Shown here: positions 1 to 64,000 of the stretch, in pieces
Layout: every line of letters starts with the position of its first letter
Numbering within the stretch: position 1 is the first letter of the stretch
Source of the DNA: a virus
DNA length: 64,000 bases
IMG/VR virus record: IMGVR_UViG_3300032285_003468
Coordinates: 1-64,000 of that record
Strand: one strand, 5' to 3'
Made by a program: the position numbers and the translations under genes
The notes under the pieces: generated by a model
Seen by the model: only the letters and a program-made list of their open reading frames with translations
Database searches by the model: none
What the model was told of the DNA's origin: nothing

Positions 1-60
1 ATCCAAGACAAGATTAACCAAATCCTGCGAGGGGCAGAAACCATTCGTAAAAATCAATCC

Positions 61-825
61 ATGCAACCATTACAACCCGTCAATTCAACTACCACGTTCT
101 TTGCTGGAAAGGAACTAGAAGAGAAAACCAACGAGGTCGCAAGGCTCCGTGAGCAACTTCAGAAGCTACGAGATGCCGCACAAGCAGTCGTTGACCGATG
201 GGAAACGCCCCTTTGGAAAGACGCAGAACCAACTGCCTCTGTAATTTATCGACTCCGTGACGCACTCGCCACCGCGCCAGAGGAAACCTTAGACGGAGTT
301 ACGATGGACGAGTGGTACGGAGGCTTCTCAAAGATCAAAAGCACGGAACCAGTTGTCAAGGATTCCTTGACAACTGAACCAGTCCCTCTTGAACCAGAAA
401 AGCAACTTCCTGCTGGATACAATGGGACTCGCAGGTGGGATGAGGAACCAGTTATCCAAGAAAATCGAATAACTGAACCCGACAACGAGATCGCAAGGCT
501 CCGTGAGCTTGAAACTGAAGTGAAAAAACTTGACCGCATCAGACAAGAAAATACTAGAAGTCTGATTATTGCAGAGAACGAAGAGCAAAGGCTGCGTGAG
601 CTTCTGCATTCATCAATAGCAATTAACAAAAAATGGGTTCCTAGGGACTACACAGATTACAGAAAAGTTGAAGATATAGAGCAGGAAGGCCGACTTGCCC
701 CCGCGCCAGAGGACTCCCAAGACGGGGAAATTCATGCTTGGCGATGCCCTCATTGCCTAACCATGTGGGAAGGGAATTATATTCCCAAAGGCTTCCAGTG
801 CCCCCAATGCAATCGCGCTAAATAA
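61..825 (+). CDS. Coiled-coil protein with C-terminal zinc ribbon
   Basis: 254 residues. Two charged coiled-coil stretches (about 20-45 and 140-190) flank a Pro/Glu-rich linker in which short phrases such as 'EPV' and 'EIARLREL/EVARLREQ' recur, suggesting internal duplication. The C-terminus (about 228-252) has two Cys-x2-Cys pairs (CPHC, CPQC), a rubredoxin-like zinc knuckle. The frame is open back to base 1, so translation may begin upstream of the window; the ATG at 61 is the first in-window start. It precedes the replication genes by a short gap. I do not recognise a family; the zinc ribbon suggests nucleic-acid or protein contact. Confidence 0.6.
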   Translation: MQPLQPVNSTTTFFAGKELEEKTNEVARLREQLQKLRDAAQAVVDRWETPLWKDAEPTASVIYRLRDALATAPEETLDGVTMDEWYGGFSKIKSTEPVVKDSLTTEPVPLEPEKQLPAGYNGTRRWDEEPVIQENRITEPDNEIARLRELETEVKKLDRIRQENTRSLIIAENEEQRLRELLHSSIAINKKWVPRDYTDYRKVEDIEQEGRLAPAPEDSQDGEIHAWRCPHCLTMWEGNYIPKGFQCPQCNRAK

Positions 826-848
826 GGAAAACCACTAAACTGAATATA

Positions 849-1442
849 ATGGAAACGATAAATACACCCCTTCGGACAACTTTAGTTCTACATTGCTATT
901 CTCGCGCCGACTGGATTGAAAATGATCAAGCTCCAGCAGTTCAAGAGGAGCTAAAGAGTCTGGTTGCTTCGGGAATCCTTGAACCACAGCAACCCGTCCC
1001 ACACTACAAACTGACCCCGCGAGGTCTGGACTTTGTGAAAACGCTATTGGCTACTCCGTTCCCCTCGCCAGAGGAACCAGCTAACCCGACTTGCGCCAAC
1101 ACCACGCACAAGTTCAGTCATTGCGATTGCGAGGAACCCGCTCCTATATGGCGAGATCTTGGCCCTGACGAGGTGATCTGTGAGGGGGATGAGTTCAACC
1201 AAAAGGGATCATACGATTGGCTCTTATGCGGCAAGTATTTTTTAGGAAGGGCGGTTAAAGAGTTTATTCCTTACCACCCCTATTTTCAATTCCGCACCCG
1301 CCGCCCGTTGCCAAAGCAGGAGGAGAACACGAAAACAGATTTAACGGCATGGATGTTACTCCAAGAGGAGATCAACAAAGAAGTTGCTGGTGAAATCCGC
1401 TACCTCCGCGATGAGATCCAGAAGCTCAAGGAGGCCCGATGA
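849..1442 (+). CDS. Winged-helix-like phage protein with coiled-coil tail
   Basis: 197 residues. Residues 1-75 follow a pattern common in small phage proteins: a hydrophobic first helix, 'APAVQEELKSLVASGIL' (recognition-helix-like), then 'YKLTPRGLDFVKTLLATPFP', as in a winged-helix marker domain. Residues 80-160 are unassigned and hold a C/H cluster (CANTTHKFSHCDC). The end is an amphipathic helix (EIRYLRDEIQKLKEAR). Its stop overlaps the next start (ATGA at 1439), so the genes are translationally coupled. Sequence-specific regulation is possible but not demonstrated. Confidence 0.6.
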   Translation: METINTPLRTTLVLHCYSRADWIENDQAPAVQEELKSLVASGILEPQQPVPHYKLTPRGLDFVKTLLATPFPSPEEPANPTCANTTHKFSHCDCEEPAPIWRDLGPDEVICEGDEFNQKGSYDWLLCGKYFLGRAVKEFIPYHPYFQFRTRRPLPKQEENTKTDLTAWMLLQEEINKEVAGEIRYLRDEIQKLKEAR

Positions 1443-1756
1443 GCTGCGCCAAGACACGGGTGCGATGCACCATTTTCACGATGGACGGAAGACACGTCGT
1501 CGGAGAGAACGATTGTCTGAATCCTCAGGAGAAGTGTCCTCGGGATGCCTTCGAGGGTTACGACAAGTGCTTCTCGATTTGCCGTCAGGTCGGCCATGCG
1601 GAGCAAGTCGCTCTAGCGACAGCTAGGGCTGCGGGGTATGACCTCAAAAACGCGATCGCGATTGTAGAAGGAATTTCTCACGTCTGCCGCGAATGCCAAG
1701 AAAAGCTGTATGACGCAGGAGTCACGTTCATCGGGGTGGATAAGACCAAGATATGA
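1439..1756 (+). CDS. Cytidine/deoxycytidylate deaminase-like protein
   Basis: 105 residues. It carries the zinc-site signature of the CDA fold: His53-Ala-Glu55 (ligand and catalytic glutamate) and Cys83-x2-Cys86 (CREC). Active deaminases use H/C-A-E plus P-C-x2-C; here the Pro before the first Cys is replaced by Val (HVCREC) and the spacing is compact. It overlaps its neighbours on both sides by ATGA, inside the replication operon. A role in nucleotide metabolism or base modification is inferred; the substrate cannot be read from sequence. The N-terminus has further cysteines (C3, C10, C26, C33) that may bind metal. Confidence 0.6.
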   Translation: MSCAKTRVRCTIFTMDGRHVVGENDCLNPQEKCPRDAFEGYDKCFSICRQVGHAEQVALATARAAGYDLKNAIAIVEGISHVCRECQEKLYDAGVTFIGVDKTKI

Positions 1757-3036
1757 AGACCCTTTATCCGCGCCAAGAGCAGCACGTTGACCGATTACTC
1801 AGCGTGTTGAGTACCTATGGCTCTGTGCTAGATAGCTCCGAGACCGGAACTGGAAAAACTGTTTGCGGTGCCGAGATTGCGTCCAGAGCAAACGGCAGCG
1901 TAATCGTAGTATGCCCCAAAGCGGTGATTCCTTCGTGGCAAAGGGAGCTTGCGGACCGAGGTGTCAAAGCTGACGTGATCAACTACGAGAAGCTCCGCAC
2001 AGGCAAAACCAAGTTCGGAAAATGGCAGAACCGGAAATGGGTTTGGACGATACCCCCTTCACTGATCATCTTTGATGAAGCGCACAAGTGCAGTGGTGTC
2101 GGGACGCAGAATTCTAAAATGCTGATCGAAGCGAAAGATAGGCACGCGGTGCTGATGCTATCGGCCACGATTGCCAACAACCCGCTGCAAATGCGTGCGG
2201 CTGGCTGGGTGCTGGGCTCTCACATGCTGGGCAATTTTTGGCAGTGGTGTTTTAAACTCGGCTGCGTGAAAAACAGGTGGAACGGAGTCGAGTTTGCCGG
2301 TAATGAATCGCACATACGCGCCCTGGCAACGTCTATTTCTCACCGATGTGCCCGCATGACCACTGCGGAATTAGCCGACCATTTTACGGAAACCCAAATT
2401 ATTACTGAGCCGCTAGCTTTCGGGGACGAGATTGAGGCGATCTATGAAGAGATGGAGAAAGAGCTAGCAGAGCTTGAAGAGACAGCCAAAGACGACAGCA
2501 AGAACAAGGCAGCACAGACTCTGGTTACGCAGCTTCGCGCACGTCAGCGAGTGGAGCTACTAAAGGTTCCGGTCATGATTGAAATGGTTCGGGATCTACT
2601 AGCCGAGGGGAAGAGCATCGCTGTGTTCGTCAACTTTAAAGCCACGTTGGAAGCACTGAGTTGCAAACTTAGCGACGTAGCCTTGGCTTGGATTCACGGA
2701 GATCAGAACGCCGAGGGGAGGCAGTTGAACATCGACAATTTTCAAAATGACCACTCCCGCGTCATCCTCTGCCAAATAGCTGCGGGCGGAGTGGGTGTCT
2801 CACTCCACGACGTCACCGGTAAACACCCCCGGGCAGCAATCATTAGCCCTTCGTGGAATGAAAAAGACATCCTCCAGGTCATCGGCCGCGTACACCGCGC
2901 CGGGGGTAAGACACCATCTATGCAACGAATCCTGTTTGCCTCCGGGACCGTAGAAGAAAAGGTTCAACAGGCTGTCAACCAGAAAATAAAAAGGCTGAAG
3001 ACGCTTAATGAAATTTCTTGTTGCGCGACCGACTAG
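1753..3036 (+). CDS. SNF2/SF2-type DNA helicase
   Basis: 427 residues. Superfamily 2 motifs in order: motif I 'SSETGTGKT' (28-36), Ia 'VVCPKAVIPSW', motif II 'IIFDEAHK' (DEAH, 108-111), motif III 'LSAT', then a second RecA-like lobe with 'VFVNFKATLEAL', 'GVGVSLHD' and motif VI 'QVIGRVHRAGG'. It is at the short end for phage SNF2-like helicases (usually 420-500 residues), with no accessory domain. It starts at ATGA over the deaminase-like stop and precedes a Cas4-like nuclease. Such helicase/nuclease pairs are common in phage replication modules and probably serve fork remodelling or recombination. Confidence 0.92.
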   Translation: MKTLYPRQEQHVDRLLSVLSTYGSVLDSSETGTGKTVCGAEIASRANGSVIVVCPKAVIPSWQRELADRGVKADVINYEKLRTGKTKFGKWQNRKWVWTIPPSLIIFDEAHKCSGVGTQNSKMLIEAKDRHAVLMLSATIANNPLQMRAAGWVLGSHMLGNFWQWCFKLGCVKNRWNGVEFAGNESHIRALATSISHRCARMTTAELADHFTETQIITEPLAFGDEIEAIYEEMEKELAELEETAKDDSKNKAAQTLVTQLRARQRVELLKVPVMIEMVRDLLAEGKSIAVFVNFKATLEALSCKLSDVALAWIHGDQNAEGRQLNIDNFQNDHSRVILCQIAAGGVGVSLHDVTGKHPRAAIISPSWNEKDILQVIGRVHRAGGKTPSMQRILFASGTVEEKVQQAVNQKIKRLKTLNEISCCATD

Positions 3037-3069
3037 TAGGTATATGATCTCACCACCTTACCAAACCCT

Positions 3070-4182
3070 ATGACCACGATAGTTACACACAAAGACTCCG
3101 CTACCAGACCACACGCAAAATATGGACCATCCTCGCTCAAAATGTACGAATCGTGCAGCAGCTACAAGCGGCGCGAAGGCACGAACCCGATCGCTGAAGC
3201 AGGCACCAGGATTCATGAAGCCGTCGAAAAAGAAGACCCCTCCGTCCTCGTTGACGAAGTGGAGCGATCGCTTGCAGAATGGGCTCTCTCGTTTTTGGCT
3301 CACGTCCGAAGAGAGAAGTCTGCTTCTGCAAATCTCATCGCTGACCACAAAGAAATTTTTCTTGAGATGCAATTTGGCGATCACGGAACTTATGGGACTT
3401 GTGATGTACTGGACCTTTATTCTGACGGAAGCGGTGTGCTCCTGGACTGGAAATTCGGATTCGGTGGAGTGGACGACGCTGAGACAAACTCGCAAATCCA
3501 AGCGTACGCCTACGGGGCGTTTCAAAAATTCCCCGAACTCAACGAGCTGGCTTGCTACCTGGTCCTCCCCCGTAGGAAAGAGATAACGCATGCCATTTAC
3601 AAGCGGTCCGACATGCCTCGGATTAGCCTTCGCCTTAGCACTATCATTGCTCGCGCTGAAGTTGCGGAAAGCTATAACCCAACCGAAGGGGTCTGTGACT
3701 ATTGCTCGAATCAGGGGCGCTGCGAGGCTCTCAAAGAGAGGGCGCTTGTCATCGGTCAAAAGGCAGGGTTCGAGGTCCCGGCAACACTTTCTCTAAACGG
3801 CACCCCAAAAGAAAAGGGGCAGCTTAACAAGCTAGCCCAACTCATGGAGGGCTGGGCCGGAGAAGTCAAAAAGGAACTTTTACGCCAGGCGCTTGAAGAA
3901 GGAGCTGAAGTCTCCGGATACAAACTTGATCAGCGCCGGACCCCACGTGCCGTAGATAATCCTCTAGTAGGATACGAGGCAATCAAGGACCTGGTGTCCA
4001 TCGAAGAGTATTTGCTTGCATGCTCAAGGGTGAGCATTCCCGAGCTAGAAAAATTTGTCGCAGAGCGAGCCCCCAGAGGCCACAAAGCAGAAGCTAAGCA
4101 GCATCTGGAGGACGTTCTGAGACAAAGCGGTGCCCCCCGAGCGGAAGGCGTCGTACATCTCCTGAAGCCAATCAAGGCGTAA
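3070..4182 (+). CDS. PD-(D/E)XK nuclease, DUF2800/Cas4-like
   Basis: 370 residues. Catalytic core: His49 (motif TRIHE), Asp112 (GTCDVLDLY), Asp126-x-Lys128 (LLDWKFG), then a Gln/Tyr motif (NSQIQAYAYGAF). A Cys near 29 (YESCSSY) plus a C-terminal cluster CDYC-x5-C near 208-217 matches the four-Cys iron-sulfur arrangement of Cas4/AddB-type nucleases and DUF2800 phage proteins. The C-terminal 150 residues are helical and charged. Expected activity is exonuclease or flap nuclease in phage recombination or end processing, acting with the upstream helicase and the downstream probable ssDNA-binding protein. The 33-bp upstream gap holds an ATATACC site (minus strand, 3039-3045). Confidence 0.85.
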   Translation: MTTIVTHKDSATRPHAKYGPSSLKMYESCSSYKRREGTNPIAEAGTRIHEAVEKEDPSVLVDEVERSLAEWALSFLAHVRREKSASANLIADHKEIFLEMQFGDHGTYGTCDVLDLYSDGSGVLLDWKFGFGGVDDAETNSQIQAYAYGAFQKFPELNELACYLVLPRRKEITHAIYKRSDMPRISLRLSTIIARAEVAESYNPTEGVCDYCSNQGRCEALKERALVIGQKAGFEVPATLSLNGTPKEKGQLNKLAQLMEGWAGEVKKELLRQALEEGAEVSGYKLDQRRTPRAVDNPLVGYEAIKDLVSIEEYLLACSRVSIPELEKFVAERAPRGHKAEAKQHLEDVLRQSGAPRAEGVVHLLKPIKA

Positions 4183-4232
4183 GGGGTATGTGAAACCACT
4201 ACACAACAACACACTAAGTAATAATTAACATT

Positions 4233-4985
4233 ATGGCAGCCATTACCTTCAGCCCCAACGGTGGATCGCAAGTTCCAGCCCCAAAGGACGAAACCCCCAA
4301 GAACGTGACCCTCGAAGTCGCGATCCCTCAGAACCAGCAGATTGCTGTTTCCCAACCCGCCGCCCCTACCGGCAGCATTTCACACGACGACATCATCCTT
4401 CCTCGCATCAACCTGGTGCAGAAGAGCGGCAAACTCTGCGACGAGTTCGCGCCGGGAACTTTCCTGTTCGAGAAGCAGGTTGTTCTGGCCAAGCCCGGAG
4501 ATGATTTCACCGCAGTAGTCCTCGGTCACAAGAAGTATTACCAGGAGAAGGTTGAATACGGTTCTGACGAGTTCGGACGCCGCGCCAACGACGAGGTGGA
4601 AGTCCAAAACATGGGCGGCACAACCGTCTGGGGTGTGGCCGAAAAGCCTTACTTCCAACCCGTTGCCGATTTGCTGGTCGCCATCAAGGCCCCGGCAGAC
4701 ACCGACGAGGAGGCCCTCGGGCTTTTCCCCTTCGAGCACAAGGGAGATCATTACGCAATCGCCGTCTACACGGTTGCTTCGTCTGCCTATACTTCACTGG
4801 CAAAGAGGGTCTTCACGGACAGCCTCTATACACTCAAGGCCGGTCTTCACCTCGGTGAGTATCACATCAAGAGCGAGCTAAAGCGCAACGCTCAGAATAG
4901 CTGGTACGTTCCTGTCGCGGGGATCCCCAAGAAGTACAACGATCCAGAAAAGGCTGAGTTCTTTGCGGGGTTGAAGAACCTCTAA
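4233..4985 (+). CDS. Probable phage ssDNA-binding/annealing protein
   Basis: 250 residues. A flexible N-terminus rich in Pro/Gln (1-50) is followed by a mixed alpha/beta region (DDIILPRINLVQKSGKLCDEFAPGTFLF...). Proteins beginning this way lie between a DUF2800 nuclease and a family A polymerase in other phages, where a ssDNA-binding or recombination role is usual. I see no OB-fold signature strong enough to prove this and no acidic C-terminal tip (it ends GLKNL). The call rests mainly on gene order. Its stop is 10 bp before a long inverted repeat. Confidence 0.5.
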   Translation: MAAITFSPNGGSQVPAPKDETPKNVTLEVAIPQNQQIAVSQPAAPTGSISHDDIILPRINLVQKSGKLCDEFAPGTFLFEKQVVLAKPGDDFTAVVLGHKKYYQEKVEYGSDEFGRRANDEVEVQNMGGTTVWGVAEKPYFQPVADLLVAIKAPADTDEEALGLFPFEHKGDHYAIAVYTVASSAYTSLAKRVFTDSLYTLKAGLHLGEYHIKSELKRNAQNSWYVPVAGIPKKYNDPEKAEFFAGLKNL

Positions 4986-4994
4986 AAGAAATTT

Positions 4995-5108
4995 GGAACC
5001 TTCGGCGGAGTAGGAGATGCAGGAAATCTGCATACCGAGGCCGCAGTGGTATGCCCAAGATGGTCGGGCTCCACATTATTCCTCTAGGTGATCACCGCCG
5101 GAGGTTCC
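4995..5108 (+). ncRNA. Structured RNA element in the polymerase leader
   Basis: A 14-bp stem with one G-U pair closes the element: bases 4995-5008 pair with 5095-5108. Inside lie a perfect hairpin (ATGCAG 5017-5022 with CTGCAT 5028-5033) and an alternative 7-bp stem (GCATACC 5030-5036 with GGTATGC 5048-5054). The two share bases 5030-5033, so they exclude each other. A further GCCC/GGGC hairpin spans 5053-5069. The 3' strand of the closing stem contains GGAGG (5100-5104), 19 bases before the polymerase ATG. No T-run follows, so it is not a terminator. It looks like a regulatory leader element or small RNA; family unknown. Confidence 0.55.
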
Positions 5109-5123
5109 TCTTCCTAAAACCTA

Positions 5124-6917
5124 ATGCCCACCGCAGCCGTCGATTTCGAGTCTACTTATGACGACGAGATTTCCATTACCACCCTCGGTATTTTCCACTA
5201 TTTACAGAAAACCGACGTCTACCTCGTCAGCATCGCCACTGACACAGGGGTTAAATTCGTCGGACACCCCAAAGACTTTGACTGGAGCCAAATTGCAGGC
5301 CCCGATTGGGCCTGGCTTGCGCACAACGTCGGGTTCGATTGGCCCGTTTTTATGCGACTCCAGGAAATCGGAGTCGGAAATACTCAATCGGTTACCGAAA
5401 TTAAAGACTGGTACGACACGGCAGATTTAACTGCATTCCTCGGATACCCAAGAAACCTGAAATCTGCGAGTTACTTCCTCCTCGGGGAAGAAATCTCGAA
5501 GGACGTACGAGATCAGATGAAAAACAAGCGTTGGGAGCAGATGACCCCCGATTTTCGCAAGAAAGTCGAGGACTATGCCCTCAAAGACGCTGAAAACTGC
5601 CTGAATATATGGCTCCAACACGGGCACAAATGGCCCGAAAACGAGCGAGAAATCAGTCAAATGACCCGGGAAATGGCTTTCCGAGGCGTACCAATCGACG
5701 CAGAAGGGCTTAATCAAGACATCATCAAGCTAGAAACCGACCTTTTCAAGATTCGGTCAGGTATCCCTTGGAAAAACGACCCCCACAGGGATCCGGCCAA
5801 AGCCAAAAAAGGCGAAACAATGGCCATCCTGTCGCCGATAGCGATCCGAGAGGAATGTCTCAAACACGGGTTGGTCGCACCAGTCTCTTTTGCGAAAGAC
5901 GACCCGGAAGCTGAGGCATTTTTTGAGGAGAACGCTGAAAAGCACCCCTGGGTGCGAGCAGTTCGCGACTATCGAGCAGCAGCCAAGCATCTGGCCACAC
6001 TCAAGTCGATGCAGACTCGTATGCGTGATAACGCATGGATGCCATACGGATTAAAATATATGGGGGCCCACACCGGGCGCGACAGCGGAGAGGCTGGGAT
6101 TAACCTCCAGAACCTCCCCAAAGGCGTAGTCGCCGGAGTGGATGTCCGATCCAAAATCCAAGCACCCAAAGGCTATACTTTGGCCATCGTCGACCTGTCT
6201 CAGATCGAGCCTCGCTGCCTGCACTGGCTAGCCGACGACGTCAAAACCCTCGATTACATCCGCCAGATACCCGACCTCTACGAAGCCCAGGCTCGCGCTT
6301 GGGGAATCTGGGACGGGGAAGGGGAGATGAAGAAATCAGCCCCAGATATACGACACATGATGAAACAGCTTGCACTCGGCCTGGGCTACGGCATGGGCCA
6401 TCGCAAGTTCAAAGACGTAGCCGGGGTGCCGGAAGGAGAAGCTATCCGACTTACAGCCCTCTATCGCAAAAAGAATCCCAAGATCTTGGCGCTATGGAAG
6501 AAGCTAGAGAGTGGACTGAGCGATTCCCTCAAGGATCCGGACCGCACCTTCTATCTTCACCTACCCTCGGGCCGAACCATGAATTACCGCAACGTAACCC
6601 GGGAAGGCGACCGACTATCGGCAGCTATCTCTCGTCAAGGAAAATTGATGCAGCAGGGATTTTGGGGCGGGGTCCTTACGGAAAATCTGGTACAGGCCAC
6701 GGCACGCGAGGTATTCATGTACCAGTGCGCTCAAATCGAGAAAGCCGGAATCCCGGTGCTCATGCGAGTTCACGACGAAGCGGTCTGCCTAGTGCCCGAG
6801 GAATCGGCTCAAGAAAGGCTTAATCAGATCATCGAGATCATGTCCACACCACCCGAGTGGGCTTCTGGTCTACCCCTATCCGCAGACGGTTCCCTATCTA
6901 AAGTCTACAAAAAATAA
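5124..6917 (+). CDS. Family A DNA polymerase with 3'-5' exonuclease
   Basis: 597 residues. Exonuclease motifs: Exo I 'VDFES' (D7, E9), Exo II 'HNVGFD' (67-72), Exo III 'YALKDAENC' (about 152-160). Polymerase motif A 'IVDLSQIEPR' (D357; usually DYSQIELR), motif B 'RHMMKQLALGLGYGMG' (K414), motif C 'VHDEAV' (H550, D551). All metal-binding carboxylates are present. It is short (597 versus about 700 in T7), with no 5' nuclease domain. It replicates phage DNA with the adjacent primase-helicase. The start lies 15 bp after a structured RNA element with two competing hairpins, so translation may be controlled there. Confidence 0.96.
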   Translation: MPTAAVDFESTYDDEISITTLGIFHYLQKTDVYLVSIATDTGVKFVGHPKDFDWSQIAGPDWAWLAHNVGFDWPVFMRLQEIGVGNTQSVTEIKDWYDTADLTAFLGYPRNLKSASYFLLGEEISKDVRDQMKNKRWEQMTPDFRKKVEDYALKDAENCLNIWLQHGHKWPENEREISQMTREMAFRGVPIDAEGLNQDIIKLETDLFKIRSGIPWKNDPHRDPAKAKKGETMAILSPIAIREECLKHGLVAPVSFAKDDPEAEAFFEENAEKHPWVRAVRDYRAAAKHLATLKSMQTRMRDNAWMPYGLKYMGAHTGRDSGEAGINLQNLPKGVVAGVDVRSKIQAPKGYTLAIVDLSQIEPRCLHWLADDVKTLDYIRQIPDLYEAQARAWGIWDGEGEMKKSAPDIRHMMKQLALGLGYGMGHRKFKDVAGVPEGEAIRLTALYRKKNPKILALWKKLESGLSDSLKDPDRTFYLHLPSGRTMNYRNVTREGDRLSAAISRQGKLMQQGFWGGVLTENLVQATAREVFMYQCAQIEKAGIPVLMRVHDEAVCLVPEESAQERLNQIIEIMSTPPEWASGLPLSADGSLSKVYKK

Positions 6918-6921
6918 TCCT

Positions 6922-9087
6922 ATGAAATTGTTCTCTCTCCCAAACCTTACCAGTCACTCGGTCTCCATCGCCGACGACGTAACCCTAAGCACCGCCGTAA
7001 ATCCCCGTCCAGGAAACCTGGACAAGAAGCAGTACAACGACTGGTGCAGAGCCTCCTCAACGCAGAGTAACTTTATCTCCGCATGGGAAGGTCTCAACCC
7101 CCAGGGACGTGTAGTAGCTCAGAACCCCGGCCGCTTGCTGCATGGGATCATTGCCGACTACGACAACCCCAACGCAACGTCACTTCTACAAGATCTCCCA
7201 AAGAACACCGGACACCTGCCGACATGGGTGATCGATAGCTTTACCCCCGGGAAGTGCCGTCTGATCTGGCCCTTCGAGGTTCCTGTCAACGCCTACAACC
7301 CGGAGCTGACAAAAACCTTCCTGAAGGTTCTCAACGAGAAGATCAAAATTAGCGAAGCACTGCCCGGATTTGATGAATCCAGTTGGAAAGATACTCAGTA
7401 CTTCGAGATGGGCACCAACTGGAGGAACGTCACCGGGGCCGCCCCAATCCCAGAAGCCGTTCTACTCCAATGCATGATGGAGGCAGGAATGCGCAAGCCT
7501 GTCGAAAGCGGCGACGTCGAGATCCCCATGGATGTCGTTGCCGAAGAGGTGGAGAAGCGTTGGCCAGGTCGTTGGCCAGTTGGTAACTTCATGGAGGGTG
7601 CCGTAGGACCCCTCTTCTGGGTAGAGCCTTTCGTCAATCACCGTAGCTGCTCAGTCGCCGCCAACGGAATGATCTGCTATTCCGACCGCGCCGCCAGCAA
7701 CTTCATGCCATGGCGTGCAATCTTTGGAAACAAGTTCGTCGAGAAATACGAGCTAGACCGCGCTGCCAAGCTAGCAGACATGTTCTGGTTCGACGGAAAC
7801 AACTACTGGTCAGATCGCAATACCCCGGGCTTCTGGAGGACTGTTAACCGAACCGACGCTCAGATCCCAATCAAGAAAGCCGGGTGCAACCCCAGGCCGA
7901 AGAAGGGTCAGCAGGTCTCAGAGGTTGAAGAAGTTCTCAACTACATCCAAGAGCAGCGCCGGGTGAACTGCGCGGTACCCCTCCTCTTCGAGAGTGAGAA
8001 GCTAGTCGAATACAACGGAAAGCGACTCCTCAATATCTCCAGCAAGCAGGTAATGCAGCCAGCGGAATCCGGAGACCCGGAACAATTCCCTTGGATCTAC
8101 GACTTCGTGATGAACGCCTTTGACGGCGCACAAAGCGGTGTCCCGGCCAAAGAATACTTTATCGCATGGTTCAAGAGGTTCTACGAAAGCAGCTACCAGC
8201 AGGACCCACAACAGGGTCAGTCGATCGTCATCGCTGGCGAAGCACACGCCGGTAAGAGCTTCTTTGCCAACTGGATTATCGGGAAAGCAATGGGCGGTAG
8301 CTGCGATGCCTCCGATATCCTCCTGGGAAACACCAAGTTTAACGAGAATGCCGCACATAACGCCGTATGGCTCTGCGACGACGCAGTAGCCCAGGGCGAC
8401 TTAAAGACACGCCAGGAGCTAGCCCTCCGTCTCAAGGCAATGGCAGCCAAACCAATGATGCGCTACGAACCCAAGTTCGTGAACGCAGTCGACCTACCCT
8501 TCAAGGGCCGGGTTATCGTCTGCGGAAACATCGATCCGGAATCCCTGCGCATCCTCCCCACCATGGACGGAACGATCAAGGACAAGATCATGCTCTTCCG
8601 TATCGACCCCAAGTATCGGCCGCATTTCTTCAACAAAAACTCCGACAACGAGAGCCGGGCGGTAAACGAATTACCCTTCTTCTTGCGCTGGATCCTCAAC
8701 TACGAAGTAGACTCCAGGGTAGTAGACCGGGACAACACTCGCTTCTCAGTCAAGAGCTTCCACCACCCAACCCTCGTGTTAGCCGCAAACGTGGAACAGC
8801 CTGAGGCACGACTCGCCGAAATCATCTCTCTCACAATGGAGACGATCAAGGGAGACGTGAAGAAAGGGGCGGTAGTAACAATGACCTCCACCGAGTTCTG
8901 CCAGGCCGTCCACACAGCCCAGCTTAACTCCCACCTTCAACAACTTGGGGGAATCCGGAACGTTGGGAAATTACTTCACAAAGTGGTCGAACAGAAGTTA
9001 TCACCTTTCCTGACACAACAACCCAAAGTATCCGGCGGATATCACAAGTACACTTTCGACCCCCACGCAGAGGACATAACTCCATGA
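6922..9087 (+). CDS. D5-like primase-helicase
   Basis: 721 residues. N-terminal half: archaeo-eukaryotic primase-like features, with 'GIIADYDNP' (Asp-x-Asp about 76-78) and 'FTPGKCRLIWPF'. C-terminal half: SF3/D5-type helicase with Walker A 'GEAHAGKS' (about 439-446), Walker B 'AVWLCDDA' (about 481-487) and a sensor-like 'RVIVCGNID'. It starts 4 bp after the polymerase stop and ends in an ATGA overlap with the next gene. Expected role: origin unwinding and primer synthesis. With the iteron-like region at 10.7 kb it would complete a phage-encoded initiation system. Best match by memory is the DUF5906/D5 helicase group. Confidence 0.85.
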   Translation: MKLFSLPNLTSHSVSIADDVTLSTAVNPRPGNLDKKQYNDWCRASSTQSNFISAWEGLNPQGRVVAQNPGRLLHGIIADYDNPNATSLLQDLPKNTGHLPTWVIDSFTPGKCRLIWPFEVPVNAYNPELTKTFLKVLNEKIKISEALPGFDESSWKDTQYFEMGTNWRNVTGAAPIPEAVLLQCMMEAGMRKPVESGDVEIPMDVVAEEVEKRWPGRWPVGNFMEGAVGPLFWVEPFVNHRSCSVAANGMICYSDRAASNFMPWRAIFGNKFVEKYELDRAAKLADMFWFDGNNYWSDRNTPGFWRTVNRTDAQIPIKKAGCNPRPKKGQQVSEVEEVLNYIQEQRRVNCAVPLLFESEKLVEYNGKRLLNISSKQVMQPAESGDPEQFPWIYDFVMNAFDGAQSGVPAKEYFIAWFKRFYESSYQQDPQQGQSIVIAGEAHAGKSFFANWIIGKAMGGSCDASDILLGNTKFNENAAHNAVWLCDDAVAQGDLKTRQELALRLKAMAAKPMMRYEPKFVNAVDLPFKGRVIVCGNIDPESLRILPTMDGTIKDKIMLFRIDPKYRPHFFNKNSDNESRAVNELPFFLRWILNYEVDSRVVDRDNTRFSVKSFHHPTLVLAANVEQPEARLAEIISLTMETIKGDVKKGAVVTMTSTEFCQAVHTAQLNSHLQQLGGIRNVGKLLHKVVEQKLSPFLTQQPKVSGGYHKYTFDPHAEDITP

Positions 9088-9275
9088 AATACCGAATTAC
9101 AAAAAACGGAAACGACGAGTATTTTATCGAAAGGAAAGTTTTATTCAGTTGGGGCCGGGTAGGGGGAGTTTACGACAACTATCGATATTACTCTTTGCGG
9201 GGAGCCCAGGAAGCATTGAAAGAACTTCTAGGGAGCCGAAAGTTTACCGTCGTCTGGGAAGGAGAAGTCAAATGA
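9084..9275 (+). CDS. Small conserved-type protein downstream of primase
   Basis: 63 residues, ATGA-coupled to the primase-helicase and to the next gene. A short beta-rich protein: 'MKYRITKNGNDEYFIERKVLFSW', a Gly/Arg/Tyr-rich turn (GRVGGVYDNYRYYSLRGAQEAL), then a strand. Many aromatic and basic residues suggest a nucleic-acid-binding fold, but I do not recognise a family. Confidence 0.6.
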   Translation: MKYRITKNGNDEYFIERKVLFSWGRVGGVYDNYRYYSLRGAQEALKELLGSRKFTVVWEGEVK

Positions 9276-9490
9276 GCGCATACACCGAGACCAACTTCAA
9301 CGCCTGCCTGGATCACATCATCGAGATCAAGAACCAGCGTGACGAAGCGATCCGGATTGCCACCCTATTAGAAATGTTGGCCGAAGAGGATCTGCCGGAG
9401 TACCATCCGGAGTTCGGACTACTGGGGAAACGACTCTCGGACCTGAAGCTCAAGGTAATTGCGTACCAGAACAAGCTACAGAAAAAATGA
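9272..9490 (+). CDS. Small helical protein
   Basis: 72 residues starting at ATG 9272, which overlaps the previous stop (ATGA); a longer upstream reading would run through the previous gene in another frame. All-helical and charged: 'DHIIEIKNQRDEAIRIATLLEMLAEEDLPEY' and 'GKRLSDLKLKVIAYQNKLQKK', typical of small phage coiled-coil accessory proteins. No function recognised. Confidence 0.6.
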   Translation: MSAYTETNFNACLDHIIEIKNQRDEAIRIATLLEMLAEEDLPEYHPEFGLLGKRLSDLKLKVIAYQNKLQKK

Positions 9491-9699
9491 ATTTCGGAAG
9501 ACAGACGGGTGTCCCGATTGGGGCTGCCACGAGTGCAAAATACAACGAGAACAAAAAAACCAATAGGTTATTTGAGGTCTTGGGAGTTTTGGGGAAACGC
9601 TCGGAACAACTTGAAGCAACCCGTCTGTCTTTCGTTCTCTTCTGGCACCGGTGGGCATCAACTTGCAGCTTGTGTAATGAAATGATTACCCGGCGTTAA
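9487..9699 (+). CDS. Doubtful last small gene of the replication operon
   Basis: 70 residues, ATGA-coupled to the previous gene, with its stop inside an intrinsic terminator. Composition is unremarkable. An alternative frame over 9489-9566 reads a Cys-rich phrase (CPDWGCHEC) that looks more protein-like, so either this frame is spurious or the region has suffered a frameshift. Position supports a gene; content does not. Confidence 0.3.
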   Translation: MNFGRQTGVPIGAATSAKYNENKKTNRLFEVLGVLGKRSEQLEATRLSFVLFWHRWASTCSLCNEMITRR

Positions 9700-9719
9700 T
9701 AAAACGACGCCGTATTTTT
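9691..9719 (+). terminator. Intrinsic terminator of the replication operon
   Basis: Stem CGGCGT (9691-9696) with ACGCCG (9707-9712), 10-base loop, then TATTTTT. It follows the last candidate gene of the left plus-strand operon and separates it from the non-coding control region. Confidence 0.75.
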
Positions 9720-9906
9720 AACAGGGTCAGATAAGCACAGCATGCTAGGGTTACTATTCATAAGTGGTGGAAGTGCTTTACCATCAAAGTCTAGTAGGGT
9801 GTCCGGTTTATTCAGACTTGTCAGAAACTCTGTATAGTTTTTCCGTCAGATGTTCCCGATCGCGCACATTCGTTATGAGTTAACGATCATAAACAGGGAT
9901 TATACC

Positions 9907-9984
9907 CGCTCGGTAATAAAACCCCAGAAAAGGCGAGTTAAGGCACCCGATCGGGGTTAAAACACCCGAAAAGGCGAGTTAAGG
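9907..9984. repeat. Tandem ~41-bp direct repeat
   Basis: An exact 17-mer GAAAAGGCGAGTTAAGG occurs at 9927-9943 and 9968-9984, 41 bp apart. The preceding 20 bp are also similar (CCGcTCGG...AAAAC versus CCGaTCGG...AAAAC). The pair lies just upstream of the TTGACA promoter of the candidate ncRNA. It could be a protein-binding site or part of the origin region. The rest of 9720-10021 shows nothing else I can name. Confidence 0.65.
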
Positions 9985-10021
9985 GGCCAAAAACGTAACG
10001 CAATCCAAGTTAACGGAAACC

Positions 10022-10049
10022 TTGACAGATATTGATAAGTGCATAGGAT
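10022..10049 (+). promoter_or_regulatory. Sigma70-like promoter for candidate ncRNA
   Basis: Perfect -35 TTGACA (10022-10027), 16-bp spacer, -10 TAGGAT (10044-10049, four of six consensus positions). No convincing coding frame follows for 1.3 kb, but a structured segment and an intrinsic terminator do. Predicted start near 10056. Confidence 0.5.
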
Positions 10050-10055
10050 TTGTAA

Positions 10056-10325
10056 CGCCTGACCACTTTGCGGCCAATGGACGCAGGAGCGAGGGCTTTG
10101 GATTCCTCCCGGGGATCTTCGGTGAACCGGTGCGCTGATCGAAAGGTTGGCCGTTAAAATCGGGGGAGGCAGTGAGGGGTCTTGCGTAGGCGGGCAAACC
10201 ACCGTTGTGTTAGGCAAATGCCGAAGAGATAGCGACCTGACCCTCCCCCGACCCTTGTAGTAGTTCACAAGCATATCTCCGTTCACGGTAGCGTAAACGC
10301 TACAACCCTAGTGAACGATTTTTTG
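10056..10325 (+). ncRNA. Candidate structured non-coding RNA (~270 nt)
   Basis: Lies between a TTGACA/TAGGAT promoter and a strong terminator. Long-range stems: CGGCCAA (10071-10077) with TTGGCCG (10147-10153), and a perfect 10-bp G/C-rich stem TCGGGGGAGG (10160-10169) with CCTCCCCCGA (10242-10251) enclosing the hairpin GGCAAATGCC (10213-10222). The last domain is the terminator hairpin. No frame across it looks coding, and it does not carry the signatures I know for tmRNA, RNase P RNA or 6S RNA. Between the replication operon and the iterons, a copy-number or origin-control role is possible. Confidence 0.5.
10281..10324 (+). terminator. Intrinsic terminator of candidate ncRNA
   Basis: Outer stem GTTCAC (10281-10286) with GTGAAC (10311-10316); inner perfect hairpin GTAGCG-TAAA-CGCTAC (10288-10303); followed within two bases by six T (10319-10324). 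Confidence 0.8.
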
Positions 10326-10612
10326 GGTTTTCGTGCATTAGATCATAGCCTAATCGAACCGACGATTGTTTAGATTATAGTCGATAGATGAAGCGTGAGT
10401 TGATTATCTCGCGCAGAAATAATCACCCATGAGGGGAATTCTAATACCCTGGATAAACAACCCGGCCCGATTGATTCGATCCGTTCGATCTCCGGTTTGC
10501 GTTTAAAGAAGAAGTTAAGTAATTGTTATATTGCAACCCTGCATCCCCGTGTCCCTGATCCATTATTTCCGATGTTTGCTAACATTGTGCAGGACTTAAC
10601 TTTCCTGGGTTG

Positions 10613-10627
10613 CAGGGTTGCAGGGTA
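10613..10627 (-). promoter_or_regulatory. 15-bp operator-like motif, copy 1
   Basis: Exact copy (minus strand) of TACCCTGCAACCCTG, which also occurs at 10989 and 12015. A shorter match (TTGCAACCCTGCAT) lies at 10531-10544. The region 10326-10612 is otherwise without visible genes or structure. Confidence 0.6.
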
Positions 10628-10669
10628 CTTAACGTATTTATTCAACTAAAAAGTGGGGGATGTAATTTT

Positions 10670-10966
10670 CATCCACCATGGGTTTTGGCTCATCCACCAA
10701 TTTACAAGACACTGTAGACAAGGACTTTGCGACAGCCCAGGTGGATTGGTGGATGAAGTGGGTCATTTTGGAACCGCTAATAATATGTAATGTGTATAAT
10801 CATAATAATATAACATCTATCTTTTTCTATATCTATTCTATTCTATCAATTTTAAACATTTTAATCCACTCATCCACCAATAGAAAAATAAATATATGAA
10901 AATCAAGGACTTAGCTTTGGTGGATGAAAATTTTTATATCCACCAGTTGATCCACCACATCCACCA
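10670..10966. repeat. Iteron-like cluster with AT-rich block: candidate replication origin
   Basis: Eight copies of (C)ATCCACCA in 300 bp: plus at 10670, 10691, 10871, 10938, 10950 and 10958; minus at 10747 and 10918. Between the third and fourth lies an AT-rich tract (10780-10868) resembling a DNA-unwinding element. Iterons plus an AT-rich block next to replication genes is the usual layout of an initiator-bound origin. Frames that cross the region are short and made of the repeat, so I do not call genes here. Confidence 0.65.
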
Positions 10967-10988
10967 ATCGTCTTTGGCCTGTGTCTGG

Positions 10989-11003
10989 TACCCTGCAACC
11001 CTG
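10989..11003 (+). promoter_or_regulatory. 15-bp operator-like motif, copy 2
   Basis: Exact TACCCTGCAACCCTG, directly after the last iteron. The rest of 10967-11351 holds no gene I can support; it contains a small hairpin (ACCAGG/CCTGGT, 11185-11200) followed by a short T-run, and a CCGGAACA direct repeat near 11243-11258. Confidence 0.6.
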
Positions 11004-11351
11004 TCGCATTTGTGCCCGGCGACCCGGTACCTAGAAAGCCCCGCCGTGGCCCGTATTGCCGCCCAGGACTCCTCGGAACGTCTCAATAAGGTGATGACAG
11101 CGGACCCACCCCATTTTACTCAGACGGCTTTTTAAAATGCCCCGTAAACGTCTTTAAATTGTCTGTATCGAGTTTTTCTCTGTTACCAGGTTGCCCTGGT
11201 GCAGGGTTTTTGTCCGGCCTGGTCAGCCAGCCTGGGGTTTGTATACCGGAACATCCGGAACAAAAATTTTGCTAACCCTTCATTCTACTAGCGCTGCCTC
11301 GTGGGAGCCCCCTACCCACCCAGGGGACGGCGGGGGGTCCTGGCTCTCTGA

Positions 11352-11984
11352 TCAGACACAACCTGGGCCGGTCGCGTCGGGGTCGTCGTCAGAGTCGGAA
11401 CCGGGTTGGGTACCCGGTGCCCCCCTCTGTAGGACCGGGGTTGGTGACGCCTCGGTGACGCATTCCTCCACCATCAGACCCTCGACTATGTCATCTTGCG
11501 AGGCCCGGAGTCGGTCGTTGACTACCTGAAGCTGAACGATGGTGGATGCCTTGCTCTCCTCTGTATCGAGGCCCAGAGCCCGGCGCGTCAGGTCGTCGAG
11601 GATCTTCATATCCTTCCAGTTTCGGGGCGGTGCGATCACCGACTGCGAGAAGATCTTGAAAAACTTGTCCGCCGCCCTCTCCCGGTAGCTTTTGGACAGG
11701 GTCTCAAGGTCCGTTGTAGATGAAGCGCCGGGTCCCGGAACCAACACTCCCTCATTAAGCTGTTCCGAAAGAGAGGAATTCTCTGCAACCCTGTTTTCAT
11801 GCGCCCGGGTGACCTTTTGAATCTTATTCGCGAGTCTCTGGGGAGTGTTCCAATGCTCCCGGGATGATCGCATCCGGATTGTGTGGGGAGAGATGTTGAA
11901 GAGCTTGGCGACTTCCTGTTGGCTGGTGCCTTTTTCGCATGCTTCGCGGATCTCTTTCCAAGGTACGTTTAGAGCTTTTCCCAT
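11352..11984 (-). CDS. HTH protein: repressor or small terminase-like
   Basis: 210 residues. N-terminus (1-50) is a helix-turn-helix: 'WKEIREACEKGTSQQEVAKLFNISPHTIRMRSSREHWNTP', typical of small-terminase or regulator HTH domains. The middle is helical ('LSKSYRERAADKFFKIF', 'KILDDLTRRALGLDTEES') and the C-terminus is a disordered acidic tail. Small terminase is plausible because none is found beside the large subunit. However, it sits alone next to the origin and its promoter spacer contains the 15-bp operator-like motif, which fits an autoregulated repressor or initiator better. I cannot decide from sequence. Confidence 0.7.
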   Translation of the reverse strand: MGKALNVPWKEIREACEKGTSQQEVAKLFNISPHTIRMRSSREHWNTPQRLANKIQKVTRAHENRVAENSSLSEQLNEGVLVPGPGASSTTDLETLSKSYRERAADKFFKIFSQSVIAPPRNWKDMKILDDLTRRALGLDTEESKASTIVQLQVVNDRLRASQDDIVEGLMVEECVTEASPTPVLQRGAPGTQPGSDSDDDPDATGPGCV

Positions 11985-12010
11985 GAGGTGTTATGTGGTG
12001 GAGGCGTTGC

Positions 12011-12039
12011 CTCATACCCTGCAACCCTGCATCTGTCAA
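12011..12039 (-). promoter_or_regulatory. Promoter of the HTH gene with embedded operator
   Basis: Minus strand TTGACA (12039-12034), 17-bp spacer, TATGAG (12016-12011). The spacer contains most of the third exact TACCCTGCAACCCTG copy (plus, 12015-12029), which overlaps the -10. A protein bound there would block RNA polymerase, suggesting autoregulation of the HTH gene 27 bp downstream. Confidence 0.65.
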
Positions 12040-12097
12040 CACTGAAATCCTGCGACCGGGAGGCAGGTTGCAAGGTTACCGGGCATGGAGAGTTACC

Positions 12098-12265
12098 ATG
12101 AACAACTTGATCAACATCCTCTTCTTCTCCTTCATCATCCTGACCATTGCCGCTGGCGCTTGCTTCATCCTCTCCGCTGTCCTTGCAAGCCCTGTCCTGC
12201 TTGTCACTTGCTTTGCTCTCTTTGTTTTGGAGTTGTTCCTCGGCCTGATCATCTCCTGCCTCTAA
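12098..12265 (+). CDS. Small two-segment membrane protein
   Basis: 55 residues, nearly all hydrophobic: segment one about 4-28 (INILFFSFIILTIAAGACFILSAVL), segment two about 32-54. Start chosen at ATG 12098 (GTTACCATG); longer readings run through the upstream promoter region. First gene of the small-gene array. Could act at the membrane (superinfection or ion effects), but function is unknown. Confidence 0.6.
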   Translation: MNNLINILFFSFIILTIAAGACFILSAVLASPVLLVTCFALFVLELFLGLIISCL

Positions 12266-12314
12266 ATCACCCGGCATTAACTACTGACAGAACATCAACC
12301 CCAACCCTGAAACC

Positions 12315-12545
12315 ATGACCAACATCAAGAAAGCCCAAGTTGAAATTGCCCACGCCATCCGCGCCTACATCAAGGAAGCAAAGAGCCGGGGCGTAGTCGG
12401 GGTGACCCTCGATCACCTCTTCCTTTGCGTCCCTGCTGTCCCGGAGGCTTACCGCGCCTTCGCCGGGACCAACGGACGCTACTTCTACAAGCAGGAATTC
12501 TACGTTGTCGCCGGGAAGGTTGCCCGTCACTTCCTGATCGGCTGA
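12315..12545 (+). CDS. Small hypothetical protein
   Basis: 76 residues: 'NIKKAQVEIAHAIRAYIKEAKSRGVVGVTLDHLFLCVPAVPEAYRAFAGTNGRYFYKQEFYVVAGKVARHFLIG'-type alpha/beta content, with a basic first helix. Leader is C/A-rich without a Shine-Dalgarno. Its TGA overlaps the next intergenic element. No family recognised. Confidence 0.6.
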   Translation: MTNIKKAQVEIAHAIRAYIKEAKSRGVVGVTLDHLFLCVPAVPEAYRAFAGTNGRYFYKQEFYVVAGKVARHFLIG

Positions 12546-12573
12546 CCCGGCATGTAACCCTGAACACCTCACC

Positions 12574-12666
12574 ATGACCACCACCATCCAACCTCGCCCA
12601 CCTATCGGAGCCGCTGAATACTCACGCATTCTTCAGGCTAAAATCGCCTCCGCTCGTAAATCCTAA
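12574..12666 (+). CDS. Very small hypothetical protein (30 aa)
   Basis: 30 residues, Pro/Arg-rich at the start (TIQPRPPIGAAEY) then a basic helix (SRILQAKIASARKS). Preceded by 'CACCTCACC ATG', the leader pattern of its neighbours, and followed by another gene leader; this context is the only support. Confidence 0.4.
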   Translation: MTTTIQPRPPIGAAEYSRILQAKIASARKS

Positions 12667-12686
12667 CCCCAACACCCTGAACCACC

Positions 12687-12836
12687 ATGCATAGCATCCA
12701 AGAAATCCGATACGCTAATTTAAACGCGGCCCGAAAGGCCCGGGCCCGGGCGCTGGTAAAGCGCCGCGAGGCGGCCCAGAGGGTGATTGCCGAGAGGCTC
12801 GCCATCTCCCGGGGAATCCCTGTCTGCCACCGATAA
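12687..12836 (+). CDS. Small basic helical protein (49 aa)
   Basis: 49 residues, strongly basic and Ala/Arg-rich: 'NLNAARKARARALVKRREAAQRVIAERLAISRGIPVCHR'. Probably one long helix that could bind nucleic acid. Leader 'CACCCTGAACCACC ATG' matches the array. No intergenic element precedes it. Function unknown. Confidence 0.45.
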   Translation: MHSIQEIRYANLNAARKARARALVKRREAAQRVIAERLAISRGIPVCHR

Positions 12837-12863
12837 GTTAACCTCCAACACCTGAACATCACC

Positions 12864-13139
12864 ATGAAGATTGCCTACTTTAACCGCTTCCACATTGAAC
12901 TTCCCGAGGATGCCGTCCGGGATTGCCACCATCAGGGTGCATGCGATCAAGACGTTGCCCATTGGCACCGCAAGTTGCCCGACCTCTTCGCCGGGGTCGA
13001 CGCGGATGAGATCCGCTCCGAGTTGGCCGAGTATGGCGCATGGGACGCGGAAGAACTCGCGGACCCGGTGGAGAATGAGAAGCGCCTTCTCTGGATCGCG
13101 GCCGGGAACATCCAAGAAGAAGAGCGTCTGGAGGATTGA
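12864..13139 (+). CDS. Small acidic hypothetical protein
   Basis: 91 residues, acidic (many Asp/Glu), with 'HQGACDQDVAHWHRKLPDLFAGVDADEIRSELAEYGAWDAEELADPVENEKRLLWIAAGNIQEEE'. The pattern (short helix, acidic loops, Trp in helices) resembles small phage early proteins, some of which mimic DNA, but no family is recognised. Leader 'CTGAACATCACC ATG'. Confidence 0.6.
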   Translation: MKIAYFNRFHIELPEDAVRDCHHQGACDQDVAHWHRKLPDLFAGVDADEIRSELAEYGAWDAEELADPVENEKRLLWIAAGNIQEEERLED

Positions 13140-13188
13140 GTCCACCCGGCATGTAACCCTGAAGACCTGAACCCCAACACCCTGAACC

Positions 13189-13317
13189 ATGAAGACCATC
13201 AAGAACCTCCTTATCGCCCTGTTCTGGGCACTCCTGATCCCGGTGATCGCTATCTCCCTGACGCGCTGGATCCATCAGCATGACCTCGCCATGGAGAGGG
13301 CCTACTCTGGGAAGTAG
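13189..13317 (+). CDS. Small single-span membrane protein (42 aa)
   Basis: 42 residues: short basic N-terminus (MKTIKN), one hydrophobic segment about 6-24 (NLLIALFWALLIPVIAISL), then a charged tail. Located between two copies of the intergenic element; TAG stop directly followed by CACCCGGCATG. Confidence 0.5.
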   Translation: MKTIKNLLIALFWALLIPVIAISLTRWIHQHDLAMERAYSGK

Positions 13318-13370
13318 CACCCGGCATGTACTGCTGACAGCACCTGAACCTTCAACCCTAACACCTGACC

Positions 13371-13583
13371 ATGAGCCAACATCACCTGAACTCCTACTGC
13401 ATCGTCCGCTTCGTCCACAATGTCGGCCGCGACATTGTCCTCCGGGGCCTGACCTACGAGGAAGCACTCGAACATTGCAACGATCCCGAGACCTCCTCCA
13501 CCACCTGCTCCCGGGAGACCTCAAAGCGTCTCGACCTCGTCGGGTTTGATTGGTTCGACGGGTTCGAGAGGGAGTTGATCTGA
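13371..13583 (+). CDS. Small hypothetical protein
   Basis: 70 residues: 'LNSYCIVRFVHNVGRDIVLRGLTYEEALEHCNDPETSSTTCSRETSKRLDLVGFDWFDGFER'. The 'GLTYEEALEHCNDPETSS' phrase is seen in many small phage proteins of unknown function. Intergenic elements on both sides; the TGA overlaps the downstream one. Confidence 0.6.
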   Translation: MSQHHLNSYCIVRFVHNVGRDIVLRGLTYEEALEHCNDPETSSTTCSRETSKRLDLVGFDWFDGFERELI

Positions 13584-13633
13584 CCCGGCATGTACTGCTG
13601 ACAGCACCAACCCTTCAACACCTGACCCTCACC

Positions 13634-13936
13634 ATGAAAAACCTGTTCCTCATCTCTCGCACCTTTGATGTCGTCACCCCCGAAAGCGCCCAAGAGGGGG
13701 ACATTGCAGATAGCGGTTTCATCTTCAAGGACCGCCCGGCAACCCTCCGGGAGTGCCTCGACGAGGTGAAGACCCTCGGCGGGATCGACTACCATGACGG
13801 GGAGAACTTCTACCCCTGCGACTCCTCGGTCGACTACTGCACCGGGGAAAGCACCCGGGAGTTTGTCCACATTCGCGCCCTGACTCCCTCCGCCGGGAGA
13901 GCATGGAACCGGGCGCTCGCCATCGTGAACCTCTGA
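13634..13936 (+). CDS. Small hypothetical protein
   Basis: 100 residues starting at ATG 13634 (CCCTCACCATG). A longer reading from 13550 would translate the intergenic element and is rejected. Content: 'LFLISRTFDVVTPESAQEGDIADSGFIFKDRPATLRECLDEVKTLGGIDYHDGENFYPCDSSVDYCTGE', with the Asp/Ser/Gly-rich 'EGDIADSGF...' and 'ATLRE' phrases of a widespread phage accessory family of unknown function. Confidence 0.65.
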   Translation: MKNLFLISRTFDVVTPESAQEGDIADSGFIFKDRPATLRECLDEVKTLGGIDYHDGENFYPCDSSVDYCTGESTREFVHIRALTPSAGRAWNRALAIVNL

Positions 13937-13982
13937 CCCGGCATGTACCGCTGAACACTTAACCCTTCAACACCCGACCATC

Positions 13983-14318
13983 ATGTTCACAAGAAAACAA
14001 TACCTCGACCGGGAGTGCAATCACCGGGAGTACTACGCGCAATTTGTCACGCCCGGCGTGAAGCAAAGGGTACTCCAACGCTTCGGGATCGATGCCCTGA
14101 AGGCGAGTGAGGAACCCTCCTTCAACGACCTCCCCCTTGCGGTATGGGACAGCCTCCTCGTCCCGGTCCCTTCGGAGATCGCCTCCAAGCTCCGGGAGTG
14201 TGGCGACTATGCCACCCTTTCGGGATGCGTCTGCATCCTGAAGGAAGCCGCCCGGCAACTGGTGGAAGCCCGATCCACCCGGCATGTAACCCTGAAGACC
14301 TCAACCCTAAAACCCTGA
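13983..14318 (+). CDS. Hypothetical protein extended through the repeat by a lost stop
   Basis: 111 residues. The body (1-95) is a normal array protein: 'RKQYLDRECNHREYYAQFVTPGVKQRVLQRFGIDALKASEEPSFNDLPLAVWDSL', a small helical phage-type protein. Where neighbours stop with TGA/TAA just before TCCACCCGGCATG, this gene has CGA (14271-14273). The frame therefore runs through the intergenic element and adds 16 residues (STRHVTLKTSTLKP), stopping at TGA 14316 six bases before the next ATG. A TGA-to-CGA change is the simplest explanation. Confidence 0.6.
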   Translation: MFTRKQYLDRECNHREYYAQFVTPGVKQRVLQRFGIDALKASEEPSFNDLPLAVWDSLLVPVPSEIASKLRECGDYATLSGCVCILKEAARQLVEARSTRHVTLKTSTLKP

Positions 14319-14323
14319 CCACC

Positions 14324-14512
14324 ATGCAAAAGATGATCGACAACCTAATCAACGGCAACCTCCTCGACGCCCGCAAGGCGGCAAAGCGCTACGGGTTCAT
14401 GAAGATCCGCCAGCACATGCTCGACCTCGGATACCCGGAGTCGGAGGCCAACGCCACGGCATGGTATCTCAAAGGTCTCATGACCTTCCAGAGGTACTGC
14501 GACTCGAAGTAG
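14324..14512 (+). CDS. Small helical hypothetical protein
   Basis: 62 residues from ATG 14324 (CCTGACCACCATG). Helical: 'MIDNLINGNLLDARKAAKRYGFMKIRQHMLDLGYPESEANATAWYLKG'. The 'NLINGNLLDARKAAKRY' start is common in phage and plasmid hypotheticals of unknown function. Followed by an element encoding M-Y-P-stop. Confidence 0.6.
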   Translation: MQKMIDNLINGNLLDARKAAKRYGFMKIRQHMLDLGYPESEANATAWYLKGLMTFQRYCDSK

Positions 14513-14563
14513 CACCCGGCATGTATCCCTGACAGCACTTCAACCTTCAACACCCTGACCACC

Positions 14564-14890
14564 ATGACCAAAGCAGAAGAACTCACCATCCTCGACTCCG
14601 CCATCAACAAACTTGGGGCCGATAGCTACCTCGGACCTTGGCTCAACGAGATCCGCAACGAGGTCGAGGGCCTGATCCGGGCCGACCTCTTCCCTCACCT
14701 GTCTCTCGACGCGGCCCGCAAGAATGCCGCCGAGACCCGCGAGGATGCCCGCCGGGATGCGGAGGCAATCATCAACTCTGCCAAGGTGAAGGCGGAGAGC
14801 ATCGAGGACCACGCCCGGAGATTGTCCGGGGAGATCCGCCAGAGGTGCGCTCACCTCCTCCGCGAGTCCCTCGACTCGCTCAAGGTCTGA
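14564..14890 (+). CDS. Coiled-coil hypothetical protein
   Basis: 108 residues, almost entirely helical. Residues 50-90 form an Ala/Glu/Arg-rich coiled coil (AARKNAAETREDARRDAEAIINSAKVKAESIEDHARRL) like ATPase-stalk or DivIVA-type coils. No catalytic motif. Unknown function. Confidence 0.6.
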   Translation: MTKAEELTILDSAINKLGADSYLGPWLNEIRNEVEGLIRADLFPHLSLDAARKNAAETREDARRDAEAIINSAKVKAESIEDHARRLSGEIRQRCAHLLRESLDSLKV

Positions 14891-14934
14891 ACCACCCGGC
14901 ATGTACTGCTGACCACCTCAACACCCTGACCACC

Positions 14935-15159
14935 ATGCAAGCCACCATCGAAAACATCGACCACCTTACCCGGGACGAGCAGACAGCAGTCAAGATTGTC
15001 GCCAGCACCATCAACACTCCGATCAAGTGCAAGAGCCGGGAGGATGCCCTTAACTGGACCCGACTCCTCGAACCTTGGTTCATCTACGAGGGAGGCAACC
15101 ACCTCGCCGTTCACCGGGCTAGTGGAGACACTCGCAGAATCCTGATCGTCACCCTTTAA
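14935..15159 (+). CDS. Small hypothetical protein
   Basis: 74 residues from ATG 14935. 'IENIDHLTRDEQTAVKIVASTINTPIKCKSREDALNWTRLLEPWFIYEGGNHLAVHRASGDTRRILIVTL': alpha/beta, no recognised family. Preceded by an element encoding M-Y-C-stop, followed by a plain C/A-rich leader without the element. Confidence 0.55.
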   Translation: MQATIENIDHLTRDEQTAVKIVASTINTPIKCKSREDALNWTRLLEPWFIYEGGNHLAVHRASGDTRRILIVTL

Positions 15160-15179
15160 ACTTCAACCCATCAACTATC

Positions 15180-15455
15180 ATGACCACCACCACCCAACAC
15201 CTGATCGCAGTCGTCGTAAAATATCTCGGAGCAACTAGCTTCCGGGGGTCTCGCGTCAAGCTATCTCTTCCCCGGTTCAAAGCCTCCAAGACCATCTCCT
15301 ACGATTATTCCTTCAACTCCTCGGAGGATATAGCGGAAGCCTACCTCAATAAGAACGGCATCGTCCCGGTTGGCGAGGCGGATCTCGGGGATGAACACCT
15401 CTTCCTCCTCTCCTGGGATGACATCAAAAAAGTCGAGTCGGTCCTCCTTTCCTGA
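15180..15455 (+). CDS. Small hypothetical protein
   Basis: 91 residues, beta-rich: 'LIAVVVKYLGATSFRGSRVKLSLPRFKASKTISYDYSFNSSEDIAEAYLNKNGI' with the sense of a small phage protein whose 'YDYSFNSSEDIAEAYL' region forms a strand and helix. No intergenic element before or after; probably cotranscribed with its neighbours. Confidence 0.6.
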   Translation: MTTTTQHLIAVVVKYLGATSFRGSRVKLSLPRFKASKTISYDYSFNSSEDIAEAYLNKNGIVPVGEADLGDEHLFLLSWDDIKKVESVLLS

Positions 15456-15478
15456 ACCTTCAACCCCTGACCATCACC

Positions 15479-15715
15479 ATGAAAGCTATCTTCACCACTT
15501 ATCAGCACTCCACCATCGGCTTCCCCAAGGTCATCTTGAAATGGCATGAGGAGAACGGCAAGGCCCTCGGCGCTTATGTCACCCGGGACGGCATCATCAT
15601 TGGCCCTTGGGCATGGCACAACGACAACCCGGTGCCATTCTACCCGGCGGAGATCGAGCGCTTTGACCATCATGTCCGCGCTCAATATGCGGACGACCCG
15701 AGCGTGCAAGGCTAA
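15479..15715 (+). CDS. Small hypothetical protein
   Basis: 78 residues: 'MKAIFTTYQHSTIGFPKVILKWHEENGKALGAYVTRDGIIIGPWAWHNDNPVPFYPAEIERFDHHVRAQYADDP'. Trp/His-rich beta protein, no family recognised. Leader 'CCTGACCATCACC ATG'; the element that follows encodes M-Y-C-stop. Confidence 0.55.
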   Translation: MKAIFTTYQHSTIGFPKVILKWHEENGKALGAYVTRDGIIIGPWAWHNDNPVPFYPAEIERFDHHVRAQYADDPSVQG

Positions 15716-15761
15716 AGCCACCCGGCATGTATTGTTGAACCTTCAACCCCTGACCACCACC

Positions 15762-16046
15762 ATGATCACCGCACAAGAACGCAAGAATGAAGTCGACATC
15801 CTCGACTACGAACCCTACCTCGACAAGTACGGCAACGTGAAGCAGTACGGCCCGGACGAGATCCCTGATGCCCTGCATCCCTGCACCATCTGGACGTGTC
15901 TCGATGCCGGGTGCGAGTGTGACGCGGAGGAGGCTATTGACTGCGAGTGCGAGCCTGTCCGCATTGTCGCCGGGAAGCATTATGTCAACCGCTTGTATTA
16001 CGTCATCACCCGGAAGCCTTGGGTGACTGGCGACGAGTGGGAGTGA
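15762..16046 (+). CDS. Small Cys-rich acidic protein
   Basis: 94 residues from ATG 15762. Five Cys in a Glu-rich stretch (CTIWTCLDAGCECDAEEAIDCECEP) suggest a metal site. The C-terminus is beta-like (RIVAGKHYVNRLYYVITRKPWVTGDEWE). No family recognised. Confidence 0.55.
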   Translation: MITAQERKNEVDILDYEPYLDKYGNVKQYGPDEIPDALHPCTIWTCLDAGCECDAEEAIDCECEPVRIVAGKHYVNRLYYVITRKPWVTGDEWE

Positions 16047-16100
16047 AATCCACCCGGCATGTATTACTGACAGCAACCTAACCCTAACCAACCCACACCA

Positions 16101-16475
16101 ATGACCACCACGCTTAACCTTAAAGACCTAGCCACCAAAGCAATCGTCGACTGCGACCCTGAAGATTACGTCGATCAGATCCACAACGCTATCCGCAAAC
16201 CTGTCCGGGAATTCATCGATCAACTCCTCGCCGAGGAGGGTGTGCCCGAGTCTGGTAGTGGTTGGCAGATCGGAGACATTGAACTCCTGCTCGTGAAGCG
16301 CGACGCGGGTTACGTCCCGAGTGTCCGCTCCCCGGAGTTGGATGCACCTGCTAGCACCTACGGCGAGGGCACCGAGGAAGAGGACCCGGCCGAGGCGCTG
16401 ACCTTCGGGCTATCAGATGCCCTTGCCTACGAACTCGCGGCCGAGTTGTCCCCGGAGGATGAGGACGAGGAGTAG
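16101..16475 (+). CDS. Acidic hypothetical protein
   Basis: 124 residues, very acidic C-terminal half (TEEEDPAEALTFGLSDALAYELAAELSPEDEDEE). The N-terminal half is helical (LKDLATKAIVDCDPEDYVDQIHNAIRKPVREFIDQLL). The negative charge could mimic DNA, but there is no direct evidence. Elements on both sides encode M-Y-Y-stop. Confidence 0.6.
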   Translation: MTTTLNLKDLATKAIVDCDPEDYVDQIHNAIRKPVREFIDQLLAEEGVPESGSGWQIGDIELLLVKRDAGYVPSVRSPELDAPASTYGEGTEEEDPAEALTFGLSDALAYELAAELSPEDEDEE

Positions 16476-16517
16476 ACCACCCGGCATGTATTACTGACAC
16501 CTAACCAACCCACACCC

Positions 16518-16718
16518 ATGAGCAAAGCAACCACCTATCCCATCGAACTCACCAAGACAGAATTGGAGGCCGCGATCTTCGCCGTCGATCAGATGCTTCA
16601 AACCATCGAGTCGGACGACGAGTTGTCCAAGGACCCCCGGATGGCCAGGCAATACCGGGCCCTGAAAAAGGCTTATACGAAACTCTACCTACCAGCAGTC
16701 CACGCATTCATCTCCTAA
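16518..16718 (+). CDS. Small helical protein
   Basis: 66 residues: 'IELTKTELEAAIFAVDQMLQTIESDDELSKDPRMARQYRALKKAYTKLYLPAVH', two helices with a short acidic loop, a common phage accessory type. Followed after 9 bp by the next start, without an element. Confidence 0.6.
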   Translation: MSKATTYPIELTKTELEAAIFAVDQMLQTIESDDELSKDPRMARQYRALKKAYTKLYLPAVHAFIS

Positions 16719-16727
16719 CCAATACCT

Positions 16728-16862
16728 ATGACCACCATCAAGAAAACATCCATCCAAGCCTCCGGGCTCTTAATCGTCGGGCTGACCTTCGTCGGCTTCG
16801 TAGCCATCGTACCCCTCACGATGTTCACCATCTCTCGCATCATCTACTGCTTCTACAAATGA
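16728..16862 (+). CDS. Small single-span membrane protein (44 aa)
   Basis: 44 residues: basic N-terminus (MTTIKKTS) then a hydrophobic segment about 12-36 (SGLLIVGLTFVGFVAIVPLTMFTI). Its TGA overlaps the next ATG (ATGA at 16859), which supports it as a real coupled gene. Confidence 0.55.
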   Translation: MTTIKKTSIQASGLLIVGLTFVGFVAIVPLTMFTISRIIYCFYK

Positions 16863-17206
16863 TCCCGGACCCTAACGCACTGGACCCCTGCGACCCTGAT
16901 TCTCCGCAACCCGAGCGCCGTGTTAAGGAACTCAAGCCCGGGGTTGTCTACCGCGTCCTCTGCGCGGAGTGGGAGAGCAATGTCAAGCCGGTCCGCCGGT
17001 GGGACTACGGCATCCTCAACGAGGAGACCGGAGGTCTATATCTCACGTCCGGGGGTTGCTATCCTTCCGACTGGATCCCCGAGGAACACTACTGGATCGA
17101 GGAGACTGATCATCCGTTCGAGGAGTATGTCCCCAAGGTCAGGAAGGGCATGGCTCATTCCCGGGCAGTCGGGGAATACTGCGAGTCCCGGAACTGGTAC
17201 GATTAA
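16859..17206 (+). CDS. Hypothetical protein
   Basis: 115 residues, ATGA-coupled to the small membrane protein. Acidic, Trp/Tyr/Pro-rich: 'RVKELKPGVVYRVLCAEWESNVKPVRRWDYGILNEETGGLYLTSGGCYPSDWIPEEHYWIEETDHPFEEYVPKVRKGMAHSRAVGEY'. Beta-rich, no recognised family. The element after it is degenerate (TTGGCATG) yet keeps a minimal ORF (M-Y-R-stop). Confidence 0.6.
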   Translation: MIPDPNALDPCDPDSPQPERRVKELKPGVVYRVLCAEWESNVKPVRRWDYGILNEETGGLYLTSGGCYPSDWIPEEHYWIEETDHPFEEYVPKVRKGMAHSRAVGEYCESRNWYD

Positions 17207-17277
17207 ACCTGAAAATCTTACTTGGCATGTATAGGTGACAGCAAACCCTTAACCCTTACCCCTGACCACCGACCATC

Positions 17278-17496
17278 ATGAAACAAAAGATCAAACGTCT
17301 GGCCGAAAAACTCGGATGTAAATTTACCGACGAAACTCCCGGCGACCAGGTGATCTATGTCGATGCCCCGAAGGGTATGTGGTTCCAACATTCCTTCGAG
17401 GATTCTCTGGTCTACGGGCTGGAGGAAGATCGCTCCGGGAGTCTTCGTGAATGCTACGAGGCCCTGAAGATGGGTCTCATCCCGGCGAGAAACTAG
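17278..17496 (+). CDS. Small hypothetical protein
   Basis: 72 residues: 'KQKIKRLAEKLGCKFTDETPGDQVIYVDAPKGMWFQHSFEDSLVYGLEEDRSGSLRECYEALKMGLIPA'. The helix-strand-'APKGMWF...SLRECYEALKMGL' pattern is frequent among small phage proteins of unknown role. TAG stop; the element follows at one base. Confidence 0.6.
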   Translation: MKQKIKRLAEKLGCKFTDETPGDQVIYVDAPKGMWFQHSFEDSLVYGLEEDRSGSLRECYEALKMGLIPARN

Positions 17497-17545
17497 TCGG
17501 CATGTATTAGCGAACCAACCACCACCAACCCACACCGCCCGCACC

Positions 17546-17773
17546 ATGAAATACCGCATCGAAGGCACTCACCGGAACCGCACCTCGTATGTCCTCACCG
17601 GGGAGGGGACCAACGAAAAGATCCTGTTCGTGATCGAGCGGGAGGATAGCCACTTCATGAACTCGGTCACCGGATCGACTTACATCGTCCGGAAATGCGA
17701 GACCCACCACGATAGCTTTCTGGCCGATAGCTGGAGAGAGGTGGCTCAGAAACTTCACGCCCTGCTTTCCTAG
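17546..17773 (+). CDS. Small beta-rich hypothetical protein
   Basis: 75 residues: 'MKYRIEGTHRNRTSYVLTGEGTNEKILFVIEREDSHFMNSVTGSTYIVRKCETHHDSFLADSWREVAQKL'. Alternating strands, no recognised family. Followed by the last complete intergenic element (ATG-TAC-TAG). Confidence 0.6.
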   Translation: MKYRIEGTHRNRTSYVLTGEGTNEKILFVIEREDSHFMNSVTGSTYIVRKCETHHDSFLADSWREVAQKLHALLS

Positions 17774-17830
17774 TCGGTCTCACCCGGCATGTACTAGCAA
17801 ACACCAACCCACCAACCCACCACCCGCACC

Positions 17831-18139
17831 ATGACGACACTTCTCAGCAAACCCGTTCGCCGCAAAACCCGCACGACCCTTGGATGGGGTTACGGCGCTG
17901 ACACCGGCCGCCATCTGGTGGTCACGATCGAGTCGTCCAGCAAGGGCGACACCCTCAAACTGCGCCCCCTCGGGACGCGCCGCGAGGAAGCGGTCCTGAT
18001 CGAGGACATCTACCATTGGGCGATCCGTAGCCGTTGCCAGAAGGCGCACCTTGAGAAGGCCCGCGCCCGGAAGGAGGCCCTCCGCGCTCGCCGTGAGGCC
18101 GCCGAGATCCGACGTAGGTTCCGGGTCACGATCAAGTAG
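17831..18139 (+). CDS. Basic hypothetical protein with helical tail
   Basis: 102 residues. N-terminal beta part (TLGWGYGADTGRHLVVTIESSSKGDTLKLRPLGTRREEAV), then a long Arg/Glu/Ala helix (KAHLEKARARKEALRARREAAEIRRRF) typical of nucleic-acid-binding or coiled-coil tails. After its stop only a TCGG remnant of the element remains. Confidence 0.6.
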   Translation: MTTLLSKPVRRKTRTTLGWGYGADTGRHLVVTIESSSKGDTLKLRPLGTRREEAVLIEDIYHWAIRSRCQKAHLEKARARKEALRARREAAEIRRRFRVTIK

Positions 18140-18174
18140 TCGGACAACACTCACCAACCCCTAACCCCACACCC

Positions 18175-18750
18175 ATGACCACACCCACCACCAAGCTAGC
18201 AGTCCTCCCCCGGTTCCCGGGATTCTACGAGTCCATCCTCACGAGCATCATCGACCGGGAGATGGAGTACGAGATGCAAGAGAGCGGAGACAACTACGAC
18301 GAGATCGAGAAACGTTTTGATTACGGCGAGGCAATGGAGTCGGTAGCCCGGGGATGGGTGCAAGCCTTTGCCCAGGAAACCGGAGTGCCTGTGGAGTTTG
18401 AGAGTCTCAAGTCTCCGCGCCAGTACAATTTCACTACCGACCGGGTCTATGTCTTGTTGCCCGAGTCCTATGTCATCAAGATGCGTGAGGAGGTAGACCC
18501 AAACACCCTCCGGTCCGTTGTCGAGAAATACTTCACCAGTTGCGACGGGTTCATCTCTCACTACTCGCCTGACATCGAGGACGATTCTTGGAAGCGCCCG
18601 GTAACCGAGTGGGACCACAATGAACTCATGGCCTTGCTGGATGCTTGGCTGACCGACCTCGGCCATGACGATTGGGATTTCGAGGAGACCCTTTCCGACA
18701 ATCCCCTTGTCTATGAATCCGCGCAAGGGGGATGGAAACAAATCCCTTGA
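18175..18750 (+). CDS. Conserved-type phage/plasmid protein, unknown function
   Basis: 191 residues, the largest protein of the array. It begins 'LPRFPGFYESILTSIIDREMEYEMQESGDNYDEIEKRFDY' and has a central 'SPRQYNFTTDRVYV' motif, which I recognise from acidic phage and plasmid hypotheticals in many bacteria (SPk/rxYNFxTDR). The protein is acidic. An anti-host or anti-restriction role has crossed my mind on charge alone; nothing proves it. Confidence 0.7.
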   Translation: MTTPTTKLAVLPRFPGFYESILTSIIDREMEYEMQESGDNYDEIEKRFDYGEAMESVARGWVQAFAQETGVPVEFESLKSPRQYNFTTDRVYVLLPESYVIKMREEVDPNTLRSVVEKYFTSCDGFISHYSPDIEDDSWKRPVTEWDHNELMALLDAWLTDLGHDDWDFEETLSDNPLVYESAQGGWKQIP

Positions 18751-18799
18751 CCAATCACCACACACCACCACACACTAACCACCCTACCTTAAACATTCT

Positions 18800-18985
18800 A
18801 TGCACGACCCGACCCTCGATGCCGCGTTGGCGTTTGTTCGCCGTCAGACACCTCGACTTTGGATCCGGCTCTTTGAGCCCCATCCGACTTCGCAACCATT
18901 GCTTAACTGGAGTCCCTTCCTCATGCACCTGGAGCAGCGCGGGCTGATTGGATCACCCCGGTATCAATCCACTATCACGCCATGA
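18800..18985 (+). CDS. Small hypothetical protein
   Basis: 61 residues: 'MHDPTLDAALAFVRRQTPRLWIRLFEPHPTSQPLLNWSPFLMHLEQRGLIGSPRYQ'. The 'MHLEQRGLIG' end is like a winged-helix wing. ATGA overlap with the next gene supports coding. Confidence 0.5.
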   Translation: MHDPTLDAALAFVRRQTPRLWIRLFEPHPTSQPLLNWSPFLMHLEQRGLIGSPRYQSTITP

Positions 18986-19155
18986 ACCGCCCACCCTCAC
19001 GCAAGCACATAGCCTCTATGAATCAACGGATCAAAGAGTTTGAGACTCGCGCATCCGGATCCAACTCAAACCCCTGTAGGGTGTGGGTATCTGAAATTGA
19101 TCATCACAAATTCACCGGAAATTCCAACAAACCAACCCCTAATAAATCCGTATGA
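18982..19155 (+). CDS. Small basic hypothetical protein (57 aa)
   Basis: 57 residues, ATGA-coupled at both ends (starts in the previous stop; its TGA lies in the next ATG). Basic start (RPPSRKHIASMNQRIKEFETR), Ser/Asn-rich tail. Support comes from the two overlaps. Confidence 0.5.
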   Translation: MNRPPSRKHIASMNQRIKEFETRASGSNSNPCRVWVSEIDHHKFTGNSNKPTPNKSV

Positions 19156-19361
19156 ACTCCATCACCATGCTAAAAGAAGTTGAAGATTGCCTTGCCTTTG
19201 CTCTCAAGCAAGCGGACGCCTGTGGTTCCCTTGGCTACGTCCCGATCACCCGCGCCCGGGCTAAGACTCTGCTGAACGACGTCCGGAAGATCCGCCATGA
19301 GGAGAAGTCTGCTCCTCGTCCCCAATCGCGGCCCGAGCCTGCTTGGCTATCTGCGCCCTGA
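19152..19361 (+). CDS. Small helical hypothetical protein
   Basis: 69 residues: 'MLKEVEDCLAFALKQADACGSLGYVPITRARAKTLLNDVRKIR' then a Pro/Arg tail. Its 3' end overlaps the C-terminus of a convergent minus-strand gene by about 100 bp, so one of the two tails is probably dispensable. Confidence 0.55.
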   Translation: MNSITMLKEVEDCLAFALKQADACGSLGYVPITRARAKTLLNDVRKIRHEEKSAPRPQSRPEPAWLSAP

Positions 19362-19710
19362 GATGTTTGATGCACCTCTCAGTCAGGTTGTCGAGGAGGT
19401 AGGCGGCGGCCTCTTCGTTGCCCTCTTCCTCCTTAACCCCGGCCGCATGCAGTACGTTAAACGTCGCATGGCACAACTCATGCACAAGAATGCTGATGCC
19501 GTGCGGCGTATCGTCGTACTTGTGCATAAAAATAAAATTACCAGCGGTGGTGTAAAAGGTAACCGCGTCCTGGGCATCGTAATCCTCCAGGTCTACGTCC
19601 TGATCAATTTTCTTTTTCTTCAGCCACACGTAGGCATCCTCCTTGGAGCATGGGCAGAACAAGTACAACGCGTTCTTGTATGGGTCTATTGTGAATCTTT
19701 TAGGCTTCAT
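19261..19710 (-). CDS. SprT/Zn-metallopeptidase-like protein
   Basis: 149 residues. Contains 'ILVHELCHATFNVLHAAG', an HExxH zinc motif (His-Glu-x-x-His), followed about 20 residues later by 'NEEAAAYLLDNL', which supplies the likely third ligand Glu (gluzincin arrangement). Upstream is a beta-rich half (TIDPYKNALYLFCPC...AVTFYTTAGNFIFMHKYDD). Similar short phage peptidases are known only from sequence. Coupled by ATGA to the HNH gene; minus strand within a plus array. Confidence 0.7.
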   Translation of the reverse strand: MKPKRFTIDPYKNALYLFCPCSKEDAYVWLKKKKIDQDVDLEDYDAQDAVTFYTTAGNFIFMHKYDDTPHGISILVHELCHATFNVLHAAGVKEEEGNEEAAAYLLDNLTERCIKHLRAQIAKQARAAIGDEEQTSPHGGSSGRRSAES

Positions 19711-20126
19711 ATTGTGGGTTCCATGTGTGCCCCGATGTCCAGCAACCCTGCATGGCGCTCCCTATGACACCGGCAACAAAGAAGAAGACATTTGGCGGCC
19801 TCTTCGATCGCCTGTTGCATATAGCTCCGGATGTCGCTGACACCCTTGACCTTGTCTTTGGGGTCGATGTGATCGAACTCCAAGGCTTCGAGGCACTTGT
19901 CGTATCCGCATACCGCGCAAGCGGCCCCGTGGGAAGCCTTCAGCTCCCGGGAGATTCTTCGGCGTCGGCTCCGGTTTCGGTACACCACCTTTTCCTTGGC
20001 ACCGGGAGTCAGGAAATAATGGACGCTCGCGGGACTGCACGGGATTGCTTTGGCGATGGCTTTATAGCTCATGCCTCGCGATCGGAGTGCTTTAATTTGG
20101 TCGCCGAGAATAGTCACAAATGCCAT
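19707..20126 (-). CDS. HNH endonuclease with N-terminal HTH
   Basis: 139 residues. Residues 5-45 are an HTH (QIKALRSRGMSYKAIAKAIPCSPASVHYFL). The HNH part has CAVCGYD (C-x2-C), 'LEFDHIDPKDK' (catalytic H in FDHID), and 'LLCCRCHRERHAG' (second Cys pair and final His). HTH-HNH proteins of this size are often free-standing homing-type endonucleases. With the downstream metallopeptidase it forms a two-gene minus-strand insert. Confidence 0.85.
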   Translation of the reverse strand: MAFVTILGDQIKALRSRGMSYKAIAKAIPCSPASVHYFLTPGAKEKVVYRNRSRRRRISRELKASHGAACAVCGYDKCLEALEFDHIDPKDKVKGVSDIRSYMQQAIEEAAKCLLLCCRCHRERHAGLLDIGAHMEPTI

Positions 20127-20240
20127 AAGGAGTACCTTGATACGAACCCCCCGGTCAATGGTATATTACTTTTGTGCGTTCCTCCGCTTGACAACGCAAA
20201 AAAGTACCCTAATGTGCGCGACTTTAACCATATTAACACC
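20127..20240. promoter_or_regulatory. Divergent promoter region
   Basis: Gap between the minus-strand HNH gene and the plus-strand gene at 20241. Plus strand: CTTGACA near 20188 followed by GTACCCTAATG. Minus strand: TTGACC followed by GTACTCCTTATG. An ATATACC site (minus, 20160-20166) lies between them. The similar GTACyC-TwATG ends suggest two related divergent promoters. Confidence 0.4.
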
Positions 20241-20474
20241 ATGACCATTGCCTCAAATCCTACTATACAAGACCTTCTCAACCTCCTTGATGACCACACC
20301 CTCGAACGATTGTCTCAGCGACTGCATCAGGTTTTTAAAGATTCGACTGATTCCGACAAGGCTCAACTCCTCTTTGAATACATCGAGGCGGGTGTGGCGG
20401 CCGAGGAGGAATACGAAACCTGCCCCGATCGTCTGGTGATGGTCCAGGCAGTTTTAAATCAACTAAACCCCTAA
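20241..20474 (+). CDS. Small acidic helical protein
   Basis: 77 residues from ATG 20241 (ATTAACACCATG); longer upstream readings cross the divergent promoter and the HNH gene. Helical and acidic: 'TIQDLLNLLDDHTLERLSQRLHQVFKDSTDSDKAQLLFEYIEAGVAAEEEYETCPDRLVMVQAVLNQL'. Function unknown. Confidence 0.6.
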   Translation: MTIASNPTIQDLLNLLDDHTLERLSQRLHQVFKDSTDSDKAQLLFEYIEAGVAAEEEYETCPDRLVMVQAVLNQLNP

Positions 20475-20476
20475 TA

Positions 20477-20671
20477 ATGAGTTCCTTATTCAACAATTCT
20501 GCCCTTAAAAAGCATCTTCTTGAACGGATCAAAGTAGTCAATCCCGGGCGCGGAAACAAGTTTACCCAGGTCTCGGCTCAAGCCGTCATTGATCTGGACG
20601 CCCGTTTTCGTGCGGTTGTCGACGCGTACCTCCGCGCACAAACCACCGGCAAGACAATCACCACCCCGTGA
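20477..20671 (+). CDS. Small hypothetical protein
   Basis: 64 residues, 2 bp after the previous stop: 'NNSALKKHLLERIKVVNPGRGNKFTQVSAQAVIDLDARFRAVVDAYLRAQTTGKTI'. It resembles small DNA-associated phage proteins with a basic start and helical end, unassigned. Confidence 0.55.
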   Translation: MSSLFNNSALKKHLLERIKVVNPGRGNKFTQVSAQAVIDLDARFRAVVDAYLRAQTTGKTITTP

Positions 20672-20726
20672 TTTTCTTGTTGACGGCATCACATACCACA
20701 ACCAACATACGAACCATTCGATCCTT

Positions 20727-21062
20727 ATGACTACCAAAGACCATCCCGGGAGTCCGGAAATTACACTCCATTCCTCGTTTCGCGAGGGGGGTTCTGACCT
20801 TCATGAAATCCTAAATTGCGCAGTTTCTTTTCTCCGGGGGGATTGCGGCGAACTTGACGATGAGGATTCCGTCATGGAATTCCTCAGCAAAGGAATTAAG
20901 AACGAAATCCGTTATGGGGTGTACGAAACCGAGACCGGGGGCCGCGTTCACGTGATCGGTGACGACAAAAATCTAGCTATTGTTCCGGACATCATATTCG
21001 CGCAGGGGGTTCATGGCGCTCCCCCTTGTGAAGATTCCAACTGCGAGTGCCGAAAACTCTGA
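20727..21062 (+). CDS. Hypothetical protein with Cys cluster
   Basis: 111 residues from ATG 20727 (longer in-frame reading from 20589 rejected). C-terminus 'APPCEDSNCECRKL' holds three Cys. Preceded by TTGTTGACGGCATCACATACC, which may be a promoter. No family recognised. Confidence 0.55.
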   Translation: MTTKDHPGSPEITLHSSFREGGSDLHEILNCAVSFLRGDCGELDDEDSVMEFLSKGIKNEIRYGVYETETGGRVHVIGDDKNLAIVPDIIFAQGVHGAPPCEDSNCECRKL

Positions 21063-21066
21063 CCAC

Positions 21067-21324
21067 ATGGCCACAAAACGTAATTACTCCTACGATAAAA
21101 AGTACGAGTCCTCCCCGGAACAAATCAAAAACCGGGAAGCTCGTAACCTCGCTCGCGCTCACGCCGCCAAGAAACTTGGCAAGTCTGCGATCCGGGGGAA
21201 AGACATCGACCACATCAAACCACTATCACGTGGCGGATCCGCTTCCGATAGCAATACCCGCGTTCGCTCGGTGTCTAGTAACCGGGGGGACAAATCCATG
21301 TTCGATCACCGCCACGGAAAATAA
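21067..21324 (+). CDS. HNH-like nuclease fragment or small HNH protein
   Basis: 85 residues from ATG 21067. It contains 'RGKDIDHIKPLSRGGSASDSNTRVRSVSSNRGDKS', matching the HNH core D-H-I-x-P-L-S-x-G-G...N-x-R...S-x-N-R-G, without the Cys pairs of structural-zinc HNH enzymes. Similar small proteins occur near phage packaging or DNA genes. Confidence 0.7.
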   Translation: MATKRNYSYDKKYESSPEQIKNREARNLARAHAAKKLGKSAIRGKDIDHIKPLSRGGSASDSNTRVRSVSSNRGDKSMFDHRHGK

Positions 21325-21337
21325 CCCAATCAAAACC

Positions 21338-21523
21338 ATGTTTGTTAAAATCAAAAACATCTATATCAATACCGATCACGTCAGCATGATCTCCCTCAAG
21401 GAAGACTGGACCCTCGTCGTGGATTTCTCTTACTCCAAAGAGGATGGTCAGCCGGTATTCCTAGCCTTCTCTTTCGACGACGAAGAGGCGGCCAATGCGG
21501 CGCTTAACACCCTCCTCGCATGA
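21338..21523 (+). CDS. Small beta-rich hypothetical protein
   Basis: 61 residues from ATG 21338: 'MFVKIKNIYINTDHVSMISLKEDWTLVVDFSYSKEDGQPVFLAFSFDDEEAANAALNTLLA', a strand-rich fold seen in many small bacterial and phage hypotheticals (ligand unknown). ATGA overlap with the next gene. Confidence 0.6.
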   Translation: MFVKIKNIYINTDHVSMISLKEDWTLVVDFSYSKEDGQPVFLAFSFDDEEAANAALNTLLA

Positions 21524-21858
21524 GCAAAGAGACCATTCACCAAGACCAAGAGGCTCACGATCAGGTCATCCAACATGACGTGACCCTGGCGATCGTCAAG
21601 GCTGAGGAGTCCGGTCATCTTGCCGGTATCGAAGCCCCGGTCTATGCCTGCCACACCTTCCTGCCTACGGGAGGGGGAGACGTCTATGCACGAGTGATCA
21701 CCCGTCAGCTCAATCACCTGGCGAAACAGCTTGGCGTTCTGGGATTCCAGGTTCTCTACAAAGAGGACACCTTTAAGACCGATGCCATCAAGCCAGACCA
21801 CGGGTATTTCCAGATTCGTGTTTTTGCGGATACCCCCGCCACAACGGACGAAGAGTAA
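21520..21858 (+). CDS. Hypothetical protein
   Basis: 112 residues, ATGA-coupled to the previous gene. 'SKETIHQDQEAHDQVIQHDVTLAIVKAEESGHLAGIEAPVYACHTFLPTGGGDVYARVITRQLNHLAKQLG', alpha/beta, acidic tail. Unassigned. Confidence 0.6.
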   Translation: MSKETIHQDQEAHDQVIQHDVTLAIVKAEESGHLAGIEAPVYACHTFLPTGGGDVYARVITRQLNHLAKQLGVLGFQVLYKEDTFKTDAIKPDHGYFQIRVFADTPATTDEE

Positions 21859-21942
21859 CCTTCCCCCCATTACACTACAAACTGAACGCCCGGGATGCGA
21901 GGCGTGGCGGTCCGGAGAGACGGACACAACCCTTAAAACAAT

Positions 21943-22257
21943 ATGCCCACCTACGAAGATTATCGTGAAAGTTGTGTGAGCCCATACGAGCAGGCCATTG
22001 CTCGGTACGAGTCAGAGGTTCTCCCCGTTCAGCTTCGTGAACAACTCCTTTACCGAAGGGGTGAGTTAAGACAACAACGAGAAGCTAGAGCCATTTCCGA
22101 AAGGAAGTACCGGAAAGCTATGCAGAAAGAAAATCTGCGCAGGAAAAAGTTATCCCTGGAGATACAGAGACGTTTGGAGATGGCCGAAGATCGAGCTAGA
22201 GCCGACCGGCTTGAAATCCAGCGCAAGCTATTAAAACAGCAAACCCTTAAAAGCTAA
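21943..22257 (+). CDS. Coiled-coil basic protein
   Basis: 104 residues, nearly all helix and rich in Arg/Glu/Lys (QLREQLLYRRGELRQQREARAISERKYRKAMQKENLRRKKLSLEIQRRLEMAEDRARADRLEIQRKLLKQQ). Its stop overlaps the next start by one base. The 84-bp upstream gap holds a GTCCG/CGGAC hairpin. Function unknown. Confidence 0.6.
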   Translation: MPTYEDYRESCVSPYEQAIARYESEVLPVQLREQLLYRRGELRQQREARAISERKYRKAMQKENLRRKKLSLEIQRRLEMAEDRARADRLEIQRKLLKQQTLKS

Positions 22258-22520
22258 TGAAACGCTTACTAATTGCAGCCCTGGTACCCTGCATCCTTTC
22301 AACTTTGCATTCCGAGTACCCTGAACCAGTCTTATCAATCGGCTCAGATAGGATATCCGAAGGGGTTTCCTACGGCCCGGTTTATTCGGTCTGGGACCGA
22401 GGTGGTAAAGACCATACTGGAGTGATCGTCGGCGACCAGGACTTCTCCCTGGTGGTGCCCCTGGATCACAAGGAGACCCCGGTCATGCAGTCCGGGGGGT
22501 TGATTATTCCTTTAGATTGA
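22257..22520 (+). CDS. Exported small protein
   Basis: 87 residues with an N-terminal signal peptide: basic start (MKR), hydrophobic core (LLIAALVPCILSTL), then 'HSEYPEP'. The Cys at 12 is not in a typical lipobox. The mature part is beta-rich (VLSIGSDRISEGVSYGPVYSVWDRGGKDHTGVIVGD). Ends converging on the late operon with a 9-bp overlap. Confidence 0.55.
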   Translation: MKRLLIAALVPCILSTLHSEYPEPVLSIGSDRISEGVSYGPVYSVWDRGGKDHTGVIVGDQDFSLVVPLDHKETPVMQSGGLIIPLD

Positions 22521-22748
22521 ATCTACCCGGTGGCAGATACCCTCTCCCCACTCGTTCTGTTCGCACATCTCGTCCTGTAGGTAGCCTGACAAATCCTCGG
22601 GCATTACCATGTGGTTTGCCGTCATGTAGGCTCGGACGTTTTCTAAAAGCTCCGGGAAGAAGTCTGCCTTGAACCGGATTCCATGTTTCTTGCAGTACCA
22701 CCGGTACCCTCCTGGGGGGATTAGGGATATGTCGTTGAGTCTTTTCAT
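22512..22748 (-). CDS. Small protein, last gene of the late operon
   Basis: 78 residues: 'LIPPGGYRWYCKKHGIRFKADFFPELLENVRAYMTANHMVMPEDLSGYLQDEMCEQNEWGEGICHRV'. Proteins starting 'PPGGYRY...T...F.a..f.eL...V..hr.aN...' follow structural genes in many podophages and are probably small virion or assembly factors. It overlaps the giant gene stop by ATGA; the Cys/His residues may bind metal. Confidence 0.65.
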   Translation of the reverse strand: MKRLNDISLIPPGGYRWYCKKHGIRFKADFFPELLENVRAYMTANHMVMPEDLSGYLQDEMCEQNEWGEGICHRVDSI

Positions 22749-25700
22749 TTCATGGCTAATTGGGTCTTCCGGGTGGCCAGAACGATCTTCGGGTCAGCGG
22801 GTTTGATCTTCCCGGAGATCATCATCTTGTCTACCACCGAGGCGGCGTAGAGGTTGGCAGCGCCGTTGACGTTGGTTCCCTGGAGGAATGATTGAGCCAT
22901 GTCCTGGGGCATCTTGACGAGCTGTTGCACGGCCTCCGGTGTCAGTACCTTGCGGAGATACTCTCCACGGGCTAAGACAAACTCCCTCCAAGCGTCGTTA
23001 CCGAGGTCTCCGACCCGGGCCATCGTACCCTTGCTGTCTGCAAATACGGGGGTGCTCTTGTTGGCTTTCGGAATGAAGAGCCCGTGCTCGGAGAGCGGAG
23101 TGAGAACCGGGTGATTCTCGGTCGACGAGTGGATCCAGCGATCGAACACGGGGTCCAAGGCGTTCTTGGTGATGGGCTCTCCAAGCTGATTGAGGGCGGG
23201 CTTGTCGTATCCGATGTAGGCAGGAGAGAAAGCCCAGAGCTTGTTGAGGATCGAACTTTGATCCAGGACCGGAGTCTTGTGTTCGGGGTTGATAAGACCC
23301 TCTCCGACCTGACGTGCGGTGCGGAGGATCGAGGGGTTGGTGAACTGAGTGGCGGGGCTGAGGACAAAGTTCTCGATTCCGCGCACACCCTTCTCTCCTT
23401 CTCCGCCGAAGAAGATGTCGACAAGGTTCTTGGCTCCGTTGAGGAAGTGGTGCTGGAGGGGGGCGCGGAAAGCCGCGACGGCCATGCCGAGCAATTTCTC
23501 CTCGCTCATTGAAATGGTTGCACCCGGAGCGATCCTTCCGTTGACCCTCGGAGGAGGATTGTTGTAGACCACCTCGTCGTGGATTTGCCCCAAGACGGGC
23601 AGGAGTAGGTTAAAGCCGGGGATTGCCTTGTAGGGGAGGACCTGGCCACCGATGCGGATTGAGTTGGGCATCCATCCTGTGGACATCAACTGGCTTTTCT
23701 TGGCGGCATCCTTCGGACCCTCTCCATAAACCGCAAAGGTAGGCGAGGGCTCCCCGGTCTCAAGCTCGTGATTCAATTCCTTGAGGAAAGCTATTACGAC
23801 TCCTCCCATGAGGGTTGTTCCAATTACCGAACGCGCCATCAAGGCGGTGGTCCTTGGGTCACCGGGCTGATAGCGCTCGTGAGCATAAGGGGAGTCCGAA
23901 CCAAAGAAGAGGTCCGAGGGGTTGATGTTCTTGGCCTTGAGGAAACCGAAGGGAGTGTACTCCAAACCAGAGTTGGTGACGGTGGCCAGGATTCGGATGA
24001 AGGGGAAGCAGTAACGCATGACCGGGAACTGCTGAGTCATCTTTCCAATGGCGGCCGCAGTATACCCCGCAAATCCCGTCATCTTGCCCTTGAGGGTGGC
24101 CTCCTTGGCAAAGTCCAGGGCGTTCTCCTGCACGTCTGGATTGACTGCTTCGGGCAAGTTGTTCTGGAGGTGGAGCTGATCCAGATGCCAGGCTTTAGCA
24201 AACTCTGCTGTCTTCTCGTCAAAGCCCTTAAACATACCTGCTTTCGCATCGTCCTCCAGTTGCTTGCGGGCAGCGGCCATCTCTTGCTGAGTGGGCTCGA
24301 AGATGCGGCGGACCTTCTCGTCAAGCTCGCGTCCCTTGATTCCTCCTTCGAGGTAGGCGGCACGGGTGGCAAGACGCATGGCAAGCTCCCGGGTGGGTCC
24401 GAAGTTGATTGCGTCAAAGGCCATCATGGCCCTGCCACCGATTGCGGCGAACCGGTTGTATCCCCGGAAGAACTTTCCTGCGGCTCCGTCTCCACCCCAA
24501 TCGCTGTCCGCAATCGCGTCGGATCCGCGCTTGGCAATACCCATCTCACCAGCAATACCCATCTCACCAGTGCGGAGAGATCCGATCGCCTGTTTGATGT
24601 GAACGTTTCCACGGGCACCACCGGCACCCGGCAGAACCATCGAGTTGAGGAAGTCTTTCATGAACCCAAAGACCTCGGCCGTCGAAGCCCCGTTTGCCAT
24701 AGCCTGGTGCATGTGTCCGTAAGCCAGGGAAGCACCCATGACTCGGGAGTTGAGTAGTCCACTGAACCCGTGCGTCATGAACGTCTGGGGCCCGGTCAGA
24801 ATGAGCGAACGGAAAATCTCGGGACCGAGTTGTGACACGGCCTTCCAAACTTTCTGCCACCCATCAGCCTTGTCGAAGTCGGCCTTGAGAATGTGCATGG
24901 CAAGGGCCGAGCGATACCGGGCCTTCTCCCATTCCTTCAGGGCCCCCTCGGGCATGTTGAGAATTCTGTTGGCGGCCTGACGCATCTCTCGGGCGGTCTT
25001 GGCGTCGTATCCGGTAATGCCGAGGGACTCCAGGACTTTCTGGTCGAGGAAATCCGCGTCGTAACCACCCGTGCGGAGCATGCCAGTCAGGGCGTTGACT
25101 ACGTCTTTGGATTTGCCGCCGAGTAGATCCCCGTAAACCTCGTCCACGAGATCCGCTGCGAGACCCTTTGCCATGCGGCCGTGGGCCTGCTCGTAGAGAT
25201 TGCGAAGCTGCTGATTGAGGGCGGTCACCTTGTTGGGGTTAGCCTTGTCTCCTCCCAGGGCTTCCTTGACCACCGACTTCATGTAGTCGTAATCGGAATC
25301 GAGCATGCCCAAGTTGTCCGTAATCTTCTTGATGGTATCGGGATCTTCTATTCCGAAGGTCTCCAATAGTCTTCCTGCGGCCGACACCGCACGCTCAGCG
25401 ATCTTCTGTTTGGCTTCCGCCAGGCCGTCGCGAAGCTGGTCCATGTTGATCTTCTCGGAAACGGAATCCTCGACGGTCCCTCCGATGATCGCTTTCTGGA
25501 AAGCGCGGATGTAATCCTGTGCGCTGAACTTTGCGAGCATGCGGCGTAGCGACATTGCCTGTGCAGACTCGGTTCCGACCGCGATCGAAATACCCTCTGC
25601 CTCGCGGCGGTACTTGTCGTAGCTGCGAAGTAGCGTGGGGTCAACGGGTTTCCCTGCGGCAATGTTGGCCCGGATCTGTTCGGCCCTGGAACCGAACTGA

Positions 25701-28700
25701 CTTGCAAGGATGGTAGCCACCGCTTGCTTGTCTTTCGGTGCGATCTTTGCGTAGGGCTGCTTGATTTTATCGAGAGCGCCACGCAAATCGTCCTTGTAAT
25801 TGTTAATGAAATTCTCTGCCTCGGCGGTAGTTTCCTCCTCGGTCGTCGGGATGTAGGTGAAGGGATCGTTCTCGTCGTTGTAAATTGACTCGGAGACCTT
25901 GGGCGCGGAAGCTCCCTTGCGGTACATGATCTCGTCGTCTCCTTGAGCGACTTTGCTTTCGACATCTTCGACCGAGGTTCCTTTCTTGGGGAAAACGTCC
26001 ACGTCGAAATAATGAAGTTGGCCGTTTCGGTCCCTCATTACGTTCTTCGGTCCCTGGTCGTAAATCCCAACGCCCAATCCTTTGTGCTCCCAAATGTCGG
26101 CGTCACGGCTTCCGTCCACACGGGTGAAACCACGGGCTTCTAGGTCTTTGGCGATTTCCTTGCGAGTCGCCGGGCGTCCCTCGAAGAAAGGTTGCGAGGT
26201 GACGACTTGAGGAAGCTGCCCCTCTCCGGTATTGACCAGGCCCTCGAAACGAGTGCCGGTTCCGAAGATCAGGTTGTTGAGGTGGAGCGAGGTGAGATAA
26301 TCGTATGCTGATCCCTTGGCACCCAGAGACCCGTCGCCGATGTCGTCGGCGTGTGTAATCTTTACGATCCTGTTTGACTGAGGATCCAGGTATGTCGTGT
26401 GCTCGGCTCCGGCGATCGGTTCTCCGTCTTTGTCTCGGAGTAGGGTGCGGTCGTTTACAATCCGCTTAAAGAAAGCGGGAACTATGTTCAGCCCAGCTTT
26501 ATCGACCGCTGCTTTTAATAGTCCGAAGGAATCTGAGAGGGAGCGTTGCGTGCGGCCATTGCTCGTATTTCCTGCTCCGACATCTTTGGCCTGTTTTGCA
26601 AGCTCTCCAAGGCCCGACGCTTTGCGGTAAGGGCTTTCACGATTGAGTCCTTCTCGGTAGAGGAAACCGACTTGTGGTGAGTTTTCGTCATGAGGGATAC
26701 TATTATACTCTTTTTCCGCCCCAGAGTCAATCCCCGATTTGGCGTACAGCGGTTCCTCACTTAGTTCTTGACTTGAACTTTCCTCCGGGGGCCCCGTGCT
26801 GGGTGCCTCCTCGGTGCCAGTCTGATCTTCAGCTACTGGCTCTGGGAATCTGCTGAGGCGCTCGTCTCGGGTTCCTGAGAGGGACTCGGGGGCGTGTTGC
26901 TCGAAGGCTTCGTTGACGATCTCGGCGTACCGCCGACGAAAGCCAAGGATGTCCCGTATTTTGCTATTGCCTCCTCCGGAGACAATTTGCTCACGGTATG
27001 AATCCCCTTCTGGATGGTCTTGCCAGTTGTTTTCATGAGAGTCTACAGTAGTCTGAACGTGATCCACCTGTAAAGGAAATTCGTTCTTGGTTCCCCAAGC
27101 TAGGATTGCGTTTTCGAGTTTTCCGGCTTGCGCTTCCGTCAAGCTCTTTGGCGTGTAGGTCCCTTTCTTGGTGCCTACAATCATAGCTCTCTCGCCGTCG
27201 CGGTAAGGCTGAACCGTCATCCCAGATAGACCGGCTTCTTTAGCCATAGAGTCTAACTGCTCGGGTGTGAACTTACCTCCGCCCTGGGGGTGGACAAATA
27301 AAGCAAGGCTATCTTTTCCGCCCTTGTCGAACGTGGCCGTCATGGTTCCGCCTTGCTCGGAGACAAGAGCCAGCGCGTTAGACAGCATCCCGGCAGCCTC
27401 TCGGCTTCCGAGTACCTCAATCGCGGTGCTGGGATTAGACGCACCTCCCCATCTTCCGTAAGTCGAGGAAATTGATCTTATCCGGAGAGAGCCTCCGATG
27501 ATCTTGGCTAGCTCAGGCACGACTTTAGAAATGACTTGAGTCGTGATCGCGGCCTGCTTTTCGGGAGCTAGGTTTGAGATATCAGGGAATGATCCGGGCA
27601 GCCTGTTTCCGTACGAGTAGCTTACCTCGGCGTAAATGTGGGACGTGTTCTGAGCCATCGTGCTGGCGATGGTAGATTCAGGCAACCCATACTGGCGAAG
27701 CAGTCTCATCCATCCTACGGCTTGCACTTCGGACGGGGTCCAGTTTCCGCCTTCCCAACCAACCTCGTTAAGGTGCTTGGTGAGGTCGTTGCCCCACTCG
27801 GAAATTCCTTCGTACTGACCCGAGCTAGGAGATCCCACTTGATCGACACCGAGGGGGATTGGCTTCTTGCCCTGAACTTTGACGCTGATCTTAGACGGCT
27901 GAACGACTTCTTTTCCTTTTACCATCGTCGACTTGGTCTGAATCACGTCAATCTTCACGGGTTTTCCGTCGATAAAAAGATCACCCTCTTCAGCCATTTC
28001 TTTAAGTCGAGTCAGGGTAGCCTGATCAACGTGACCACTATCACGGCCAGTGTGTACGTCGGCGACAAAAGGTGCTCCCGACTCCAGGCTGTGGCCCATG
28101 TAGGTGCGGGTCGAGCGTTGAAATCCAGCGTCTACAAAGTCGGTCAGCTTCTGCCCGAAACCTTTTTTCGGGACCGTGTTGGTTAGAATGCCTTCGATCT
28201 TCTCGTCAGCAAGCCCGCCCTTCTTGCCCGTGCTGATTCCGTTGAGTCGGTCTTCAACGCGGAACACGTTGCGGAGAGCACCGGCCGGTGTCTCGTTCTG
28301 CTGAGCGCCTAGCCAGGCCATCATCATGGTCGGAGCGTTCTCCTCACCGAAGATGCGCGTAAAATTATCCTTCAGCTCGTTGTACCAATTACGGAAGGAA
28401 TGGATGTCCTGGTTCGATAGCCACTTCTCGGTCTCTTCGACCCAATCACCATAGGGCTTACCACCGAATTTTTTCTGCGCACCGACAACGATCGGGCGTC
28501 CCTGCTTATCCTGGAACTTGGTTAGGGGATTCCTTGCAATACCGGTTCCTTCACGGCGGTTGTTTTTCTGCGAGACGTTCTTGACGTAATTCCCGGCGGC
28601 CTCGCGCAGGAAGTCGAGACCAGTCTGGTCGAGTCCAGCTTGGCGCATGATCTCTTCTTTGGGAATGGTGTACTCTCTGCCAGAGTTGGTAAGCGTGAGA

Positions 28701-31700
28701 ATGTGATCGACGGCATGGGCCAGAGCGGAGCTGTCATTAACCCCAAGACCAAACATACTGCGGACGCCTTTGACGAAAGCATTCCAGGCGTTGATTACTT
28801 TAGTGGTATTTCCAACTCCCTTGTAAAGCTCGTTCGGGTCTTCGATCTCGATCTTGCGAAGCATGTTCTGGAACGCTTCGTTGGACATGGCGTGAGTAAC
28901 AAACTCTTCGATGTTGCTCCACCCGTAGTGGTTTAAATCGTCGTTGGTGAGGGCAGCGTCGGCGCGGCGGGTGGCGTCGATCTTTTCGTCAGTTGTGAGA
29001 CCCTGTTTCTTTGCTTCCTGGAGGGCTCGATCATAGACTTTCTGCAACCCTGTCACAGCGCGTTTCTGAAGAGCTGACAGGGAGTCAAAGTTTTCGGGTT
29101 TCAGGAAACCACGGATCAGGGAGTGGAATGCTTCGTGCAGGAGGGTCTCTTCGTCGAGCTTTCCGTCCTTACCGGCAATCACATGGATCTCGTTAGTCTT
29201 CGGGTCCCAGTAACCGAGGATTCCGTCTCCGAGGGACTCGTGGAAATTGGTTTTAGAATTTTCGATAGCACCCGACTGAAGGACCATCTTACCGAGAGCC
29301 TTGTAGAGCTTGTTCTCGGTCGAGTTGACCATCTTCTGGAGTAGCTTCTTGGTGCTCTCGGTACGGAGGATCGGACCCTCTTTGCCTTGCGGGGCGGAGG
29401 GGTTGAAACGGAAACGGCGTTGTTCGTCGTTAACGTTAATCACGTCTCCCGGGAAGTTGTCCCGGCCGATCATCTGGTTAAGAGATTCGGGGCTCCGGAA
29501 AGCCTTTGCAATGGGGTCGCGGTCGCTCATTGGGCGGGCCCCGTTGCGGGCTGCCTCAAGCGATTCCTGATTCCCTGCAACAATGGACTTCAGCTCCCTG
29601 GAGTCCTCTTGCGAAACTCCGCGATTGGCGATCAAACGGAGTGCGACTGCCATGCGCTTAACGAGATCGTTGTTCTCGTTGCGAACAAAATCCATTGCGT
29701 CGGAAATCTGGCTATCGCTATAAGATTTTTGAGTTCCCTCGTAGTCGGCTCCGGTGGCACCCATGTCAGGGCCTTCGGGTTCTTCGGGGGTTTCTTCGCC
29801 GGTAGCCTGGGAACGAACTTCGTCCTTCCAGTTTTCTCCGTCGTCGATTATGGCGGGCCCTTCAGATACTGCTTTCTGATTTTCAAACCCCTCGTTATTC
29901 CGGGTCTGAGTTTTTCCAGTCGCCTGCGCGTTTAGCTTGACCTTTCCGATCGTGTCGGCGGCAGCTTTTAGAAGCAAATTGGCAACGCTGTAGGGAGTCT
30001 CGGCACCAGCGGTAGCTTTTACGCCCTCCTGGCGGCCTTGCCATTTCGCGAGGATTGCCTCGGCCTTGCCTTTGTCGGCGCGGTTCTTGAGATACTTAAA
30101 AGTCTCGTAAAGAGCCCCGTTACGGAGGGCCTCTACAGACTCGGGGCCTACGATTGCGGCCCACTTCGGGAATGTGTCTTGAATTGCCTTGTCGAGGTAT
30201 TCCCAAAGTCCGTTGGTGAAAGGCTGCTGGTCCTCGGGGATTGAATTTGCCAGCTTGACCGAGTCCTCGGGCTTGTAGAGATCTAAGACGTCGGTCTTAC
30301 CGCCGCGCTCGATGCTGCGCTTGGCGTCGTGGAAAATGGGTTTCCCTTCCTTGTCGACTCGTCCCGTATCAACGGGTTGGATTGCCGGGGTGGGTGCCGG
30401 TGCGATGTCCTCGGGGGAGAAAGTGTTGCGGTCGTCAACGGGCTTAACCGGCTCGGCGGGTTGTGAGGCAACAGGGTTTCCTGAAGCATCCAATACAACC
30501 GGTTGGCTCGGCTCGGCGGCCGAAGATTCCAAAGGGGCCTCAGGTGCCTGTTCGACGGGAGGAATAACCCCTTCCGAGACGGGCTCAGCGGCCTGTGTGT
30601 CAGTCGGGGGCGTAGTAACTTCTTCAGCGGGCTGAGCGCCCCAACGCTGATAAATGTCGTGAACGGCGCTGAGGTTAGTCGGAGTTCCTCGGGTGGCCTC
30701 TCCTCGGGGAGATTCACTGACGGGGGTAGGGGTGGGATTCTGGTTAATGTCGGGTCCGACCGGGTATCCTTCTCCGGGTTCCACGGGAGGCACGTACCCT
30801 GGCTCCCCGGGCTCCTGATAAGATCTCGTAAATTTGGTGCGATTTTCAGGCTCTGCCTCAGTCTTGGTCTCAGCAGCGGGTTCTTCAGTTGCCTCTTCAG
30901 CCGTACGGTCCGTAAGGGCGAGTAGCGCCTTCGCGGTCTCCGGTGCGTCGGCCTGGAGGGCGTTGTCAGAGGCAGCCTTGAGCCTTTCGATTTGCTCGGC
31001 GCTCTTTTGCTGATCCTCTTCGGATAGACCCTCTTCCTTTGGCTTGGCTTCGGCCACGGGCTTTTCCCCTGCGACCTTGCCGCCGGGAGTAAGGCCACCC
31101 AGAATCGCCATATCACGCATGGAATGCAGGACATCTGAGCCCGTCGGTAGGGGTGTCTCTTCGACGGTCCCGTCTCCGGCGACCGCGTTGATACCCTTAC
31201 GTGCGGCGTAATCTGCATACGGGAAAGCGGCACCACCAACTCCGCTGAGAGCGGCTTTCTTGGCGGCTTCTCCAAGACCCATCTTGGCGTAATTTCCGAT
31301 CGACTTAGCGGCCATCCCACCCATGACGCCAGCGTTGCCGATTGCGGCCACATCTTTGTTTTTCTGCTGGGCTTCATTGATGGCCTGGTCGACGCCTGCG
31401 ACTTGTTCGCCTTTCTTGATTGCTTTGTCGGTCAGTAGGGATCCAGCAGAAAACTCAAGTGCGGGAAGAGCAAACTCGGCACCCAGGGCTAGGGGAACCT
31501 TGACATAACTTGGGAGGGGGGCTTTGAGAGCGGCTTGAGCCAGTTTTTGGTTAACACCCCCCATAGCATGGGAGGCAAATTCACCTCCCTTCATGGAACC
31601 ATACGCTTCAGCGGCGGCGGAACCACCGGCAAGTGCAGCCTGACCGGGGTCAGAGGCAATCTCTTTTCCGGCTCCCTTAACCGTATCCACGGCGCTAGCT

Positions 31701-31870
31701 AGGACCCCCTTATTGCTTTGGGTGTTTAAGTGGTCCGAGATCTCGTCGACTGAATAGCCCGATTTCCTAGCCCCCTCGACATCAAATCCAGGGTTCTGGG
31801 TCGCAAGATAACTCTGGATTTCGTCGTCGGAGTATCCCGCTTGGCGGGCTCCGGCTAGGTCAAAGGCCAT
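22745..31870 (-). CDS. Giant polyvalent virion protein (3041 aa)
   Basis: Visible parts: two 'GYSxDEI' repeats (about 13-50); a Gly/Ala-rich region (about 70-230) that may touch membrane; a Pro/Glu linker (about 280-500); a zinc peptidase domain with HEAFH (912-916) and a third-ligand 'NIEEFVTHAM' near 986; an unassigned domain (about 1290-1640); a kinase-like domain of the polyvalent-protein type (about 1795-1960: 'YLDPQSNRIVKITH', 'GIYDQGPKNVMRDRNGQLHYFDVD'); helical C-terminal parts (about 2040-3000) with an LPD38-like stretch near 2357 (RSLILTGPQTFMTHGF). Such proteins are packaged and ejected into the host with DNA. 13.6% of the window is spent on it. Confidence 0.8.
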   Translation of the reverse strand: MAFDLAGARQAGYSDDEIQSYLATQNPGFDVEGARKSGYSVDEISDHLNTQSNKGVLASAVDTVKGAGKEIASDPGQAALAGGSAAAEAYGSMKGGEFASHAMGGVNQKLAQAALKAPLPSYVKVPLALGAEFALPALEFSAGSLLTDKAIKKGEQVAGVDQAINEAQQKNKDVAAIGNAGVMGGMAAKSIGNYAKMGLGEAAKKAALSGVGGAAFPYADYAARKGINAVAGDGTVEETPLPTGSDVLHSMRDMAILGGLTPGGKVAGEKPVAEAKPKEEGLSEEDQQKSAEQIERLKAASDNALQADAPETAKALLALTDRTAEEATEEPAAETKTEAEPENRTKFTRSYQEPGEPGYVPPVEPGEGYPVGPDINQNPTPTPVSESPRGEATRGTPTNLSAVHDIYQRWGAQPAEEVTTPPTDTQAAEPVSEGVIPPVEQAPEAPLESSAAEPSQPVVLDASGNPVASQPAEPVKPVDDRNTFSPEDIAPAPTPAIQPVDTGRVDKEGKPIFHDAKRSIERGGKTDVLDLYKPEDSVKLANSIPEDQQPFTNGLWEYLDKAIQDTFPKWAAIVGPESVEALRNGALYETFKYLKNRADKGKAEAILAKWQGRQEGVKATAGAETPYSVANLLLKAAADTIGKVKLNAQATGKTQTRNNEGFENQKAVSEGPAIIDDGENWKDEVRSQATGEETPEEPEGPDMGATGADYEGTQKSYSDSQISDAMDFVRNENNDLVKRMAVALRLIANRGVSQEDSRELKSIVAGNQESLEAARNGARPMSDRDPIAKAFRSPESLNQMIGRDNFPGDVINVNDEQRRFRFNPSAPQGKEGPILRTESTKKLLQKMVNSTENKLYKALGKMVLQSGAIENSKTNFHESLGDGILGYWDPKTNEIHVIAGKDGKLDEETLLHEAFHSLIRGFLKPENFDSLSALQKRAVTGLQKVYDRALQEAKKQGLTTDEKIDATRRADAALTNDDLNHYGWSNIEEFVTHAMSNEAFQNMLRKIEIEDPNELYKGVGNTTKVINAWNAFVKGVRSMFGLGVNDSSALAHAVDHILTLTNSGREYTIPKEEIMRQAGLDQTGLDFLREAAGNYVKNVSQKNNRREGTGIARNPLTKFQDKQGRPIVVGAQKKFGGKPYGDWVEETEKWLSNQDIHSFRNWYNELKDNFTRIFGEENAPTMMMAWLGAQQNETPAGALRNVFRVEDRLNGISTGKKGGLADEKIEGILTNTVPKKGFGQKLTDFVDAGFQRSTRTYMGHSLESGAPFVADVHTGRDSGHVDQATLTRLKEMAEEGDLFIDGKPVKIDVIQTKSTMVKGKEVVQPSKISVKVQGKKPIPLGVDQVGSPSSGQYEGISEWGNDLTKHLNEVGWEGGNWTPSEVQAVGWMRLLRQYGLPESTIASTMAQNTSHIYAEVSYSYGNRLPGSFPDISNLAPEKQAAITTQVISKVVPELAKIIGGSLRIRSISSTYGRWGGASNPSTAIEVLGSREAAGMLSNALALVSEQGGTMTATFDKGGKDSLALFVHPQGGGKFTPEQLDSMAKEAGLSGMTVQPYRDGERAMIVGTKKGTYTPKSLTEAQAGKLENAILAWGTKNEFPLQVDHVQTTVDSHENNWQDHPEGDSYREQIVSGGGNSKIRDILGFRRRYAEIVNEAFEQHAPESLSGTRDERLSRFPEPVAEDQTGTEEAPSTGPPEESSSQELSEEPLYAKSGIDSGAEKEYNSIPHDENSPQVGFLYREGLNRESPYRKASGLGELAKQAKDVGAGNTSNGRTQRSLSDSFGLLKAAVDKAGLNIVPAFFKRIVNDRTLLRDKDGEPIAGAEHTTYLDPQSNRIVKITHADDIGDGSLGAKGSAYDYLTSLHLNNLIFGTGTRFEGLVNTGEGQLPQVVTSQPFFEGRPATRKEIAKDLEARGFTRVDGSRDADIWEHKGLGVGIYDQGPKNVMRDRNGQLHYFDVDVFPKKGTSVEDVESKVAQGDDEIMYRKGASAPKVSESIYNDENDPFTYIPTTEEETTAEAENFINNYKDDLRGALDKIKQPYAKIAPKDKQAVATILASQFGSRAEQIRANIAAGKPVDPTLLRSYDKYRREAEGISIAVGTESAQAMSLRRMLAKFSAQDYIRAFQKAIIGGTVEDSVSEKINMDQLRDGLAEAKQKIAERAVSAAGRLLETFGIEDPDTIKKITDNLGMLDSDYDYMKSVVKEALGGDKANPNKVTALNQQLRNLYEQAHGRMAKGLAADLVDEVYGDLLGGKSKDVVNALTGMLRTGGYDADFLDQKVLESLGITGYDAKTAREMRQAANRILNMPEGALKEWEKARYRSALAMHILKADFDKADGWQKVWKAVSQLGPEIFRSLILTGPQTFMTHGFSGLLNSRVMGASLAYGHMHQAMANGASTAEVFGFMKDFLNSMVLPGAGGARGNVHIKQAIGSLRTGEMGIAGEMGIAKRGSDAIADSDWGGDGAAGKFFRGYNRFAAIGGRAMMAFDAINFGPTRELAMRLATRAAYLEGGIKGRELDEKVRRIFEPTQQEMAAARKQLEDDAKAGMFKGFDEKTAEFAKAWHLDQLHLQNNLPEAVNPDVQENALDFAKEATLKGKMTGFAGYTAAAIGKMTQQFPVMRYCFPFIRILATVTNSGLEYTPFGFLKAKNINPSDLFFGSDSPYAHERYQPGDPRTTALMARSVIGTTLMGGVVIAFLKELNHELETGEPSPTFAVYGEGPKDAAKKSQLMSTGWMPNSIRIGGQVLPYKAIPGFNLLLPVLGQIHDEVVYNNPPPRVNGRIAPGATISMSEEKLLGMAVAAFRAPLQHHFLNGAKNLVDIFFGGEGEKGVRGIENFVLSPATQFTNPSILRTARQVGEGLINPEHKTPVLDQSSILNKLWAFSPAYIGYDKPALNQLGEPITKNALDPVFDRWIHSSTENHPVLTPLSEHGLFIPKANKSTPVFADSKGTMARVGDLGNDAWREFVLARGEYLRKVLTPEAVQQLVKMPQDMAQSFLQGTNVNGAANLYAASVVDKMMISGKIKPADPKIVLATRKTQLAMK

Positions 31871-31876
31871 GGGTAA

Positions 31877-33616
31877 TTATTTGTTGAAGCTCGAAAGAGG
31901 TGCGCGGTTAGCAGGCGGTATATTAACTCCATCCTGGCCTCCCGAGTCAACTCCTTCTTCAGGAGTCTGCTCTCCGAGTTCCGACAACTTGTTGTCCATA
32001 ATCTTGATCGCCTGGTCGGTGTATTTGAGCCTCTGCTCCATCCCGGCCCTTACCTTTGGATCGATCATGGTCTGCGGATTGAGGAGTGACTTCTGGTAGT
32101 TGTAGGCATCACGCATCAACTTCTCTCGGGTGGACACAATGTGTCCGACGTTACGAGTGTTGGCCACTTCCGTTGCGCGGTTGAGGTTGTCGTAGAAGTG
32201 GCGATCGGTCTGCGCGAACTTGGCGTAATCGAGAGTCTGATTCGACTGGGCGATGTCCATTTGCTGCGCGGTCTTGTTCGCCTCCATCTCCGGTGCAAAC
32301 ATGGTGAGGGCGTGCTTGTCAGCCTGTGCCTGGAGGGGGTTGCCGTACTGAACAGGTGTCATTGCCATTCCGTAGGCAAGACGATCCGCCGGGTTCAGGG
32401 TCTTACCAGCGGAGGCCATACGAAGCTCCTGACGAGCCATGTCCATAATCGGATTGTGGTGGCGAGGATCCGCTTCGGGCAAGAACCTCTCGGCTGACCC
32501 GCCTTCGAGTTTTGCGCGAGTCATAGCTGCTGCGGCCACGTCGGAAGCCGCGTTGGCGTTTGCAATAGGATCGGCCGAAGGCCCGACGCCCAGGGCTGAT
32601 TCCAGATTCCTTTCAGCATGAACCCGGTCGATGAAATTGTGATAACGATCTAGGCTGGCTTTTTCTGCCGCCTCTTTATTTTGCTGAACCCGATAGGAAG
32701 CAGCCTCCATCTCGGACAACTGCTTGTCTTCGTCGTCTGCGGGGGTTGCGGGAGCCGCAGGAGTTTGTGCTACTGGAGCCTGGGGGGTTTGCTGAGCAGG
32801 CTGTTCGGCCGTCTTGGGTTTGTACCCTGTAAGTTTGTCATAAGCACCCGTGGCAAGTCGCTGTCCTCCATATCCACCAAGTCCTTGAACGATAAAATCA
32901 GCGGGTCCGGACTCAATTCCTAGCAGCCCTGCGGCCGTGCGACCGGCCAAACTTCCGGCACCTGCAACGACTCCGCGAAGGGGGTCGCCACTTTCCTTGT
33001 AGGCTTCGTATCCGTATAGAGCGTCTCCCACGAGAGGAATGCTCTTCTTTCCGGCTCCCTTGAGAAGGGCACCAATACCTTTGCTTCCTGCGAGGGCCTC
33101 GCTTGCGGCGGCTTCCGCTTCGGGGGTTGCGGCTTCAGGTCGAAGCGCAAGAGTGCGATCCGGGTTTGTGTTTACCTCAGGTCCCACCCGGACAAGAGTG
33201 CGGTCCGGTTCTGCGGGCATGGTAAACTTTCCTTGGGCGGCACCCTGGGCTTGATCGACTGTTTGACGGGCTTGATTTCGTAGACCCTCAAAAGCCGTTT
33301 TACGTTGCTGGCTGGTAGGATAATTTCCTTGAGCGTCGGGTTCACCAGCGGAAATTCTCCTCATCTCTTCCACCTGGTTCTGCATCACGTTGGGCTTCGG
33401 AGCGTCCTCAACGATCCCTCCCGACATTTGACTTGCCGAAGAAACGGGCGCAGCCGCAGGCGTAGCGGATGGCTGGCCGATAATGACGGGATCGGCATAA
33501 GCGCTACGCTTTACGGGTTCTGCCGCAGATGCGGATGTAGCCGTTCCTGGGGCGTCCTGTTGTTGGAGCCTTTGAAGAGCGGCTTGGTATTTGTCAGAGA
33601 TGGGTGCGTCGGCCAT
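31877..33616 (-). CDS. Ala/Pro/Gln-rich probable internal virion protein
   Basis: 579 residues. Ala/Pro/Gln-rich with a central Gly/Ala segment (GLLGIESGPADFIVQGLGGYGGQRLATGAYDKLTG) able to insert into membrane, then a coiled half (EMEAASYRVQQNKEAAEKASLDRYHNFIDRVHAERN). Internal core proteins of podophages have this type of composition. It lies 6 bp upstream of the giant gene. An ATATACCG site (31916-31923, minus) near its 3' end lies about 45 bp before the giant start. Confidence 0.55.
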   Translation of the reverse strand: MADAPISDKYQAALQRLQQQDAPGTATSASAAEPVKRSAYADPVIIGQPSATPAAAPVSSASQMSGGIVEDAPKPNVMQNQVEEMRRISAGEPDAQGNYPTSQQRKTAFEGLRNQARQTVDQAQGAAQGKFTMPAEPDRTLVRVGPEVNTNPDRTLALRPEAATPEAEAAASEALAGSKGIGALLKGAGKKSIPLVGDALYGYEAYKESGDPLRGVVAGAGSLAGRTAAGLLGIESGPADFIVQGLGGYGGQRLATGAYDKLTGYKPKTAEQPAQQTPQAPVAQTPAAPATPADDEDKQLSEMEAASYRVQQNKEAAEKASLDRYHNFIDRVHAERNLESALGVGPSADPIANANAASDVAAAAMTRAKLEGGSAERFLPEADPRHHNPIMDMARQELRMASAGKTLNPADRLAYGMAMTPVQYGNPLQAQADKHALTMFAPEMEANKTAQQMDIAQSNQTLDYAKFAQTDRHFYDNLNRATEVANTRNVGHIVSTREKLMRDAYNYQKSLLNPQTMIDPKVRAGMEQRLKYTDQAIKIMDNKLSELGEQTPEEGVDSGGQDGVNIPPANRAPLSSFNK

Positions 33617-33633
33617 AAAAAGTTAACCTTGGT

Positions 33634-34701
33634 TTAACGGTAGAGACCGTTCATGAGCGGGGAATTCAGCTTGAACCCTTCAGGAAGAAATACCTGCGGA
33701 GTAACCGTTTGAGGAGGCACTACAGGCATGTTTGGAGTAACCATAGTTCCCTGAGGGTTTTGCTCGGTGGGTGGGGTAATCACTGCGCTAGGAACTGGTG
33801 CAACTGGGGCGACCGGTGCGGGCTGAGTCTGATTCTGTCCCCAGTTTGTTCCGAAAACGTAATTCCCCATAGGCTGGAGGATATTGTGGAGTCCCCATCT
33901 TCCCGCTACTGCGGCTATATGACCGGCGTCCTGGGCTCCTGCTGCGATGGTCGAAGCCTCTCCGCGAACTAAGTTACCGGCATCCGTCATTAGGGTGTGT
34001 TTTCCCGAGCTAGGGTTCCGTAGATCATGCGTAGCACCCGTTAAAGCTGAAGGAAGTTTCCATTGATATCCGGAATCGGGGGGCTTAGGTCCGGAGGATG
34101 CGGTATTAACTCCAGGAGAACCCTGAGTCGCCGGAGCGGTAGGATTATGATTAGATTCAACCAAACCCATCTGAGGGGCGCTCTTTACTGGCGCAGCCCC
34201 TCCCGCCGGGTTAGCTCCTGCGGCGGCTTCGTTGACTCCGTTAAGAATGCCGTTGGCGGGGGCTACTGAAAGGGATCCGTTAGATCCGGCGACTGGAACG
34301 GGACTGGCGGACTGGGCGACCGAACCAGGACGATACGTGGCCTCTCCGAAATTACCGTTGGGCCCCTCAATCCGATGGTGTATGAGGCCAGTGGAATCCA
34401 TCCACTCCGAACGGTTTTTCTCGCCCTTCACAGCCCCCGCATCACTAAGGCCCTGACGCATGAAAGTGGAAAGTCCCTTTTGGGGAATCTGCCAAGACTT
34501 GTTATATCCAGCGACTTCCTCGGGGGTCATGGCTTGAGTTGTAAGAGTCGTGCCACCGGTCCCGGCAGTTCCCGGAGCCCCCGGAGTTGCCTGAGCGGGG
34601 CTACCTACCTTGCCGTCTACGGTGCTGCCCGGTCCGGTTCCATAAGCGGTTCCGTTTTTCTTGTTGTAGTCAGCGATTGCTTGATCGGGATTCTGGGCCA
34701 T
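33634..34701 (-). CDS. Gly/Pro-rich probable internal virion protein
   Basis: 355 residues, low complexity: 'PAQATPGAPGTAGTGGTTLTTQAM', 'APVAPVAPVPSAVITPP'. A small ordered region around 70-120 (LSTFMRQGLSDAGAVKGEKNRSEWMDSTGLIHHRIEGPNGNFGEATYRPG). Located between the tail adaptor and two large internal-type proteins, so a virion role is inferred from position. Confidence 0.5.
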   Translation of the reverse strand: MAQNPDQAIADYNKKNGTAYGTGPGSTVDGKVGSPAQATPGAPGTAGTGGTTLTTQAMTPEEVAGYNKSWQIPQKGLSTFMRQGLSDAGAVKGEKNRSEWMDSTGLIHHRIEGPNGNFGEATYRPGSVAQSASPVPVAGSNGSLSVAPANGILNGVNEAAAGANPAGGAAPVKSAPQMGLVESNHNPTAPATQGSPGVNTASSGPKPPDSGYQWKLPSALTGATHDLRNPSSGKHTLMTDAGNLVRGEASTIAAGAQDAGHIAAVAGRWGLHNILQPMGNYVFGTNWGQNQTQPAPVAPVAPVPSAVITPPTEQNPQGTMVTPNMPVVPPQTVTPQVFLPEGFKLNSPLMNGLYR

Positions 34702-34713
34702 AGGGGTGTGGGG

Positions 34714-35706
34714 TTAGTAACGGGCTGGGATGCGCATCGAGGATGCGATAGGGTTCATTTGAAGAGTGATCACGGGGTCTCCCATGTCCTCTTTCAACTC
34801 AGCATTCAGAAGCTGAAGGGCTTTGTTGAAATACTCTTCGGCACGCTCGATGTCGTTTTTATCTTCATACTGAAGAGCCATGAGGGTAAGTTTCAAAGCG
34901 CCTTCGTTGGTCGGCACTATCACGGTTTCGTCGTCCGGGCCGTTAACAAGCTCCACGTAGCGACGCTTGCAGAGGCAGTTGACTCGGGTAGAAAACTCAG
35001 ACGATCCCAACTTGTATCGCTTGTAGTTTGGAACGGTTTCCGTAGCCTCATAATCAGCGATCAGGCTTTTCTGAGTGAGGTCGTCCGGGTTTACCGCAAA
35101 AAGGTTTATGGTACCCTGCGACACTGGTTTATGGATCTCTGTGATCTTGCCCCAGGTGACGGGATTGTACGTGACGTTCAGCGGCACGGTACGGTAAGCG
35201 TCTCCGTTTGAGTCAAATACGTCGTTTCCGTATTGATCCAGACCGCGAACTTTGATCGTCAGAGAGGTGTCGTCCGGGTCGGTGCTTTCAAATCTGATAA
35301 AGAAAGGCTTGGTGGGGTCGGTATAAACAGGATACCCGTCACCCATATCCACGGCCATCTGCATCGAGGTGCCGGGAGAAAGCTGTCCATTTCCTCCGGC
35401 AATGTACTCTTGCCAACGGGGAAAAACCAATCTTGGGATGGCGGGAAGCCCGGATGCCCCGAACTGAATCCCGCAAACGGACTGAAATTGCCGGGGTAGA
35501 GTGAGGTACTGGACCGGCTCGTCTGGGAACCAATTTCCGCTTGGGACGTTGTTAAACGAAACGGTGGCCATCAGGCCCTTCCACTTTCCGGAGTTATAGA
35601 TTCGCTCTAGGGCGGAGTTGATTCGTTCCGTCACGACGGCCGAATCCAACGTCGGGGAGACGTACTTGTAGAGCTTGATTCTGGCTTGAGAAAGGGTTAG
35701 TGGCAT
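34714..35706 (-). CDS. Tail tubular protein A-like adaptor
   Basis: 330 residues. Resembles podovirus gp11-type proteins: an N-terminal helical start (LTLSQARIKLYKYVSPTLDSAVVTERINSALERIYNSGKWKGLMATVSF), a beta-rich middle and a helical end ('EGALKLTLMALQYEDKNDIERAEEYFNKALQLLNAELKEDMG') that would contact the portal. Normal gp11 is about 200 residues; the extra 130 are beta (LTIKVRGLDQYGNDVFDSNGDAYR). It marks the genome as short-tailed. A 16-bp sequence inside it (ACCAGTGTCGCAGGGT, minus) recurs in the lipoprotein gene at 47.4 kb. Confidence 0.6.
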   Translation of the reverse strand: MPLTLSQARIKLYKYVSPTLDSAVVTERINSALERIYNSGKWKGLMATVSFNNVPSGNWFPDEPVQYLTLPRQFQSVCGIQFGASGLPAIPRLVFPRWQEYIAGGNGQLSPGTSMQMAVDMGDGYPVYTDPTKPFFIRFESTDPDDTSLTIKVRGLDQYGNDVFDSNGDAYRTVPLNVTYNPVTWGKITEIHKPVSQGTINLFAVNPDDLTQKSLIADYEATETVPNYKRYKLGSSEFSTRVNCLCKRRYVELVNGPDDETVIVPTNEGALKLTLMALQYEDKNDIERAEEYFNKALQLLNAELKEDMGDPVITLQMNPIASSMRIPARY

Positions 35707-35814
35707 CTGGAAAGGGTTGAGGTTAAACGGAAATCACCAGCCCTTTACCAGAAGGCTATCGTGGGAGAATGTGCAGGGAAAGCGTGTCATCTGTCAAGAT
35801 TTAATTACGGTATA

Positions 35815-36297
35815 TTACAAAGGGGTAGCGTTGGCATCTTTTTCTGAAAGAATGGGGTCTACCTCAAGGGGCCAGGGGATACCGCAAGAATCCCACCTGA
35901 CGCATCTCTCGTCTGACTCAACTCTTGGATAATCTACGCAATAAATCACCTTTGCCATATCCGATACCGCTAGAAAACCATGAGCAAATCCCCGTGGTAC
36001 TACCAACTTCTCACTAGTTCCTTCACTTAAATAACGCCATCCGGCCTTACCGAAAGTCTTAGAATACGGCCTGACGTCCACCCAAGCGTCGAATATCTCT
36101 CCTGAAAGAACCAGGATTTCTTTTTTCTGGGGGTATTCCTCTTGGTAGTGCATACCCCTCAACACGTTTTTCTTCGATACCGAAACATTGGTTTGGCTAA
36201 ACCCACTCGAAGAACCGACCTCCGAGAAGTATCCCCTTGAGTCGTAAAACTTTTTTACGATTTCGACCACAGGACCGGATGATTTGTCAAAGTTCAT
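35815..36297 (-). CDS. RmlC-like dTDP-sugar 3,5-epimerase
   Basis: 160 residues (usual length about 180-190). Cupin motifs of the RmlC family: 'DSRGYFSEV' (16-24), 'SQTNVSVSKKNVLRGMHYQ' (with the expected catalytic His at about 50), 'LVVPRGFAHGFLAV' and 'WDSCGIPWP'. It should epimerise dTDP-4-keto-6-deoxy-glucose, giving a rhamnose-type precursor; other genes of the rhamnose pathway are absent, so host precursors would be needed. It overlaps the adjacent glycosyltransferase by 11 bp. AT-rich like the rest of the block. Confidence 0.85.
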   Translation of the reverse strand: MNFDKSSGPVVEIVKKFYDSRGYFSEVGSSSGFSQTNVSVSKKNVLRGMHYQEEYPQKKEILVLSGEIFDAWVDVRPYSKTFGKAGWRYLSEGTSEKLVVPRGFAHGFLAVSDMAKVIYCVDYPRVESDERCVRWDSCGIPWPLEVDPILSEKDANATPL

Positions 36298-37054
36298 TGG
36301 TCGTAGCTTGTTCGAGAGGGTGACGGAGGTAATCTTTTAGGATTTTAATCAAATTAAACGCCAGTCTCATACGAGATCTGCTGCCTCCCGAAAAATGTAG
36401 AAAACTAACGTCATCAAAACATTTTGGATACTCCTCATGAAATTCGCTGTGATTAAAAATCCGAGTCATTTTTCGCGAACAATCTTTCTTTTCTACTCTA
36501 TTCTTGTTCATGACGTATCCAAAGAAAGCATCCTCAGATCTCATTTTGGTATCTAGGGAATAGATAAGATCAACGTCCAGAACTAGGTCCTTCCATACCC
36601 TGGCTCGGGTAAAATAAGTTCCCCCCTCGAAATAGCTGTTCGGGATATCCGCAATGAAATCTCTCCAAGATACACTTTCGCCCACGTACTCGGCATCGCC
36701 CCCAAGGAAACGCACAAAATCCAAATTTAAAACCAACATATCTACGTCAATCTTTTGAATCCAATCCGAAGTATCAGATAATTCTGAAAGCATTTTGAAA
36801 GCAAAGTATTCGTTTTTAATTAGAGCCATACCGTTGCGTTTTACCTTTCCGTGTTGCGAAATTACTATTTCCACGGGGATTCCCAGTTCCATTAGATCAG
36901 AAAGCTGAATCTCTGAAAGCGGCCTATCTGGATTTACGAAAATCCAGAACTTATCAACAAACTTGTGGTAATCTAAATACTTCCAAGTTTCCAACGACAT
37001 TAAGAGATATTGAAATACCCCTCCGTCGGCTATGTAAAAGGGGACAATCTTCAC
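36287..37054 (-). CDS. GT-A fold glycosyltransferase
   Basis: 255 residues. An Asp-x-Asp motif 'KIDVDML' (D103, D105) follows a strand-helix Rossmann-type start ('VPFYIADGGVFQYLLMSLETWKYLDYH...'). No strong match to a numbered GT family that I can name. It overlaps the GT4-like gene by ATGA. Predicted to transfer sugar from a nucleotide sugar in the cytoplasm. Confidence 0.65.
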   Translation of the reverse strand: MKIVPFYIADGGVFQYLLMSLETWKYLDYHKFVDKFWIFVNPDRPLSEIQLSDLMELGIPVEIVISQHGKVKRNGMALIKNEYFAFKMLSELSDTSDWIQKIDVDMLVLNLDFVRFLGGDAEYVGESVSWRDFIADIPNSYFEGGTYFTRARVWKDLVLDVDLIYSLDTKMRSEDAFFGYVMNKNRVEKKDCSRKMTRIFNHSEFHEEYPKCFDDVSFLHFSGGSRSRMRLAFNLIKILKDYLRHPLEQATTNEL

Positions 37055-38115
37055 CGTCCCAGTATTTCTGTTAGGTATTCTTCAATAGACCTACCCATCG
37101 CGTCAGGAGTAAATCTATCCAACCTCCCTACAGGCTTTCTATTTTTGCGGTAAGAGCTTTCTACTATTTGGAAAAACAGTTCCGTTAGGTCTCCCAGTCT
37201 AAAAAACAAAGCATCCGGAAAAACTTTACGATAGGAACCTACGTCCGATAACAAAAGTGGAAGCTCACAGAGAGACGCTTCGATAGCCGTAAGATCAAAC
37301 CCTTGATTGCGAGCGGTTAGATTCAGGTATAGATCCATCGCCGAATAGTAATCAGCCATTTTATCAGGAGGCTCCGAAGGTCTGAATATGACTTTGGGAT
37401 GTCGAAACAGTTCCCCTGAAAAGGGTCCCGATCCAACGGCCAGGATCACTACGTGAGCCGGTAGTAGATCGAGCAAAGGCAGAAGCTGGCCTATCCCTTT
37501 ATCTGGAACAAGCCTCCCCACTATACCCACGCAAAACTGATCTGGTTTTATGCCCAACTCATTCCTCATGTAAGTGGGATCTTTGGGATATACTCCCCCT
37601 CTACCCGCCGGAATCACCCTTATACGATTCGGATCTCCGCCATTATCTACGATAAGATCAGCTTCGTGCGGAGCGATAGCAATGTGCCAGGGGTAGTTTA
37701 AAATATCGGTGTCGAATTTCTTGTCCTCGCAGGGAATTCCCAGTTTACGTAGGTTCAACGCATCTTGCTGACTTCCGATCCCGTGCCAATGCGCTACAAC
37801 GGGAATGTCACCTCCTAGGTGACGTCTACCCGCCGAAGAATGTGAGTAGACCAAATCAAACCCTCCAATCTGAAGGAACTTTTCAAAAGACTTATCGAAG
37901 TACTCGGTAGAATACTTACCCTTGGGACTGTCCGAAAAATGAATTACTAGGTTTCCGTCAAACCGCTCCCGCAGTGACTGATTATCGCAACTCGTTGTAA
38001 AAACGTGAACTTCGTGGCCCAAGTTAGCCAGAACGTTTGCCGTATCTCTGGCGGCAACTTGCATACCCCCGAGTCCGTGATCAGTCCATACCCTGCAATA
38101 CATAGCAATCTTCAT
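37051..38115 (-). CDS. GT4-like glycosyltransferase
   Basis: 354 residues, GT-B fold. N-terminal 'GLGGMQVAARDTANVLANLGHEVHVFT' and 'FDLVYSHSS'; C-terminal 'VGIVGRLVPDKGIGQLLPLL' and 'TAIEASLCELPLLLSDVGSY' near 280 (the E-x7-E-like nucleotide-sugar motif). Retaining GT4-type enzyme; donor and acceptor unknown. Part of a tightly overlapping block. Confidence 0.85.
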   Translation of the reverse strand: MKIAMYCRVWTDHGLGGMQVAARDTANVLANLGHEVHVFTTSCDNQSLRERFDGNLVIHFSDSPKGKYSTEYFDKSFEKFLQIGGFDLVYSHSSAGRRHLGGDIPVVAHWHGIGSQQDALNLRKLGIPCEDKKFDTDILNYPWHIAIAPHEADLIVDNGGDPNRIRVIPAGRGGVYPKDPTYMRNELGIKPDQFCVGIVGRLVPDKGIGQLLPLLDLLPAHVVILAVGSGPFSGELFRHPKVIFRPSEPPDKMADYYSAMDLYLNLTARNQGFDLTAIEASLCELPLLLSDVGSYRKVFPDALFFRLGDLTELFFQIVESSYRKNRKPVGRLDRFTPDAMGRSIEEYLTEILGR

Positions 38116-38121
38116 AAACGA

Positions 38122-38790
38122 TTACAGGAGTGATTTTATTTTTGTGGCTATGTCTGCCACATCCACTTCTATGGAGGTCGAGTTCTTATCAGCAATTTTT
38201 ATTCCTGAGGGAATCGCTTGACTAGCTGAATACTTCAGTCCGAAAACCTCAGCCATCCTCCGATATCCTCCCCAAGAAATGCCGTGCGGATTCATTTCAA
38301 TCACTAAAGACCCGGGTTGCATAAAAATCATATTCGTCAGTCCTGCTCCGTGCGCCCCGATTAACAACACTGAATCTTTTGCCTGTTGCATCTGCTGATC
38401 AAAGCTCAGTTCTTCAGCCACCATTATTTCCACTGGATATCCCAGGGACGCCATATAATCTAAAAGTACACTTTGGTTTGACAGTTTTCGTGTACTTGTT
38501 CTTTCGATTAAAGTTATTATTTCTCTTTTCCTCGTCACCCCCTCGGAAATTTTTCTCATTACGGGACGCATAGCATCGGATACCCCTCCCGCTCTAGGTA
38601 CTACCACTGAATTAGATTTATAAAGTGGTCGGTTAACCTTATCGGCATACTTTAACATTACGTCCTTAAAGTCTCCTCCGTAGCAAATTTCGTCACCCGG
38701 GACATAGAGTTTGTGAAACTCCGGCATATATTCGGCCATAAAATGATAATAATTCTGTATGTGACTGCCTACAAAAAGGAGGGATTTCAT
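38122..38790 (-). CDS. GT61-like glycosyltransferase
   Basis: 222 residues from ATG 38790, whose ATGA overlaps the upstream stop; an earlier ATG would overlap further. Core 'LLIGAHGAGLTNMIFMQPGSLVIEMNP' (about 141-165) is the GT61/DUF563 hallmark, preceded by a catalytic-domain start 'YYHFMAEYMPEFHKL'. Shorter than typical GT61 proteins (350+), so only the core domain is kept. Confidence 0.8.
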   Translation of the reverse strand: MKSLLFVGSHIQNYYHFMAEYMPEFHKLYVPGDEICYGGDFKDVMLKYADKVNRPLYKSNSVVVPRAGGVSDAMRPVMRKISEGVTRKREIITLIERTSTRKLSNQSVLLDYMASLGYPVEIMVAEELSFDQQMQQAKDSVLLIGAHGAGLTNMIFMQPGSLVIEMNPHGISWGGYRRMAEVFGLKYSASQAIPSGIKIADKNSTSIEVDVADIATKIKSLL

Positions 38791-39410
38791 AAATTTGTTT
38801 GGCACCACTCTACCGCTTTTTGACGGTACTTCCAGTGCTCTGGGTGTTTGTGAATCGCGTACGGTGCAGGCAGAGGTAGATAGGGAACCGGGTAAGCAAA
38901 ACCCCCTTTGGTGATTCCGGATAAAAGAATGTCCTCCCCGTTTCCCACAGGAACTCCCCCAACAAATTCCTGGAATGCATTGAAATGTTGTAATGCTTTA
39001 GCGCAGATCGATGGAGACGTGATCATCCCACGGGTCAGTACTACCTGGCATTTACCAAAGCAATCTTCACCGTATTTCCCCCCTACAATTCTTCTACCCT
39101 CTATACTGTGGGGTTTTCCCGAATTAGACTTCCACATCCCATAGAGAAATTGAACCGAACTTTCCGGAATCTCCAGATCGTCGTCCGCAATTAAAACAGC
39201 GGGGGTGCGGCAAAGAGACGCTACAGCAAACCTACTAAAAAGTCCTAAATCTTCGGAAGAGGATATACAAACAGCCCCCTCGGGAAACACGGGGTCGCCG
39301 TTGTTAACCACATACACTTTTGAAAACTTACCGTAGTGAGCCGATAATCGGATCACGTTGTCGGGCCGTTTCCAATTAAGGATTACAGTTGATAGGGATG
39401 ATGGGTTCAA
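38787..39410 (-). CDS. GT64/exostosin-like glycosyltransferase
   Basis: 207 residues. Starts 'LSTVILNWKRPDNVIRL' (GT-A), with 'VLIADDDLEIP' (DDD, 76-78) for metal and nucleotide sugar, and 'EFVGGVPVGNGEDILLSGI' near the C-terminal acidic catalytic site, matching bacterial GT64-like proteins. Overlaps both neighbours (35 and 4 bp). Confidence 0.7.
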   Translation of the reverse strand: MNPSSLSTVILNWKRPDNVIRLSAHYGKFSKVYVVNNGDPVFPEGAVCISSSEDLGLFSRFAVASLCRTPAVLIADDDLEIPESSVQFLYGMWKSNSGKPHSIEGRRIVGGKYGEDCFGKCQVVLTRGMITSPSICAKALQHFNAFQEFVGGVPVGNGEDILLSGITKGGFAYPVPYLPLPAPYAIHKHPEHWKYRQKAVEWCQTNL

Positions 39411-40152
39411 GGTCTAGGTGAGATTTGCTGAAATTGATGTTCACTCTTGCAGATCCCCAACCGGTTAGGTTGGCTATAAACTTCCCATTGCTTAAATTGT
39501 CTAGGCTCAGGTTTTGGTTTTGGCACTTGAGGTCCAGCCAGCTTTTATATCCGGTATTGGCGGCTTTATCCGCGTAATTATTTGGAACTGGAGATAAATA
39601 GTTAAAATCGACTATCTGATTTATGCTTATCCCAGATAGAGCCGCGCGGGCTAAAATATCACTGTCTTGATAACCGTGCGGTAGAAAGGATTCATCGTAG
39701 CCCCCCAAAGCGTAAAACCATTCTTTGGCCATGCCTATTCTACCAAAAGTTCCATCGTGTACGTCAGCGTATAGATGAGCTACCTTTCGGTCGCCGTCGA
39801 TCAAGTGTTCGTCCAATAGAACCCGCACTCCCTGTAGGTAATTGTCTGCGTCAAGATTCATCAAAAAAGGTGCGTCTGCCATCCGGTGAGCTAAGTTCTT
39901 CGCTTTAGAACAATCGTAAACCGAGACGTCCTGAACTTTAACGATCTTAATTTGCCCGTTTGAAAGCAGGTTTTTTATTCCGGGATAGTGGTAAAGATAC
40001 TTTTCCAAACCATCAGAGCTTCCATAATCAACGATCACGAGTTGCTCGTCATCTTTTAAAAGGCTGAGATTAACTGGGAATGTAAAAGCAAACTGCCACA
40101 GACGATTCATTATCTGAGTGCAGTACGAAACCTTTGGGGTGAAAGCTACCAT
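39376..40152 (-). CDS. GT2 family glycosyltransferase
   Basis: 258 residues from ATG 40152, which overlaps the upstream stop (ATGGTAG); a longer reading would lie within the zinc-protein gene. Motifs: 'VIVDYGSSDG' (39-48), 'KAKNLAHRMADAPFLMNLDADNYL' (DAD, 101-103), 'GYDESFLPHGYQDSDILARA' (ED-like catalytic region). GT-A inverting enzyme; substrate unknown. Confidence 0.8.
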   Translation of the reverse strand: MVAFTPKVSYCTQIMNRLWQFAFTFPVNLSLLKDDEQLVIVDYGSSDGLEKYLYHYPGIKNLLSNGQIKIVKVQDVSVYDCSKAKNLAHRMADAPFLMNLDADNYLQGVRVLLDEHLIDGDRKVAHLYADVHDGTFGRIGMAKEWFYALGGYDESFLPHGYQDSDILARAALSGISINQIVDFNYLSPVPNNYADKAANTGYKSWLDLKCQNQNLSLDNLSNGKFIANLTGWGSARVNINFSKSHLDLEPIIPINCNP

Positions 40153-40463
40153 TTGCCTAGGGGACAGGAAGCAGTAGCTAGTTTTAATTTGATAAGCGTA
40201 GAGCACCCACACTCAAGGCACTTTCCGGTATTGCTAAAAGCGGTAGGGTCAAATTTATCACACCCCCGGCAAGTCGCATTTCTTTTATCCAGGGTAGTTT
40301 CGTCCACTACCGGAAAACCCTCTTTAGCCCATTCCGAAAGGGATTTGGTAAAATCAACCGCTTTTGAGAAGGGCTGTTTAAGTAATTCCTCCCGCTTTTT
40401 CTGTATTTCCTGCCTTCCCCGCAAGAAGGGGGGTACATATTGATTGTTGTCAGATTCGCTCAT
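40146..40463 (-). CDS. Zinc-ribbon protein
   Basis: 105 residues from ATG 40463; a longer reading overlaps the upstream gene. The C-terminus carries 'CRGCDKFDPTAFSNTGKCLECGCSTLIKLKLATASCPLGKW': six Cys in C-x2-C...C-x2-C-x-C...C, ending C-P-x-G-K-W. I know this from small phage proteins next to glycosyltransferases; it may help a glycosyltransferase or redox function. Charged helical N-terminus. Confidence 0.7.
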   Translation of the reverse strand: MSESDNNQYVPPFLRGRQEIQKKREELLKQPFSKAVDFTKSLSEWAKEGFPVVDETTLDKRNATCRGCDKFDPTAFSNTGKCLECGCSTLIKLKLATASCPLGKW

Positions 40464-40482
40464 GTTACAGCAAGATTTCACA

Positions 40483-40719
40483 TTAACCACCTTCTTGTTC
40501 GACACCGCCATTATTCCAACCGTAATCAATGCAGTTGTCATCGTCTGCCAAGGTCACAGTTATCGTTACACTGGGGGGGGTAACCTGATCGTTTCCATCG
40601 TCTCCTCGAGTGTCGTAGTAAAGAGGTATTTCTTTACCGAAAAAAGTTAACGTGCCCGCCGATTCCCAATCAGAAAGGGGGGATGAGACTAAAGAAGTTT
40701 GATTAGTTGGATCGGACAT
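40483..40719 (-). CDS. Small hypothetical virion-type protein
   Basis: 78 residues from ATG 40719 (2 bp after the upstream stop). Ser/Thr-rich start, then beta (TLTFFGKEIPLYYDTRGDDGNDQVTPPSVTITVTLADDD), Gly/Glu tail. Function unknown. Confidence 0.5.
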   Translation of the reverse strand: MSDPTNQTSLVSSPLSDWESAGTLTFFGKEIPLYYDTRGDDGNDQVTPPSVTITVTLADDDNCIDYGWNNGGVEQEGG

Positions 40720-40721
40720 AA

Positions 40722-41513
40722 CTAATGAACTGCTCCACCGCAAGTATATTTGTTACCCGGGTTACCATACGCCTGTGAATTGCATCCTATTGAAGGATAG
40801 TACTCACCATTATATACAAGTACTGGACTAAACCCAACATTGATGCCTAGCCACGCCATTACCGAATAAGCACCATCAGTTCCCTTGTTAAGTGTGTCGT
40901 GTAAAACAAGTGCGGGATTACCGCTATAGTAGTAAAAATTACCATACTGATTGAGGCCGTAATTTGCTGAAAACGCAGCTTCTGGGTTCGCGCAAACCTT
41001 TAATGGAAATAAATTGTCATCGTCCGATAAATCCAAATGCGTAATGTGGTCATAAGGTTTGTAATCTTGGACGTTTCCTTGAGAATCAAATTTTTCGGTT
41101 TCTGATCCTGTGACCCTCCCCACGTATGAGCCGTAGAAGTAACTGTAGCTTTCATCTACGTAGACGTAAAAAGTGTCTTCGGCTGAATTATATGTACTGG
41201 GAGGATCTACAATTTCATAACAACTTCCCCACGATTGAGTAGAGTATTTAGACCCGGGAGTCCCTGAGTCAATGGTAACCTTATATTGTTTAGCTCTCCA
41301 ATAAAGCTGCATAAGTTCTTCAAGGCTAAACCCCACCGGATAAGCGGTTCCGTCTCCGACTACCGAAACCATTTCACTAGAAGATTTAGATGGATTACTT
41401 TGATAAAGAGTGGTTCCATCCCACCACTCGACCTTTTCCCCATCTTCCGCGTATTCTGTAATACAGTTCGGGGGAGGTAGGTACCCTTTTGTATATGTAA
41501 GAGAAATAGCCAT
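40722..41513 (-). CDS. Hypothetical virion-type protein
   Basis: 263 residues from ATG 41513, in a TAATG overlap with the upstream stop. Tyr/Ser/Asp-rich, beta-type: 'EDTFYVYVDESYSYFYGSYVGRVTGSETEKFDSQGNVQDYKPYDHITHLDLSDDD'. Five Cys near the C-terminal half. Composition suits a tail or surface protein; no family recognised. Confidence 0.55.
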   Translation of the reverse strand: MAISLTYTKGYLPPPNCITEYAEDGEKVEWWDGTTLYQSNPSKSSSEMVSVVGDGTAYPVGFSLEELMQLYWRAKQYKVTIDSGTPGSKYSTQSWGSCYEIVDPPSTYNSAEDTFYVYVDESYSYFYGSYVGRVTGSETEKFDSQGNVQDYKPYDHITHLDLSDDDNLFPLKVCANPEAAFSANYGLNQYGNFYYYSGNPALVLHDTLNKGTDGAYSVMAWLGINVGFSPVLVYNGEYYPSIGCNSQAYGNPGNKYTCGGAVH

Positions 41514-42961
41514 TAGTAGGGAATTGGGTAGTTGGCTGCCTTGCCGCCAATGCAAATAGAACTCATCACTAGATTTGTTGTGACATACTGCTCGGGGAAA
41601 CCCCCAACTATCTTGGCCAAGGCTATCCTCGCTTTGTTCTGTTTCTTCGGACTACCTCCATCGTCTTCCACGTAAGAACCCGTAGTCCAGGCATTCGCCG
41701 TACCGTTAAATGAACTGTCGCATTTAATGTTGGCTGAAGTGACGCTTCCATCACTTGTGCTGATTCCCAACTCTAAATAGACATAATTTCCGTCTGTAGC
41801 GGATACCCATCCGTTAATTCCACTGGAGTTTCGGCTGGGGGGAGTTGGGTTTTGAGTACCTCCTGAAGGGGCACTCGGTGCAGTACCCGGGGTTCCCCCA
41901 GATCCTCCCCCTCCGGTGTTAGTATCGGTGGGGGTAGATAGGAGTCCGGTAATAGATTGAGTGTCCCCCGGTTTTAGCGATTTAAAAAGATGCGAATAGT
42001 AGACCACCCCAACTTGTGCGCTCCCGTTGGTTTCTTTCCGCATGATTACTTTGAAAGGGTGCGTAAAGGCGTCGTAATACTCGTCAGCGTTTCTAGGTAC
42101 TCCGCTGCTGGCGGGCAAATTGGCAACGCTTTGAAAAGCGGCTAGAACCTTCTTTCTACCATCCGCTCTCGTCAACAATACTGGGATATACTTATCTCCC
42201 AGTTTGGACATCGTAAATGCAGCAAGGGCTTCTTTTCTCTTTTCAGGATCAGTAATCGCATTGATCCTGGAGTTCTCCGCCAATCTTTCTTGGTAATCCT
42301 TTTGACTTTCACCATTGTGCCGATACTGGTCGGCCATCCGGGCTTTGCCAGTTTCGTACTCTTTATCCGACATACTACTGACCTTGGAGGCGTTTACCTC
42401 CATCTGATCGTCATACGATTTGGTGGCTTGAGCCTTTGCTTCCTCGGAGGAAACCTTGCCGCCAGAGTCTTTCTGAATCTGATTCGCTATTGCTTTAATC
42501 GTGTCTTCTTTGGACATCGGAGTAGAACTAGTTCCTAGATACGTAGCAAAATCCGAAGAAGTCTTCTGCTCTAATGCCACCCGGGTTCTATAATCTTCCG
42601 GCATCTCCATCGGAGTAGAAACCGAAACTCCCATCGACCCCGAAGCAGGTTTAGCGGCCGGTAATGGGAAATCTACCTTGCCGCCGGAAACGTCCGCAGG
42701 CTGACCAGCTACGGTTACGTTGTTCTTTACAAAATCTTTGATGGTATTGACTACAGACTCCTGGGTAACTGGTTGCGTCGGAACCCCAGATAACTGCGGC
42801 ATCGGAGGGGGTGCCACATATTCTGATTTCGGTAAAGACGGAGAATTGGAGGGCTGCTGAGTAAGGGTTACCGGATCAGCAGGCGAGTTCTTCGTCAGAG
42901 GTACGTTGGGTACCGGTGGCGGGTTAGGGGGCAGGTTGGATTTAGGAGTCTCGTCACTCAT
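41513..42961 (-). CDS. Hypothetical virion-type protein with Pro-rich start
   Basis: 482 residues: Pro-rich disordered start (1-60), helical acidic middle (about 110-270: 'SKEDTIKAIANQIQKDSGGKVSSEEAKAQATKSYDDQM'), Gly/Pro/Thr linker (about 345-385) and a beta C-terminal domain (NGWVSATDGNYVYLELGISTSDGSVTSANIKCDSSFNG). Part of a set with its two downstream neighbours. Structural role inferred from position. Confidence 0.55.
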   Translation of the reverse strand: MSDETPKSNLPPNPPPVPNVPLTKNSPADPVTLTQQPSNSPSLPKSEYVAPPPMPQLSGVPTQPVTQESVVNTIKDFVKNNVTVAGQPADVSGGKVDFPLPAAKPASGSMGVSVSTPMEMPEDYRTRVALEQKTSSDFATYLGTSSTPMSKEDTIKAIANQIQKDSGGKVSSEEAKAQATKSYDDQMEVNASKVSSMSDKEYETGKARMADQYRHNGESQKDYQERLAENSRINAITDPEKRKEALAAFTMSKLGDKYIPVLLTRADGRKKVLAAFQSVANLPASSGVPRNADEYYDAFTHPFKVIMRKETNGSAQVGVVYYSHLFKSLKPGDTQSITGLLSTPTDTNTGGGGSGGTPGTAPSAPSGGTQNPTPPSRNSSGINGWVSATDGNYVYLELGISTSDGSVTSANIKCDSSFNGTANAWTTGSYVEDDGGSPKKQNKARIALAKIVGGFPEQYVTTNLVMSSICIGGKAANYPIPY

Positions 42962-43554
42962 ACAAACTTGTGCCAGTTAAAGACACTTCCCCATGCTCCC
43001 TCGATCAGATGACCAAAAGATAGGGGGTGATCTGCGCGGGATTCTTTAAGGAAGGCTTCGTAAGTAGACTTGGGGCTAGCTAGAATGGTTTCTTTGCTGA
43101 CAAAGAACTGAGCCCCAATGTTTCCGGGAACCCCGGGAGGTACTTTGTCTTCGCTTCCGAAAACTCGGATAAACACATCCATAATAGGACCCATAGGCTT
43201 TTGTGACATCCAAAGGGGGAAAGCACCCATACCGCCGACATACCTCAAAGGTTCTGAGGGTATGAAGTTTTCGGTCAAGATGTCGATGACATCACGTGCG
43301 CTGTGATCAAAGGGCATCCCTTGAAAGAAAATTGTATAGTCCGAGTGATCCCCGTAATGATCTACGAGATGCTGAAAATACTGGCCCGCCTCACGACCGC
43401 CGTTAGGGACCATGACGGGTTTTACGTCGGTCTGGAATTCGGTACGGTCTTCTTTAGCGCAATAAAGAAATACCCGCCAATGAGAGGGTATCCACTTCAT
43501 CCACGATAGATTCTCGCCGTACGAGGCAATCACCAAATCAATACTGGGTTTCAT
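42958..43554 (-). CDS. DUF3431-like glycosyltransferase-associated protein
   Basis: 198 residues: 'DLVIASYGENLSWMKWIPSHWRVFLYCAKEDR', 'NGGREAGQYFQHLVDHYGDHSDYTIFFQGMPFDHS'. The E-(A/S)-x-x-(Y/F)-x-x-x-(I/L)-x-x-x-Y-x-x-(L/H)-x-D-x-(T/V)-x-F-x-Q-G pattern matches my memory of DUF3431 proteins, found with glycosyltransferases. ATGA overlap with the next gene. May be a sugar transferase or synthesis helper. Confidence 0.6.
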   Translation of the reverse strand: MKPSIDLVIASYGENLSWMKWIPSHWRVFLYCAKEDRTEFQTDVKPVMVPNGGREAGQYFQHLVDHYGDHSDYTIFFQGMPFDHSARDVIDILTENFIPSEPLRYVGGMGAFPLWMSQKPMGPIMDVFIRVFGSEDKVPPGVPGNIGAQFFVSKETILASPKSTYEAFLKESRADHPLSFGHLIEGAWGSVFNWHKFV

Positions 43555-43564
43555 AAATTTGAAA

Positions 43565-45844
43565 TCAGACGGTCTTTTGCAATAGGACTTCGGCTTTTTC
43601 GGTTACCCATACCCCATATTTCCAATGCTCACTGCTTCGGCTTCCAACCTCAATCCAGTTGCCCCAGGGCAGATCGGAATTGGAAGTTGCGGGTATGGTG
43701 ACGGAAACCGAATTTACGTAGGGAGAGGTGAGCTGAATCTCGGGGCGAAGGCACTTGGGTAGCTGAATTGAAAGTAGGTTTTTTCCGGTTGTATATCCGG
43801 CGGAACTAGAAGAATAACTACTTGTTCCACTAGAAGTCGAGCTACTCGTTCCGCTAGAAGTAGAACTGCTAGTTCCACTAGTTGTGGAGCTGCTTGTACC
43901 GCTAGTCGTGGAGCTACTGGTTCCGCTAGAGGTTGAGCTATTGGTACCACTCGTCGTTGAACTGCTTGTGCCGCTAGACGTTGAACTGCTGGTTCCGCTG
44001 GTTGTAGAACTGCTGGTTCCGCTGGTTGTAGAACTGCTCGTGCCGCTAGTCGTGGAGCTACTGGTACCACTGGTTGTAGAACTGCTTGTACCACTCTGGG
44101 TGGAACTGCTAGTTCCGCTCTGGGTAGAACTACTGGTTCCGCTTTGATGTGAACTGCTTGTACCGCTAGTCGTGGAGCTGCTGGTTCCACTTTGAGTTGC
44201 ACTATTTGTGCCGCTCTGGGTAGAACTACTGGTTCCGCTGGTCATAGAGCTGTGAGTTCCACTTCCCGACGAAGTATCGTTTGAAGAACTACCACTGTTA
44301 GTAACCCTACTTGTAACCGGGTCGCTGGTGAGTACTGCCCCGGCTCCATCATGAGTCCACGTAGTTTCCGAAGAGGAAGCACCCTTTCCGGAAATTCCGC
44401 TTTGACTGGAGCTGCTAGTACCGCTGCTAGTAGAGCTGTTTGTTCCGCTCTGAGTAGAGCTGCTGGTACCGCTGCTAGATGAACTACTGGTTCCGCTCTG
44501 GGTAGAGCTGCTGGCACCGCTTTGGGTGGAGCTGTTGGTTCCGCTAGTCGTAGAACTGCTGGTAGCGCTTTGAACAGAGCTACTAGTTCCGCTTTGGGTG
44601 GAACTGCTGGTTCCGCTTTGGGTGGAACTGCTGGTTCCGCTTTGGGTAGAGCTACTGGTTCCGCTTTGGGTGGAACTGCTGGTTCCGCTTTGGGTGGAAC
44701 TGCTGGTTCCGCTTTGGGTAGAGCTACTGGTTCCGCTTTGAGTGGAACTGCTAGTTCCGCTCTGGTGAGAACTGCTAGTTCCGCTTTGAACAGAGCTGCT
44801 GGTGCCGCTGCTGGTAGAACTGTTGGTTCCGGTTTGCGAAGAGGTATTGGAACCACTTCCAGAGGAAGTGCTTTGAATGAAACGGGTCGAAGTATACTCG
44901 ATAACCGCGTTAAAGGGTTGTGGGCTTAAAAGGTAATCGAGAGTAACAGACTCCTCAGTCGGGGGGCCAAAGGTGAAGGTCCTGGTGTACCTGGCTTTAA
45001 GGGGTCCGATTGGAGCTTCCTCGAAATGGGGGACGAAAGCCAACTGCTCCGAACCGACCAGTTCGGCGGAAACAAGGATCGGGGGAAGATCAGGCGCTGA
45101 ACGACGCCCGTACCAGACCTGAGGCTCGGGCAGGGCAGGTAGAATACTAGTAAGACGGGTGCTTTGGAGGGTATCGACCGGGTCGATATCGGAAGAACGG
45201 ATGGATCCGTCTTGAGCGCGAATCACACTCGGTCCGACTCCTGCGGGAACCGTCTGCTTCTCTACAAGAACGGGAATGCCATACCGGGCGTCTACCTGAC
45301 CCCCGTAAATCGTAGGGCCGGGCAGAGTGATATAGACTCTGGTAACTTTGATGTACTGGCTATCGAGCGATTTGTCGTCTGCGTCGGACTCGTCTTTGTA
45401 GCGGGTAACCTCCTCTGTATTGAGGACTACGTCGTTTCCATTAGGGGCCGTAGGGAAGAGGGGGTCAACAGAACCTTTCCCAAGCGGTACGTACCCGGCC
45501 CGGGGAATGGTATAAGTACGGATGTAGGACGGGAAATTGGGGTCGGACCCAGCATACTTGATCGCGTAATTGTAAGAATCCTGATTGTCGCGGTCCGTAG
45601 CGTAGACCCGGCGGATCCACATGAAGTTCTGCTCCTGGTCGAGCGGGGTCTGATAAACCAGCTTGAGGCCGGGGAAAGAAATTTGGTCAGGATGAAGGTC
45701 TCCGTATGATAGTGTTACGTAACCAGGAACGCGGGTATCCACGTCCTGGACCACCATCAAATCTTGTACGTTGGGTGTAGGGTAACTGATTACCGGGATT
45801 TCCGGTGACAGAGCGCGGGGTGAAGGTTGTTTAGAAGCGGCCAT
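43565..45844 (-). CDS. Virion-type protein with mucin-like Ser/Thr repeats
   Basis: 759 residues. Residues 1-320 are ordered ('DVDTRVPGYVTLSYGDLHPDQISFPGLKLVYQTPLDQEQNFMWIRRVYATDRDNQDSYNYAIKY', a beta-type structural fold). About 325-680 is a Ser/Thr repeat of 8 residues (SGTSSSTQ, later SGTSSSTT), interrupted at about 483-527 by a unique stretch (GKGASSSETTWTHDGAGAVL). About 690-759 is a short ordered C-terminal domain. Repeats this rich in Ser/Thr are typical O-glycosylation substrates. Two glycosyltransferase blocks lie on either side. Start TGATG overlaps the upstream zinc-ribbon gene. Confidence 0.75.
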   Translation of the reverse strand: MAASKQPSPRALSPEIPVISYPTPNVQDLMVVQDVDTRVPGYVTLSYGDLHPDQISFPGLKLVYQTPLDQEQNFMWIRRVYATDRDNQDSYNYAIKYAGSDPNFPSYIRTYTIPRAGYVPLGKGSVDPLFPTAPNGNDVVLNTEEVTRYKDESDADDKSLDSQYIKVTRVYITLPGPTIYGGQVDARYGIPVLVEKQTVPAGVGPSVIRAQDGSIRSSDIDPVDTLQSTRLTSILPALPEPQVWYGRRSAPDLPPILVSAELVGSEQLAFVPHFEEAPIGPLKARYTRTFTFGPPTEESVTLDYLLSPQPFNAVIEYTSTRFIQSTSSGSGSNTSSQTGTNSSTSSGTSSSVQSGTSSSHQSGTSSSTQSGTSSSTQSGTSSSTQSGTSSSTQSGTSSSTQSGTSSSTQSGTSSSTQSGTSSSVQSATSSSTTSGTNSSTQSGASSSTQSGTSSSSSSGTSSSTQSGTNSSTSSGTSSSSQSGISGKGASSSETTWTHDGAGAVLTSDPVTSRVTNSGSSSNDTSSGSGTHSSMTSGTSSSTQSGTNSATQSGTSSSTTSGTSSSHQSGTSSSTQSGTSSSTQSGTSSSTTSGTSSSTTSGTSSSTTSGTSSSTTSGTSSSTSSGTSSSTTSGTNSSTSSGTSSSTTSGTSSSTTSGTSSSTSSGTSSSTSSGTSSYSSSSAGYTTGKNLLSIQLPKCLRPEIQLTSPYVNSVSVTIPATSNSDLPWGNWIEVGSRSSEHWKYGVWVTEKAEVLLQKTV
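43810..44870 (-). repeat. 24-bp coding tandem repeats (SGTSSSTQ/SGTSSSTT)
   Basis: Over 1 kb of 24-bp units encoding Ser-Gly-Thr-Ser-Ser-Ser-Thr-Gln/Thr. Many units differ at silent positions, but around 44594-44745 several are nearly identical in DNA (ggttccgctttgggtggaac pattern), suggesting recent expansion. A non-repeat spacer lies near 44265-44395. Confidence 0.9.
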
Positions 45845-46023
45845 CAGTCTTCCTCCTCAGTATGTCGTTTACGTTTGCCGTTCTTCGGAGCGTGCCGAAG
45901 GGTGAATTTACCGCTTCCGGGGTCACTTTGCTCTCCGGACAAACAAATCTCGCAGAGCCCGTTGTAAATAGCGGGCTCTTCGTCACAGAGGCGACAGAGT
46001 TGTTCATCGTGGTTGTAGTGCAT
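45844..46023 (-). CDS. Small zinc-ribbon protein (59 aa)
   Basis: Reading from ATG 46023 gives 59 residues with two Cys pairs (CRLC at 10-13, CEIC at 24-27), then 'SGEQSDPGSGKFTLRHAPKNGKRKRHTEEED'. Stop TGA overlaps the next ATG (TGATG at 45844). Eight bases upstream of its start is an ATATACCG site. The Cys spacing and overlap make it a convincing small gene; function unknown (a chaperone or assembly helper is possible). Confidence 0.7.
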   Translation of the reverse strand: MHYNHDEQLCRLCDEEPAIYNGLCEICLSGEQSDPGSGKFTLRHAPKNGKRKRHTEEED

Positions 46024-46031
46024 TGGAGACG

Positions 46032-46052
46032 CGGTATATTATTGACGTCAAG
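46032..46052 (-). promoter_or_regulatory. CTTGAC-N7-ATATACCG motif
   Basis: Minus strand CTTGAC (46052-46047), seven bases, ATATACCG (46039-46032), then CG. The same arrangement, with CGCG following, occurs at 60685-60705 before the portal. It lies 8 bp before the zinc-ribbon ATG and inside the 3' end of the lysozyme gene. Promoter or regulator site is inferred. Confidence 0.45.
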
Positions 46053-46539
46053 TCAAGATGTCTAGCCCAAGAAATTTAGCCTCGTCATAAATCCGGGCCT
46101 TCCAGCCGGAAAGATACTCTTTAGAAGCCGGGCGGTGCTGAACAATAAGATCGAAGACATGGAGTTCGTCTTTCAGATAACCCTCCGGTGTCTTCTGACG
46201 GTTGCGAATCAGGTTAGCCTGATTACGACCGCTCATAGTGGCGCAGTTGAAGTAGATCTCCCCGTACTTAGCGGGCATCAGTTCAATCCGGTCATAGCAC
46301 CAGTGCTTCCAGTAGATGGCGATAGCCTGGTCATAGGTGAGATCAGCAATCTGCTGCTCAGTAAGTTTCCACGGGGCTTCCTTGTGCTCCCCATAATCGA
46401 GACCAAATTTAGTGGTTCCTCCCGGGTCGTTTGGGTCACGCTCTACACGGGCATGGGCATAGTCGCCGTAGTGACCTTTTTCAAACTCAGTCTCGTGTTT
46501 GAGAACAAAAGGGATAAAAGAGTTAAATCGTGAGGTCAC
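46048..46539 (-). CDS. Endolysin, GH108-like muramidase
   Basis: 163 residues. 'FVLKHETEFEKGHYGDYAHARVERDPNDPGGTTKFGLDYGEH' matches GH108 muramidases: catalytic Glu16 in H-E-T-E and the D-P-x-D-P-G-G-x-T-x-x-G-x motif. 'YDQAIAIYWKHWCYDRIELMPAKYGEIYFNCATMSGRNQA' follows the family pattern. It cleaves host peptidoglycan; no signal peptide, so a holin would be needed. It overlaps the membrane protein gene upstream by 17 bp. Confidence 0.88.
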   Translation of the reverse strand: MTSRFNSFIPFVLKHETEFEKGHYGDYAHARVERDPNDPGGTTKFGLDYGEHKEAPWKLTEQQIADLTYDQAIAIYWKHWCYDRIELMPAKYGEIYFNCATMSGRNQANLIRNRQKTPEGYLKDELHVFDLIVQHRPASKEYLSGWKARIYDEAKFLGLDILT

Positions 46540-46975
46540 GGGATAGAAAATCCTTGGGAGATCTCCGCCCTGGGACGAAGACCTCCGTGGTGGTAGGGCT
46601 CTGCAAACCGGAAGAAAGGTCTAGGTTGCCAATCGGCTGGTTACTGGACACGTCTAAAGAATTGCTCTGGTCCAAACTGCGGACCTGCTGCTCGACTTCA
46701 GAGATTACGTTTTGGGCTTGGCTAGTTCCCATCTTCCACTCGTAGACGAGCTTTCCAGTAACCATAAAAATGATGATTGCTCCGATAACGTAAAAGGCGT
46801 TTGTCGTAATGGAGACAAACCCGGCTAGGGCGGGAGTGGGAAGGGTATAGAGGTGGCAAACAGCCCATCTCCAGCTTCCCTCAATGACGAGTACCCCCGT
46901 GACGGAAAGCACCAACCTCTGCCAAGTCGGGGGCAGTTTATCAGCTACTTTGTTGGGAGAGGGTAGTGGAGGCAT
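46523..46975 (-). CDS. Two-span membrane protein, holin candidate
   Basis: 150 residues from ATG 46975, 2 bp after the upstream stop (a longer reading would overlap the upstream gene). Hydrophobic segments about 19-33 (QRLVLSVTGVLVIEG) and 52-78 (AGFVSITTNAFYVIGAIIIFMVTGKLV), then a Ser/Gln-rich soluble tail. Directly upstream of the endolysin, the usual place of a holin or spanin. Confidence 0.55.
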   Translation of the reverse strand: MPPLPSPNKVADKLPPTWQRLVLSVTGVLVIEGSWRWAVCHLYTLPTPALAGFVSITTNAFYVIGAIIIFMVTGKLVYEWKMGTSQAQNVISEVEQQVRSLDQSNSLDVSSNQPIGNLDLSSGLQSPTTTEVFVPGRRSPKDFLSRDLTI

Positions 46976-46977
46976 GA

Positions 46978-47487
46978 CTAGAGATAGCGAACCCAGGTAA
47001 AAATAACGAGAAACACAAACCCTGCGACTACGGCCCTTCCCGCTAGGAAATAAACAGCGGTCTGAGGGTTTACGTAAGGTATAAGCAAGCCCAAGAGTAC
47101 AAAAGCAAGCCAAGCTGCAACAGAAGCCAGAAGAATCCCCAATAGATTGAGTTTCTTCTGATATTTACTAATAGCCTTCTCCTTCTCGATTATCTTTGCA
47201 TCTTTAGTCTCAGAATCAGATTTCCACCAGTCACGCTCCCCGGCCAGCTTGTCAGCCTGAAACTGAACAAAAGATAGTTTTTGCTGAGTGCTTGCCACCT
47301 CCACTCTTCCCGACTGAGCGATCTGGCGGATAAGTTTCCTATCGTTTTCTTTCTGAATCTTCTGGAAATCAGAGTCGATGTTGGTCAAACCCTGCGACAC
47401 TGGTGCCGTGTCAATCGAAGTCTGGCTCTTGTGAGCACAGCTACAGAGTAACAGGGTGGCAAAGGAAATAAGGGTTAATTTTAGCAT
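46978..47487 (-). CDS. Lipoprotein with C-terminal membrane spans (lysis-associated?)
   Basis: 169 residues. Signal peptide with lipobox 'LCSC' (acylated Cys17), a coiled-coil middle (about 40-100) and two hydrophobic C-terminal segments (KLNLLGILLASVAAWLAFVLLGLLIPY and YFLAGRAVVAGFVFLVIFTWV). A lipid anchor at one end and membrane spans at the other fits a spanin-like bridge, but topology is not proven. The gene contains ACCAGTGTCGCAGGGT, shared with the tail adaptor gene. Confidence 0.55.
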   Translation of the reverse strand: MLKLTLISFATLLLCSCAHKSQTSIDTAPVSQGLTNIDSDFQKIQKENDRKLIRQIAQSGRVEVASTQQKLSFVQFQADKLAGERDWWKSDSETKDAKIIEKEKAISKYQKKLNLLGILLASVAAWLAFVLLGLLIPYVNPQTAVYFLAGRAVVAGFVFLVIFTWVRYL

Positions 47488-47499
47488 ATACGGTTAATG

Positions 47500-47773
47500 T
47501 TAAGTGAATAGCATGGTTGAGTTACTTTGAGTGAAACTCCAACCGGAGTATTGTTTAAAATTGATAACGTCGTTTGCGAGCGCAATACCCAATATGTTAC
47601 CGCCGGGAGGTATAAGTAACTCCTACTTCCGCCAATAAAGGGGCTCCGGAGAACCTTCGGATCTCACAAAAGAAATGGCACGAGGTCAGATCAACTGAGG
47701 TTGAGCTAATAGGTAGAAACGCCGAAAAATCGACGCCCTGTTTAATGTTGGGGAAGTCTTGCTTTAAGATCAT
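47500..47773 (-). pseudogene. Frameshifted small phage protein (about 90 aa)
   Basis: ATG at 47773 overlaps the upstream stop (ATGA). Frame one (47773-47597) reads 'MILKQDFPNIKQGVDFSAFLPISS...DLTSCHFFCEIRRFSGAPLLAEVGVTY' and then hits TAA. The +1 frame, open after a TAG at about 47623, continues 'LIPPGGNILGIALANDVINFKQYSGWSFTQSNSTMLFT' to TAA at 47500. Both halves resemble the beta-type phage family 'ikqGadf...DLTgy....iR....g..l'. One base is missing or a +1 frameshift occurs within 47597-47620. Could be a true decayed gene, a programmed event or a sequencing error. Confidence 0.6.
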
Positions 47774-48084
47774 TTTACGGGAGGGTGCTCGGAAACAAGG
47801 TGATCCTCGATCCGTTTAGTGCGGTCGTTGATTTGAGCCAACGTAGCCATGGCTCCAGCAAGAAGCTCGCGACGTTGAGCGGAGTCCTGCTGAATGGTTT
47901 CAATCACGCGATCCTGATCGCGGTCGTGGATCTCCAAGCGAGTAACACGCTCAGGGATAACTGCCCAAAATGACACGAACCCTAAAAGGGCGACGACGCC
48001 GGTAAGAGATCCTACAATAGAATAAAACTCTTTCTTCGGCATTGTTACTGTGGCTTCTCCTGCGGTATCGGTTCCTGTAGTCAT
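47770..48084 (-). CDS. Membrane-anchored coiled-coil protein (holin-like)
   Basis: 104 residues. One hydrophobic segment about 21-45 (FYSIVGSLTGVVALLGFVSFWAVI), then a long charged coil (ERVTRLEIHDRDQDRVIETIQQDSAQRRELLAGAMATLAQINDRTKRIEDHL). This layout occurs in phage holins or XhlA-like lysis partners. ATGA overlap with the frameshifted gene. Confidence 0.6.
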   Translation of the reverse strand: MTTGTDTAGEATVTMPKKEFYSIVGSLTGVVALLGFVSFWAVIPERVTRLEIHDRDQDRVIETIQQDSAQRRELLAGAMATLAQINDRTKRIEDHLVSEHPPVK

Positions 48085-48150
48085 AGTTGGGTAGTTGTTT
48101 AGGATACCCGGCTCAGTAGTTTCCCACTGAACCGGGATATCTCATCGGGG

Positions 48151-48348
48151 TTACTTGCTGAAGCGGATGTTCAGCACGCCGGAGCCATCGGGCTGGACGT
48201 TGATCGCAACAGCGACTGCGTCGGCGAGGGAGGACTCGCTAGCCGGAAGGGTGAGAAGCGGGGTGAGCGCAGCCTTGACGGCGGCGACATCAGCAGCTTC
48301 GAGCTTGGCGGTGGCGACGATGGGTTGGGTTTGGAGGGCGATTGCCAT
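48151..48348 (-). CDS. Small hypothetical protein
   Basis: 65 residues, Ala/Val-rich: 'MAIALQTQPIVATAKLEAADVAAVKAALTPLLTLPASESSLADAVAVAINVQPDGSGVLNIRFSK', a small alternating helix/strand fold. Lies between a glycosyltransferase block and the lysis genes; might be a decoration or tail component. Confidence 0.5.
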   Translation of the reverse strand: MAIALQTQPIVATAKLEAADVAAVKAALTPLLTLPASESSLADAVAVAINVQPDGSGVLNIRFSK

Positions 48349-48393
48349 TGTTGTGTTTGTCCGGTTTGGTCAGTTGGACTCTTCTGGTTTCCC

Positions 48394-49194
48394 CTAGACG
48401 GGTTCCGATTGCCCACCAACTGCGCTGTTGATCGGGGTTTCGGGTTGTCCGTCGACGGGTGAAAAGGTTGAGACGCGGGAATCTGCGACTGCGTAAAGGG
48501 GGTGCCATCCGGGTTTCCAGCAAGCCATATCTCGGGGCATAAGGATCTTGTCAGCTTTGCCAGTCCAAGCGGCCCACCAGGAGAAGGTGGAGGGAGAGCA
48601 CACCAGTGTTTTAGCGTTATACAGGGTGCGGTAATCATGCAAAGAATCCCCGGTCGCCGCTAAAGAGCAGCCGGGAACGAGTTGTAGAAACTTCGCTACG
48701 CGAGGGCTGGATGGTTCGTCGGTAAGTAAATAACACTCATCAGACCCCAAAGACCTAGCGGCAGAAGCGATTGTTTCGATGGGGTAAGCGTGCTCCTCAA
48801 TAGTCTTAGGAGAACCGCTAAAGTAATCCCCCAACCGCAAATGGATAACTGGGACCTCGGTAACGAAATACTTCCCATCGTCGGGGGTCAGCTTGGAGGA
48901 GATAAGATCTTTGTATGGAGAATAGTATTCGGGACAGTGAGGCCACCCGGTAACTATGAGATCAGAAGACTTGGCAAGCTCGGCCACTTTTTCAACACCT
49001 TGGGCTCTTAGCAAATCTTCAGTGACCCCAATAGCCTTGGGCGAAATAGAGGGAGTAGCGTACCCTTTGGTACCAGAGAACCCCTCGATAGGAAACGTTG
49101 CCAGGGCAGATCCACTCAAATGCGAAAGAACCAGCCCCAGAGCAAACTGGAAAAGCCGATTACCTAAGCGACCTGTGTAGTGAACGTGAATCAT
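48394..49194 (-). CDS. GT11-like fucosyltransferase
   Basis: 266 residues. 'GRLGNRLFQFALGLVLS' (about 8-24) and 'VPVIHLRLGDYFSG' (115-127; family motif HxRRGDY) define the GT11 group, with 'CYLLTDEPSSPRVAKFL' and 'CSPSTFSWWAAWTGKADKIL'. GT11 proteins usually carry two Arg in the motif; here the second is Leu (RLGD). Likely transfers fucose or a related sugar; acceptor unknown. ATGA overlap with the next glycosyltransferase. Confidence 0.8.
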   Translation of the reverse strand: MIHVHYTGRLGNRLFQFALGLVLSHLSGSALATFPIEGFSGTKGYATPSISPKAIGVTEDLLRAQGVEKVAELAKSSDLIVTGWPHCPEYYSPYKDLISSKLTPDDGKYFVTEVPVIHLRLGDYFSGSPKTIEEHAYPIETIASAARSLGSDECYLLTDEPSSPRVAKFLQLVPGCSLAATGDSLHDYRTLYNAKTLVCSPSTFSWWAAWTGKADKILMPRDMACWKPGWHPLYAVADSRVSTFSPVDGQPETPINSAVGGQSEPV

Positions 49195-49826
49195 GCGTCG
49201 TAAGTAATAGTGTCCGAGTTATTTCGGGCAGCGTGCAGTGAACCCGTGCGATCCGAGACCGATTCCGCCGTGGTAAATGGCAGAACCGCAGGGCGATAGA
49301 GGCTCAAGCCGCAGGATCGCAAGGAAGACATAAGTACGGACTCATAGCAAAGTCCGACTGATCCATCCGTTGCTTTGCCGACTTGAGAAGTGGCCAGAAT
49401 ACGCCATGCGTTGAGCATGAAGGCGGATTTCTTGAGGACTGGCAGGTAGATCACCGCCTGGGAACCAAAGAAAGGCTTGTCAATCGCAGTCCAATCTCCC
49501 TTGGACTCAGTCAGTCCGTCGCCGCCAAGAATGATTGCTCCGCAGTCCTTGGGGATTTGTGAGGATTGAGAGAACTGCTGCCAGAGTGAGGGATCGAGAA
49601 CCGCATCATCCTCTAAAACAAGTAGGGGTTCATTATCGGGTAGATCCGTAAGAATTGCGTTAAGATGGGAAGCGGAGCAGCCTACAATCGCCTGCTCATA
49701 CGGAAGATTATTGCGCGGGGGGACGACCGCTTCGGTAATCTTAATACCCTTAAAAAACCTCATCAAAGGAAGCAGAAACTGCTCTCTATCGGTACGTTCG
49801 GATCGGTGGATGATAACTGTTTTCAT
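49191..49826 (-). CDS. GT25-like glycosyltransferase
   Basis: 211 residues. 'VGCSASHLNAI' (49-57) and 'LLVLEDDAVLDP' (EDD, 72-74) are GT25/LPS galactosyltransferase signatures; no signal peptide. Coupled by ATGA on both sides. Confidence 0.85.
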   Translation of the reverse strand: MKTVIIHRSERTDREQFLLPLMRFFKGIKITEAVVPPRNNLPYEQAIVGCSASHLNAILTDLPDNEPLLVLEDDAVLDPSLWQQFSQSSQIPKDCGAIILGGDGLTESKGDWTAIDKPFFGSQAVIYLPVLKKSAFMLNAWRILATSQVGKATDGSVGLCYESVLMSSLRSCGLSLYRPAVLPFTTAESVSDRTGSLHAARNNSDTITYDA

Positions 49827-50473
49827 AGTTCGGACTGTTTCAAGACGCAGTTAATAGCATTTAATTTTACGGGATTTCCCATCAAGTAATTGGCGTGGAA
49901 CACAACCGTACCTTCTGGAACCGCAAAAAACTCGGGAACGAAGAACGGAATCAAGTGATCCTGGCGAAAGCCCAAGCTGTACACTTTCGGTGAGAAGAAA
50001 ACTGAGCCCTCTCCCTCACCATACTGGACAACTTTATTGGCCGCCTCTTGATCCGTGAGATTCTCACTTTCGGCCAAATCCAAAACATTTTTCAAAAGCT
50101 GTTTGGTAGAAAAGTTTACTTTGGCGGCAAAGAAACCCATGCAGACCGTACCCCTATCGTTTTGAAATTTAATATCTACCCCATTTAGTTCGTCGGTAAT
50201 GAAGGGAAGTAACGGTTTTAAGAAAATCACATCCACATCTGAATAGATAAAGATTTCTCCTTCGTTCATGCTTTCCATTTGATCCAAAACACGAGACAGC
50301 TTGGTTCTAGAAGTTTTTGCCCACCCGGGGCTATTGAAAAATGCCGAGGGACATTCCTGGGGAATCTCCTGTTGCACAAGCTCGATTCCATCGTTCTGCG
50401 GAAAGGTCTTCAAGAAGGCTTCCAGAAACGCCTTATGGGAATCAGAATAGACTGTTAAAAGTTTAACGCTCAT
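49823..50473 (-). CDS. GT77-like glycosyltransferase
   Basis: 216 residues. 'EIFIYSDVDVIFLKPL' with D-x-D (79-81), preceded by 'SRTKLSRVLDQM'; near the end 'DHLIPFFVPEFFAVPEGTVVFHANYLMG'. GT77-like nucleotide-sugar transferase fold. Overlaps both neighbours. Confidence 0.75.
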   Translation of the reverse strand: MSVKLLTVYSDSHKAFLEAFLKTFPQNDGIELVQQEIPQECPSAFFNSPGWAKTSRTKLSRVLDQMESMNEGEIFIYSDVDVIFLKPLLPFITDELNGVDIKFQNDRGTVCMGFFAAKVNFSTKQLLKNVLDLAESENLTDQEAANKVVQYGEGEGSVFFSPKVYSLGFRQDHLIPFFVPEFFAVPEGTVVFHANYLMGNPVKLNAINCVLKQSEL

Positions 50474-51179
50474 TTTCGGAATAAATGTTTTTCACGATTG
50501 CTGTGTCGTAAACGGCTGGGGTCGTAAACAAATGGGATGAAATGATGTCGTTGTACGGGGCGGGATGGGTCGGGTATTCCGCGTATCGGGAATCGGAATG
50601 CAAAATGATCCCGTTAGAGGCCATCAGAGTAGAAACCCACCTGTCGTCAGCCCAATCGGTAACCTCGCTTTCAGCTATCAATTTGGCGGCTTTGGGGCCT
50701 ACCCAGTATCCGGCACCGCCTCTGGCACCAGTAGTCGTCACCGGAGACCACGGGGGGAGCCATGAGTATGATTTCCCGGTATACTCGTGATCCTGATACC
50801 CGCTAAACGCCAAACGGAGGGCGTCGAAATAAGGGTCCGAGTAGCACACGAAAACGTAATCATACCCGTTCTCAATAGCCCATTTGACCTTCTCCTTGGT
50901 CTTATAGGCTACGTAAGGATATGAATCCGGAACTGGCAGTTCTACCACGTCATCCGCTGGGGGGACTTCACCGACAAATTCACCCTGTTTGTGGGGTAGG
51001 AAGTATTGACTCAGGGGTACAGGTAACTCCGTCTTGGAAGCATTCGGGCTACCCACAAATATGCGGTAATCCAATCCTTCGAGGCCGGAAACGTCCTTTA
51101 AGAACGTATCGCGGCACACTTGGTTGAACCCGTTATGCTCAAACAGCCTACAGCTACTTATTGCGATGAGCGATTTCAT
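50463..51179 (-). CDS. GT31-like glycosyltransferase
   Basis: 238 residues from ATG 51179 (a GTG at 51185 overlapping the fibre stop is the alternative). 'DYVFVCYSDPYFDALRL' replaces the DxD region, 'GARGGAGYWVGPKAAKLI' and 'VTDWADDRWVSTLM' follow the GT31 order (GGxGY..., acidic catalytic D/E). Donor and acceptor unknown. First gene of the block directly downstream of the fibre, so fibre glycosylation is a natural guess. Confidence 0.6.
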   Translation of the reverse strand: MKSLIAISSCRLFEHNGFNQVCRDTFLKDVSGLEGLDYRIFVGSPNASKTELPVPLSQYFLPHKQGEFVGEVPPADDVVELPVPDSYPYVAYKTKEKVKWAIENGYDYVFVCYSDPYFDALRLAFSGYQDHEYTGKSYSWLPPWSPVTTTGARGGAGYWVGPKAAKLIAESEVTDWADDRWVSTLMASNGIILHSDSRYAEYPTHPAPYNDIISSHLFTTPAVYDTAIVKNIYSENER

Positions 51180-51181
51180 GG

Positions 51182-54100
51182 TCACGCAATCTGGGTTCCG
51201 TTCCAGTAAAGGTTGGTTCCATCGGAGGTTAATGCGCCTCCTTGAAGGAACTGAACTTGTCCGAATATACCCGCGTAATACCCCCAGACAGCCGGATAAT
51301 TGGGATCACCGTTAAGGTTTCCCATCCCCCACGTGGACTGGTTAAACGAACTCGGGAACAAACCAACTGTGTCTGGCCCAGATGCTACACTATTAGAAGA
51401 AATCTGAACCGCGCCGTTGGAGAAAGACGCGGAGCCGTCTGCATTTAGATAGCCAAAAGCATATCCCCAAGAAAGCCATCCTTGGTAGCCCATGCTGATT
51501 GCGGGTAAATCATAATCGTTAGAAGGATTCCCCCAGCTAATTTGGCCGCTTTCGCCATTGTATTGATCGAGATGTGCCTTCCAAAGGCCCAACTTCATGC
51601 CGTTGCTCCAGAAGGAGCCGTCTGCATTGATTGAAGCAATCGGGAAAGCATAATTATTCGCCCACGTCCCGATTTTGATGCTACCATCAGAAGCAAGTTG
51701 GCTTGGACCGTTGGGCGCATACGGGCCTGTATTGCTAGAATTTACTGCTCCTGCCCAATCAATCGACCCATCGGGGTTGAGGGAAAGATTATCACATCCG
51801 GAGGGACCTGCGTATCCGGAAATACTAGATGTACAAGTAAGTGCGCCATCATCCCAAAACTTTATGCGTGAAGTACTAGCAAGCCAATATGACCCCACAC
51901 CCGGAAATGATGTATATTCAGTAAACGGGCCACCACCGCCACCACCAACGGGATTGCCATTAAAATAAAGATTTAAGCCATCCGGAGTATAGAGTTTTCC
52001 GGTGGGGTCAAAATATCCTGCGTATCCTGTGGATGGGTTTAGAGTTACCCCGTATCCAAAATAGATTCCATCGGAGGCTATTCCGCCCCATGAACTGCCC
52101 GAATAAGGGGAGTGGTTAACCGACAACGCCCCAAAATAACCCCAACCTGAGCCACTAATACTAGCCTGCCCGTAGGTAAAGCTCGCAGAACCGTCAGAAG
52201 AGATTTGAAACGCGTTATAATCATACCACGGATTGAACGGCCCCGTGATTCCAGCAAAAGTCGGGCTATCAGTCGTATTCAGTGACTGGTTGAATCCGCC
52301 AGAACTCAAAGGAAGCCCGTTGCTCAAATATGTGCCATCGGGGTTGATCTGAAAGCCAAACGTCCCAGAATTATTGTTCCACGGCCCCACAATAGTTCCG
52401 TCCTGCCAAATGTTTGTGGCTCCAAAACTACCGCCGTTGTAACCCCATACATTACCTCCGGCAAATCCTGCCAATCCGCAATCGACTCCGGCAAAAGTCG
52501 GGTTGTCGGTGGTATTGAGTGACTGATTGAAGGGATTGCCGCCACCACCGCCAGTTATCAAATTTCCGTTACTATAGATACTACCGTCGGGGTTTAACTG
52601 GAAGGCGTATACTCCGACGTTGCCGTTGTAAGGCCCGTAGATGGTGCCATCCCCCGTAATACTCGTATTTCCAAAACTACCGCCGCCGTAACCCCAGACA
52701 GTACCGAAACCAAACCCACTCGCGGCATTGTAGTCTTGTATTGACCCCCATGAAGTAATTTGTAACGCTCCGTTTACAAATGATGCGGAACCGTCGGGGT
52801 TCAGGGAAATGTTATTGGCGGAATTATACCCTTGAGATCCGCTATTTCCAATTCCGAGACTTCCATCAACAAAAAGGGAGGAACCAAATTGTTTACCACC
52901 AGTATACCAAGCACCCCAAGTAAGTAGTGCGCCGTCATTTCCCGAATGAAACGAGCCAGTTAAGTTAATGTCGGAAAACACCACGCTATCCGTCGTATTC
53001 AGCGACTGATCAAATAGGTTGTACTCAGAAGTCAGATAACCCTGACCACCAACCCAATTCTGTACCCAATCCTGCATGGCAACACTCTGTGAACCATATT
53101 GAAGTCCAGAATCGTCGTAAAGTTGCCCGCCTCCGTTGAAATACAAACTTGCCCCGTGGATGTTCCCATAAACGTCAACTTGGAAATCATTTCCATTGCC
53201 GTAGAAACTACCATCTGCATTGATACCAGCGGTCGGGACATAAAGACCTCCGTAGCTCCCGACATATCCGTTGTTGATCGCGTTGCCAAAAGAGTCGATT
53301 TGGAAGCCTCCGCTGGCAAAAGATGCGGAACCGTCATAATTTAAAAGGATTTTTTCAACTCCTGATCCATCCAAGTTCCTTGGCCCAACAACAAAACCGT
53401 CAGATGCAAGGTTGCCGTAAGTGTCTGTCGAAAGCACAACACCACCAAAATTAGGGGCTCCAAGATTGATCGACCCGTTGGAGTTTAGCGTGGCAGCTCC
53501 AAAATTATTTGAACCAGCAATTACAGAACCAAACGTCAACCCGGTGAATGTAGGTGTGTCCGTTGTATTCAGGGACTGGTCGAACGGGTTGCCTGCCCCA
53601 CCTCCAGCACCTAACTGAACGCCGTTGCTCCAGAATGTACCATCGGTGTGGATTTGAGCTGCTCCGTTGGCGAATGATGCGGAGCCGTTGGCCGTTAAAT
53701 TGTTAATTGATGCGTTTCCGTAGCCATCATCCAAAGTTGAATTAGGGCCACCAATGCCCATTGGGCCAACCATGCTTTGCGTATTCCCGTCGGTAAAAAA
53801 AACATTCCCATTAAATGTTCCCGCACCAAAAGTCGGGGTGTCAGTCGTATTCAGCGACTGGTCAAACGGATTGCCTGTCTGAATAGCCTCCCATGCGGCA
53901 TCTTTGCGGGCGTATTGGCTCCCGTCGCTTGGTGCGTCGTTGACCGCCGACATGGTCCCGAGGGTCGGGAAATTGGTGATGTCGGCAATAGTTAGAACAA
54001 TGCTTCCGGTACGGCCTGCCACGGAATTGACATAGCTACCAGCAGGTTGTTTGCCGTCTAACGCGGTCTGAAGACCAGAGATAGCAGAGATAGCAGCTCC

Positions 54101-54532
54101 TGACTGAAGCGCGGTGTCAGCTTTCGCGCCTTGAGCGGCAGTGGCGTAACTACCGGCGGGCTGATAACTGCCTACAGGTTGTTTGCCGTCTAATGCGGTT
54201 TGAAGACCGCTGACATCTGAAATTGGGTGAGTGTGGGCTGAGGGACGGTGGTCCTGCTCTAGCAAGGCACCTGGTCCCAGATCTTCCCAGTAAGTATTAC
54301 CCCCGATAGTAGGAGTAATGGAATCGTTGGGGTGAAGAGCACGGAAAACGTGTCCTTGGTACCAGACAAAAGTGCCTATTTCGTATTGATTGCCCGTTCC
54401 GCTAGTATGATTGTCGCTCCAGGCGGTAGCGGAGAGAACAGTAGCATAAGTATTAGACCCAGGCGTCGGGGCGGGTGTATAAACACCGGTTGAACCACTC
54501 TGATCGGGAAACGGGTTCTGTGTAAACGCCAT
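51182..54532 (-). CDS. Long repetitive tail fibre
   Basis: 1116 residues. The start 'AFTQNPFPDQSGSTGVYTPAPTPGSNTYATVLSATAWSDNHTSGTGNQYEIGTFVWYQGHVFRA' and 'LQTALDGKQPVGSYQPAGSY' are common in tail fibres. Five copies of 'xQSLNTTDxxxF' and at least five of '(D/N)GSASF.....QI' alternate along the protein, each module giving a beta-solenoid or shaft segment. No intramolecular chaperone (peptidase S74) ending is seen; it ends 'YWNGTQIA'. Role: host-surface binding. The acceptor of the downstream glycosyltransferases may lie here. Confidence 0.8.
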   Translation of the reverse strand: MAFTQNPFPDQSGSTGVYTPAPTPGSNTYATVLSATAWSDNHTSGTGNQYEIGTFVWYQGHVFRALHPNDSITPTIGGNTYWEDLGPGALLEQDHRPSAHTHPISDVSGLQTALDGKQPVGSYQPAGSYATAAQGAKADTALQSGAAISAISGLQTALDGKQPAGSYVNSVAGRTGSIVLTIADITNFPTLGTMSAVNDAPSDGSQYARKDAAWEAIQTGNPFDQSLNTTDTPTFGAGTFNGNVFFTDGNTQSMVGPMGIGGPNSTLDDGYGNASINNLTANGSASFANGAAQIHTDGTFWSNGVQLGAGGGAGNPFDQSLNTTDTPTFTGLTFGSVIAGSNNFGAATLNSNGSINLGAPNFGGVVLSTDTYGNLASDGFVVGPRNLDGSGVEKILLNYDGSASFASGGFQIDSFGNAINNGYVGSYGGLYVPTAGINADGSFYGNGNDFQVDVYGNIHGASLYFNGGGQLYDDSGLQYGSQSVAMQDWVQNWVGGQGYLTSEYNLFDQSLNTTDSVVFSDINLTGSFHSGNDGALLTWGAWYTGGKQFGSSLFVDGSLGIGNSGSQGYNSANNISLNPDGSASFVNGALQITSWGSIQDYNAASGFGFGTVWGYGGGSFGNTSITGDGTIYGPYNGNVGVYAFQLNPDGSIYSNGNLITGGGGGNPFNQSLNTTDNPTFAGVDCGLAGFAGGNVWGYNGGSFGATNIWQDGTIVGPWNNNSGTFGFQINPDGTYLSNGLPLSSGGFNQSLNTTDSPTFAGITGPFNPWYDYNAFQISSDGSASFTYGQASISGSGWGYFGALSVNHSPYSGSSWGGIASDGIYFGYGVTLNPSTGYAGYFDPTGKLYTPDGLNLYFNGNPVGGGGGGPFTEYTSFPGVGSYWLASTSRIKFWDDGALTCTSSISGYAGPSGCDNLSLNPDGSIDWAGAVNSSNTGPYAPNGPSQLASDGSIKIGTWANNYAFPIASINADGSFWSNGMKLGLWKAHLDQYNGESGQISWGNPSNDYDLPAISMGYQGWLSWGYAFGYLNADGSASFSNGAVQISSNSVASGPDTVGLFPSSFNQSTWGMGNLNGDPNYPAVWGYYAGIFGQVQFLQGGALTSDGTNLYWNGTQIA

Positions 54533-54556
54533 GGGATTTTTTCTTAAAAGTTGGGT

Positions 54557-54590
54557 GTAGCTGGCGGGGGATAGAACCCCACCAGGCTAC
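54557..54590. terminator. Strong hairpin between fibre and upstream gene
   Basis: GTAGC(T)GG...GGGG pairs with CCCC...CCAGGCTAC (54557-54590). In the plus direction a TTTTGATTTTT run follows nearby; on the minus, operon direction a TTTT occurs about 11 bases later. It may attenuate transcription into the fibre gene. Confidence 0.45.
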
Positions 54591-54602
54591 GGGTTTTGAT
54601 TT

Positions 54603-55127
54603 TTACTTCTTGAGCTTCTTGGCCTTCTTCTCGATTGCGCTGAGGAAATCCTCGGGCTCGCCTTCGTCGTTGGCTTCGGGCTCTTCGGTCGAGGGCTCAG
54701 ACTCATCTTCGCTCTCGTCGGAGTGATTCTCCTCGGACTCGTCTTCAGAAGCCTCCTCTTCGGGGGTTTCAGAAGCCTCCTCTTCAGGGGTCTCCTCCTC
54801 ACTTTCAGCGCCTTCGTGCTCGTCCTCAACGGAAGCACCGTCGAGTTCGTGAAGAACGAGTTTACCGTTCTCCATTTTCAAGGTGGCCATAGCGTCGAAC
54901 GGTTCCCCGTCCTTAACGCCTTCAGGCATCTTGAAGCCAGCAGGCTGTTTAAAAGTGATTTTACCGGTCTTCTTGCCGGACATTTCGTCTTCAACAAGAG
55001 GTCCGGAGACATCTTTGTTTTCGGGCGAACCGCCAGACATGGAGCCGTTAAGATATTGTTCCATCGGGTTCATGTGCTTCTCCTTAGATTTGGGTTTGCC
55101 CATTCCGATGATAAGCATTGTGCCCAT
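54603..55127 (-). CDS. Acidic capsid-associated protein
   Basis: 174 residues: 'GKITFKQPAGFKMPEGVKDGEPFDAMATLKMENGKLVLHELDG' (a small beta part, about 55-100), then a long Glu/Ser-rich acidic tract (about 100-155) ending in a basic 'IEKKAKKLKK'. Position between capsid and fibre suits a head decoration or assembly factor. Confidence 0.5.
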   Translation of the reverse strand: MGTMLIIGMGKPKSKEKHMNPMEQYLNGSMSGGSPENKDVSGPLVEDEMSGKKTGKITFKQPAGFKMPEGVKDGEPFDAMATLKMENGKLVLHELDGASVEDEHEGAESEEETPEEEASETPEEEASEDESEENHSDESEDESEPSTEEPEANDEGEPEDFLSAIEKKAKKLKK

Positions 55128-55143
55128 ACGGTTTGGTAATCAT

Positions 55144-55190
55144 CTCCCGGAAGAGTCAGGGGTTTTTAGGCCCCTGACTCTCATTGGGAG
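55144..55190 (-). terminator. Hairpin downstream of the capsid gene
   Basis: Perfect 11-bp stem AGAGTCAGGGG (55152-55162) with CCCCTGACTCT (55171-55181), extended by an outer CTCCC/GGGAG (55144-55148 with 55186-55190). No T-run in the minus direction, so it may stabilise the capsid mRNA or act as partial terminator. Confidence 0.6.
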
Positions 55191-55196
55191 GGTGGA

Positions 55197-56507
55197 TTAG
55201 GCTACGGTGTTGAGCGACTGACCGCTGGCAAGCTGGCTCTCGGAGAGAACAGGATTGACCAGGATGTTCGCGCTACCATGAGTCACACCATCCAGGATCA
55301 GCGGGGTGCTGGCGCGGAGGTGGCGGATGACATAGCCCCACTCAGGACGGATCGGCTTGGATCCAGAGCTCAGAATCGCCCTAAAATATCCGATTGTACC
55401 GTCCGGATTGGTGTCCGGGGTGATGATGTTCTTCCACTTGAAGTCGCCCATGTAGGAGACTGCGTCGAAGGTGACATTGCTTCCTGCGGCCGTGATGGGC
55501 TTAGGAACGAGGTTGGTGAACACATCCTGGTGGAAGATGATCGTGTCCTCGTACTGAGCGGTCTCGTAAGCGGGATTGATGTCGAACTTAACACCCTGAG
55601 TCGTGGCGACGGGGGCGTACGGGAGAACCCGGACCCAAGCACCGTTGACGAGGTTGTAGCGAGGACCCCAATCGTCCACCATGTGGAAGAAGCCAGCGTA
55701 GCTGCGCTCGATCCCGAGGGGCGAGAGAAGCTCGTTGACCTTGCTCGACCAGCGGTAATCCTGACGAATGTCGGGGTTAGCGGCGATGAGGTTGCGGGAA
55801 GCCTCGGAGGAGAGAATCGCACCGAAGACGGGGCGGCTGTTCTCGCGATCGAGGGGGTTGTTGCCTGCGCCGTCACGAATGAGCTTCATGTAGACGCGGT
55901 CAAGGATGCCCTGGACCAGAGTGCTGGTGGGGGCAGTGACCGAGAAGCTCGATCCATCGCCGGAGTTGCCGATGAGCTGGCCGTTGGAATCAACAGCAGC
56001 GTTCAGCTTGTTCTGGGCGATGCGGACGAACTCGTCGCGATAACGATCCTGCCAAGCGTAGGAGGTGTTCTCCTGGAGGATGGCGAAGATGTTGCTGAGC
56101 TGCTCCTTGCGCTTGAGGCTGAAGCGCAGATCGTTCACGGAGAGCTTGGGGCTCTCAAGAGCAGTCTGGGTCAGGTTGTAAGCACGGAGGGTCTGCGCGA
56201 ACTGGATGACCTGAGCGGAAGGAACGGCGTTGTTGCCGAAACCAGTGCCCTGGGCAACCGAAGTGCCATTGACGTAGCTGCCGTCAGCGGCAGAAACGGG
56301 GTCGATGGAAATGCGGTTCCAGCTAAGGGCGTTGGCGGGAAGCGAACGCTCGTAGGTCAGAACGCGGATGGTGTCGCCCATCTCGTCCGGCCAGACGTCT
56401 TTCTTGACGAGCTTGAGCCAGGGGGAGGTGTTGAGCGTTTTGCGATAAATATCAGGGCCGATACGATTAGCTTCGTTGATCAGCACCTGTTCGATGTCAT
56501 AAGCCAT
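55197..56507 (-). CDS. Major capsid protein
   Basis: 436 residues. 'AYDIEQVLINEANRIGPDIYRKTLNTSPWLKLVKKDVWPDEMGDTIRVLTYERSLPANAL' and the order after portal and scaffold genes make this the HK97-like capsid protein. There is an E-loop-like region (SAADGSYVNGTSVAQGTGFGNNAVPSAQVIQFAQTLRAYNLTQ) and no obvious protease-cleaved delta domain. Its leader carries a TTGACA element and hairpins, and a terminator separates it from the scaffold, so it probably has its own strong transcript. Confidence 0.88.
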   Translation of the reverse strand: MAYDIEQVLINEANRIGPDIYRKTLNTSPWLKLVKKDVWPDEMGDTIRVLTYERSLPANALSWNRISIDPVSAADGSYVNGTSVAQGTGFGNNAVPSAQVIQFAQTLRAYNLTQTALESPKLSVNDLRFSLKRKEQLSNIFAILQENTSYAWQDRYRDEFVRIAQNKLNAAVDSNGQLIGNSGDGSSFSVTAPTSTLVQGILDRVYMKLIRDGAGNNPLDRENSRPVFGAILSSEASRNLIAANPDIRQDYRWSSKVNELLSPLGIERSYAGFFHMVDDWGPRYNLVNGAWVRVLPYAPVATTQGVKFDINPAYETAQYEDTIIFHQDVFTNLVPKPITAAGSNVTFDAVSYMGDFKWKNIITPDTNPDGTIGYFRAILSSGSKPIRPEWGYVIRHLRASTPLILDGVTHGSANILVNPVLSESQLASGQSLNTVA

Positions 56508-56529
56508 AATGGTGAATGAATTGGGGTGT

Positions 56530-56700
56530 GGTTGAATAAACCCGCCACAAGAAATTGTCCCTGTGAATTAAACGGATCGATTCATGCGCCTAAGCGCAGT
56601 TGGGTTTCCCTACCCGAGCCAGGGAGAGCAGTCCGTGAAGACTGGTTTTAAGCTCTAGAACAGTGTACTAACGAAGCATGATTGAGGCTCAGGCCGCCTT
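56530..56700 (-). promoter_or_regulatory. Structured leader of the capsid gene
   Basis: In the 323-bp gap before the capsid gene, the minus strand forms three small perfect hairpins in a row: CAGTC/GACTG (56630-56645 area), TCCCT/AGGGA (56605-56625 area) and TGCGC/GCGCA (56585-56598). No coding frame. It resembles a stabilising or regulatory 5' leader rather than a tRNA (a 6-base loop is wrong for an anticodon arm). Confidence 0.45.
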
Positions 56701-56732
56701 TTTTGAGTAGATGTGACTCTGGGCACGTAGGA

Positions 56733-56761
56733 GGGTTAAAGCGCGACAATCCTCATGTCAA
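56733..56761 (-). promoter_or_regulatory. Promoter candidate for the capsid transcript
   Basis: Minus-strand TTGACA (56761-56756), 17-bp spacer, TAACCC (56738-56733). Perfect -35, weak -10. It lies just after the scaffold terminator and about 225 bp before the capsid ATG. Confidence 0.4.
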
Positions 56762-56771
56762 TACTTTTTAC

Positions 56772-56803
56772 AAAAAAAAGACCGCTTCCCCGAAAGAAAG
56801 CGG
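56772..56803 (-). terminator. Intrinsic terminator after the scaffold gene
   Basis: Minus strand: CCGCTT (56803-56798) pairs with AAGCGG (56787-56782) around a 10-base loop, followed by TC and eight T (56779-56772). Clear rho-independent terminator between scaffold and capsid genes. Confidence 0.8.
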
Positions 56804-56830
56804 CCCTTCTTTGTCTTGGTGGACTAAAAG

Positions 56831-58084
56831 TTAACCAAGCTGTTGGTCTAAAGCCTCAAGGAAACCGAGATCTTCGGGTACCGAACGACTGGACTCGGAT
56901 GATCCGGAACCCGCTTTGGGAGAACCATTCCGATACCCAGCAATCGTTTTGTTAGCCTTGTCCAAATCCGATTTGGCCGATTTAAGGGCCTTCAGCAAAT
57001 GAGGAAGCAAAGCTCCCGAATGAGCTAAATAGGATTTCAGTTCAGGGGTAGCATTGCTGTAATCACCCTTGGCAAGGCGCTGGACATCAGAGGCAATCTC
57101 CTCGTCGGAGAGAACGGGGATCTGTTTCTTGAGATCCTCAAACACTTTCGTCGTAGCTTTCTCGTAAGCAGCTTTAGCTTCGGTAGCTGATTTCTCAGAT
57201 TCCTCCTGCTGCTTGGCAATCTCAGCCTGACGCTGCTGCTCAATCTGAGCCATGCGCTCCCGGCTGGAGGATTGGTAATAATCCCTACGGCGAATGATTT
57301 CATTGTAATCATCGTTGGCAGCATAGAACCGAAGGCGGTCCCTCTCATTCATGCTGGCCGCAATGTCAGCGATCAGATCGCTTTGCCGGGCTGGATCCGC
57401 CTCAGCGAAAGCAGCAAGCATATCTTGAGAATTCAACTCATACCTTTGAGCAAGCTGACCCAGGAACCCGACAACATTGACCATGGGCTCATATACGTTT
57501 TGCTTGTACTCAGAAGTCGCCTCAACCCGGGCTGTAGCCAATTCCTTCTCATACTCGGAATTGATTTGACGAAGGCGTTCTACCTCAGAGGAATCAACAG
57601 CGGGAGTAGTCTTAACCTTCTCCAGCTCAGTTTTAAGAGTTTCGATCTCTTTCTTGTAAGCCCGGTTTTCATTCCGAAGCTCACCCCACTTTACAGCGGC
57701 CTTTTCGGTAAGTCCCTTGGGAGTTTCTTCAGAAACCTCTTCGCTAGGTTCTTCAGCCTTCGATTCATCTTCCTTAACGACTTCCTTATCCTCGATCGGT
57801 TCAGGCTCCTCAGATTTATCTACTTCAACAGTCTTTTTGGAAGAAACCTTAGCCTTTTTTTCTTTCACGGGTTTGACCTTATCCGCCTGTTTTTCGGCAG
57901 CGGTCTTATCGCCATCATCAACTTTTCCGTATTTGGTGGCTCCGGTCTCTTTATTGATACTGTCCATCGCCTGATCAAGGCGGCTGGCCCAGTCCATATC
58001 TCCGGAATCCGGAGTGCTTACGGGGGGTGTAACTTCCAGGTTGGCCTGGGGTGATGTTTCAATTAGGGTGGATTCTGCGTCCAT
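56831..58084 (-). CDS. Scaffold-type protein
   Basis: 417 residues, highly charged. Lys/Glu-rich disordered half (about 55-130) and a long coiled coil (about 135-190, 240-330: 'YQSSSRERMAQIEQQRQAEIAKQQEESEKSATEAKAAYEKATTK'). No enzyme motif. Charge, coil and the place between portal and capsid are typical of podovirus scaffold proteins, which fill the procapsid and leave on packaging. Confidence 0.7.
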   Translation of the reverse strand: MDAESTLIETSPQANLEVTPPVSTPDSGDMDWASRLDQAMDSINKETGATKYGKVDDGDKTAAEKQADKVKPVKEKKAKVSSKKTVEVDKSEEPEPIEDKEVVKEDESKAEEPSEEVSEETPKGLTEKAAVKWGELRNENRAYKKEIETLKTELEKVKTTPAVDSSEVERLRQINSEYEKELATARVEATSEYKQNVYEPMVNVVGFLGQLAQRYELNSQDMLAAFAEADPARQSDLIADIAASMNERDRLRFYAANDDYNEIIRRRDYYQSSSRERMAQIEQQRQAEIAKQQEESEKSATEAKAAYEKATTKVFEDLKKQIPVLSDEEIASDVQRLAKGDYSNATPELKSYLAHSGALLPHLLKALKSAKSDLDKANKTIAGYRNGSPKAGSGSSESSRSVPEDLGFLEALDQQLG

Positions 58085-58099
58085 AATAAGGGGTGGGTT

Positions 58100-58396
58100 T
58101 TATTCTTCGTTTGGTTCTGACATGTATTTCCAAGGAGCCATTCCGGTCTCGTCGGGAGATTTTTGCTTCTCCACGGCTAGGGCCTTTAGGTTCTTCAGAA
58201 ACTCAAAATACCCTTCACGCTTGGCGTTAAGGAGGGCGTTGTTCTCAAGCAAATTCGGTGTGTTGGCCGGATACTTGGTTTTGGGTAACCCCACGTCAGT
58301 TAAAACTGACAGGGCAGTCTGCATAGCGGGTTCGCTTAACAGGACACGAAGTCCTGCAATCAAGTCGGGCCTTTCGGCCCACTCTTTATAGGTCAT
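58100..58396 (-). CDS. Small protein between portal and scaffold
   Basis: 98 residues: 'TYKEWAERPDLIAGLRVLLSEPAMQTALSVLTDVGLPKTKYPANTPNLLENNALLNAKREGYFEFLKNLKAL'. I know similar hypotheticals next to the portal in podophages; helical, unassigned. A head-assembly role is inferred from position. Confidence 0.6.
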   Translation of the reverse strand: MTYKEWAERPDLIAGLRVLLSEPAMQTALSVLTDVGLPKTKYPANTPNLLENNALLNAKREGYFEFLKNLKALAVEKQKSPDETGMAPWKYMSEPNEE

Positions 58397-58415
58397 TTAG
58401 GGATTTTGTTTTGTG

Positions 58416-60656
58416 TTAGGCAGAAGCGGATTGCTTCCGAATTTTTTGTGCCATTTCGGCGTCTTTTAAAGCCATTCGCTGCCGGGCCTCGGCGGCCTCT
58501 AGCTGCATTTCTTGTTCGTGACGTTGGGCCTGGATCTGCATCTCCTGCTGATGCTTCTCGGTAGCCATTTGCTGTTCGGGATTGACCTCAGGCTGCTGAG
58601 GCTGTTGCTGCGCCTGCTGAGCTTGCTGGGCCTGCTGAGCTTGCAACTTTTCTCCAGTTTGCTGGAAAATTTCACCGGCTTGAGAAAGGGCTTTCTTGAG
58701 GGGGCCGTAATCCTGTTTGCGGCTAGGATCTTGAGCAACCTGCTCCAAATGCTGGGTCGCATGAGGAAGCATAACTTGAGCGTAGGCCACGGCCTGCTGA
58801 GGATCAACCTGCTGTTGTTTAAGAGCCTGAGCCTGCTGCGTGATGTCTTGGATATGAACCTGCGCGTGAACGAAATGGTTTTCTCCGGGGGAAACCTGAA
58901 TCTGTTTGCCCTGAGCCATGGCGGCATTTTCCAGCTCGGCGATCTTCTGATCGATAACCGGGCGAGAGTCGGGCTGCTTGGGAACATAGCGGTCAACCTG
59001 ATCGTAGCCGACCCGGACAGCGAGGCGGTCACGAAGGACATTCTGCTTACCCTGCTCATCAAACTGGCCGAGCATCTGCATCATCTCGTCCATCGCCACA
59101 AGGCGAAGCTGATCGGAACCTGCACCGATTGCGCGAACGGCGTTCACCTCCTGGATTTGATTGTGGAGGACGTCGAGGGGTACGCCTCGCTCGGTGCAAT
59201 ACTTCCAGAACGCCATGACCTGCTGGCCGCCACGTTCATACGAAAGATAATCGGCCCGGGTGGCACGCTTGAAGCATCCGCGAAGCAGGCGGGTCCAGGG
59301 CTCATAGAAAAGATTCATCGCCGCCGAAGTCAGGCGAGCATCCCCCTGAAGCTGAGCTTGCACCTCAAACTTGGTGCGCTCTTGAGGATTAGGGTTTCCC
59401 GAGGGTGAGCTATACGCTCCAGCGCGGCGCTGAAGCTGCTCGGCCATGTCCTGAAGAACGGGAATGGCATTCTGCCCAAAGTTCGGAATCTGCTTGTCGA
59501 CAATGTTGACTCCGCTCTGAAGAACGCTCAACGGGCCAAGATACTCGAAAGCCAAATTCTCCAGCGCATCTTCGCTTTCGGGCTGAACCAGCAAAGAGCT
59601 GCTCAACATAGAGCCGTCGATAAGCTGACAGCGCATGCGATTAGATACCTGGATATGTGGGAAAATCTTATATCCCAAACCGCGTATGCTTTGATAAAAA
59701 CCGTTGGTTCCAACACCAAAAGTGAAGGTTATGAAAGCATCGGTGGCTTTTGCGAAACGACCGCGCTTCTGATACAGAAAATCTTCGTTGCTGCCGTCGG
59801 CAAGCGAGATGTAGTGGGAAACGGTCCCATCATACTCTTTGACCCAACCGTGAATTACACGAACCTCGGAACCGGAACCGTGAGCGACAAAAACGTCGTT
59901 GTTCTTCAGATCTTCCTGATAACGCTCCCAATCGGTGATGTGATAAGTGCTTTGCGCTCCGGTATTAGCAAGGATCGCCTTCTTAACCTCGTCGAGGTTC
60001 CAACCTAGCTGCTCTGCTTTCTCTTCGTCTTTAATGAAATTGTACAACTCGTGAGCCCGCATAATCCGGGGGCTGATCGCAACTTCGATAGAATCTTCGG
60101 CCGCCCATGTTCTACGGGGAACAAGGAAATCCCCGATCTTAGAAACCTGCCAGCGCCAGTCGTACTCGTCTTCCCAGTAGGTGACAGAAACGCCATGCTT
60201 CACAAAGTAATTGGCGTTCAACATGTACTTGGGGAAAAACTCGTCCCATTCGCGGAGCATCTGAGTAAACCCGGCAGCGATGATCTGCTCGTAATCACCC
60301 TTTTTCTGAGGGTCCTTCTCCTTTACCTGCACTGAAATCAGATTCTCAACGGAATTGATGAGATCAATGTAACCGGCCAGGGCGGCTTCAAGCAAAAACT
60401 CGGCCTCGCCAAAGTTTAAGTTACAGCGACTAGCCATACCGGCCTGGCGAAGAACGTTGTCGTCGTAGGGAGCGGCACCATCAAACATGGCGTCGACTTC
60501 GGCACGATTGCGGGCGTTCACGTCGTCCGCTTGCTTCAGGCGCAAAAAGACTTGATGCAGGGAATCCGGATCCTTGATACGGCTCGGAGGCGGCGTACCA
60601 TCAGGCTTGAGATTACCTACGAGCGGGTCGTTAACACTAGGTGAGAGATATTCCAT
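58416..60656 (-). CDS. Portal protein
   Basis: 746 residues. Begins 'SLHQVFLRLKQADDVNARNRAEVDAMFDGAAPYDDNVLRQAGMASRCNLNFGEAEFLLEAALAGYIDLINSVENLISV', followed by a long mixed domain and a Gln-rich helical C-terminus (about 660-746, many Q/A) like the portal crown or barrel. It lies between terminase and scaffold. At 746 residues it is longer than T7-type portals (about 535). Forms the dodecameric DNA channel. Confidence 0.85.
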   Translation of the reverse strand: MEYLSPSVNDPLVGNLKPDGTPPPSRIKDPDSLHQVFLRLKQADDVNARNRAEVDAMFDGAAPYDDNVLRQAGMASRCNLNFGEAEFLLEAALAGYIDLINSVENLISVQVKEKDPQKKGDYEQIIAAGFTQMLREWDEFFPKYMLNANYFVKHGVSVTYWEDEYDWRWQVSKIGDFLVPRRTWAAEDSIEVAISPRIMRAHELYNFIKDEEKAEQLGWNLDEVKKAILANTGAQSTYHITDWERYQEDLKNNDVFVAHGSGSEVRVIHGWVKEYDGTVSHYISLADGSNEDFLYQKRGRFAKATDAFITFTFGVGTNGFYQSIRGLGYKIFPHIQVSNRMRCQLIDGSMLSSSLLVQPESEDALENLAFEYLGPLSVLQSGVNIVDKQIPNFGQNAIPVLQDMAEQLQRRAGAYSSPSGNPNPQERTKFEVQAQLQGDARLTSAAMNLFYEPWTRLLRGCFKRATRADYLSYERGGQQVMAFWKYCTERGVPLDVLHNQIQEVNAVRAIGAGSDQLRLVAMDEMMQMLGQFDEQGKQNVLRDRLAVRVGYDQVDRYVPKQPDSRPVIDQKIAELENAAMAQGKQIQVSPGENHFVHAQVHIQDITQQAQALKQQQVDPQQAVAYAQVMLPHATQHLEQVAQDPSRKQDYGPLKKALSQAGEIFQQTGEKLQAQQAQQAQQAQQQPQQPEVNPEQQMATEKHQQEMQIQAQRHEQEMQLEAAEARQRMALKDAEMAQKIRKQSASA

Positions 60657-60684
60657 TTAGGGAAGGGTGGGCGTAGTAGAGTCG

Positions 60685-60705
60685 CGGTATATGATTCCTG
60701 TCAAG
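60685..60705 (-). promoter_or_regulatory. CTTGAC-N7-ATATACCG motif before portal
   Basis: Minus strand CTTGAC (60705-60700), seven bases, ATATACCG (60692-60685), then CG. Identical arrangement to 46032-46052. It is 29 bp before the portal ATG, partly inside the terminase 3' end. Confidence 0.45.
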
Positions 60706-62503
60706 AGTATTTTAAAGAATCCATTTTTAAGCTCCTACCGAGGTTGGCGCTAAAAAGTTTACGGAATACCCGTTGTTGCCGGACCTGAATGCTAGTCTCT
60801 TTGCGTTTTTGTTGAGGAGTCATACCCCCAAAACCCAAACGTTGACGGCACAACTCGATCAAAATCATGGCTGAATCGGCTAAATCAGGAGACTCCCCGG
60901 TGCGAGCTTTCATGTCAGTTTTAGTTTCTACGACCATCCTTAAACCCACTCCCTTTTGAGTAGTATACTTTCTACTGCACATTTCCTTGGCTAGCTCTCG
61001 GTCGATCCCCTTTAGCTGACCGGTGCGAATCAGCTCTTTTGCACCAAACCAAAGTTCGGTGACTCGATTCACATATCGATCACAAGACAACGTAACGTCC
61101 GATATAGATACGGGTAAATCAGAAGCCTTACCTCCGAATTGCACACCTAATACCTCTTCAGACCACATCATGGACACAACATCTCCAAAGGGTCCTCCAG
61201 CCCCCGACTTGTCGAACGCAGCATAAAAAGGCTCCACGCCTTCTTGCTCGCAGAGATCTTGAAATTTCCTAACGATCTGCTCGGTCCGGGTTTTCTTCCT
61301 GTCGGTGACATCGTCAGAAAGCAATTCGCGATGCGTGTACATGAGCGTGGGAATGCCGTCACGAGAAGTACCAAACAACCCAAACTGAACCGGGGTTCTA
61401 TCTCCGCCGTTGGTAAAAGCAGGATCCAGGGCGGCGACTTTGACTGGGGGTTCCAACCAAATGGCATCCTGGTCGGCACCGGCTGCGATAATCTCCGTCT
61501 CGGAATAAATGTTGTCGTCCTCGCCGGTGGGAGCCCAGTACCCACGGAACATTCGATAATACGCCAACGAGTTCTCGCCAAACCTGGCTTTGGCCTCGTC
61601 GAGCTTGGCCTGAGTGACAATCCACGGATAAATGAGCTTTTGGGTGAGCACGTTCGGAGACTTCTCGCCATCGAATCGGATGCACAACCCACGTTCAGTC
61701 TCCCACTCATCCTCCAACGGGCTGATCGTCTGCCACCCGTGTTTGGGCTTTGCCAGGATGCCGAACGCGTCGAAACGACTGGCGGGGTTCCCGATCCCGA
61801 TAAATTGAAACTCCGGGTTGAGAGAAAGATTGGAAGCCGACGCCTCCAAAATGGATTCGGAAAGCTCGGGCATTTCGTCGGCAATCACTATCACGCGTGT
61901 GTTCTTAAATCCGATCAATTTGCCCACGGCCTCCTTCTCTTTCTTCTTTTCGGCGGCGATTAAGGTGATCCCACATTTGTCGCTGGTGCCGCCGGTTCCA
62001 TCGTCAAAACGAATCAGACCCATCGAGTCCACTAGCTTGCCGGGAAGCGGCGGAGCGGCTTGCCAGTAATCTCTAATACTTCCCCAAATGCGTTTGCGGG
62101 AATCTTTGAGCGTGGTGGAAGTGACCAGAACCATCGTGTCGTACGGAGCGACGATGAAGTTGACAATCGCCCAAATCGCAAAGAAATCCGTTTTACCACT
62201 CGAAGCGCATCCGGCAACGGCAAGATATTTATTGACGCAAGCGGCTTCCAACATGCGCTCTGCCCAGGGATGCCAAACGAAGGGCTTCGGACCATCCTCC
62301 GGCCAAAGTGCGGAAACGATTCGCTTAAAATGATATTCCCGACTTTCTCCCCCCTTCTCCGGCGAGACAGGATTGCGGAACGAATAAATCTCCCGATTAA
62401 ATTGATCGATGGACTTCTTCCACCAGCGGCCGTATTGCCATTCTTTGTCCGAAACGTCGACGATACGCCCGTCGGACGTTTTAACTTTGCGCTGAGTCAC
62501 CAT
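60701..62503 (-). CDS. Terminase large subunit
   Basis: 600 residues. ATPase: Walker A 'GCASSGKT' (98-105), Walker B 'VIVIADE' (204-210). Nuclease: 'KVAALDPAF' (D360) and C-terminal 'ESPDLADSAMI' supply RNase-H-like metal ligands. Packages phage DNA into the prohead. No small terminase is next to it; the HTH protein at 11.4 kb is the only candidate in the window. Confidence 0.95.
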   Translation of the reverse strand: MVTQRKVKTSDGRIVDVSDKEWQYGRWWKKSIDQFNREIYSFRNPVSPEKGGESREYHFKRIVSALWPEDGPKPFVWHPWAERMLEAACVNKYLAVAGCASSGKTDFFAIWAIVNFIVAPYDTMVLVTSTTLKDSRKRIWGSIRDYWQAAPPLPGKLVDSMGLIRFDDGTGGTSDKCGITLIAAEKKKEKEAVGKLIGFKNTRVIVIADEMPELSESILEASASNLSLNPEFQFIGIGNPASRFDAFGILAKPKHGWQTISPLEDEWETERGLCIRFDGEKSPNVLTQKLIYPWIVTQAKLDEAKARFGENSLAYYRMFRGYWAPTGEDDNIYSETEIIAAGADQDAIWLEPPVKVAALDPAFTNGGDRTPVQFGLFGTSRDGIPTLMYTHRELLSDDVTDRKKTRTEQIVRKFQDLCEQEGVEPFYAAFDKSGAGGPFGDVVSMMWSEEVLGVQFGGKASDLPVSISDVTLSCDRYVNRVTELWFGAKELIRTGQLKGIDRELAKEMCSRKYTTQKGVGLRMVVETKTDMKARTGESPDLADSAMILIELCRQRLGFGGMTPQQKRKETSIQVRQQRVFRKLFSANLGRSLKMDSLKYS

Positions 62504-62743
62504 TGTGTCACCGGAAAACTGAAAAAACCGGTTTTGCTAGCGGAAAATTCCGGAGCCTACGGGGCTCGAATCTGAAACCGCATATACCAGTAGTACAGAA
62601 ATGCATAAGGGTTGATGATACCTTTTCAGAGTAAATGGTCAACCGGTTTCATATACCCGTACCACAAAAAGATGCAGGTATGCACCACTTTTTCCGTTGA
62701 CAGGCGTCACCATCTGTCACCATAGTAGCGGCTCCTTAAACCT
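62504..62743. other. Intergenic region with candidate attP
   Basis: Between divergent terminase and integrase. It holds palindromes AAAACCGGTTTT (62524-62535), CGGAAAATTCCG (62541-62552) and AACCGGTT (62641-62648), two ATATACC sites (62582, 62651), and an AAAAAG..CTTTTT hairpin (62665-62692). At 62551-62572 the sequence, read on the minus strand, resembles the 3' half of a tRNA T-arm and acceptor stem (TTCGAGC-CCCGT-AGGCTCC). tRNA ends are common attachment sites. A TTGACA near 62696 may serve the integrase. Confidence 0.45.
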
Positions 62744-63910
62744 ATGAAGACCAAAAAACCCGTCGAATATCCGTTCGTGCAATCTACGCCGTTCGGGAAA
62801 GTAAAAATCTATCGCAACTCCGAGGGAGAGCGCATTCGCTACATCGTGGCGTGGATCGACGCCGATAAAGGCCGCCAGAGGAAAGCGTTCGAGGACGAAG
62901 CCCAAGCACATCAGCGGGCCGAAGAGATTATCGAAGATTTTAAAAAGGGAACCAGCTTTCGCAACAACATCACCGCTGCCAAAGCCGTCCGCATCGCCGA
63001 ATACGAAAAACTTCTTGGCGAACACAACGCCACGCTGGCCGACGCCGTCAAACACTTCCTACTTCACATAGAGCGCCAAAACGCCAAGAAAATTCTTGCG
63101 GCCGATGCAGTCACGAAATTCCTAGAAAGCATCGAGGACAAGAAAACCCGGCACTACGATACGGCGAAATCCGTGTTAACAAAATTCGGCCGTTCTTTTA
63201 ACAAAACACTCTGTTCCATCACGCTGGACGAGCTGGACCGCTATTTCCGGAGCGTGTCCCAAACAGGGCGCACTCGAAACAATCACCTCGGGTACGTAAA
63301 AACGTTTTTCAAATGGGCCCAAGAATGGGGCGGCTACGTGCCCGAAGGTAAAATGCTGATCGAAAAAATAAAACCCTACGAGGAGCAGTCTTTCAAAATC
63401 GAGGTGTTCTCGCCGGACGAAATCAGCAAGCTCCTGAATGCGGCGACCGATAAACTGCGGCCGTACCTGGCTGTCGGAGCTTTTGCAGGAGTTCGTTGCG
63501 CCGAGATCTCCCGGCTCAACTGGGAAGACATTGATTTCGAGACCCGGTCAATTAAACTCTCATCCGAGGTGACCAAAACCAAGCGTCGCAGATTGGCCGC
63601 CATGTCAGATAATCTGATCCAATGGCTGAACACGCACACCGGGCCAAAAACCGGTCCTCTGGTAGCCGTACCGACCCGGCTGCATAAAGACATAGCCCAA
63701 CTATGCAACGAAGCCAAAGTTGCGTGGAAAGATAACGCACTTCGCAAGAGCTACATTTCCTACCGCATGGCCCAACCCGATGCCGACGCCATCCAGGTGT
63801 CCAAGCAGTGCGGAAACAGTCCCGCCATGGTGGAGGAGCACTACAAAGAACTGGTATCGCCAAAAGTAGCAGAAGAATGGTTCTCGGTGTGCCCTACCAC
63901 TTTACTATGA
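62744..63910 (+). CDS. Tyrosine integrase
   Basis: 388 residues. Core-binding domain about 95-190 (TLADAVKHFLLHIERQNAKK...). Catalytic domain: Arg in 'AGVRCAEISRLNW' (about 250), Lys in 'VTKTKRR' (about 276), 'NALRKSYISYRMA' in place of HxxR (His replaced by Asn, as in the verrucomicrobial group I remember), and Tyr in 'GNSPAMVEEHYKEL' (about 362). It should integrate phage DNA at the candidate attP next to its start. The family supports a Verrucomicrobiota-type host by inference. Confidence 0.92.
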   Translation: MKTKKPVEYPFVQSTPFGKVKIYRNSEGERIRYIVAWIDADKGRQRKAFEDEAQAHQRAEEIIEDFKKGTSFRNNITAAKAVRIAEYEKLLGEHNATLADAVKHFLLHIERQNAKKILAADAVTKFLESIEDKKTRHYDTAKSVLTKFGRSFNKTLCSITLDELDRYFRSVSQTGRTRNNHLGYVKTFFKWAQEWGGYVPEGKMLIEKIKPYEEQSFKIEVFSPDEISKLLNAATDKLRPYLAVGAFAGVRCAEISRLNWEDIDFETRSIKLSSEVTKTKRRRLAAMSDNLIQWLNTHTGPKTGPLVAVPTRLHKDIAQLCNEAKVAWKDNALRKSYISYRMAQPDADAIQVSKQCGNSPAMVEEHYKELVSPKVAEEWFSVCPTTLL

Positions 63911-64000
63911 AATTTCATGTTGCATATACCGCAAACCCGTGCTTAAATCCCCGCCAAAGTTAATCCTAACCTAGAAAGAAAATGCATCCATGCCGAACAA
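63911..64000. other. Non-coding right end of window
   Basis: Holds an ATATACCG site (63924-63931) and no complete gene. ATG codons at 63982 and 63990 may open a gene that continues beyond the window. I see no direct repeat shared with the left end. Confidence 0.4.

Follow-up and report, generated by a model that had tools for sequence, protein, structure and literature searches.

Covariation Supports a Small Structured RNA Family Carried by Phages

The IMG/VR virus record IMGVR_UViG_3300032285_003468 contains, after its primase-helicase gene, a stretch which an earlier note had read as a candidate structured noncoding RNA, at a place where it expected control RNAs of copy number or replication initiation. 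Does this stretch specify an RNA, which part of it belongs to that RNA, and what could its role be? The analyzed DNA, called here the window, comprises bases 1–64,000 of the 69,213-base virus record.

Architecture of the RNA Region in the Window

The region begins with a sigma-70-type promoter formed by TTGACA (10022–10027) and TAGGAT (10044–10049), with 10/12 matches and a 16 bp spacer, exactly as the earlier note had described it. Its form, TTG(A/C)C.-N16-TAGnnTTTG, was kept in four further loci (Table 1), and because of this conservation the promoter is more than a chance match. Two 40-bp operator-like repeats with CCGATCGG-type sites are located upstream of it (9904–9984) and are partly present in L005 and L007. 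The stem of the 5' hairpin reads UACG/CGUA in L005 and UAUG/CAUA in L007, around an unchanged loop GCCAAUGGA (read by eye). ARAGORN found no tRNA or tmRNA gene in the window.

The folding energy of the full 304-nt stretch was slightly below that of shuffled sequences (z −1.76; 5 of 100 shuffles as good), and for the 94-nt core z was −3.64, with none of 200 shuffles as good. The core is clearly non-random. It consists, in order, of the basal helix P1, a CA bulge, a two-pair helix (NN:NN), G.G, AGG:CCU, an internal loop with G opposite AGCGA, and an apical arm, P3. The arm of the window type is long, and pairing is given for its closing helix. The ten-base-pair G/C-rich stem that had been noticed earlier was found at 10160–10169 and 10242–10251. 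The "7-bp long-range stem" of the same note is probably AGAUAU/AUAUCU of the minimum-energy fold; it cannot belong to the RNA, since the bases of its 5' arm fall inside the promoter, between the −35 box and the −10 box, and hence upstream of any transcript from there. In the window, P1 has no T run behind it; further downstream, the predicted hairpin (10280–10317) with its six T (10319–10324) is indeed present, and this T run is missing from the nearest relatives (L004, L005 and L007). The window transcript would be roughly 200–270 nt long, with the core as its 3' domain.

Table 1. Positions of the features of the RNA region in the window.
Feature	Position	Strand	Evidence
Promoter TTGACA-N16-TAGGAT	10022..10049	+	Same spacing and TAGnnTTTG in L003, L004, L005, L007
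Probable transcription start	10055..10057	+	Predicted 6–8 nt past the −10 box; block TTTGTAACG conserved
5' hairpin UUGCG-GCCAAUGGA-CGCAG	10068..10086	+	Stem variants in relatives around an identical loop
Module M1 hairpin CCGG-GGAUC-UUCG-GUGAA-CCGG	10109..10130	+	Inner closing pair C10117-G10122; UUCG loop
Core RNA domain (3' domain)	10160..10253	+	Match of family model R1 at 10159–10257, 74.6 bits
P1, 5' strand CGGGGGAGG	10161..10169	+	Covariation; compensated variants in other copies
P1, 3' strand CCTCCCCCG	10242..10250	+	Covariation; independent copies
CA bulge, GU, G, AGG, G	10170..10178	+	GU pairs with AC 10240–10241; AGG pairs with CCT 10236–10238
Variable apical arm P3	10179..10230	+	Closed by GUCUU 10179–10183 and GAGAU 10226–10230
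AGCGA side of the conserved asymmetric internal loop	10231..10235	+	Partly fixed by the search pattern
Terminator-like hairpin, window lineage	10280..10324	+	GTTCAC/GTGAAC around GTAGCG/CGCTAC, then six T

Relatives of the Core

An exact search with 24 bases of the core revealed five IMG/VR contigs; exact and loose patterns of the window allele returned the same five from viral contigs and otherwise chance matches, as judged by eye. The first relative, G001, has kept both the promoter and the core. The identity of the 94-base core to that of the window was 99% in G002, G003 and G005 and 87% in G001 and G004. The identity of the primase-helicase was 79% in G001, 50% in G004 and 35% in G003, and this protein was not found in G002 and G005, which are pieces of 15 and 13 kb, respectively.

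Diverged copies were present among contigs with related helicases (57 loci) and contigs with the palindrome TCACCCATGRGGGGAAT (36 stretches). The family pattern derived from them, GGAGGCANNGAGGN{18,48}GCGACCTG, matched 95 stretches, which after filtering gave 66 distinct contexts; the loci used extend to L240. Among 74 distinct pattern matches, about a dozen had no flanking helix and were excluded from the members. Alignment A3 contains 58 distinct core sequences from IMG/VR contigs, that is, 59 distinct elements minus L214, a chance match that was removed before alignment. Note that the pattern and the filter prescribed GGAGGCA, GAGG, GCGACCTG and C(C/T)T. Part of the invariance of the internal loop therefore follows from the search itself, and independent evidence on it comes only from six copies outside the pattern (see below).

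In G000–G005 and in the nine positive contigs of a whole-contig search, there was a single copy per record; a second copy was found in 4 of 64 loci (L154, L158, L178 and L207). Weak R1 matches on the opposite strand of true members (18–22 bits) reflect the mirror image of the hairpin and were left out of the counts. The second copies bear other arms, and one of them is encoded by the opposite strand, where a promoter-like sequence of its own precedes it.

The core had no match in Rfam 15 at the gathering level, and up to an E-value of 10 the matches were at chance level only; the family is thus uncatalogued there. A similarity search against 50,697 phage records returned nothing for the region, the core, the helicase or TerL, and for the member L127 it gave just a 22-base match at an E-value of 8. 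All 14 matches of the window-allele pattern in a scan of genome contigs were due to chance. Model R1 found no copy in MW202510, HTVC010P and Akkermansia phage Chantilly, and none in eight whole genomes among the 150 candidates scored per genome. The exact family pattern, which misses diverged copies, was absent from three bacterial groups (0/369, 0/395 and 0/385; 1,149 genomes in total, a set that may exclude the host). A word search of the literature revealed no paper on this RNA, although an unnamed RNA is hardly findable by words.

Covariation Analysis

The pair cells of alignment A3 (58 sequences) were compared with shuffled controls. Standard pairs occupied 94.2% of 1102 cells vs. 80.5% after shuffling. 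Cells changed on both sides numbered 148 vs. 45.5 (sd 6.4), a count that kinship among the alignment rows inflates. The covariation score was 0.369 vs. 0.124, and none of 500 shuffles was as high. Structures slid along the alignment gave at most 35 double-change cells and a score of at most 0.084. The covarying pairs have at least one side outside the bases fixed by the pattern. RNAalifold, unprompted, recovered P1, the two-pair helix, AGG:CCU and P3.

The two-pair helix occurs in the family as AU/AU, UU/AA, GU/AC, UC/GA, CU/AG and GA/UC. Between the window and L002 alleles, all five closing pairs of P3 are changed in register, as are the two pairs of this helix. G-U pairs are frequent: GU was found in 38 of 58 sequences at the first P3 pair and in 25 of 58 at one P1 pair.

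Model R1 also found six copies which the pattern had not matched, namely L067, L149 and the second copies in L154, L207, L178 and L158. Out of 11 basal pairs, they keep 11, 10, 11, 11, 11 and 8, respectively, P1 of the L158 copy being imperfect, whereas crossed strands form 5.7 pairs on average; this set is biased, in that the covariance model was trained on the other members and rewards pairing. Their P1 helices include CGGGCGGGG/CCCCGTCCG and GGTCGGTGG/CCACTGACT, and that of L149, TCTCCAAT/ATTGGAGG, is wholly different. In this set the CA bulge and the G/AGCGA loop are retained while P1 is exchanged. The P3 closing pairs (five positions counted) are partly broken in the L154 and L158 copies.

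The covariation in relatives is decisive for a structured RNA. The stems of the relatives were inspected for stem-breaking changes, and compensatory changes were found instead. This strongly supports the earlier proposal of a structured noncoding RNA with a promoter of its own, and the family is almost certainly real.

Protein coding was considered as a candidate and rejected: in the relatives, indels interrupt the antisense frames that span the region, and the changes follow the helices.

Genomic Context and Carriers

The tetranucleotide TTTT follows the core in 49 of the 66 contexts, with 3.9 expected at random positions; in the window, L002, L004, L005, L007 and L121, P1 is not followed by a T run. 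A tRNA gene is located at −700 to +400 in 30 contexts (29 in the cut-out regions), with 6.8 expected, and in several loci a tRNA-Trp gene ends about 75 nt upstream of the RNA. In 24 contexts, a window-type promoter is present at a distance of up to 700 bp, a few of these being loose matches. Module M1 precedes the core in 26 contexts (22 distinct) and covaries independently: in the 22 distinct sequences, 100% of cells are paired, with 12 double-change cells vs. 3.4 after shuffling. The promoter and the core abut in L170, L174, L182 and L205, and the same was found for the second copy in L178; because of this arrangement, the RNA of these four loci would be a free-standing molecule of about 70–100 nt.

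The carriers, which are environmental phages, differ in their structural genes. A terminase (TerL) of the phrog_2 type was found in 21 loci, and 8 loci belong to podoviruses whose capsid is of the PF19821 type; the L162 capsid is 33–37% identical to Pelagibacter phage capsids. The podovirus carriers have only a few other proteins in common with the remaining carriers. The arms form 25 clusters and the upstream 60-mers 23 clusters (65 contexts); 14 of the 15 multi-member arm clusters are paired with more than one upstream cluster, and all ten multi-member upstream clusters carry more than one arm. Arm cluster 6 occurs both in podoviruses (L194, L221) and in loci of the terminase group (L145, L224). 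Arms and upstream modules have thus been reshuffled, even across phages with different structural genes.

Two further observations concern the neighbourhood of the core. In tRNA-Trp genes beside the RNA (L137, L162, L164, L194, L225 and L231), the anticodon and T arm stems are exchanged as units, which reads as if parts of the tRNA were shuffled too. In addition, L178, L207 and L220 contain a recurrent module, GGAnTnAGGnGAAGCCC..CGGACAAGCATGGnTCC, located directly after the promoter and 5' of the core, which resembles a separate RNA junction.

Replication Control and Other Explanations

The earlier note had expected a control RNA for copy number or initiation; such a regulator would act beside the origin, as a primer or antisense RNA. 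The order of genes in the window and G001, where the RNA follows the primase-helicase and precedes possible iteron repeats, fits this expectation, and the survey of relatives does not. When 48 contigs were searched whole, the RNA was found in nine, namely in only 3 of 32 further contigs with related helicases and 6 of 16 palindrome contigs. It was not found in the other 39 of these contigs, many of which are incomplete, nor in the partial contigs L064, L104 and L118 with close helicases (67%, 69% and 60% identity, respectively); the RNA is therefore not needed by phages of that type. The core of G004 has the opposite orientation to the replication genes, and most other carriers have the RNA close to genes for terminase, portal, capsid or tRNAs. 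The RNA showed no excess complementarity to its own phage: exact matches measured 10.54 nt in the own locus vs. 10.21 nt in others (50 loci, partial contigs), and the few longer self-matches come from the second copy in L158 and from a remnant in L152. A role in replication control is thus very unlikely. Antisense regulation of the phage's own genes was rejected as a candidate on the same comparison. Direct and inverted copies of CATCCACCAAT, which are origin-like, were noted at 10660–10980 of the window.

The tRNA genes and T runs around the core suggest another explanation, according to which the hairpin only ends the transcription of phage tRNA operons as a specialised terminator and forms their 3' trailer; its fixed loop would be a site for an RNase or transcription factor, and the RNA would have no further action. 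Most relatives do combine a G/C-rich hairpin with a T run, as a rho-independent terminator does, and the frequencies of TTTT (49/66) and of nearby tRNA genes (30/66), as well as the tRNA-Trp ends about 75 nt upstream, agree with it. Unlike such a terminator, the RNA has an apical arm and a conserved asymmetric internal loop, which a plain terminator would not need; the window and the five loci named above retain the hairpin without a T run; and where the hairpin stands right after a promoter (four loci and the second L178 copy), the transcript would be the terminator alone. We consider this explanation possible but unlikely. A packaging RNA acting on terminase and portal, like the pRNA of phage phi29, is brought to mind by the TerL-group loci L062, L182, L220 and L224, in which the RNA is located between terL and a putative portal gene (the large gene homologous to window 58416–60656, taken for the portal). 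The RNA of the window is located about 50 kb from terL, however, that of the podoviruses runs antisense, with a protease/assembly-like gene on one side and the capsid gene on the other, and the Rfam search revealed no sequence link to pRNA, which makes a packaging role highly improbable. It is also very unlikely that the region is a DNA-level element (a cruciform, an origin or a recombination site) that folds as RNA by chance, given that frequent G-U pairs suit RNA and that the promoter and the T run have a fixed polarity. In the window lineage the element does travel with operator-like repeats and the palindrome, and a cis-acting DNA role for parts of the module is possible. The palindrome TCACCCATGRGGGGAAT itself is located at 10420–10470 of the window and in 36 viral stretches, at many places in diverse phages. 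In several contigs it is flanked by TGTTTA..TAAACA arms, and it may serve as a site for recombination or replication, or as a telomere.

Proposed Function and Known Systems

The reading we prefer is that of a trans-acting RNA whose internal loop docks a shared factor, probably of the host; on the conservation pattern described above, we give it about an even chance. The phage would produce this structured RNA of a new family from a sigma-70-type promoter, and in most relatives P1 would double as an intrinsic terminator. The asymmetric internal loop (CA bulge, NN:NN, G.G, AGG:CCU, G opposite AGCGA), which appears to be kept through the replacement of P1 and arm, could then be the docking site for a factor common to the carriers, most simply a host RNA-binding protein or a part of the host translation or tRNA machinery. 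The apical arm, which is exchanged between phages, could be an element of specificity or evasion. Probably stable and made together with the phage tRNAs, the RNA may sequester or redirect the factor during infection. A more specific version can be offered only tentatively: a modular RNA in which P1, the CA bulge and the G/AGCGA loop form a fixed scaffold on a factor common to the hosts of otherwise different phages and the swappable arm sets specificity, arms being passed on as counter-defence or immunity cassettes are, but at the level of RNA rather than protein. We are similarly doubtful that phages trade the arm as an element of specificity.

Small RNAs in such places have precedents. The stable RNAs C and D of phage T4 are small, stable non-tRNA molecules encoded in the phage tRNA cluster, and the new RNA, compared by description only, resembles them as a small non-tRNA RNA beside phage tRNA genes. 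ROOL and GOLLD are described as structured RNAs of phages and prophages, often located by tRNA islands, whose function is unknown (PMC12286853). The new family shares the phage location near tRNA genes, the window itself being without one. ROOL and GOLLD have several hundred nt and elaborate folds, whereas the new core has 64–99 nt, one hairpin and often its own terminator, and it matches no Rfam model of a large multi-domain fold of this kind. ROOL and GOLLD thus come closest to the new family in setting, not in structure. The phage c4 antisense RNA is a small regulatory RNA (PMC2864571), and a regulatory role is a candidate here as well; unlike for c4, no antisense target was found (own complementarity in 50 loci), and there is no Rfam match.

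Being absent from Rfam 15, the family joins the few known structured RNAs of phages at tRNA islands. With one hairpin and under about 100 nt, it is small enough for direct testing. The retained internal loop points toward a common partner, and the arm exchange across different phages suggests a selected host interaction. If the partner is a host factor of translation, tRNA processing or defence, the RNA would represent a new RNA-based route by which phages handle it.

Other Features of the Window

The integrase encoded in the window is closest to those of Akkermansia phages, with 25% identity across 79% of the protein. Most window genes have no Shine-Dalgarno sequence. At positions 13300–17830, small genes of this kind are preceded by a repeated block of approximately CCCGGCATGTAyNNNTGAcAGCA. 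The block has the form of a minimal upstream frame, ATG-TAY-NNN-TGA or ATG-TAY-TAG. An open frame of 3041 codons was found on the minus strand at 22745–31870.

Follow-up and report, generated by a model that had tools for sequence, protein, structure and literature searches.

An accessory glycosyltransferase set and a predicted lengthened β-hairpin, probably two separate features, in the late genes of an uncultivated phage

Phages that encode many sugar-modifying enzymes raise the question of what these enzymes act on. In the uncultivated phage studied here (IMG/VR record IMGVR_UViG_3300032285_003468, 69.2 kb, of which positions 1 to 64,000 form the 64,000-nucleotide window that we analysed), the late strand encodes nine glycosyltransferase (GT)-type genes, an RmlC epimerase and a DUF3431 gene, and among them lies a virion-type protein with long Ser/Thr repeats. 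A sequence-only reading had taken this protein to be mucin-like and the enzymes to be arranged around it. We consider it probable that two separate things lie side by side: an accessory, mobile GT set, and a conserved protein with a lengthened β-hairpin. The GT, RmlC, DUF3431 and repeat-protein genes are intact minus-strand open reading frames, most of them overlapping. The GT set and its neighbours are as follows.

34714..35706, minus strand: conserved virion-type protein, downstream edge of the block 1 insertion (58–70% identity to G006, G002 and G001)
35815..36297, minus strand: RmlC-type dTDP-4-dehydrorhamnose 3,5-epimerase, last gene of GT block 1 (PF00908, 3.4e-39)
36287..37054, minus strand: GT-A-like glycosyltransferase, family unassigned (DVD and ED motifs, by eye)
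37051..38115, minus strand: GT4 glycosyltransferase, GT-B fold (PF13439, 3.8e-15; PF00534, 2.4e-08)
38122..38808, minus strand: GT61 glycosyltransferase (PF04577, 9.8e-19)
38787..39410, minus strand: GT64-like glycosyltransferase (PF09258, 1.9e-05, 24.6 bits against a cut-off of 21.3, based on only 47 matched residues; DDD motif)
39376..40212, minus strand: GT2/GT7C-type glycosyltransferase, first gene of GT block 1 (PF10111, 5.4e-09; PF02709, 4.7e-05)
40146..40541, minus strand: Cys-cluster protein kept in relatives, upstream edge of the block 1 insertion (phrog_13558, 1.7e-11)
42958..43554, minus strand: DUF3431 protein, third insertion site, adjoining the repeat protein (PF11913, 6.9e-15)
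48394..49194, minus strand: GT11-like glycosyltransferase, last gene of GT block 2 (PF01531, 18.1 bits, under the cut-off of 23.9)
49191..49826, minus strand: GT25-like glycosyltransferase (PF01755, 15.4 bits, under the cut-off of 24; EDDA motif by eye)
49823..50473, minus strand: GT77-type glycosyltransferase (Nucleotid_trans; PF03407, 1.8e-07, above cut-off)
50463..51185, minus strand: GT31-like glycosyltransferase, first gene of GT block 2 (29–31% identity to two L145 proteins)
51182..54532, minus strand: tail fibre-type protein, leading candidate acceptor (alignable to relatives' fibres over 27 residues only)
65222–66055 of the record, beyond the window, plus (early) strand: tenth GT, RGP-type (PF03214, 1.8e-08)

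All nine GT-like genes of the earlier reading are present, although their family assignments differ in strength. GT4, GT61, GT2, GT64, GT77-type, RmlC and DUF3431 matched Pfam above the curated cut-offs, whereas GT11 and GT25 are sub-threshold and two genes have no matched family, one of them GT31-like. Motifs are mostly intact across the set; by eye, RmlC carries RGxHYQ and PRGFAHGF, and the GT11-like protein carries HLRLGDY (HxRxGDY) and STFSWWAAW (SxFSWWAAW). The 36287..37054 product, for which no Pfam family scored above cut-off, is judged GT-A-like from its motifs. Pfam also matched no GT family to 50463..51185, whose two homologues, neighbours on a 204,633-bp contig, include one that matches Galactosyl_T (PF01762, 9.8e-06); the metal motif of 50463..51185 is altered to YSD, compared with DTD/DDD in the others, the first Asp of DxD being replaced by Tyr. 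PDB sequence searches with the 36287, 48394, 49823 and 50463 proteins gave nothing usable, the 36287 and 38122 proteins had no match among phages and viral contigs, and 38122..38808 is the sole GT61 among 21 related records. Our literature search found no text describing DUF3431 as a GT. To our knowledge, the array is among the richer ones for a phage of such size. In the bacterial genomes searched, the nearest matches of RmlC were scattered (Coxiellaceae, Ruegeria, Chlamydiae and Pelagibacteraceae) at 48% identity or lower, so we name no donor. Bacterial contamination as the source of the GTs was ruled out, because on a single contig their reading frames overlap those of late phage genes and are interspersed with them.

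The GT, RmlC and DUF3431 genes occupy three separate late sites and are not arranged around a single acceptor. The GT block sites are empty in the closest relatives; in G001 and G002, the orthologues of the 40146 and 34714 genes directly adjoin. The DUF3431 orthologue of G007 holds the equivalent position, and the GC content of block 1 is 0.446, compared with 0.561 in the adjoining structural genes. The analysis supports a multi-GT set encoded among virion genes, and in block 2 the first GT, starting at 51185, directly overlaps the fibre gene, which stops at 51182. We propose that the GT genes form a mobile, accessory glycan-modification set of a podovirus-like phage. Its late insertions would be three: one separating the 34714 gene from the 40146 gene, one ahead of the repeat protein (DUF3431) and one immediately after the fibre gene; the tenth GT occupies an early site at which some relatives also carry a GT. 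Because the sites are empty in close relatives, they offer a clean comparison of one phage lineage with and without sugar enzymes. The structural proteins mostly matched no family in PHROGs. Neither terminase nor portal had a match among 50,697 cultured-phage records, so we name no cultured relative and no host, and aligning the terminase to bacterial genomes revealed no prophage.

If the enzymes served the repeat protein, the two might be expected to travel together. To judge whether relatives lack GTs, we used three GT families of Pfam, similarity to the GTs of the window and a reading of some late regions, a basis that divergent GTs could escape, and several of the compared records are fragments; on this basis, blastp with the nine GTs against 12 relatives found no homologue, and gene-by-gene reading found no GT block in the late regions of G006, G002, G001, G007 and G003. 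G006, G002 and G007 encode repeat-bearing orthologues in late regions that lack a GT block (G007 has a DUF3431 gene only), and a 76-kb record (L153) with a 1989-residue version of the repeat protein gave no GT2 or GT4 match. Meanwhile, GT4 or GT2 genes are present in some repeat-free relatives, and several relatives carry GT4 on the early strand. Because repeats occur without GT blocks and GTs occur in repeat-free relatives, the GT set does not appear to be tied to the repeat, and the two seem to occur independently. The claim that the set was built around the repeat protein is thus not supported by G006, G002, G007 and L153, and the co-occurrence comparison largely returned the pattern that the sequence-only reading had itself named as contrary: relatives that keep the repeat protein but not the GTs.

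The repeat protein belongs to a family with at least 154 loci in IMG/VR, and its parts are as follows.

44894..45844, minus strand: conserved N-terminal part, residues 1–317 (78% identity to G006 and G008)
44408..44893, minus strand: left repeat arm, residues about 318–479, predicted β-strand arm (8-residue unit)
44270..44407, minus strand: non-repeat tip, residues about 480–525 (lowest Ser/Thr/Gly/Asn/Gln content)
43763..44269, minus strand: right repeat arm, residues about 526–694, predicted return strand (length within 7 residues of the left arm)
43565..43762, minus strand: conserved C-terminal end, residues 695–759 (IPAT...SEHWKYGVWVTE conserved in repeat-bearing homologues)

The repeat segment is 65% Ser+Thr, and its repetition is far beyond chance (TRF scores of 187–458 for the main arrays). 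What was reported earlier as 'over 350 residues' of repeat consists of two arms around a non-repeat tip. Gly and Thr fall on opposite parities in the left arm, proline is absent from the arms and present in the tip only, and a TSDP..SRVTN-like tip motif recurs in the tips of G007 and L153. An assembly artefact was ruled out by the open frame, the conserved flanking domains and the presence of the repeat in independent contigs. Searching the family against PDB sequences gave nothing usable, and we found no text on phage Ser/Thr hairpin repeats in the literature.

The two arms flank a tip of 43–67 residues and, in six homologues that vary widely in length, almost match each other, with anchor-to-tip lengths of 181/196 in G000, 182/190 in G006, 285/282 in G002, 182/194 in G007, 164/166 in L067 and 785/787 in L153. 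Arm lengths are similar in G000, G006 and G007, which are possibly not independent. Two further proteins have unequal arms, L210 (285/246) and L212 (285/150); they resemble one virus, the difference between them being exactly six 16-residue units, and because the right arm of L210 contains a 191-bp exact repeat (no more than 83 bp in any other arm that was measured), misassembly is likely. Counted from both conserved anchors, all 415 Gly residues in 7 proteins share one parity, and the repeat periods vary among homologues (8, 10 and 4/12) but are always even. An AlphaFold2 model of the repeat-free homologue L148 (27-sequence alignment, mean pLDDT 76 and near 90 across most of the hairpin region; one homologue, as a monomer) predicts a two-strand hairpin, with strands 588–614 and 617–645, in exactly the anchor-to-anchor segment, which spans 51–66 residues in repeat-free homologues and 330–1572 in repeat-bearing ones. 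Together with this prediction, the equal arm lengths and the parity alternation lead us to consider it probable that the repeat forms an elongated antiparallel β-hairpin (needle, fibre or tube). An unlikely alternative is that replication slippage has spread a low-complexity linker, so that the arms would be disordered and equal by coincidence: their Ser/Gly/Thr-rich composition is typical of linkers, tandem repeats are visible in the DNA, and AlphaFold2 of the window protein (four sequences, discarded) gave a pLDDT of 29 and no structure, but a linker would leave unexplained the equality of the arms across a fivefold length range, the unbroken Gly parity, the hairpin predicted in L148 and the common tip motif.

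We propose that a short C-terminal β-hairpin of a conserved virion-type protein was lengthened through tandem duplication of a Ser/Thr dyad repeat, such that the chain would follow one arm outward, reverse at the non-repeat tip and return along a second arm just as long; one face would carry Thr/Ser, the opposite face Gly/Ser/Asn/Gln. Support for the hairpin comes from sequence and the single L148 prediction, whereas assembly, length in nanometres and function are inferred. Several copies may combine into a needle, fibre or tube, and the appendage would be about 50 nm long here, provided that the arms form extended strands with a rise of 0.33 nm per residue. A hairpin would imply a simple rule for appendage length, namely equal residue additions to both strands. 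More speculatively, and with some doubt on our part, matched duplication on both strands could give a virion protein family a needle or β-barrel tube of gene-encoded length (about 130 to 785 residues per arm), with several subunits jointly making a tail extension of tens to hundreds of nanometres that needs no tape-measure protein.

Known structures offer partial parallels. The T4 long tail fibre protein gp37 forms a thin needle of six antiparallel β-strands in a three-chain fibre (PMC9659904), about 150 by 25 Å (PMC3004832); with six strands in three chains, each chain would run out and back. In contrast to gp37, the arms here consist of Ser/Thr dyad repeats, with no HxH motif series seen in them, and if extended they would be several times longer (about 50 nm, and up to about 260 nm in L153). 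The best structural matches of the C-terminal half of L148 were perforin-2, complement C9, pneumolysin and gasdermin (VIA-align Z of 5–7), and like these β-hairpin pore proteins it has two long hairpins rising from a sheet. Against MACPF/CDC pore proteins, the best values were a Z of 7.1 and rmsd of 5.7 over 135 aligned residues, with a Foldseek E of 2.9e-03 at best, and a Z under 8 may reflect merely a common arrangement. Unlike pore proteins, to which it has no sequence similarity, the family has arms that are polar on both faces rather than those of a membrane barrel. The stronger structural hits for the L148 model included no known phage nozzle or fibre, a result compatible with either architecture.

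What, then, do the GTs modify? The earlier proposal was that they O-glycosylate the Ser/Thr repeat, giving the virion a mucin-like glycoprotein coat. The repeat gene and the GTs are adjacent in one late operon, DUF3431 directly adjoins the repeat gene here and in G007, and the Ser+Thr content is high. Nevertheless, repeat-bearing relatives lack GT blocks, GTs are found in repeat-free relatives, and arms that are equal, strictly alternating and without proline are unexpected for a disordered mucin tract (mucin PTS domains are rich in Pro as well as Thr and Ser), so we consider this proposal improbable and caution against the label 'mucin-like' for phage Ser/Thr-repeat proteins. A stronger rival, which we regard as possible, is that the enzymes act late in infection on glycans of the host envelope (LPS, O-antigen or capsule), for instance to keep progeny from adhering to debris or to block competitors. 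GT4, GT61, GT2 and RmlC are characteristic of pathways that make bacterial surface polysaccharides, several relatives carry the early-strand GT4, and only GT4 has a hydrophobic segment above KD 1.6, so most of the GTs would fit cytosolic enzymes acting on lipid-linked intermediates. However, no initiating transferase, flippase or polymerase was recognised among the genes scanned, most of the genes are late rather than early, and block 2 is coupled to the fibre gene. Among the proteins scanned with Pfam, none matched the families of a gtrABC-type seroconversion cassette (GtrA flippase, membrane-bound GtrB/Gtr). Phage GTs that act on DNA are known (PMC12619734), but glycosylation of a hypermodified base is very improbable here, given that no TET/JBP gene (PF12851) was found in the record or in 20 relatives, no thymidylate synthase-like hydroxymethylase was found among the early proteins scanned, and most of the GTs lie in the late operon. 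We tentatively favour a virion protein as the most likely target, with the fibre first.

The GTs would build an oligosaccharide late in infection from host sugar nucleotides, with RmlC perhaps supplying a rhamnose-type precursor. Chlorovirus PBCV-1 likewise encodes several GTs of its own, which in that virus assemble a complex glycan attached to a virion protein (PMC7826918, PMC9614988); it differs in being a eukaryotic algal virus with N-glycans on its major capsid protein. In the mycobacteriophages Che8, Corndog and Myrna, phage GTs are reported to glycosylate capsid and tail tube proteins, and particular GTs, such as Che8 gp110 and Corndog gp38, are named as essential (PMC12363180, PMC12619734). 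As in those phages, the GTs here are phage-encoded; unlike them, this phage carries ten GT-type genes with at least five Pfam-supported families, together with RmlC and DUF3431.

The late protein encoded at 43565–45844 (minus strand) was taken for a mucin in the sequence-only reading; its repeat instead has the pattern expected of a matched-arm hairpin, which was the unexpected element of this analysis. Between the conserved anchors FNxVxEY and LPKCLR, a tip free of repeats separates two repeat arms, with anchor-to-tip lengths of 181/196 residues in this phage (G000) and 182/190, 285/282, 182/194, 164/166 and 785/787 in the homologues from the viral records G006, G002, G007, L067 and L153. Tip borders agreed at sliding-window thresholds of 0.65–0.75; at ≥0.80 tip detection breaks down in some of the proteins. 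The arms are unequal in L210 (285/246) and L212 (285/150), which apparently represent one virus and differ by exactly six 16-residue units; the L210 arm contains a 191-bp exact repeat. Every repeat period (8, 10 and 4/12) is even, and glycine falls on one parity in 415 of 415 cases, counted from both anchors. Threonine lies mostly on the opposite parity, but L153 in its left arm and L210 in its right arm depart from this, with Gln or Ser predominating; the 1989-aa L153 homologue (L153:9992–15961) is largely (Ser-Gln)n on the left and (Thr-Ser)n on the right. Even periods, a parity fixed from both anchors and matched arms are requirements of an antiparallel two-strand hairpin, and would be unexpected for a disordered linker.

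Modelling of a repeat-free homologue points the same way. A further scan for the N-terminal domain found at least 154 loci, of which 80 were kept, mostly without the repeat; in 27 repeat-free homologues the anchor-to-anchor segment spans 51–66 residues. An AlphaFold2 model of one of these proteins (L148; 27 sequences, mean pLDDT 76, near 90 over most of the C-terminal part) places strands 588–614 and 617–645, joined by a tight turn, exactly within this segment, so the repeat arms are predicted to lengthen a pre-existing hairpin. Structurally, the same region most resembles hairpin-based pore proteins (Z 5–7, too weak for membership), which is compatible with side-by-side association of hairpins; a needle, fibre or tube would each fit the present evidence equally.

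The record comprises 69,213 bp from an uncultivated virus, bases 1–64000 of which form the window. On its minus strand, the late genes stretch from that of the terminase at 62.5 kb as far as that of a 3041-aa protein at 22.7 kb. Its features include:

22745–31870, minus: late 3041-aa protein with a Kinase-PolyVal domain (polyvalent protein); 24–38% identity to relatives, in parts only
40146–40541: small Cys-cluster protein (CxxC...CxxCGC), phrog_13558, kept across the lineage
62744–63910: tyrosine integrase adjoining the terminase, conserved in relatives
65222–66055 of the record (L068:1222–2055), plus (early) strand: tenth glycosyltransferase (GT; RGP/PF03214, 1.8e-08), shortly after a RuvC-like gene

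Terminase and capsid identified relatives in IMG/VR, whereas terminase and portal matched no cultured phage. The integrase conserved beside the terminase suggests that the lineage may be temperate; no prophage was found.

All genes named by the sequence-only reading exist as intact, mostly overlapping ORFs. Their types held above the Pfam cut-off for GT4, GT61, GT2-type, GT64, GT77-type, RmlC and DUF3431, but GT11 and GT25 fell below it, and gene 36287–37054 matched no family. Gene 50463–51185 is related to two proteins of a 204,633-bp viral contig (L145), of which one follows a GT11 domain in a fusion and the other matches a GT31-type family; because the first Asp of its DxD motif is lost, the activity of this putative GT is doubtful. 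The contig carries a GT array (L145:5396–14117) of GT2, GT11 fused to the 50463–51185 homologue, GT31-type and GT10-type genes.

The nine GTs had no blastp homologue in 12 relatives. Block 1 (RmlC and five GTs, 4.4 kb, GC 0.446) sits between 34714–35706 and 40146–40541, genes whose orthologues adjoin directly in G001 and G002. Block 2 (four GTs) lies directly behind the fibre gene, which it overlaps by 4 bases. Only 27 residues of the fibre match a G006 fibre-type protein, and no wider match appeared in the other relatives; because it is nearly unmatched, fibre and block 2 may have arrived jointly. In relatives, the fibre region encodes collagen-like proteins of fibre type with GATG repeats (L077–L080, G001 47146–55495; L070, G006 34530–36044), to which the fibre here is unrelated. 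The isolated DUF3431 gene adjoins the repeat protein, with a counterpart at the same place in G007. GTs of other families occupy other sites: GT4 adjoins a RuvC-like gene in G006 and G001, the same gene that the tenth GT follows here; GT2 occurs in G005 and G019, and G040 has four GTs plus a weak GT9-like gene. Repeat-free relatives carry weak GT9/heptosyltransferase-like genes (L167:8340–9224, L172:2697–3578) in their late operon, near the conserved Cys-cluster gene.

The repeat is found in G000, G006, G002 (and G020, with an identical protein), G007, G008 (partial), L067, L153, L210 and L212. A GT block is present in G000 alone among them, L067, L210 and L212 being short fragments; G006 carries a single early GT4, G007 carries DUF3431, and the 76-kb L153 yielded nothing for GT2 or GT4. 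GTs without the repeat occur in G001, G005, G019, G040, G032, G059 and about ten more records. The tests for absence drew on three GT families, on similarity to the GTs of the window and on some late regions read gene by gene, and are not exhaustive. This distribution speaks against a GT set centred on the repeat protein; the earlier observations were mostly right, but their central interpretation is weakened. The pattern is that of accessory genes, gained and lost.

As to what the GTs modify, a virion protein, the fibre first, is our tentative leading candidate, given late expression as suggested by gene order, the link of block 2 with the fibre gene and the mycobacteriophage precedent. The host envelope comes second as a serious possibility, the GT families being typical of surface polysaccharide synthesis. 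That the repeat protein is their dedicated acceptor, with repeat-bearing relatives lacking the block, is improbable. DNA is a very improbable target, as neither TET/JBP nor another base-modifying gene was recognised; the remaining probability falls to another target or to none.
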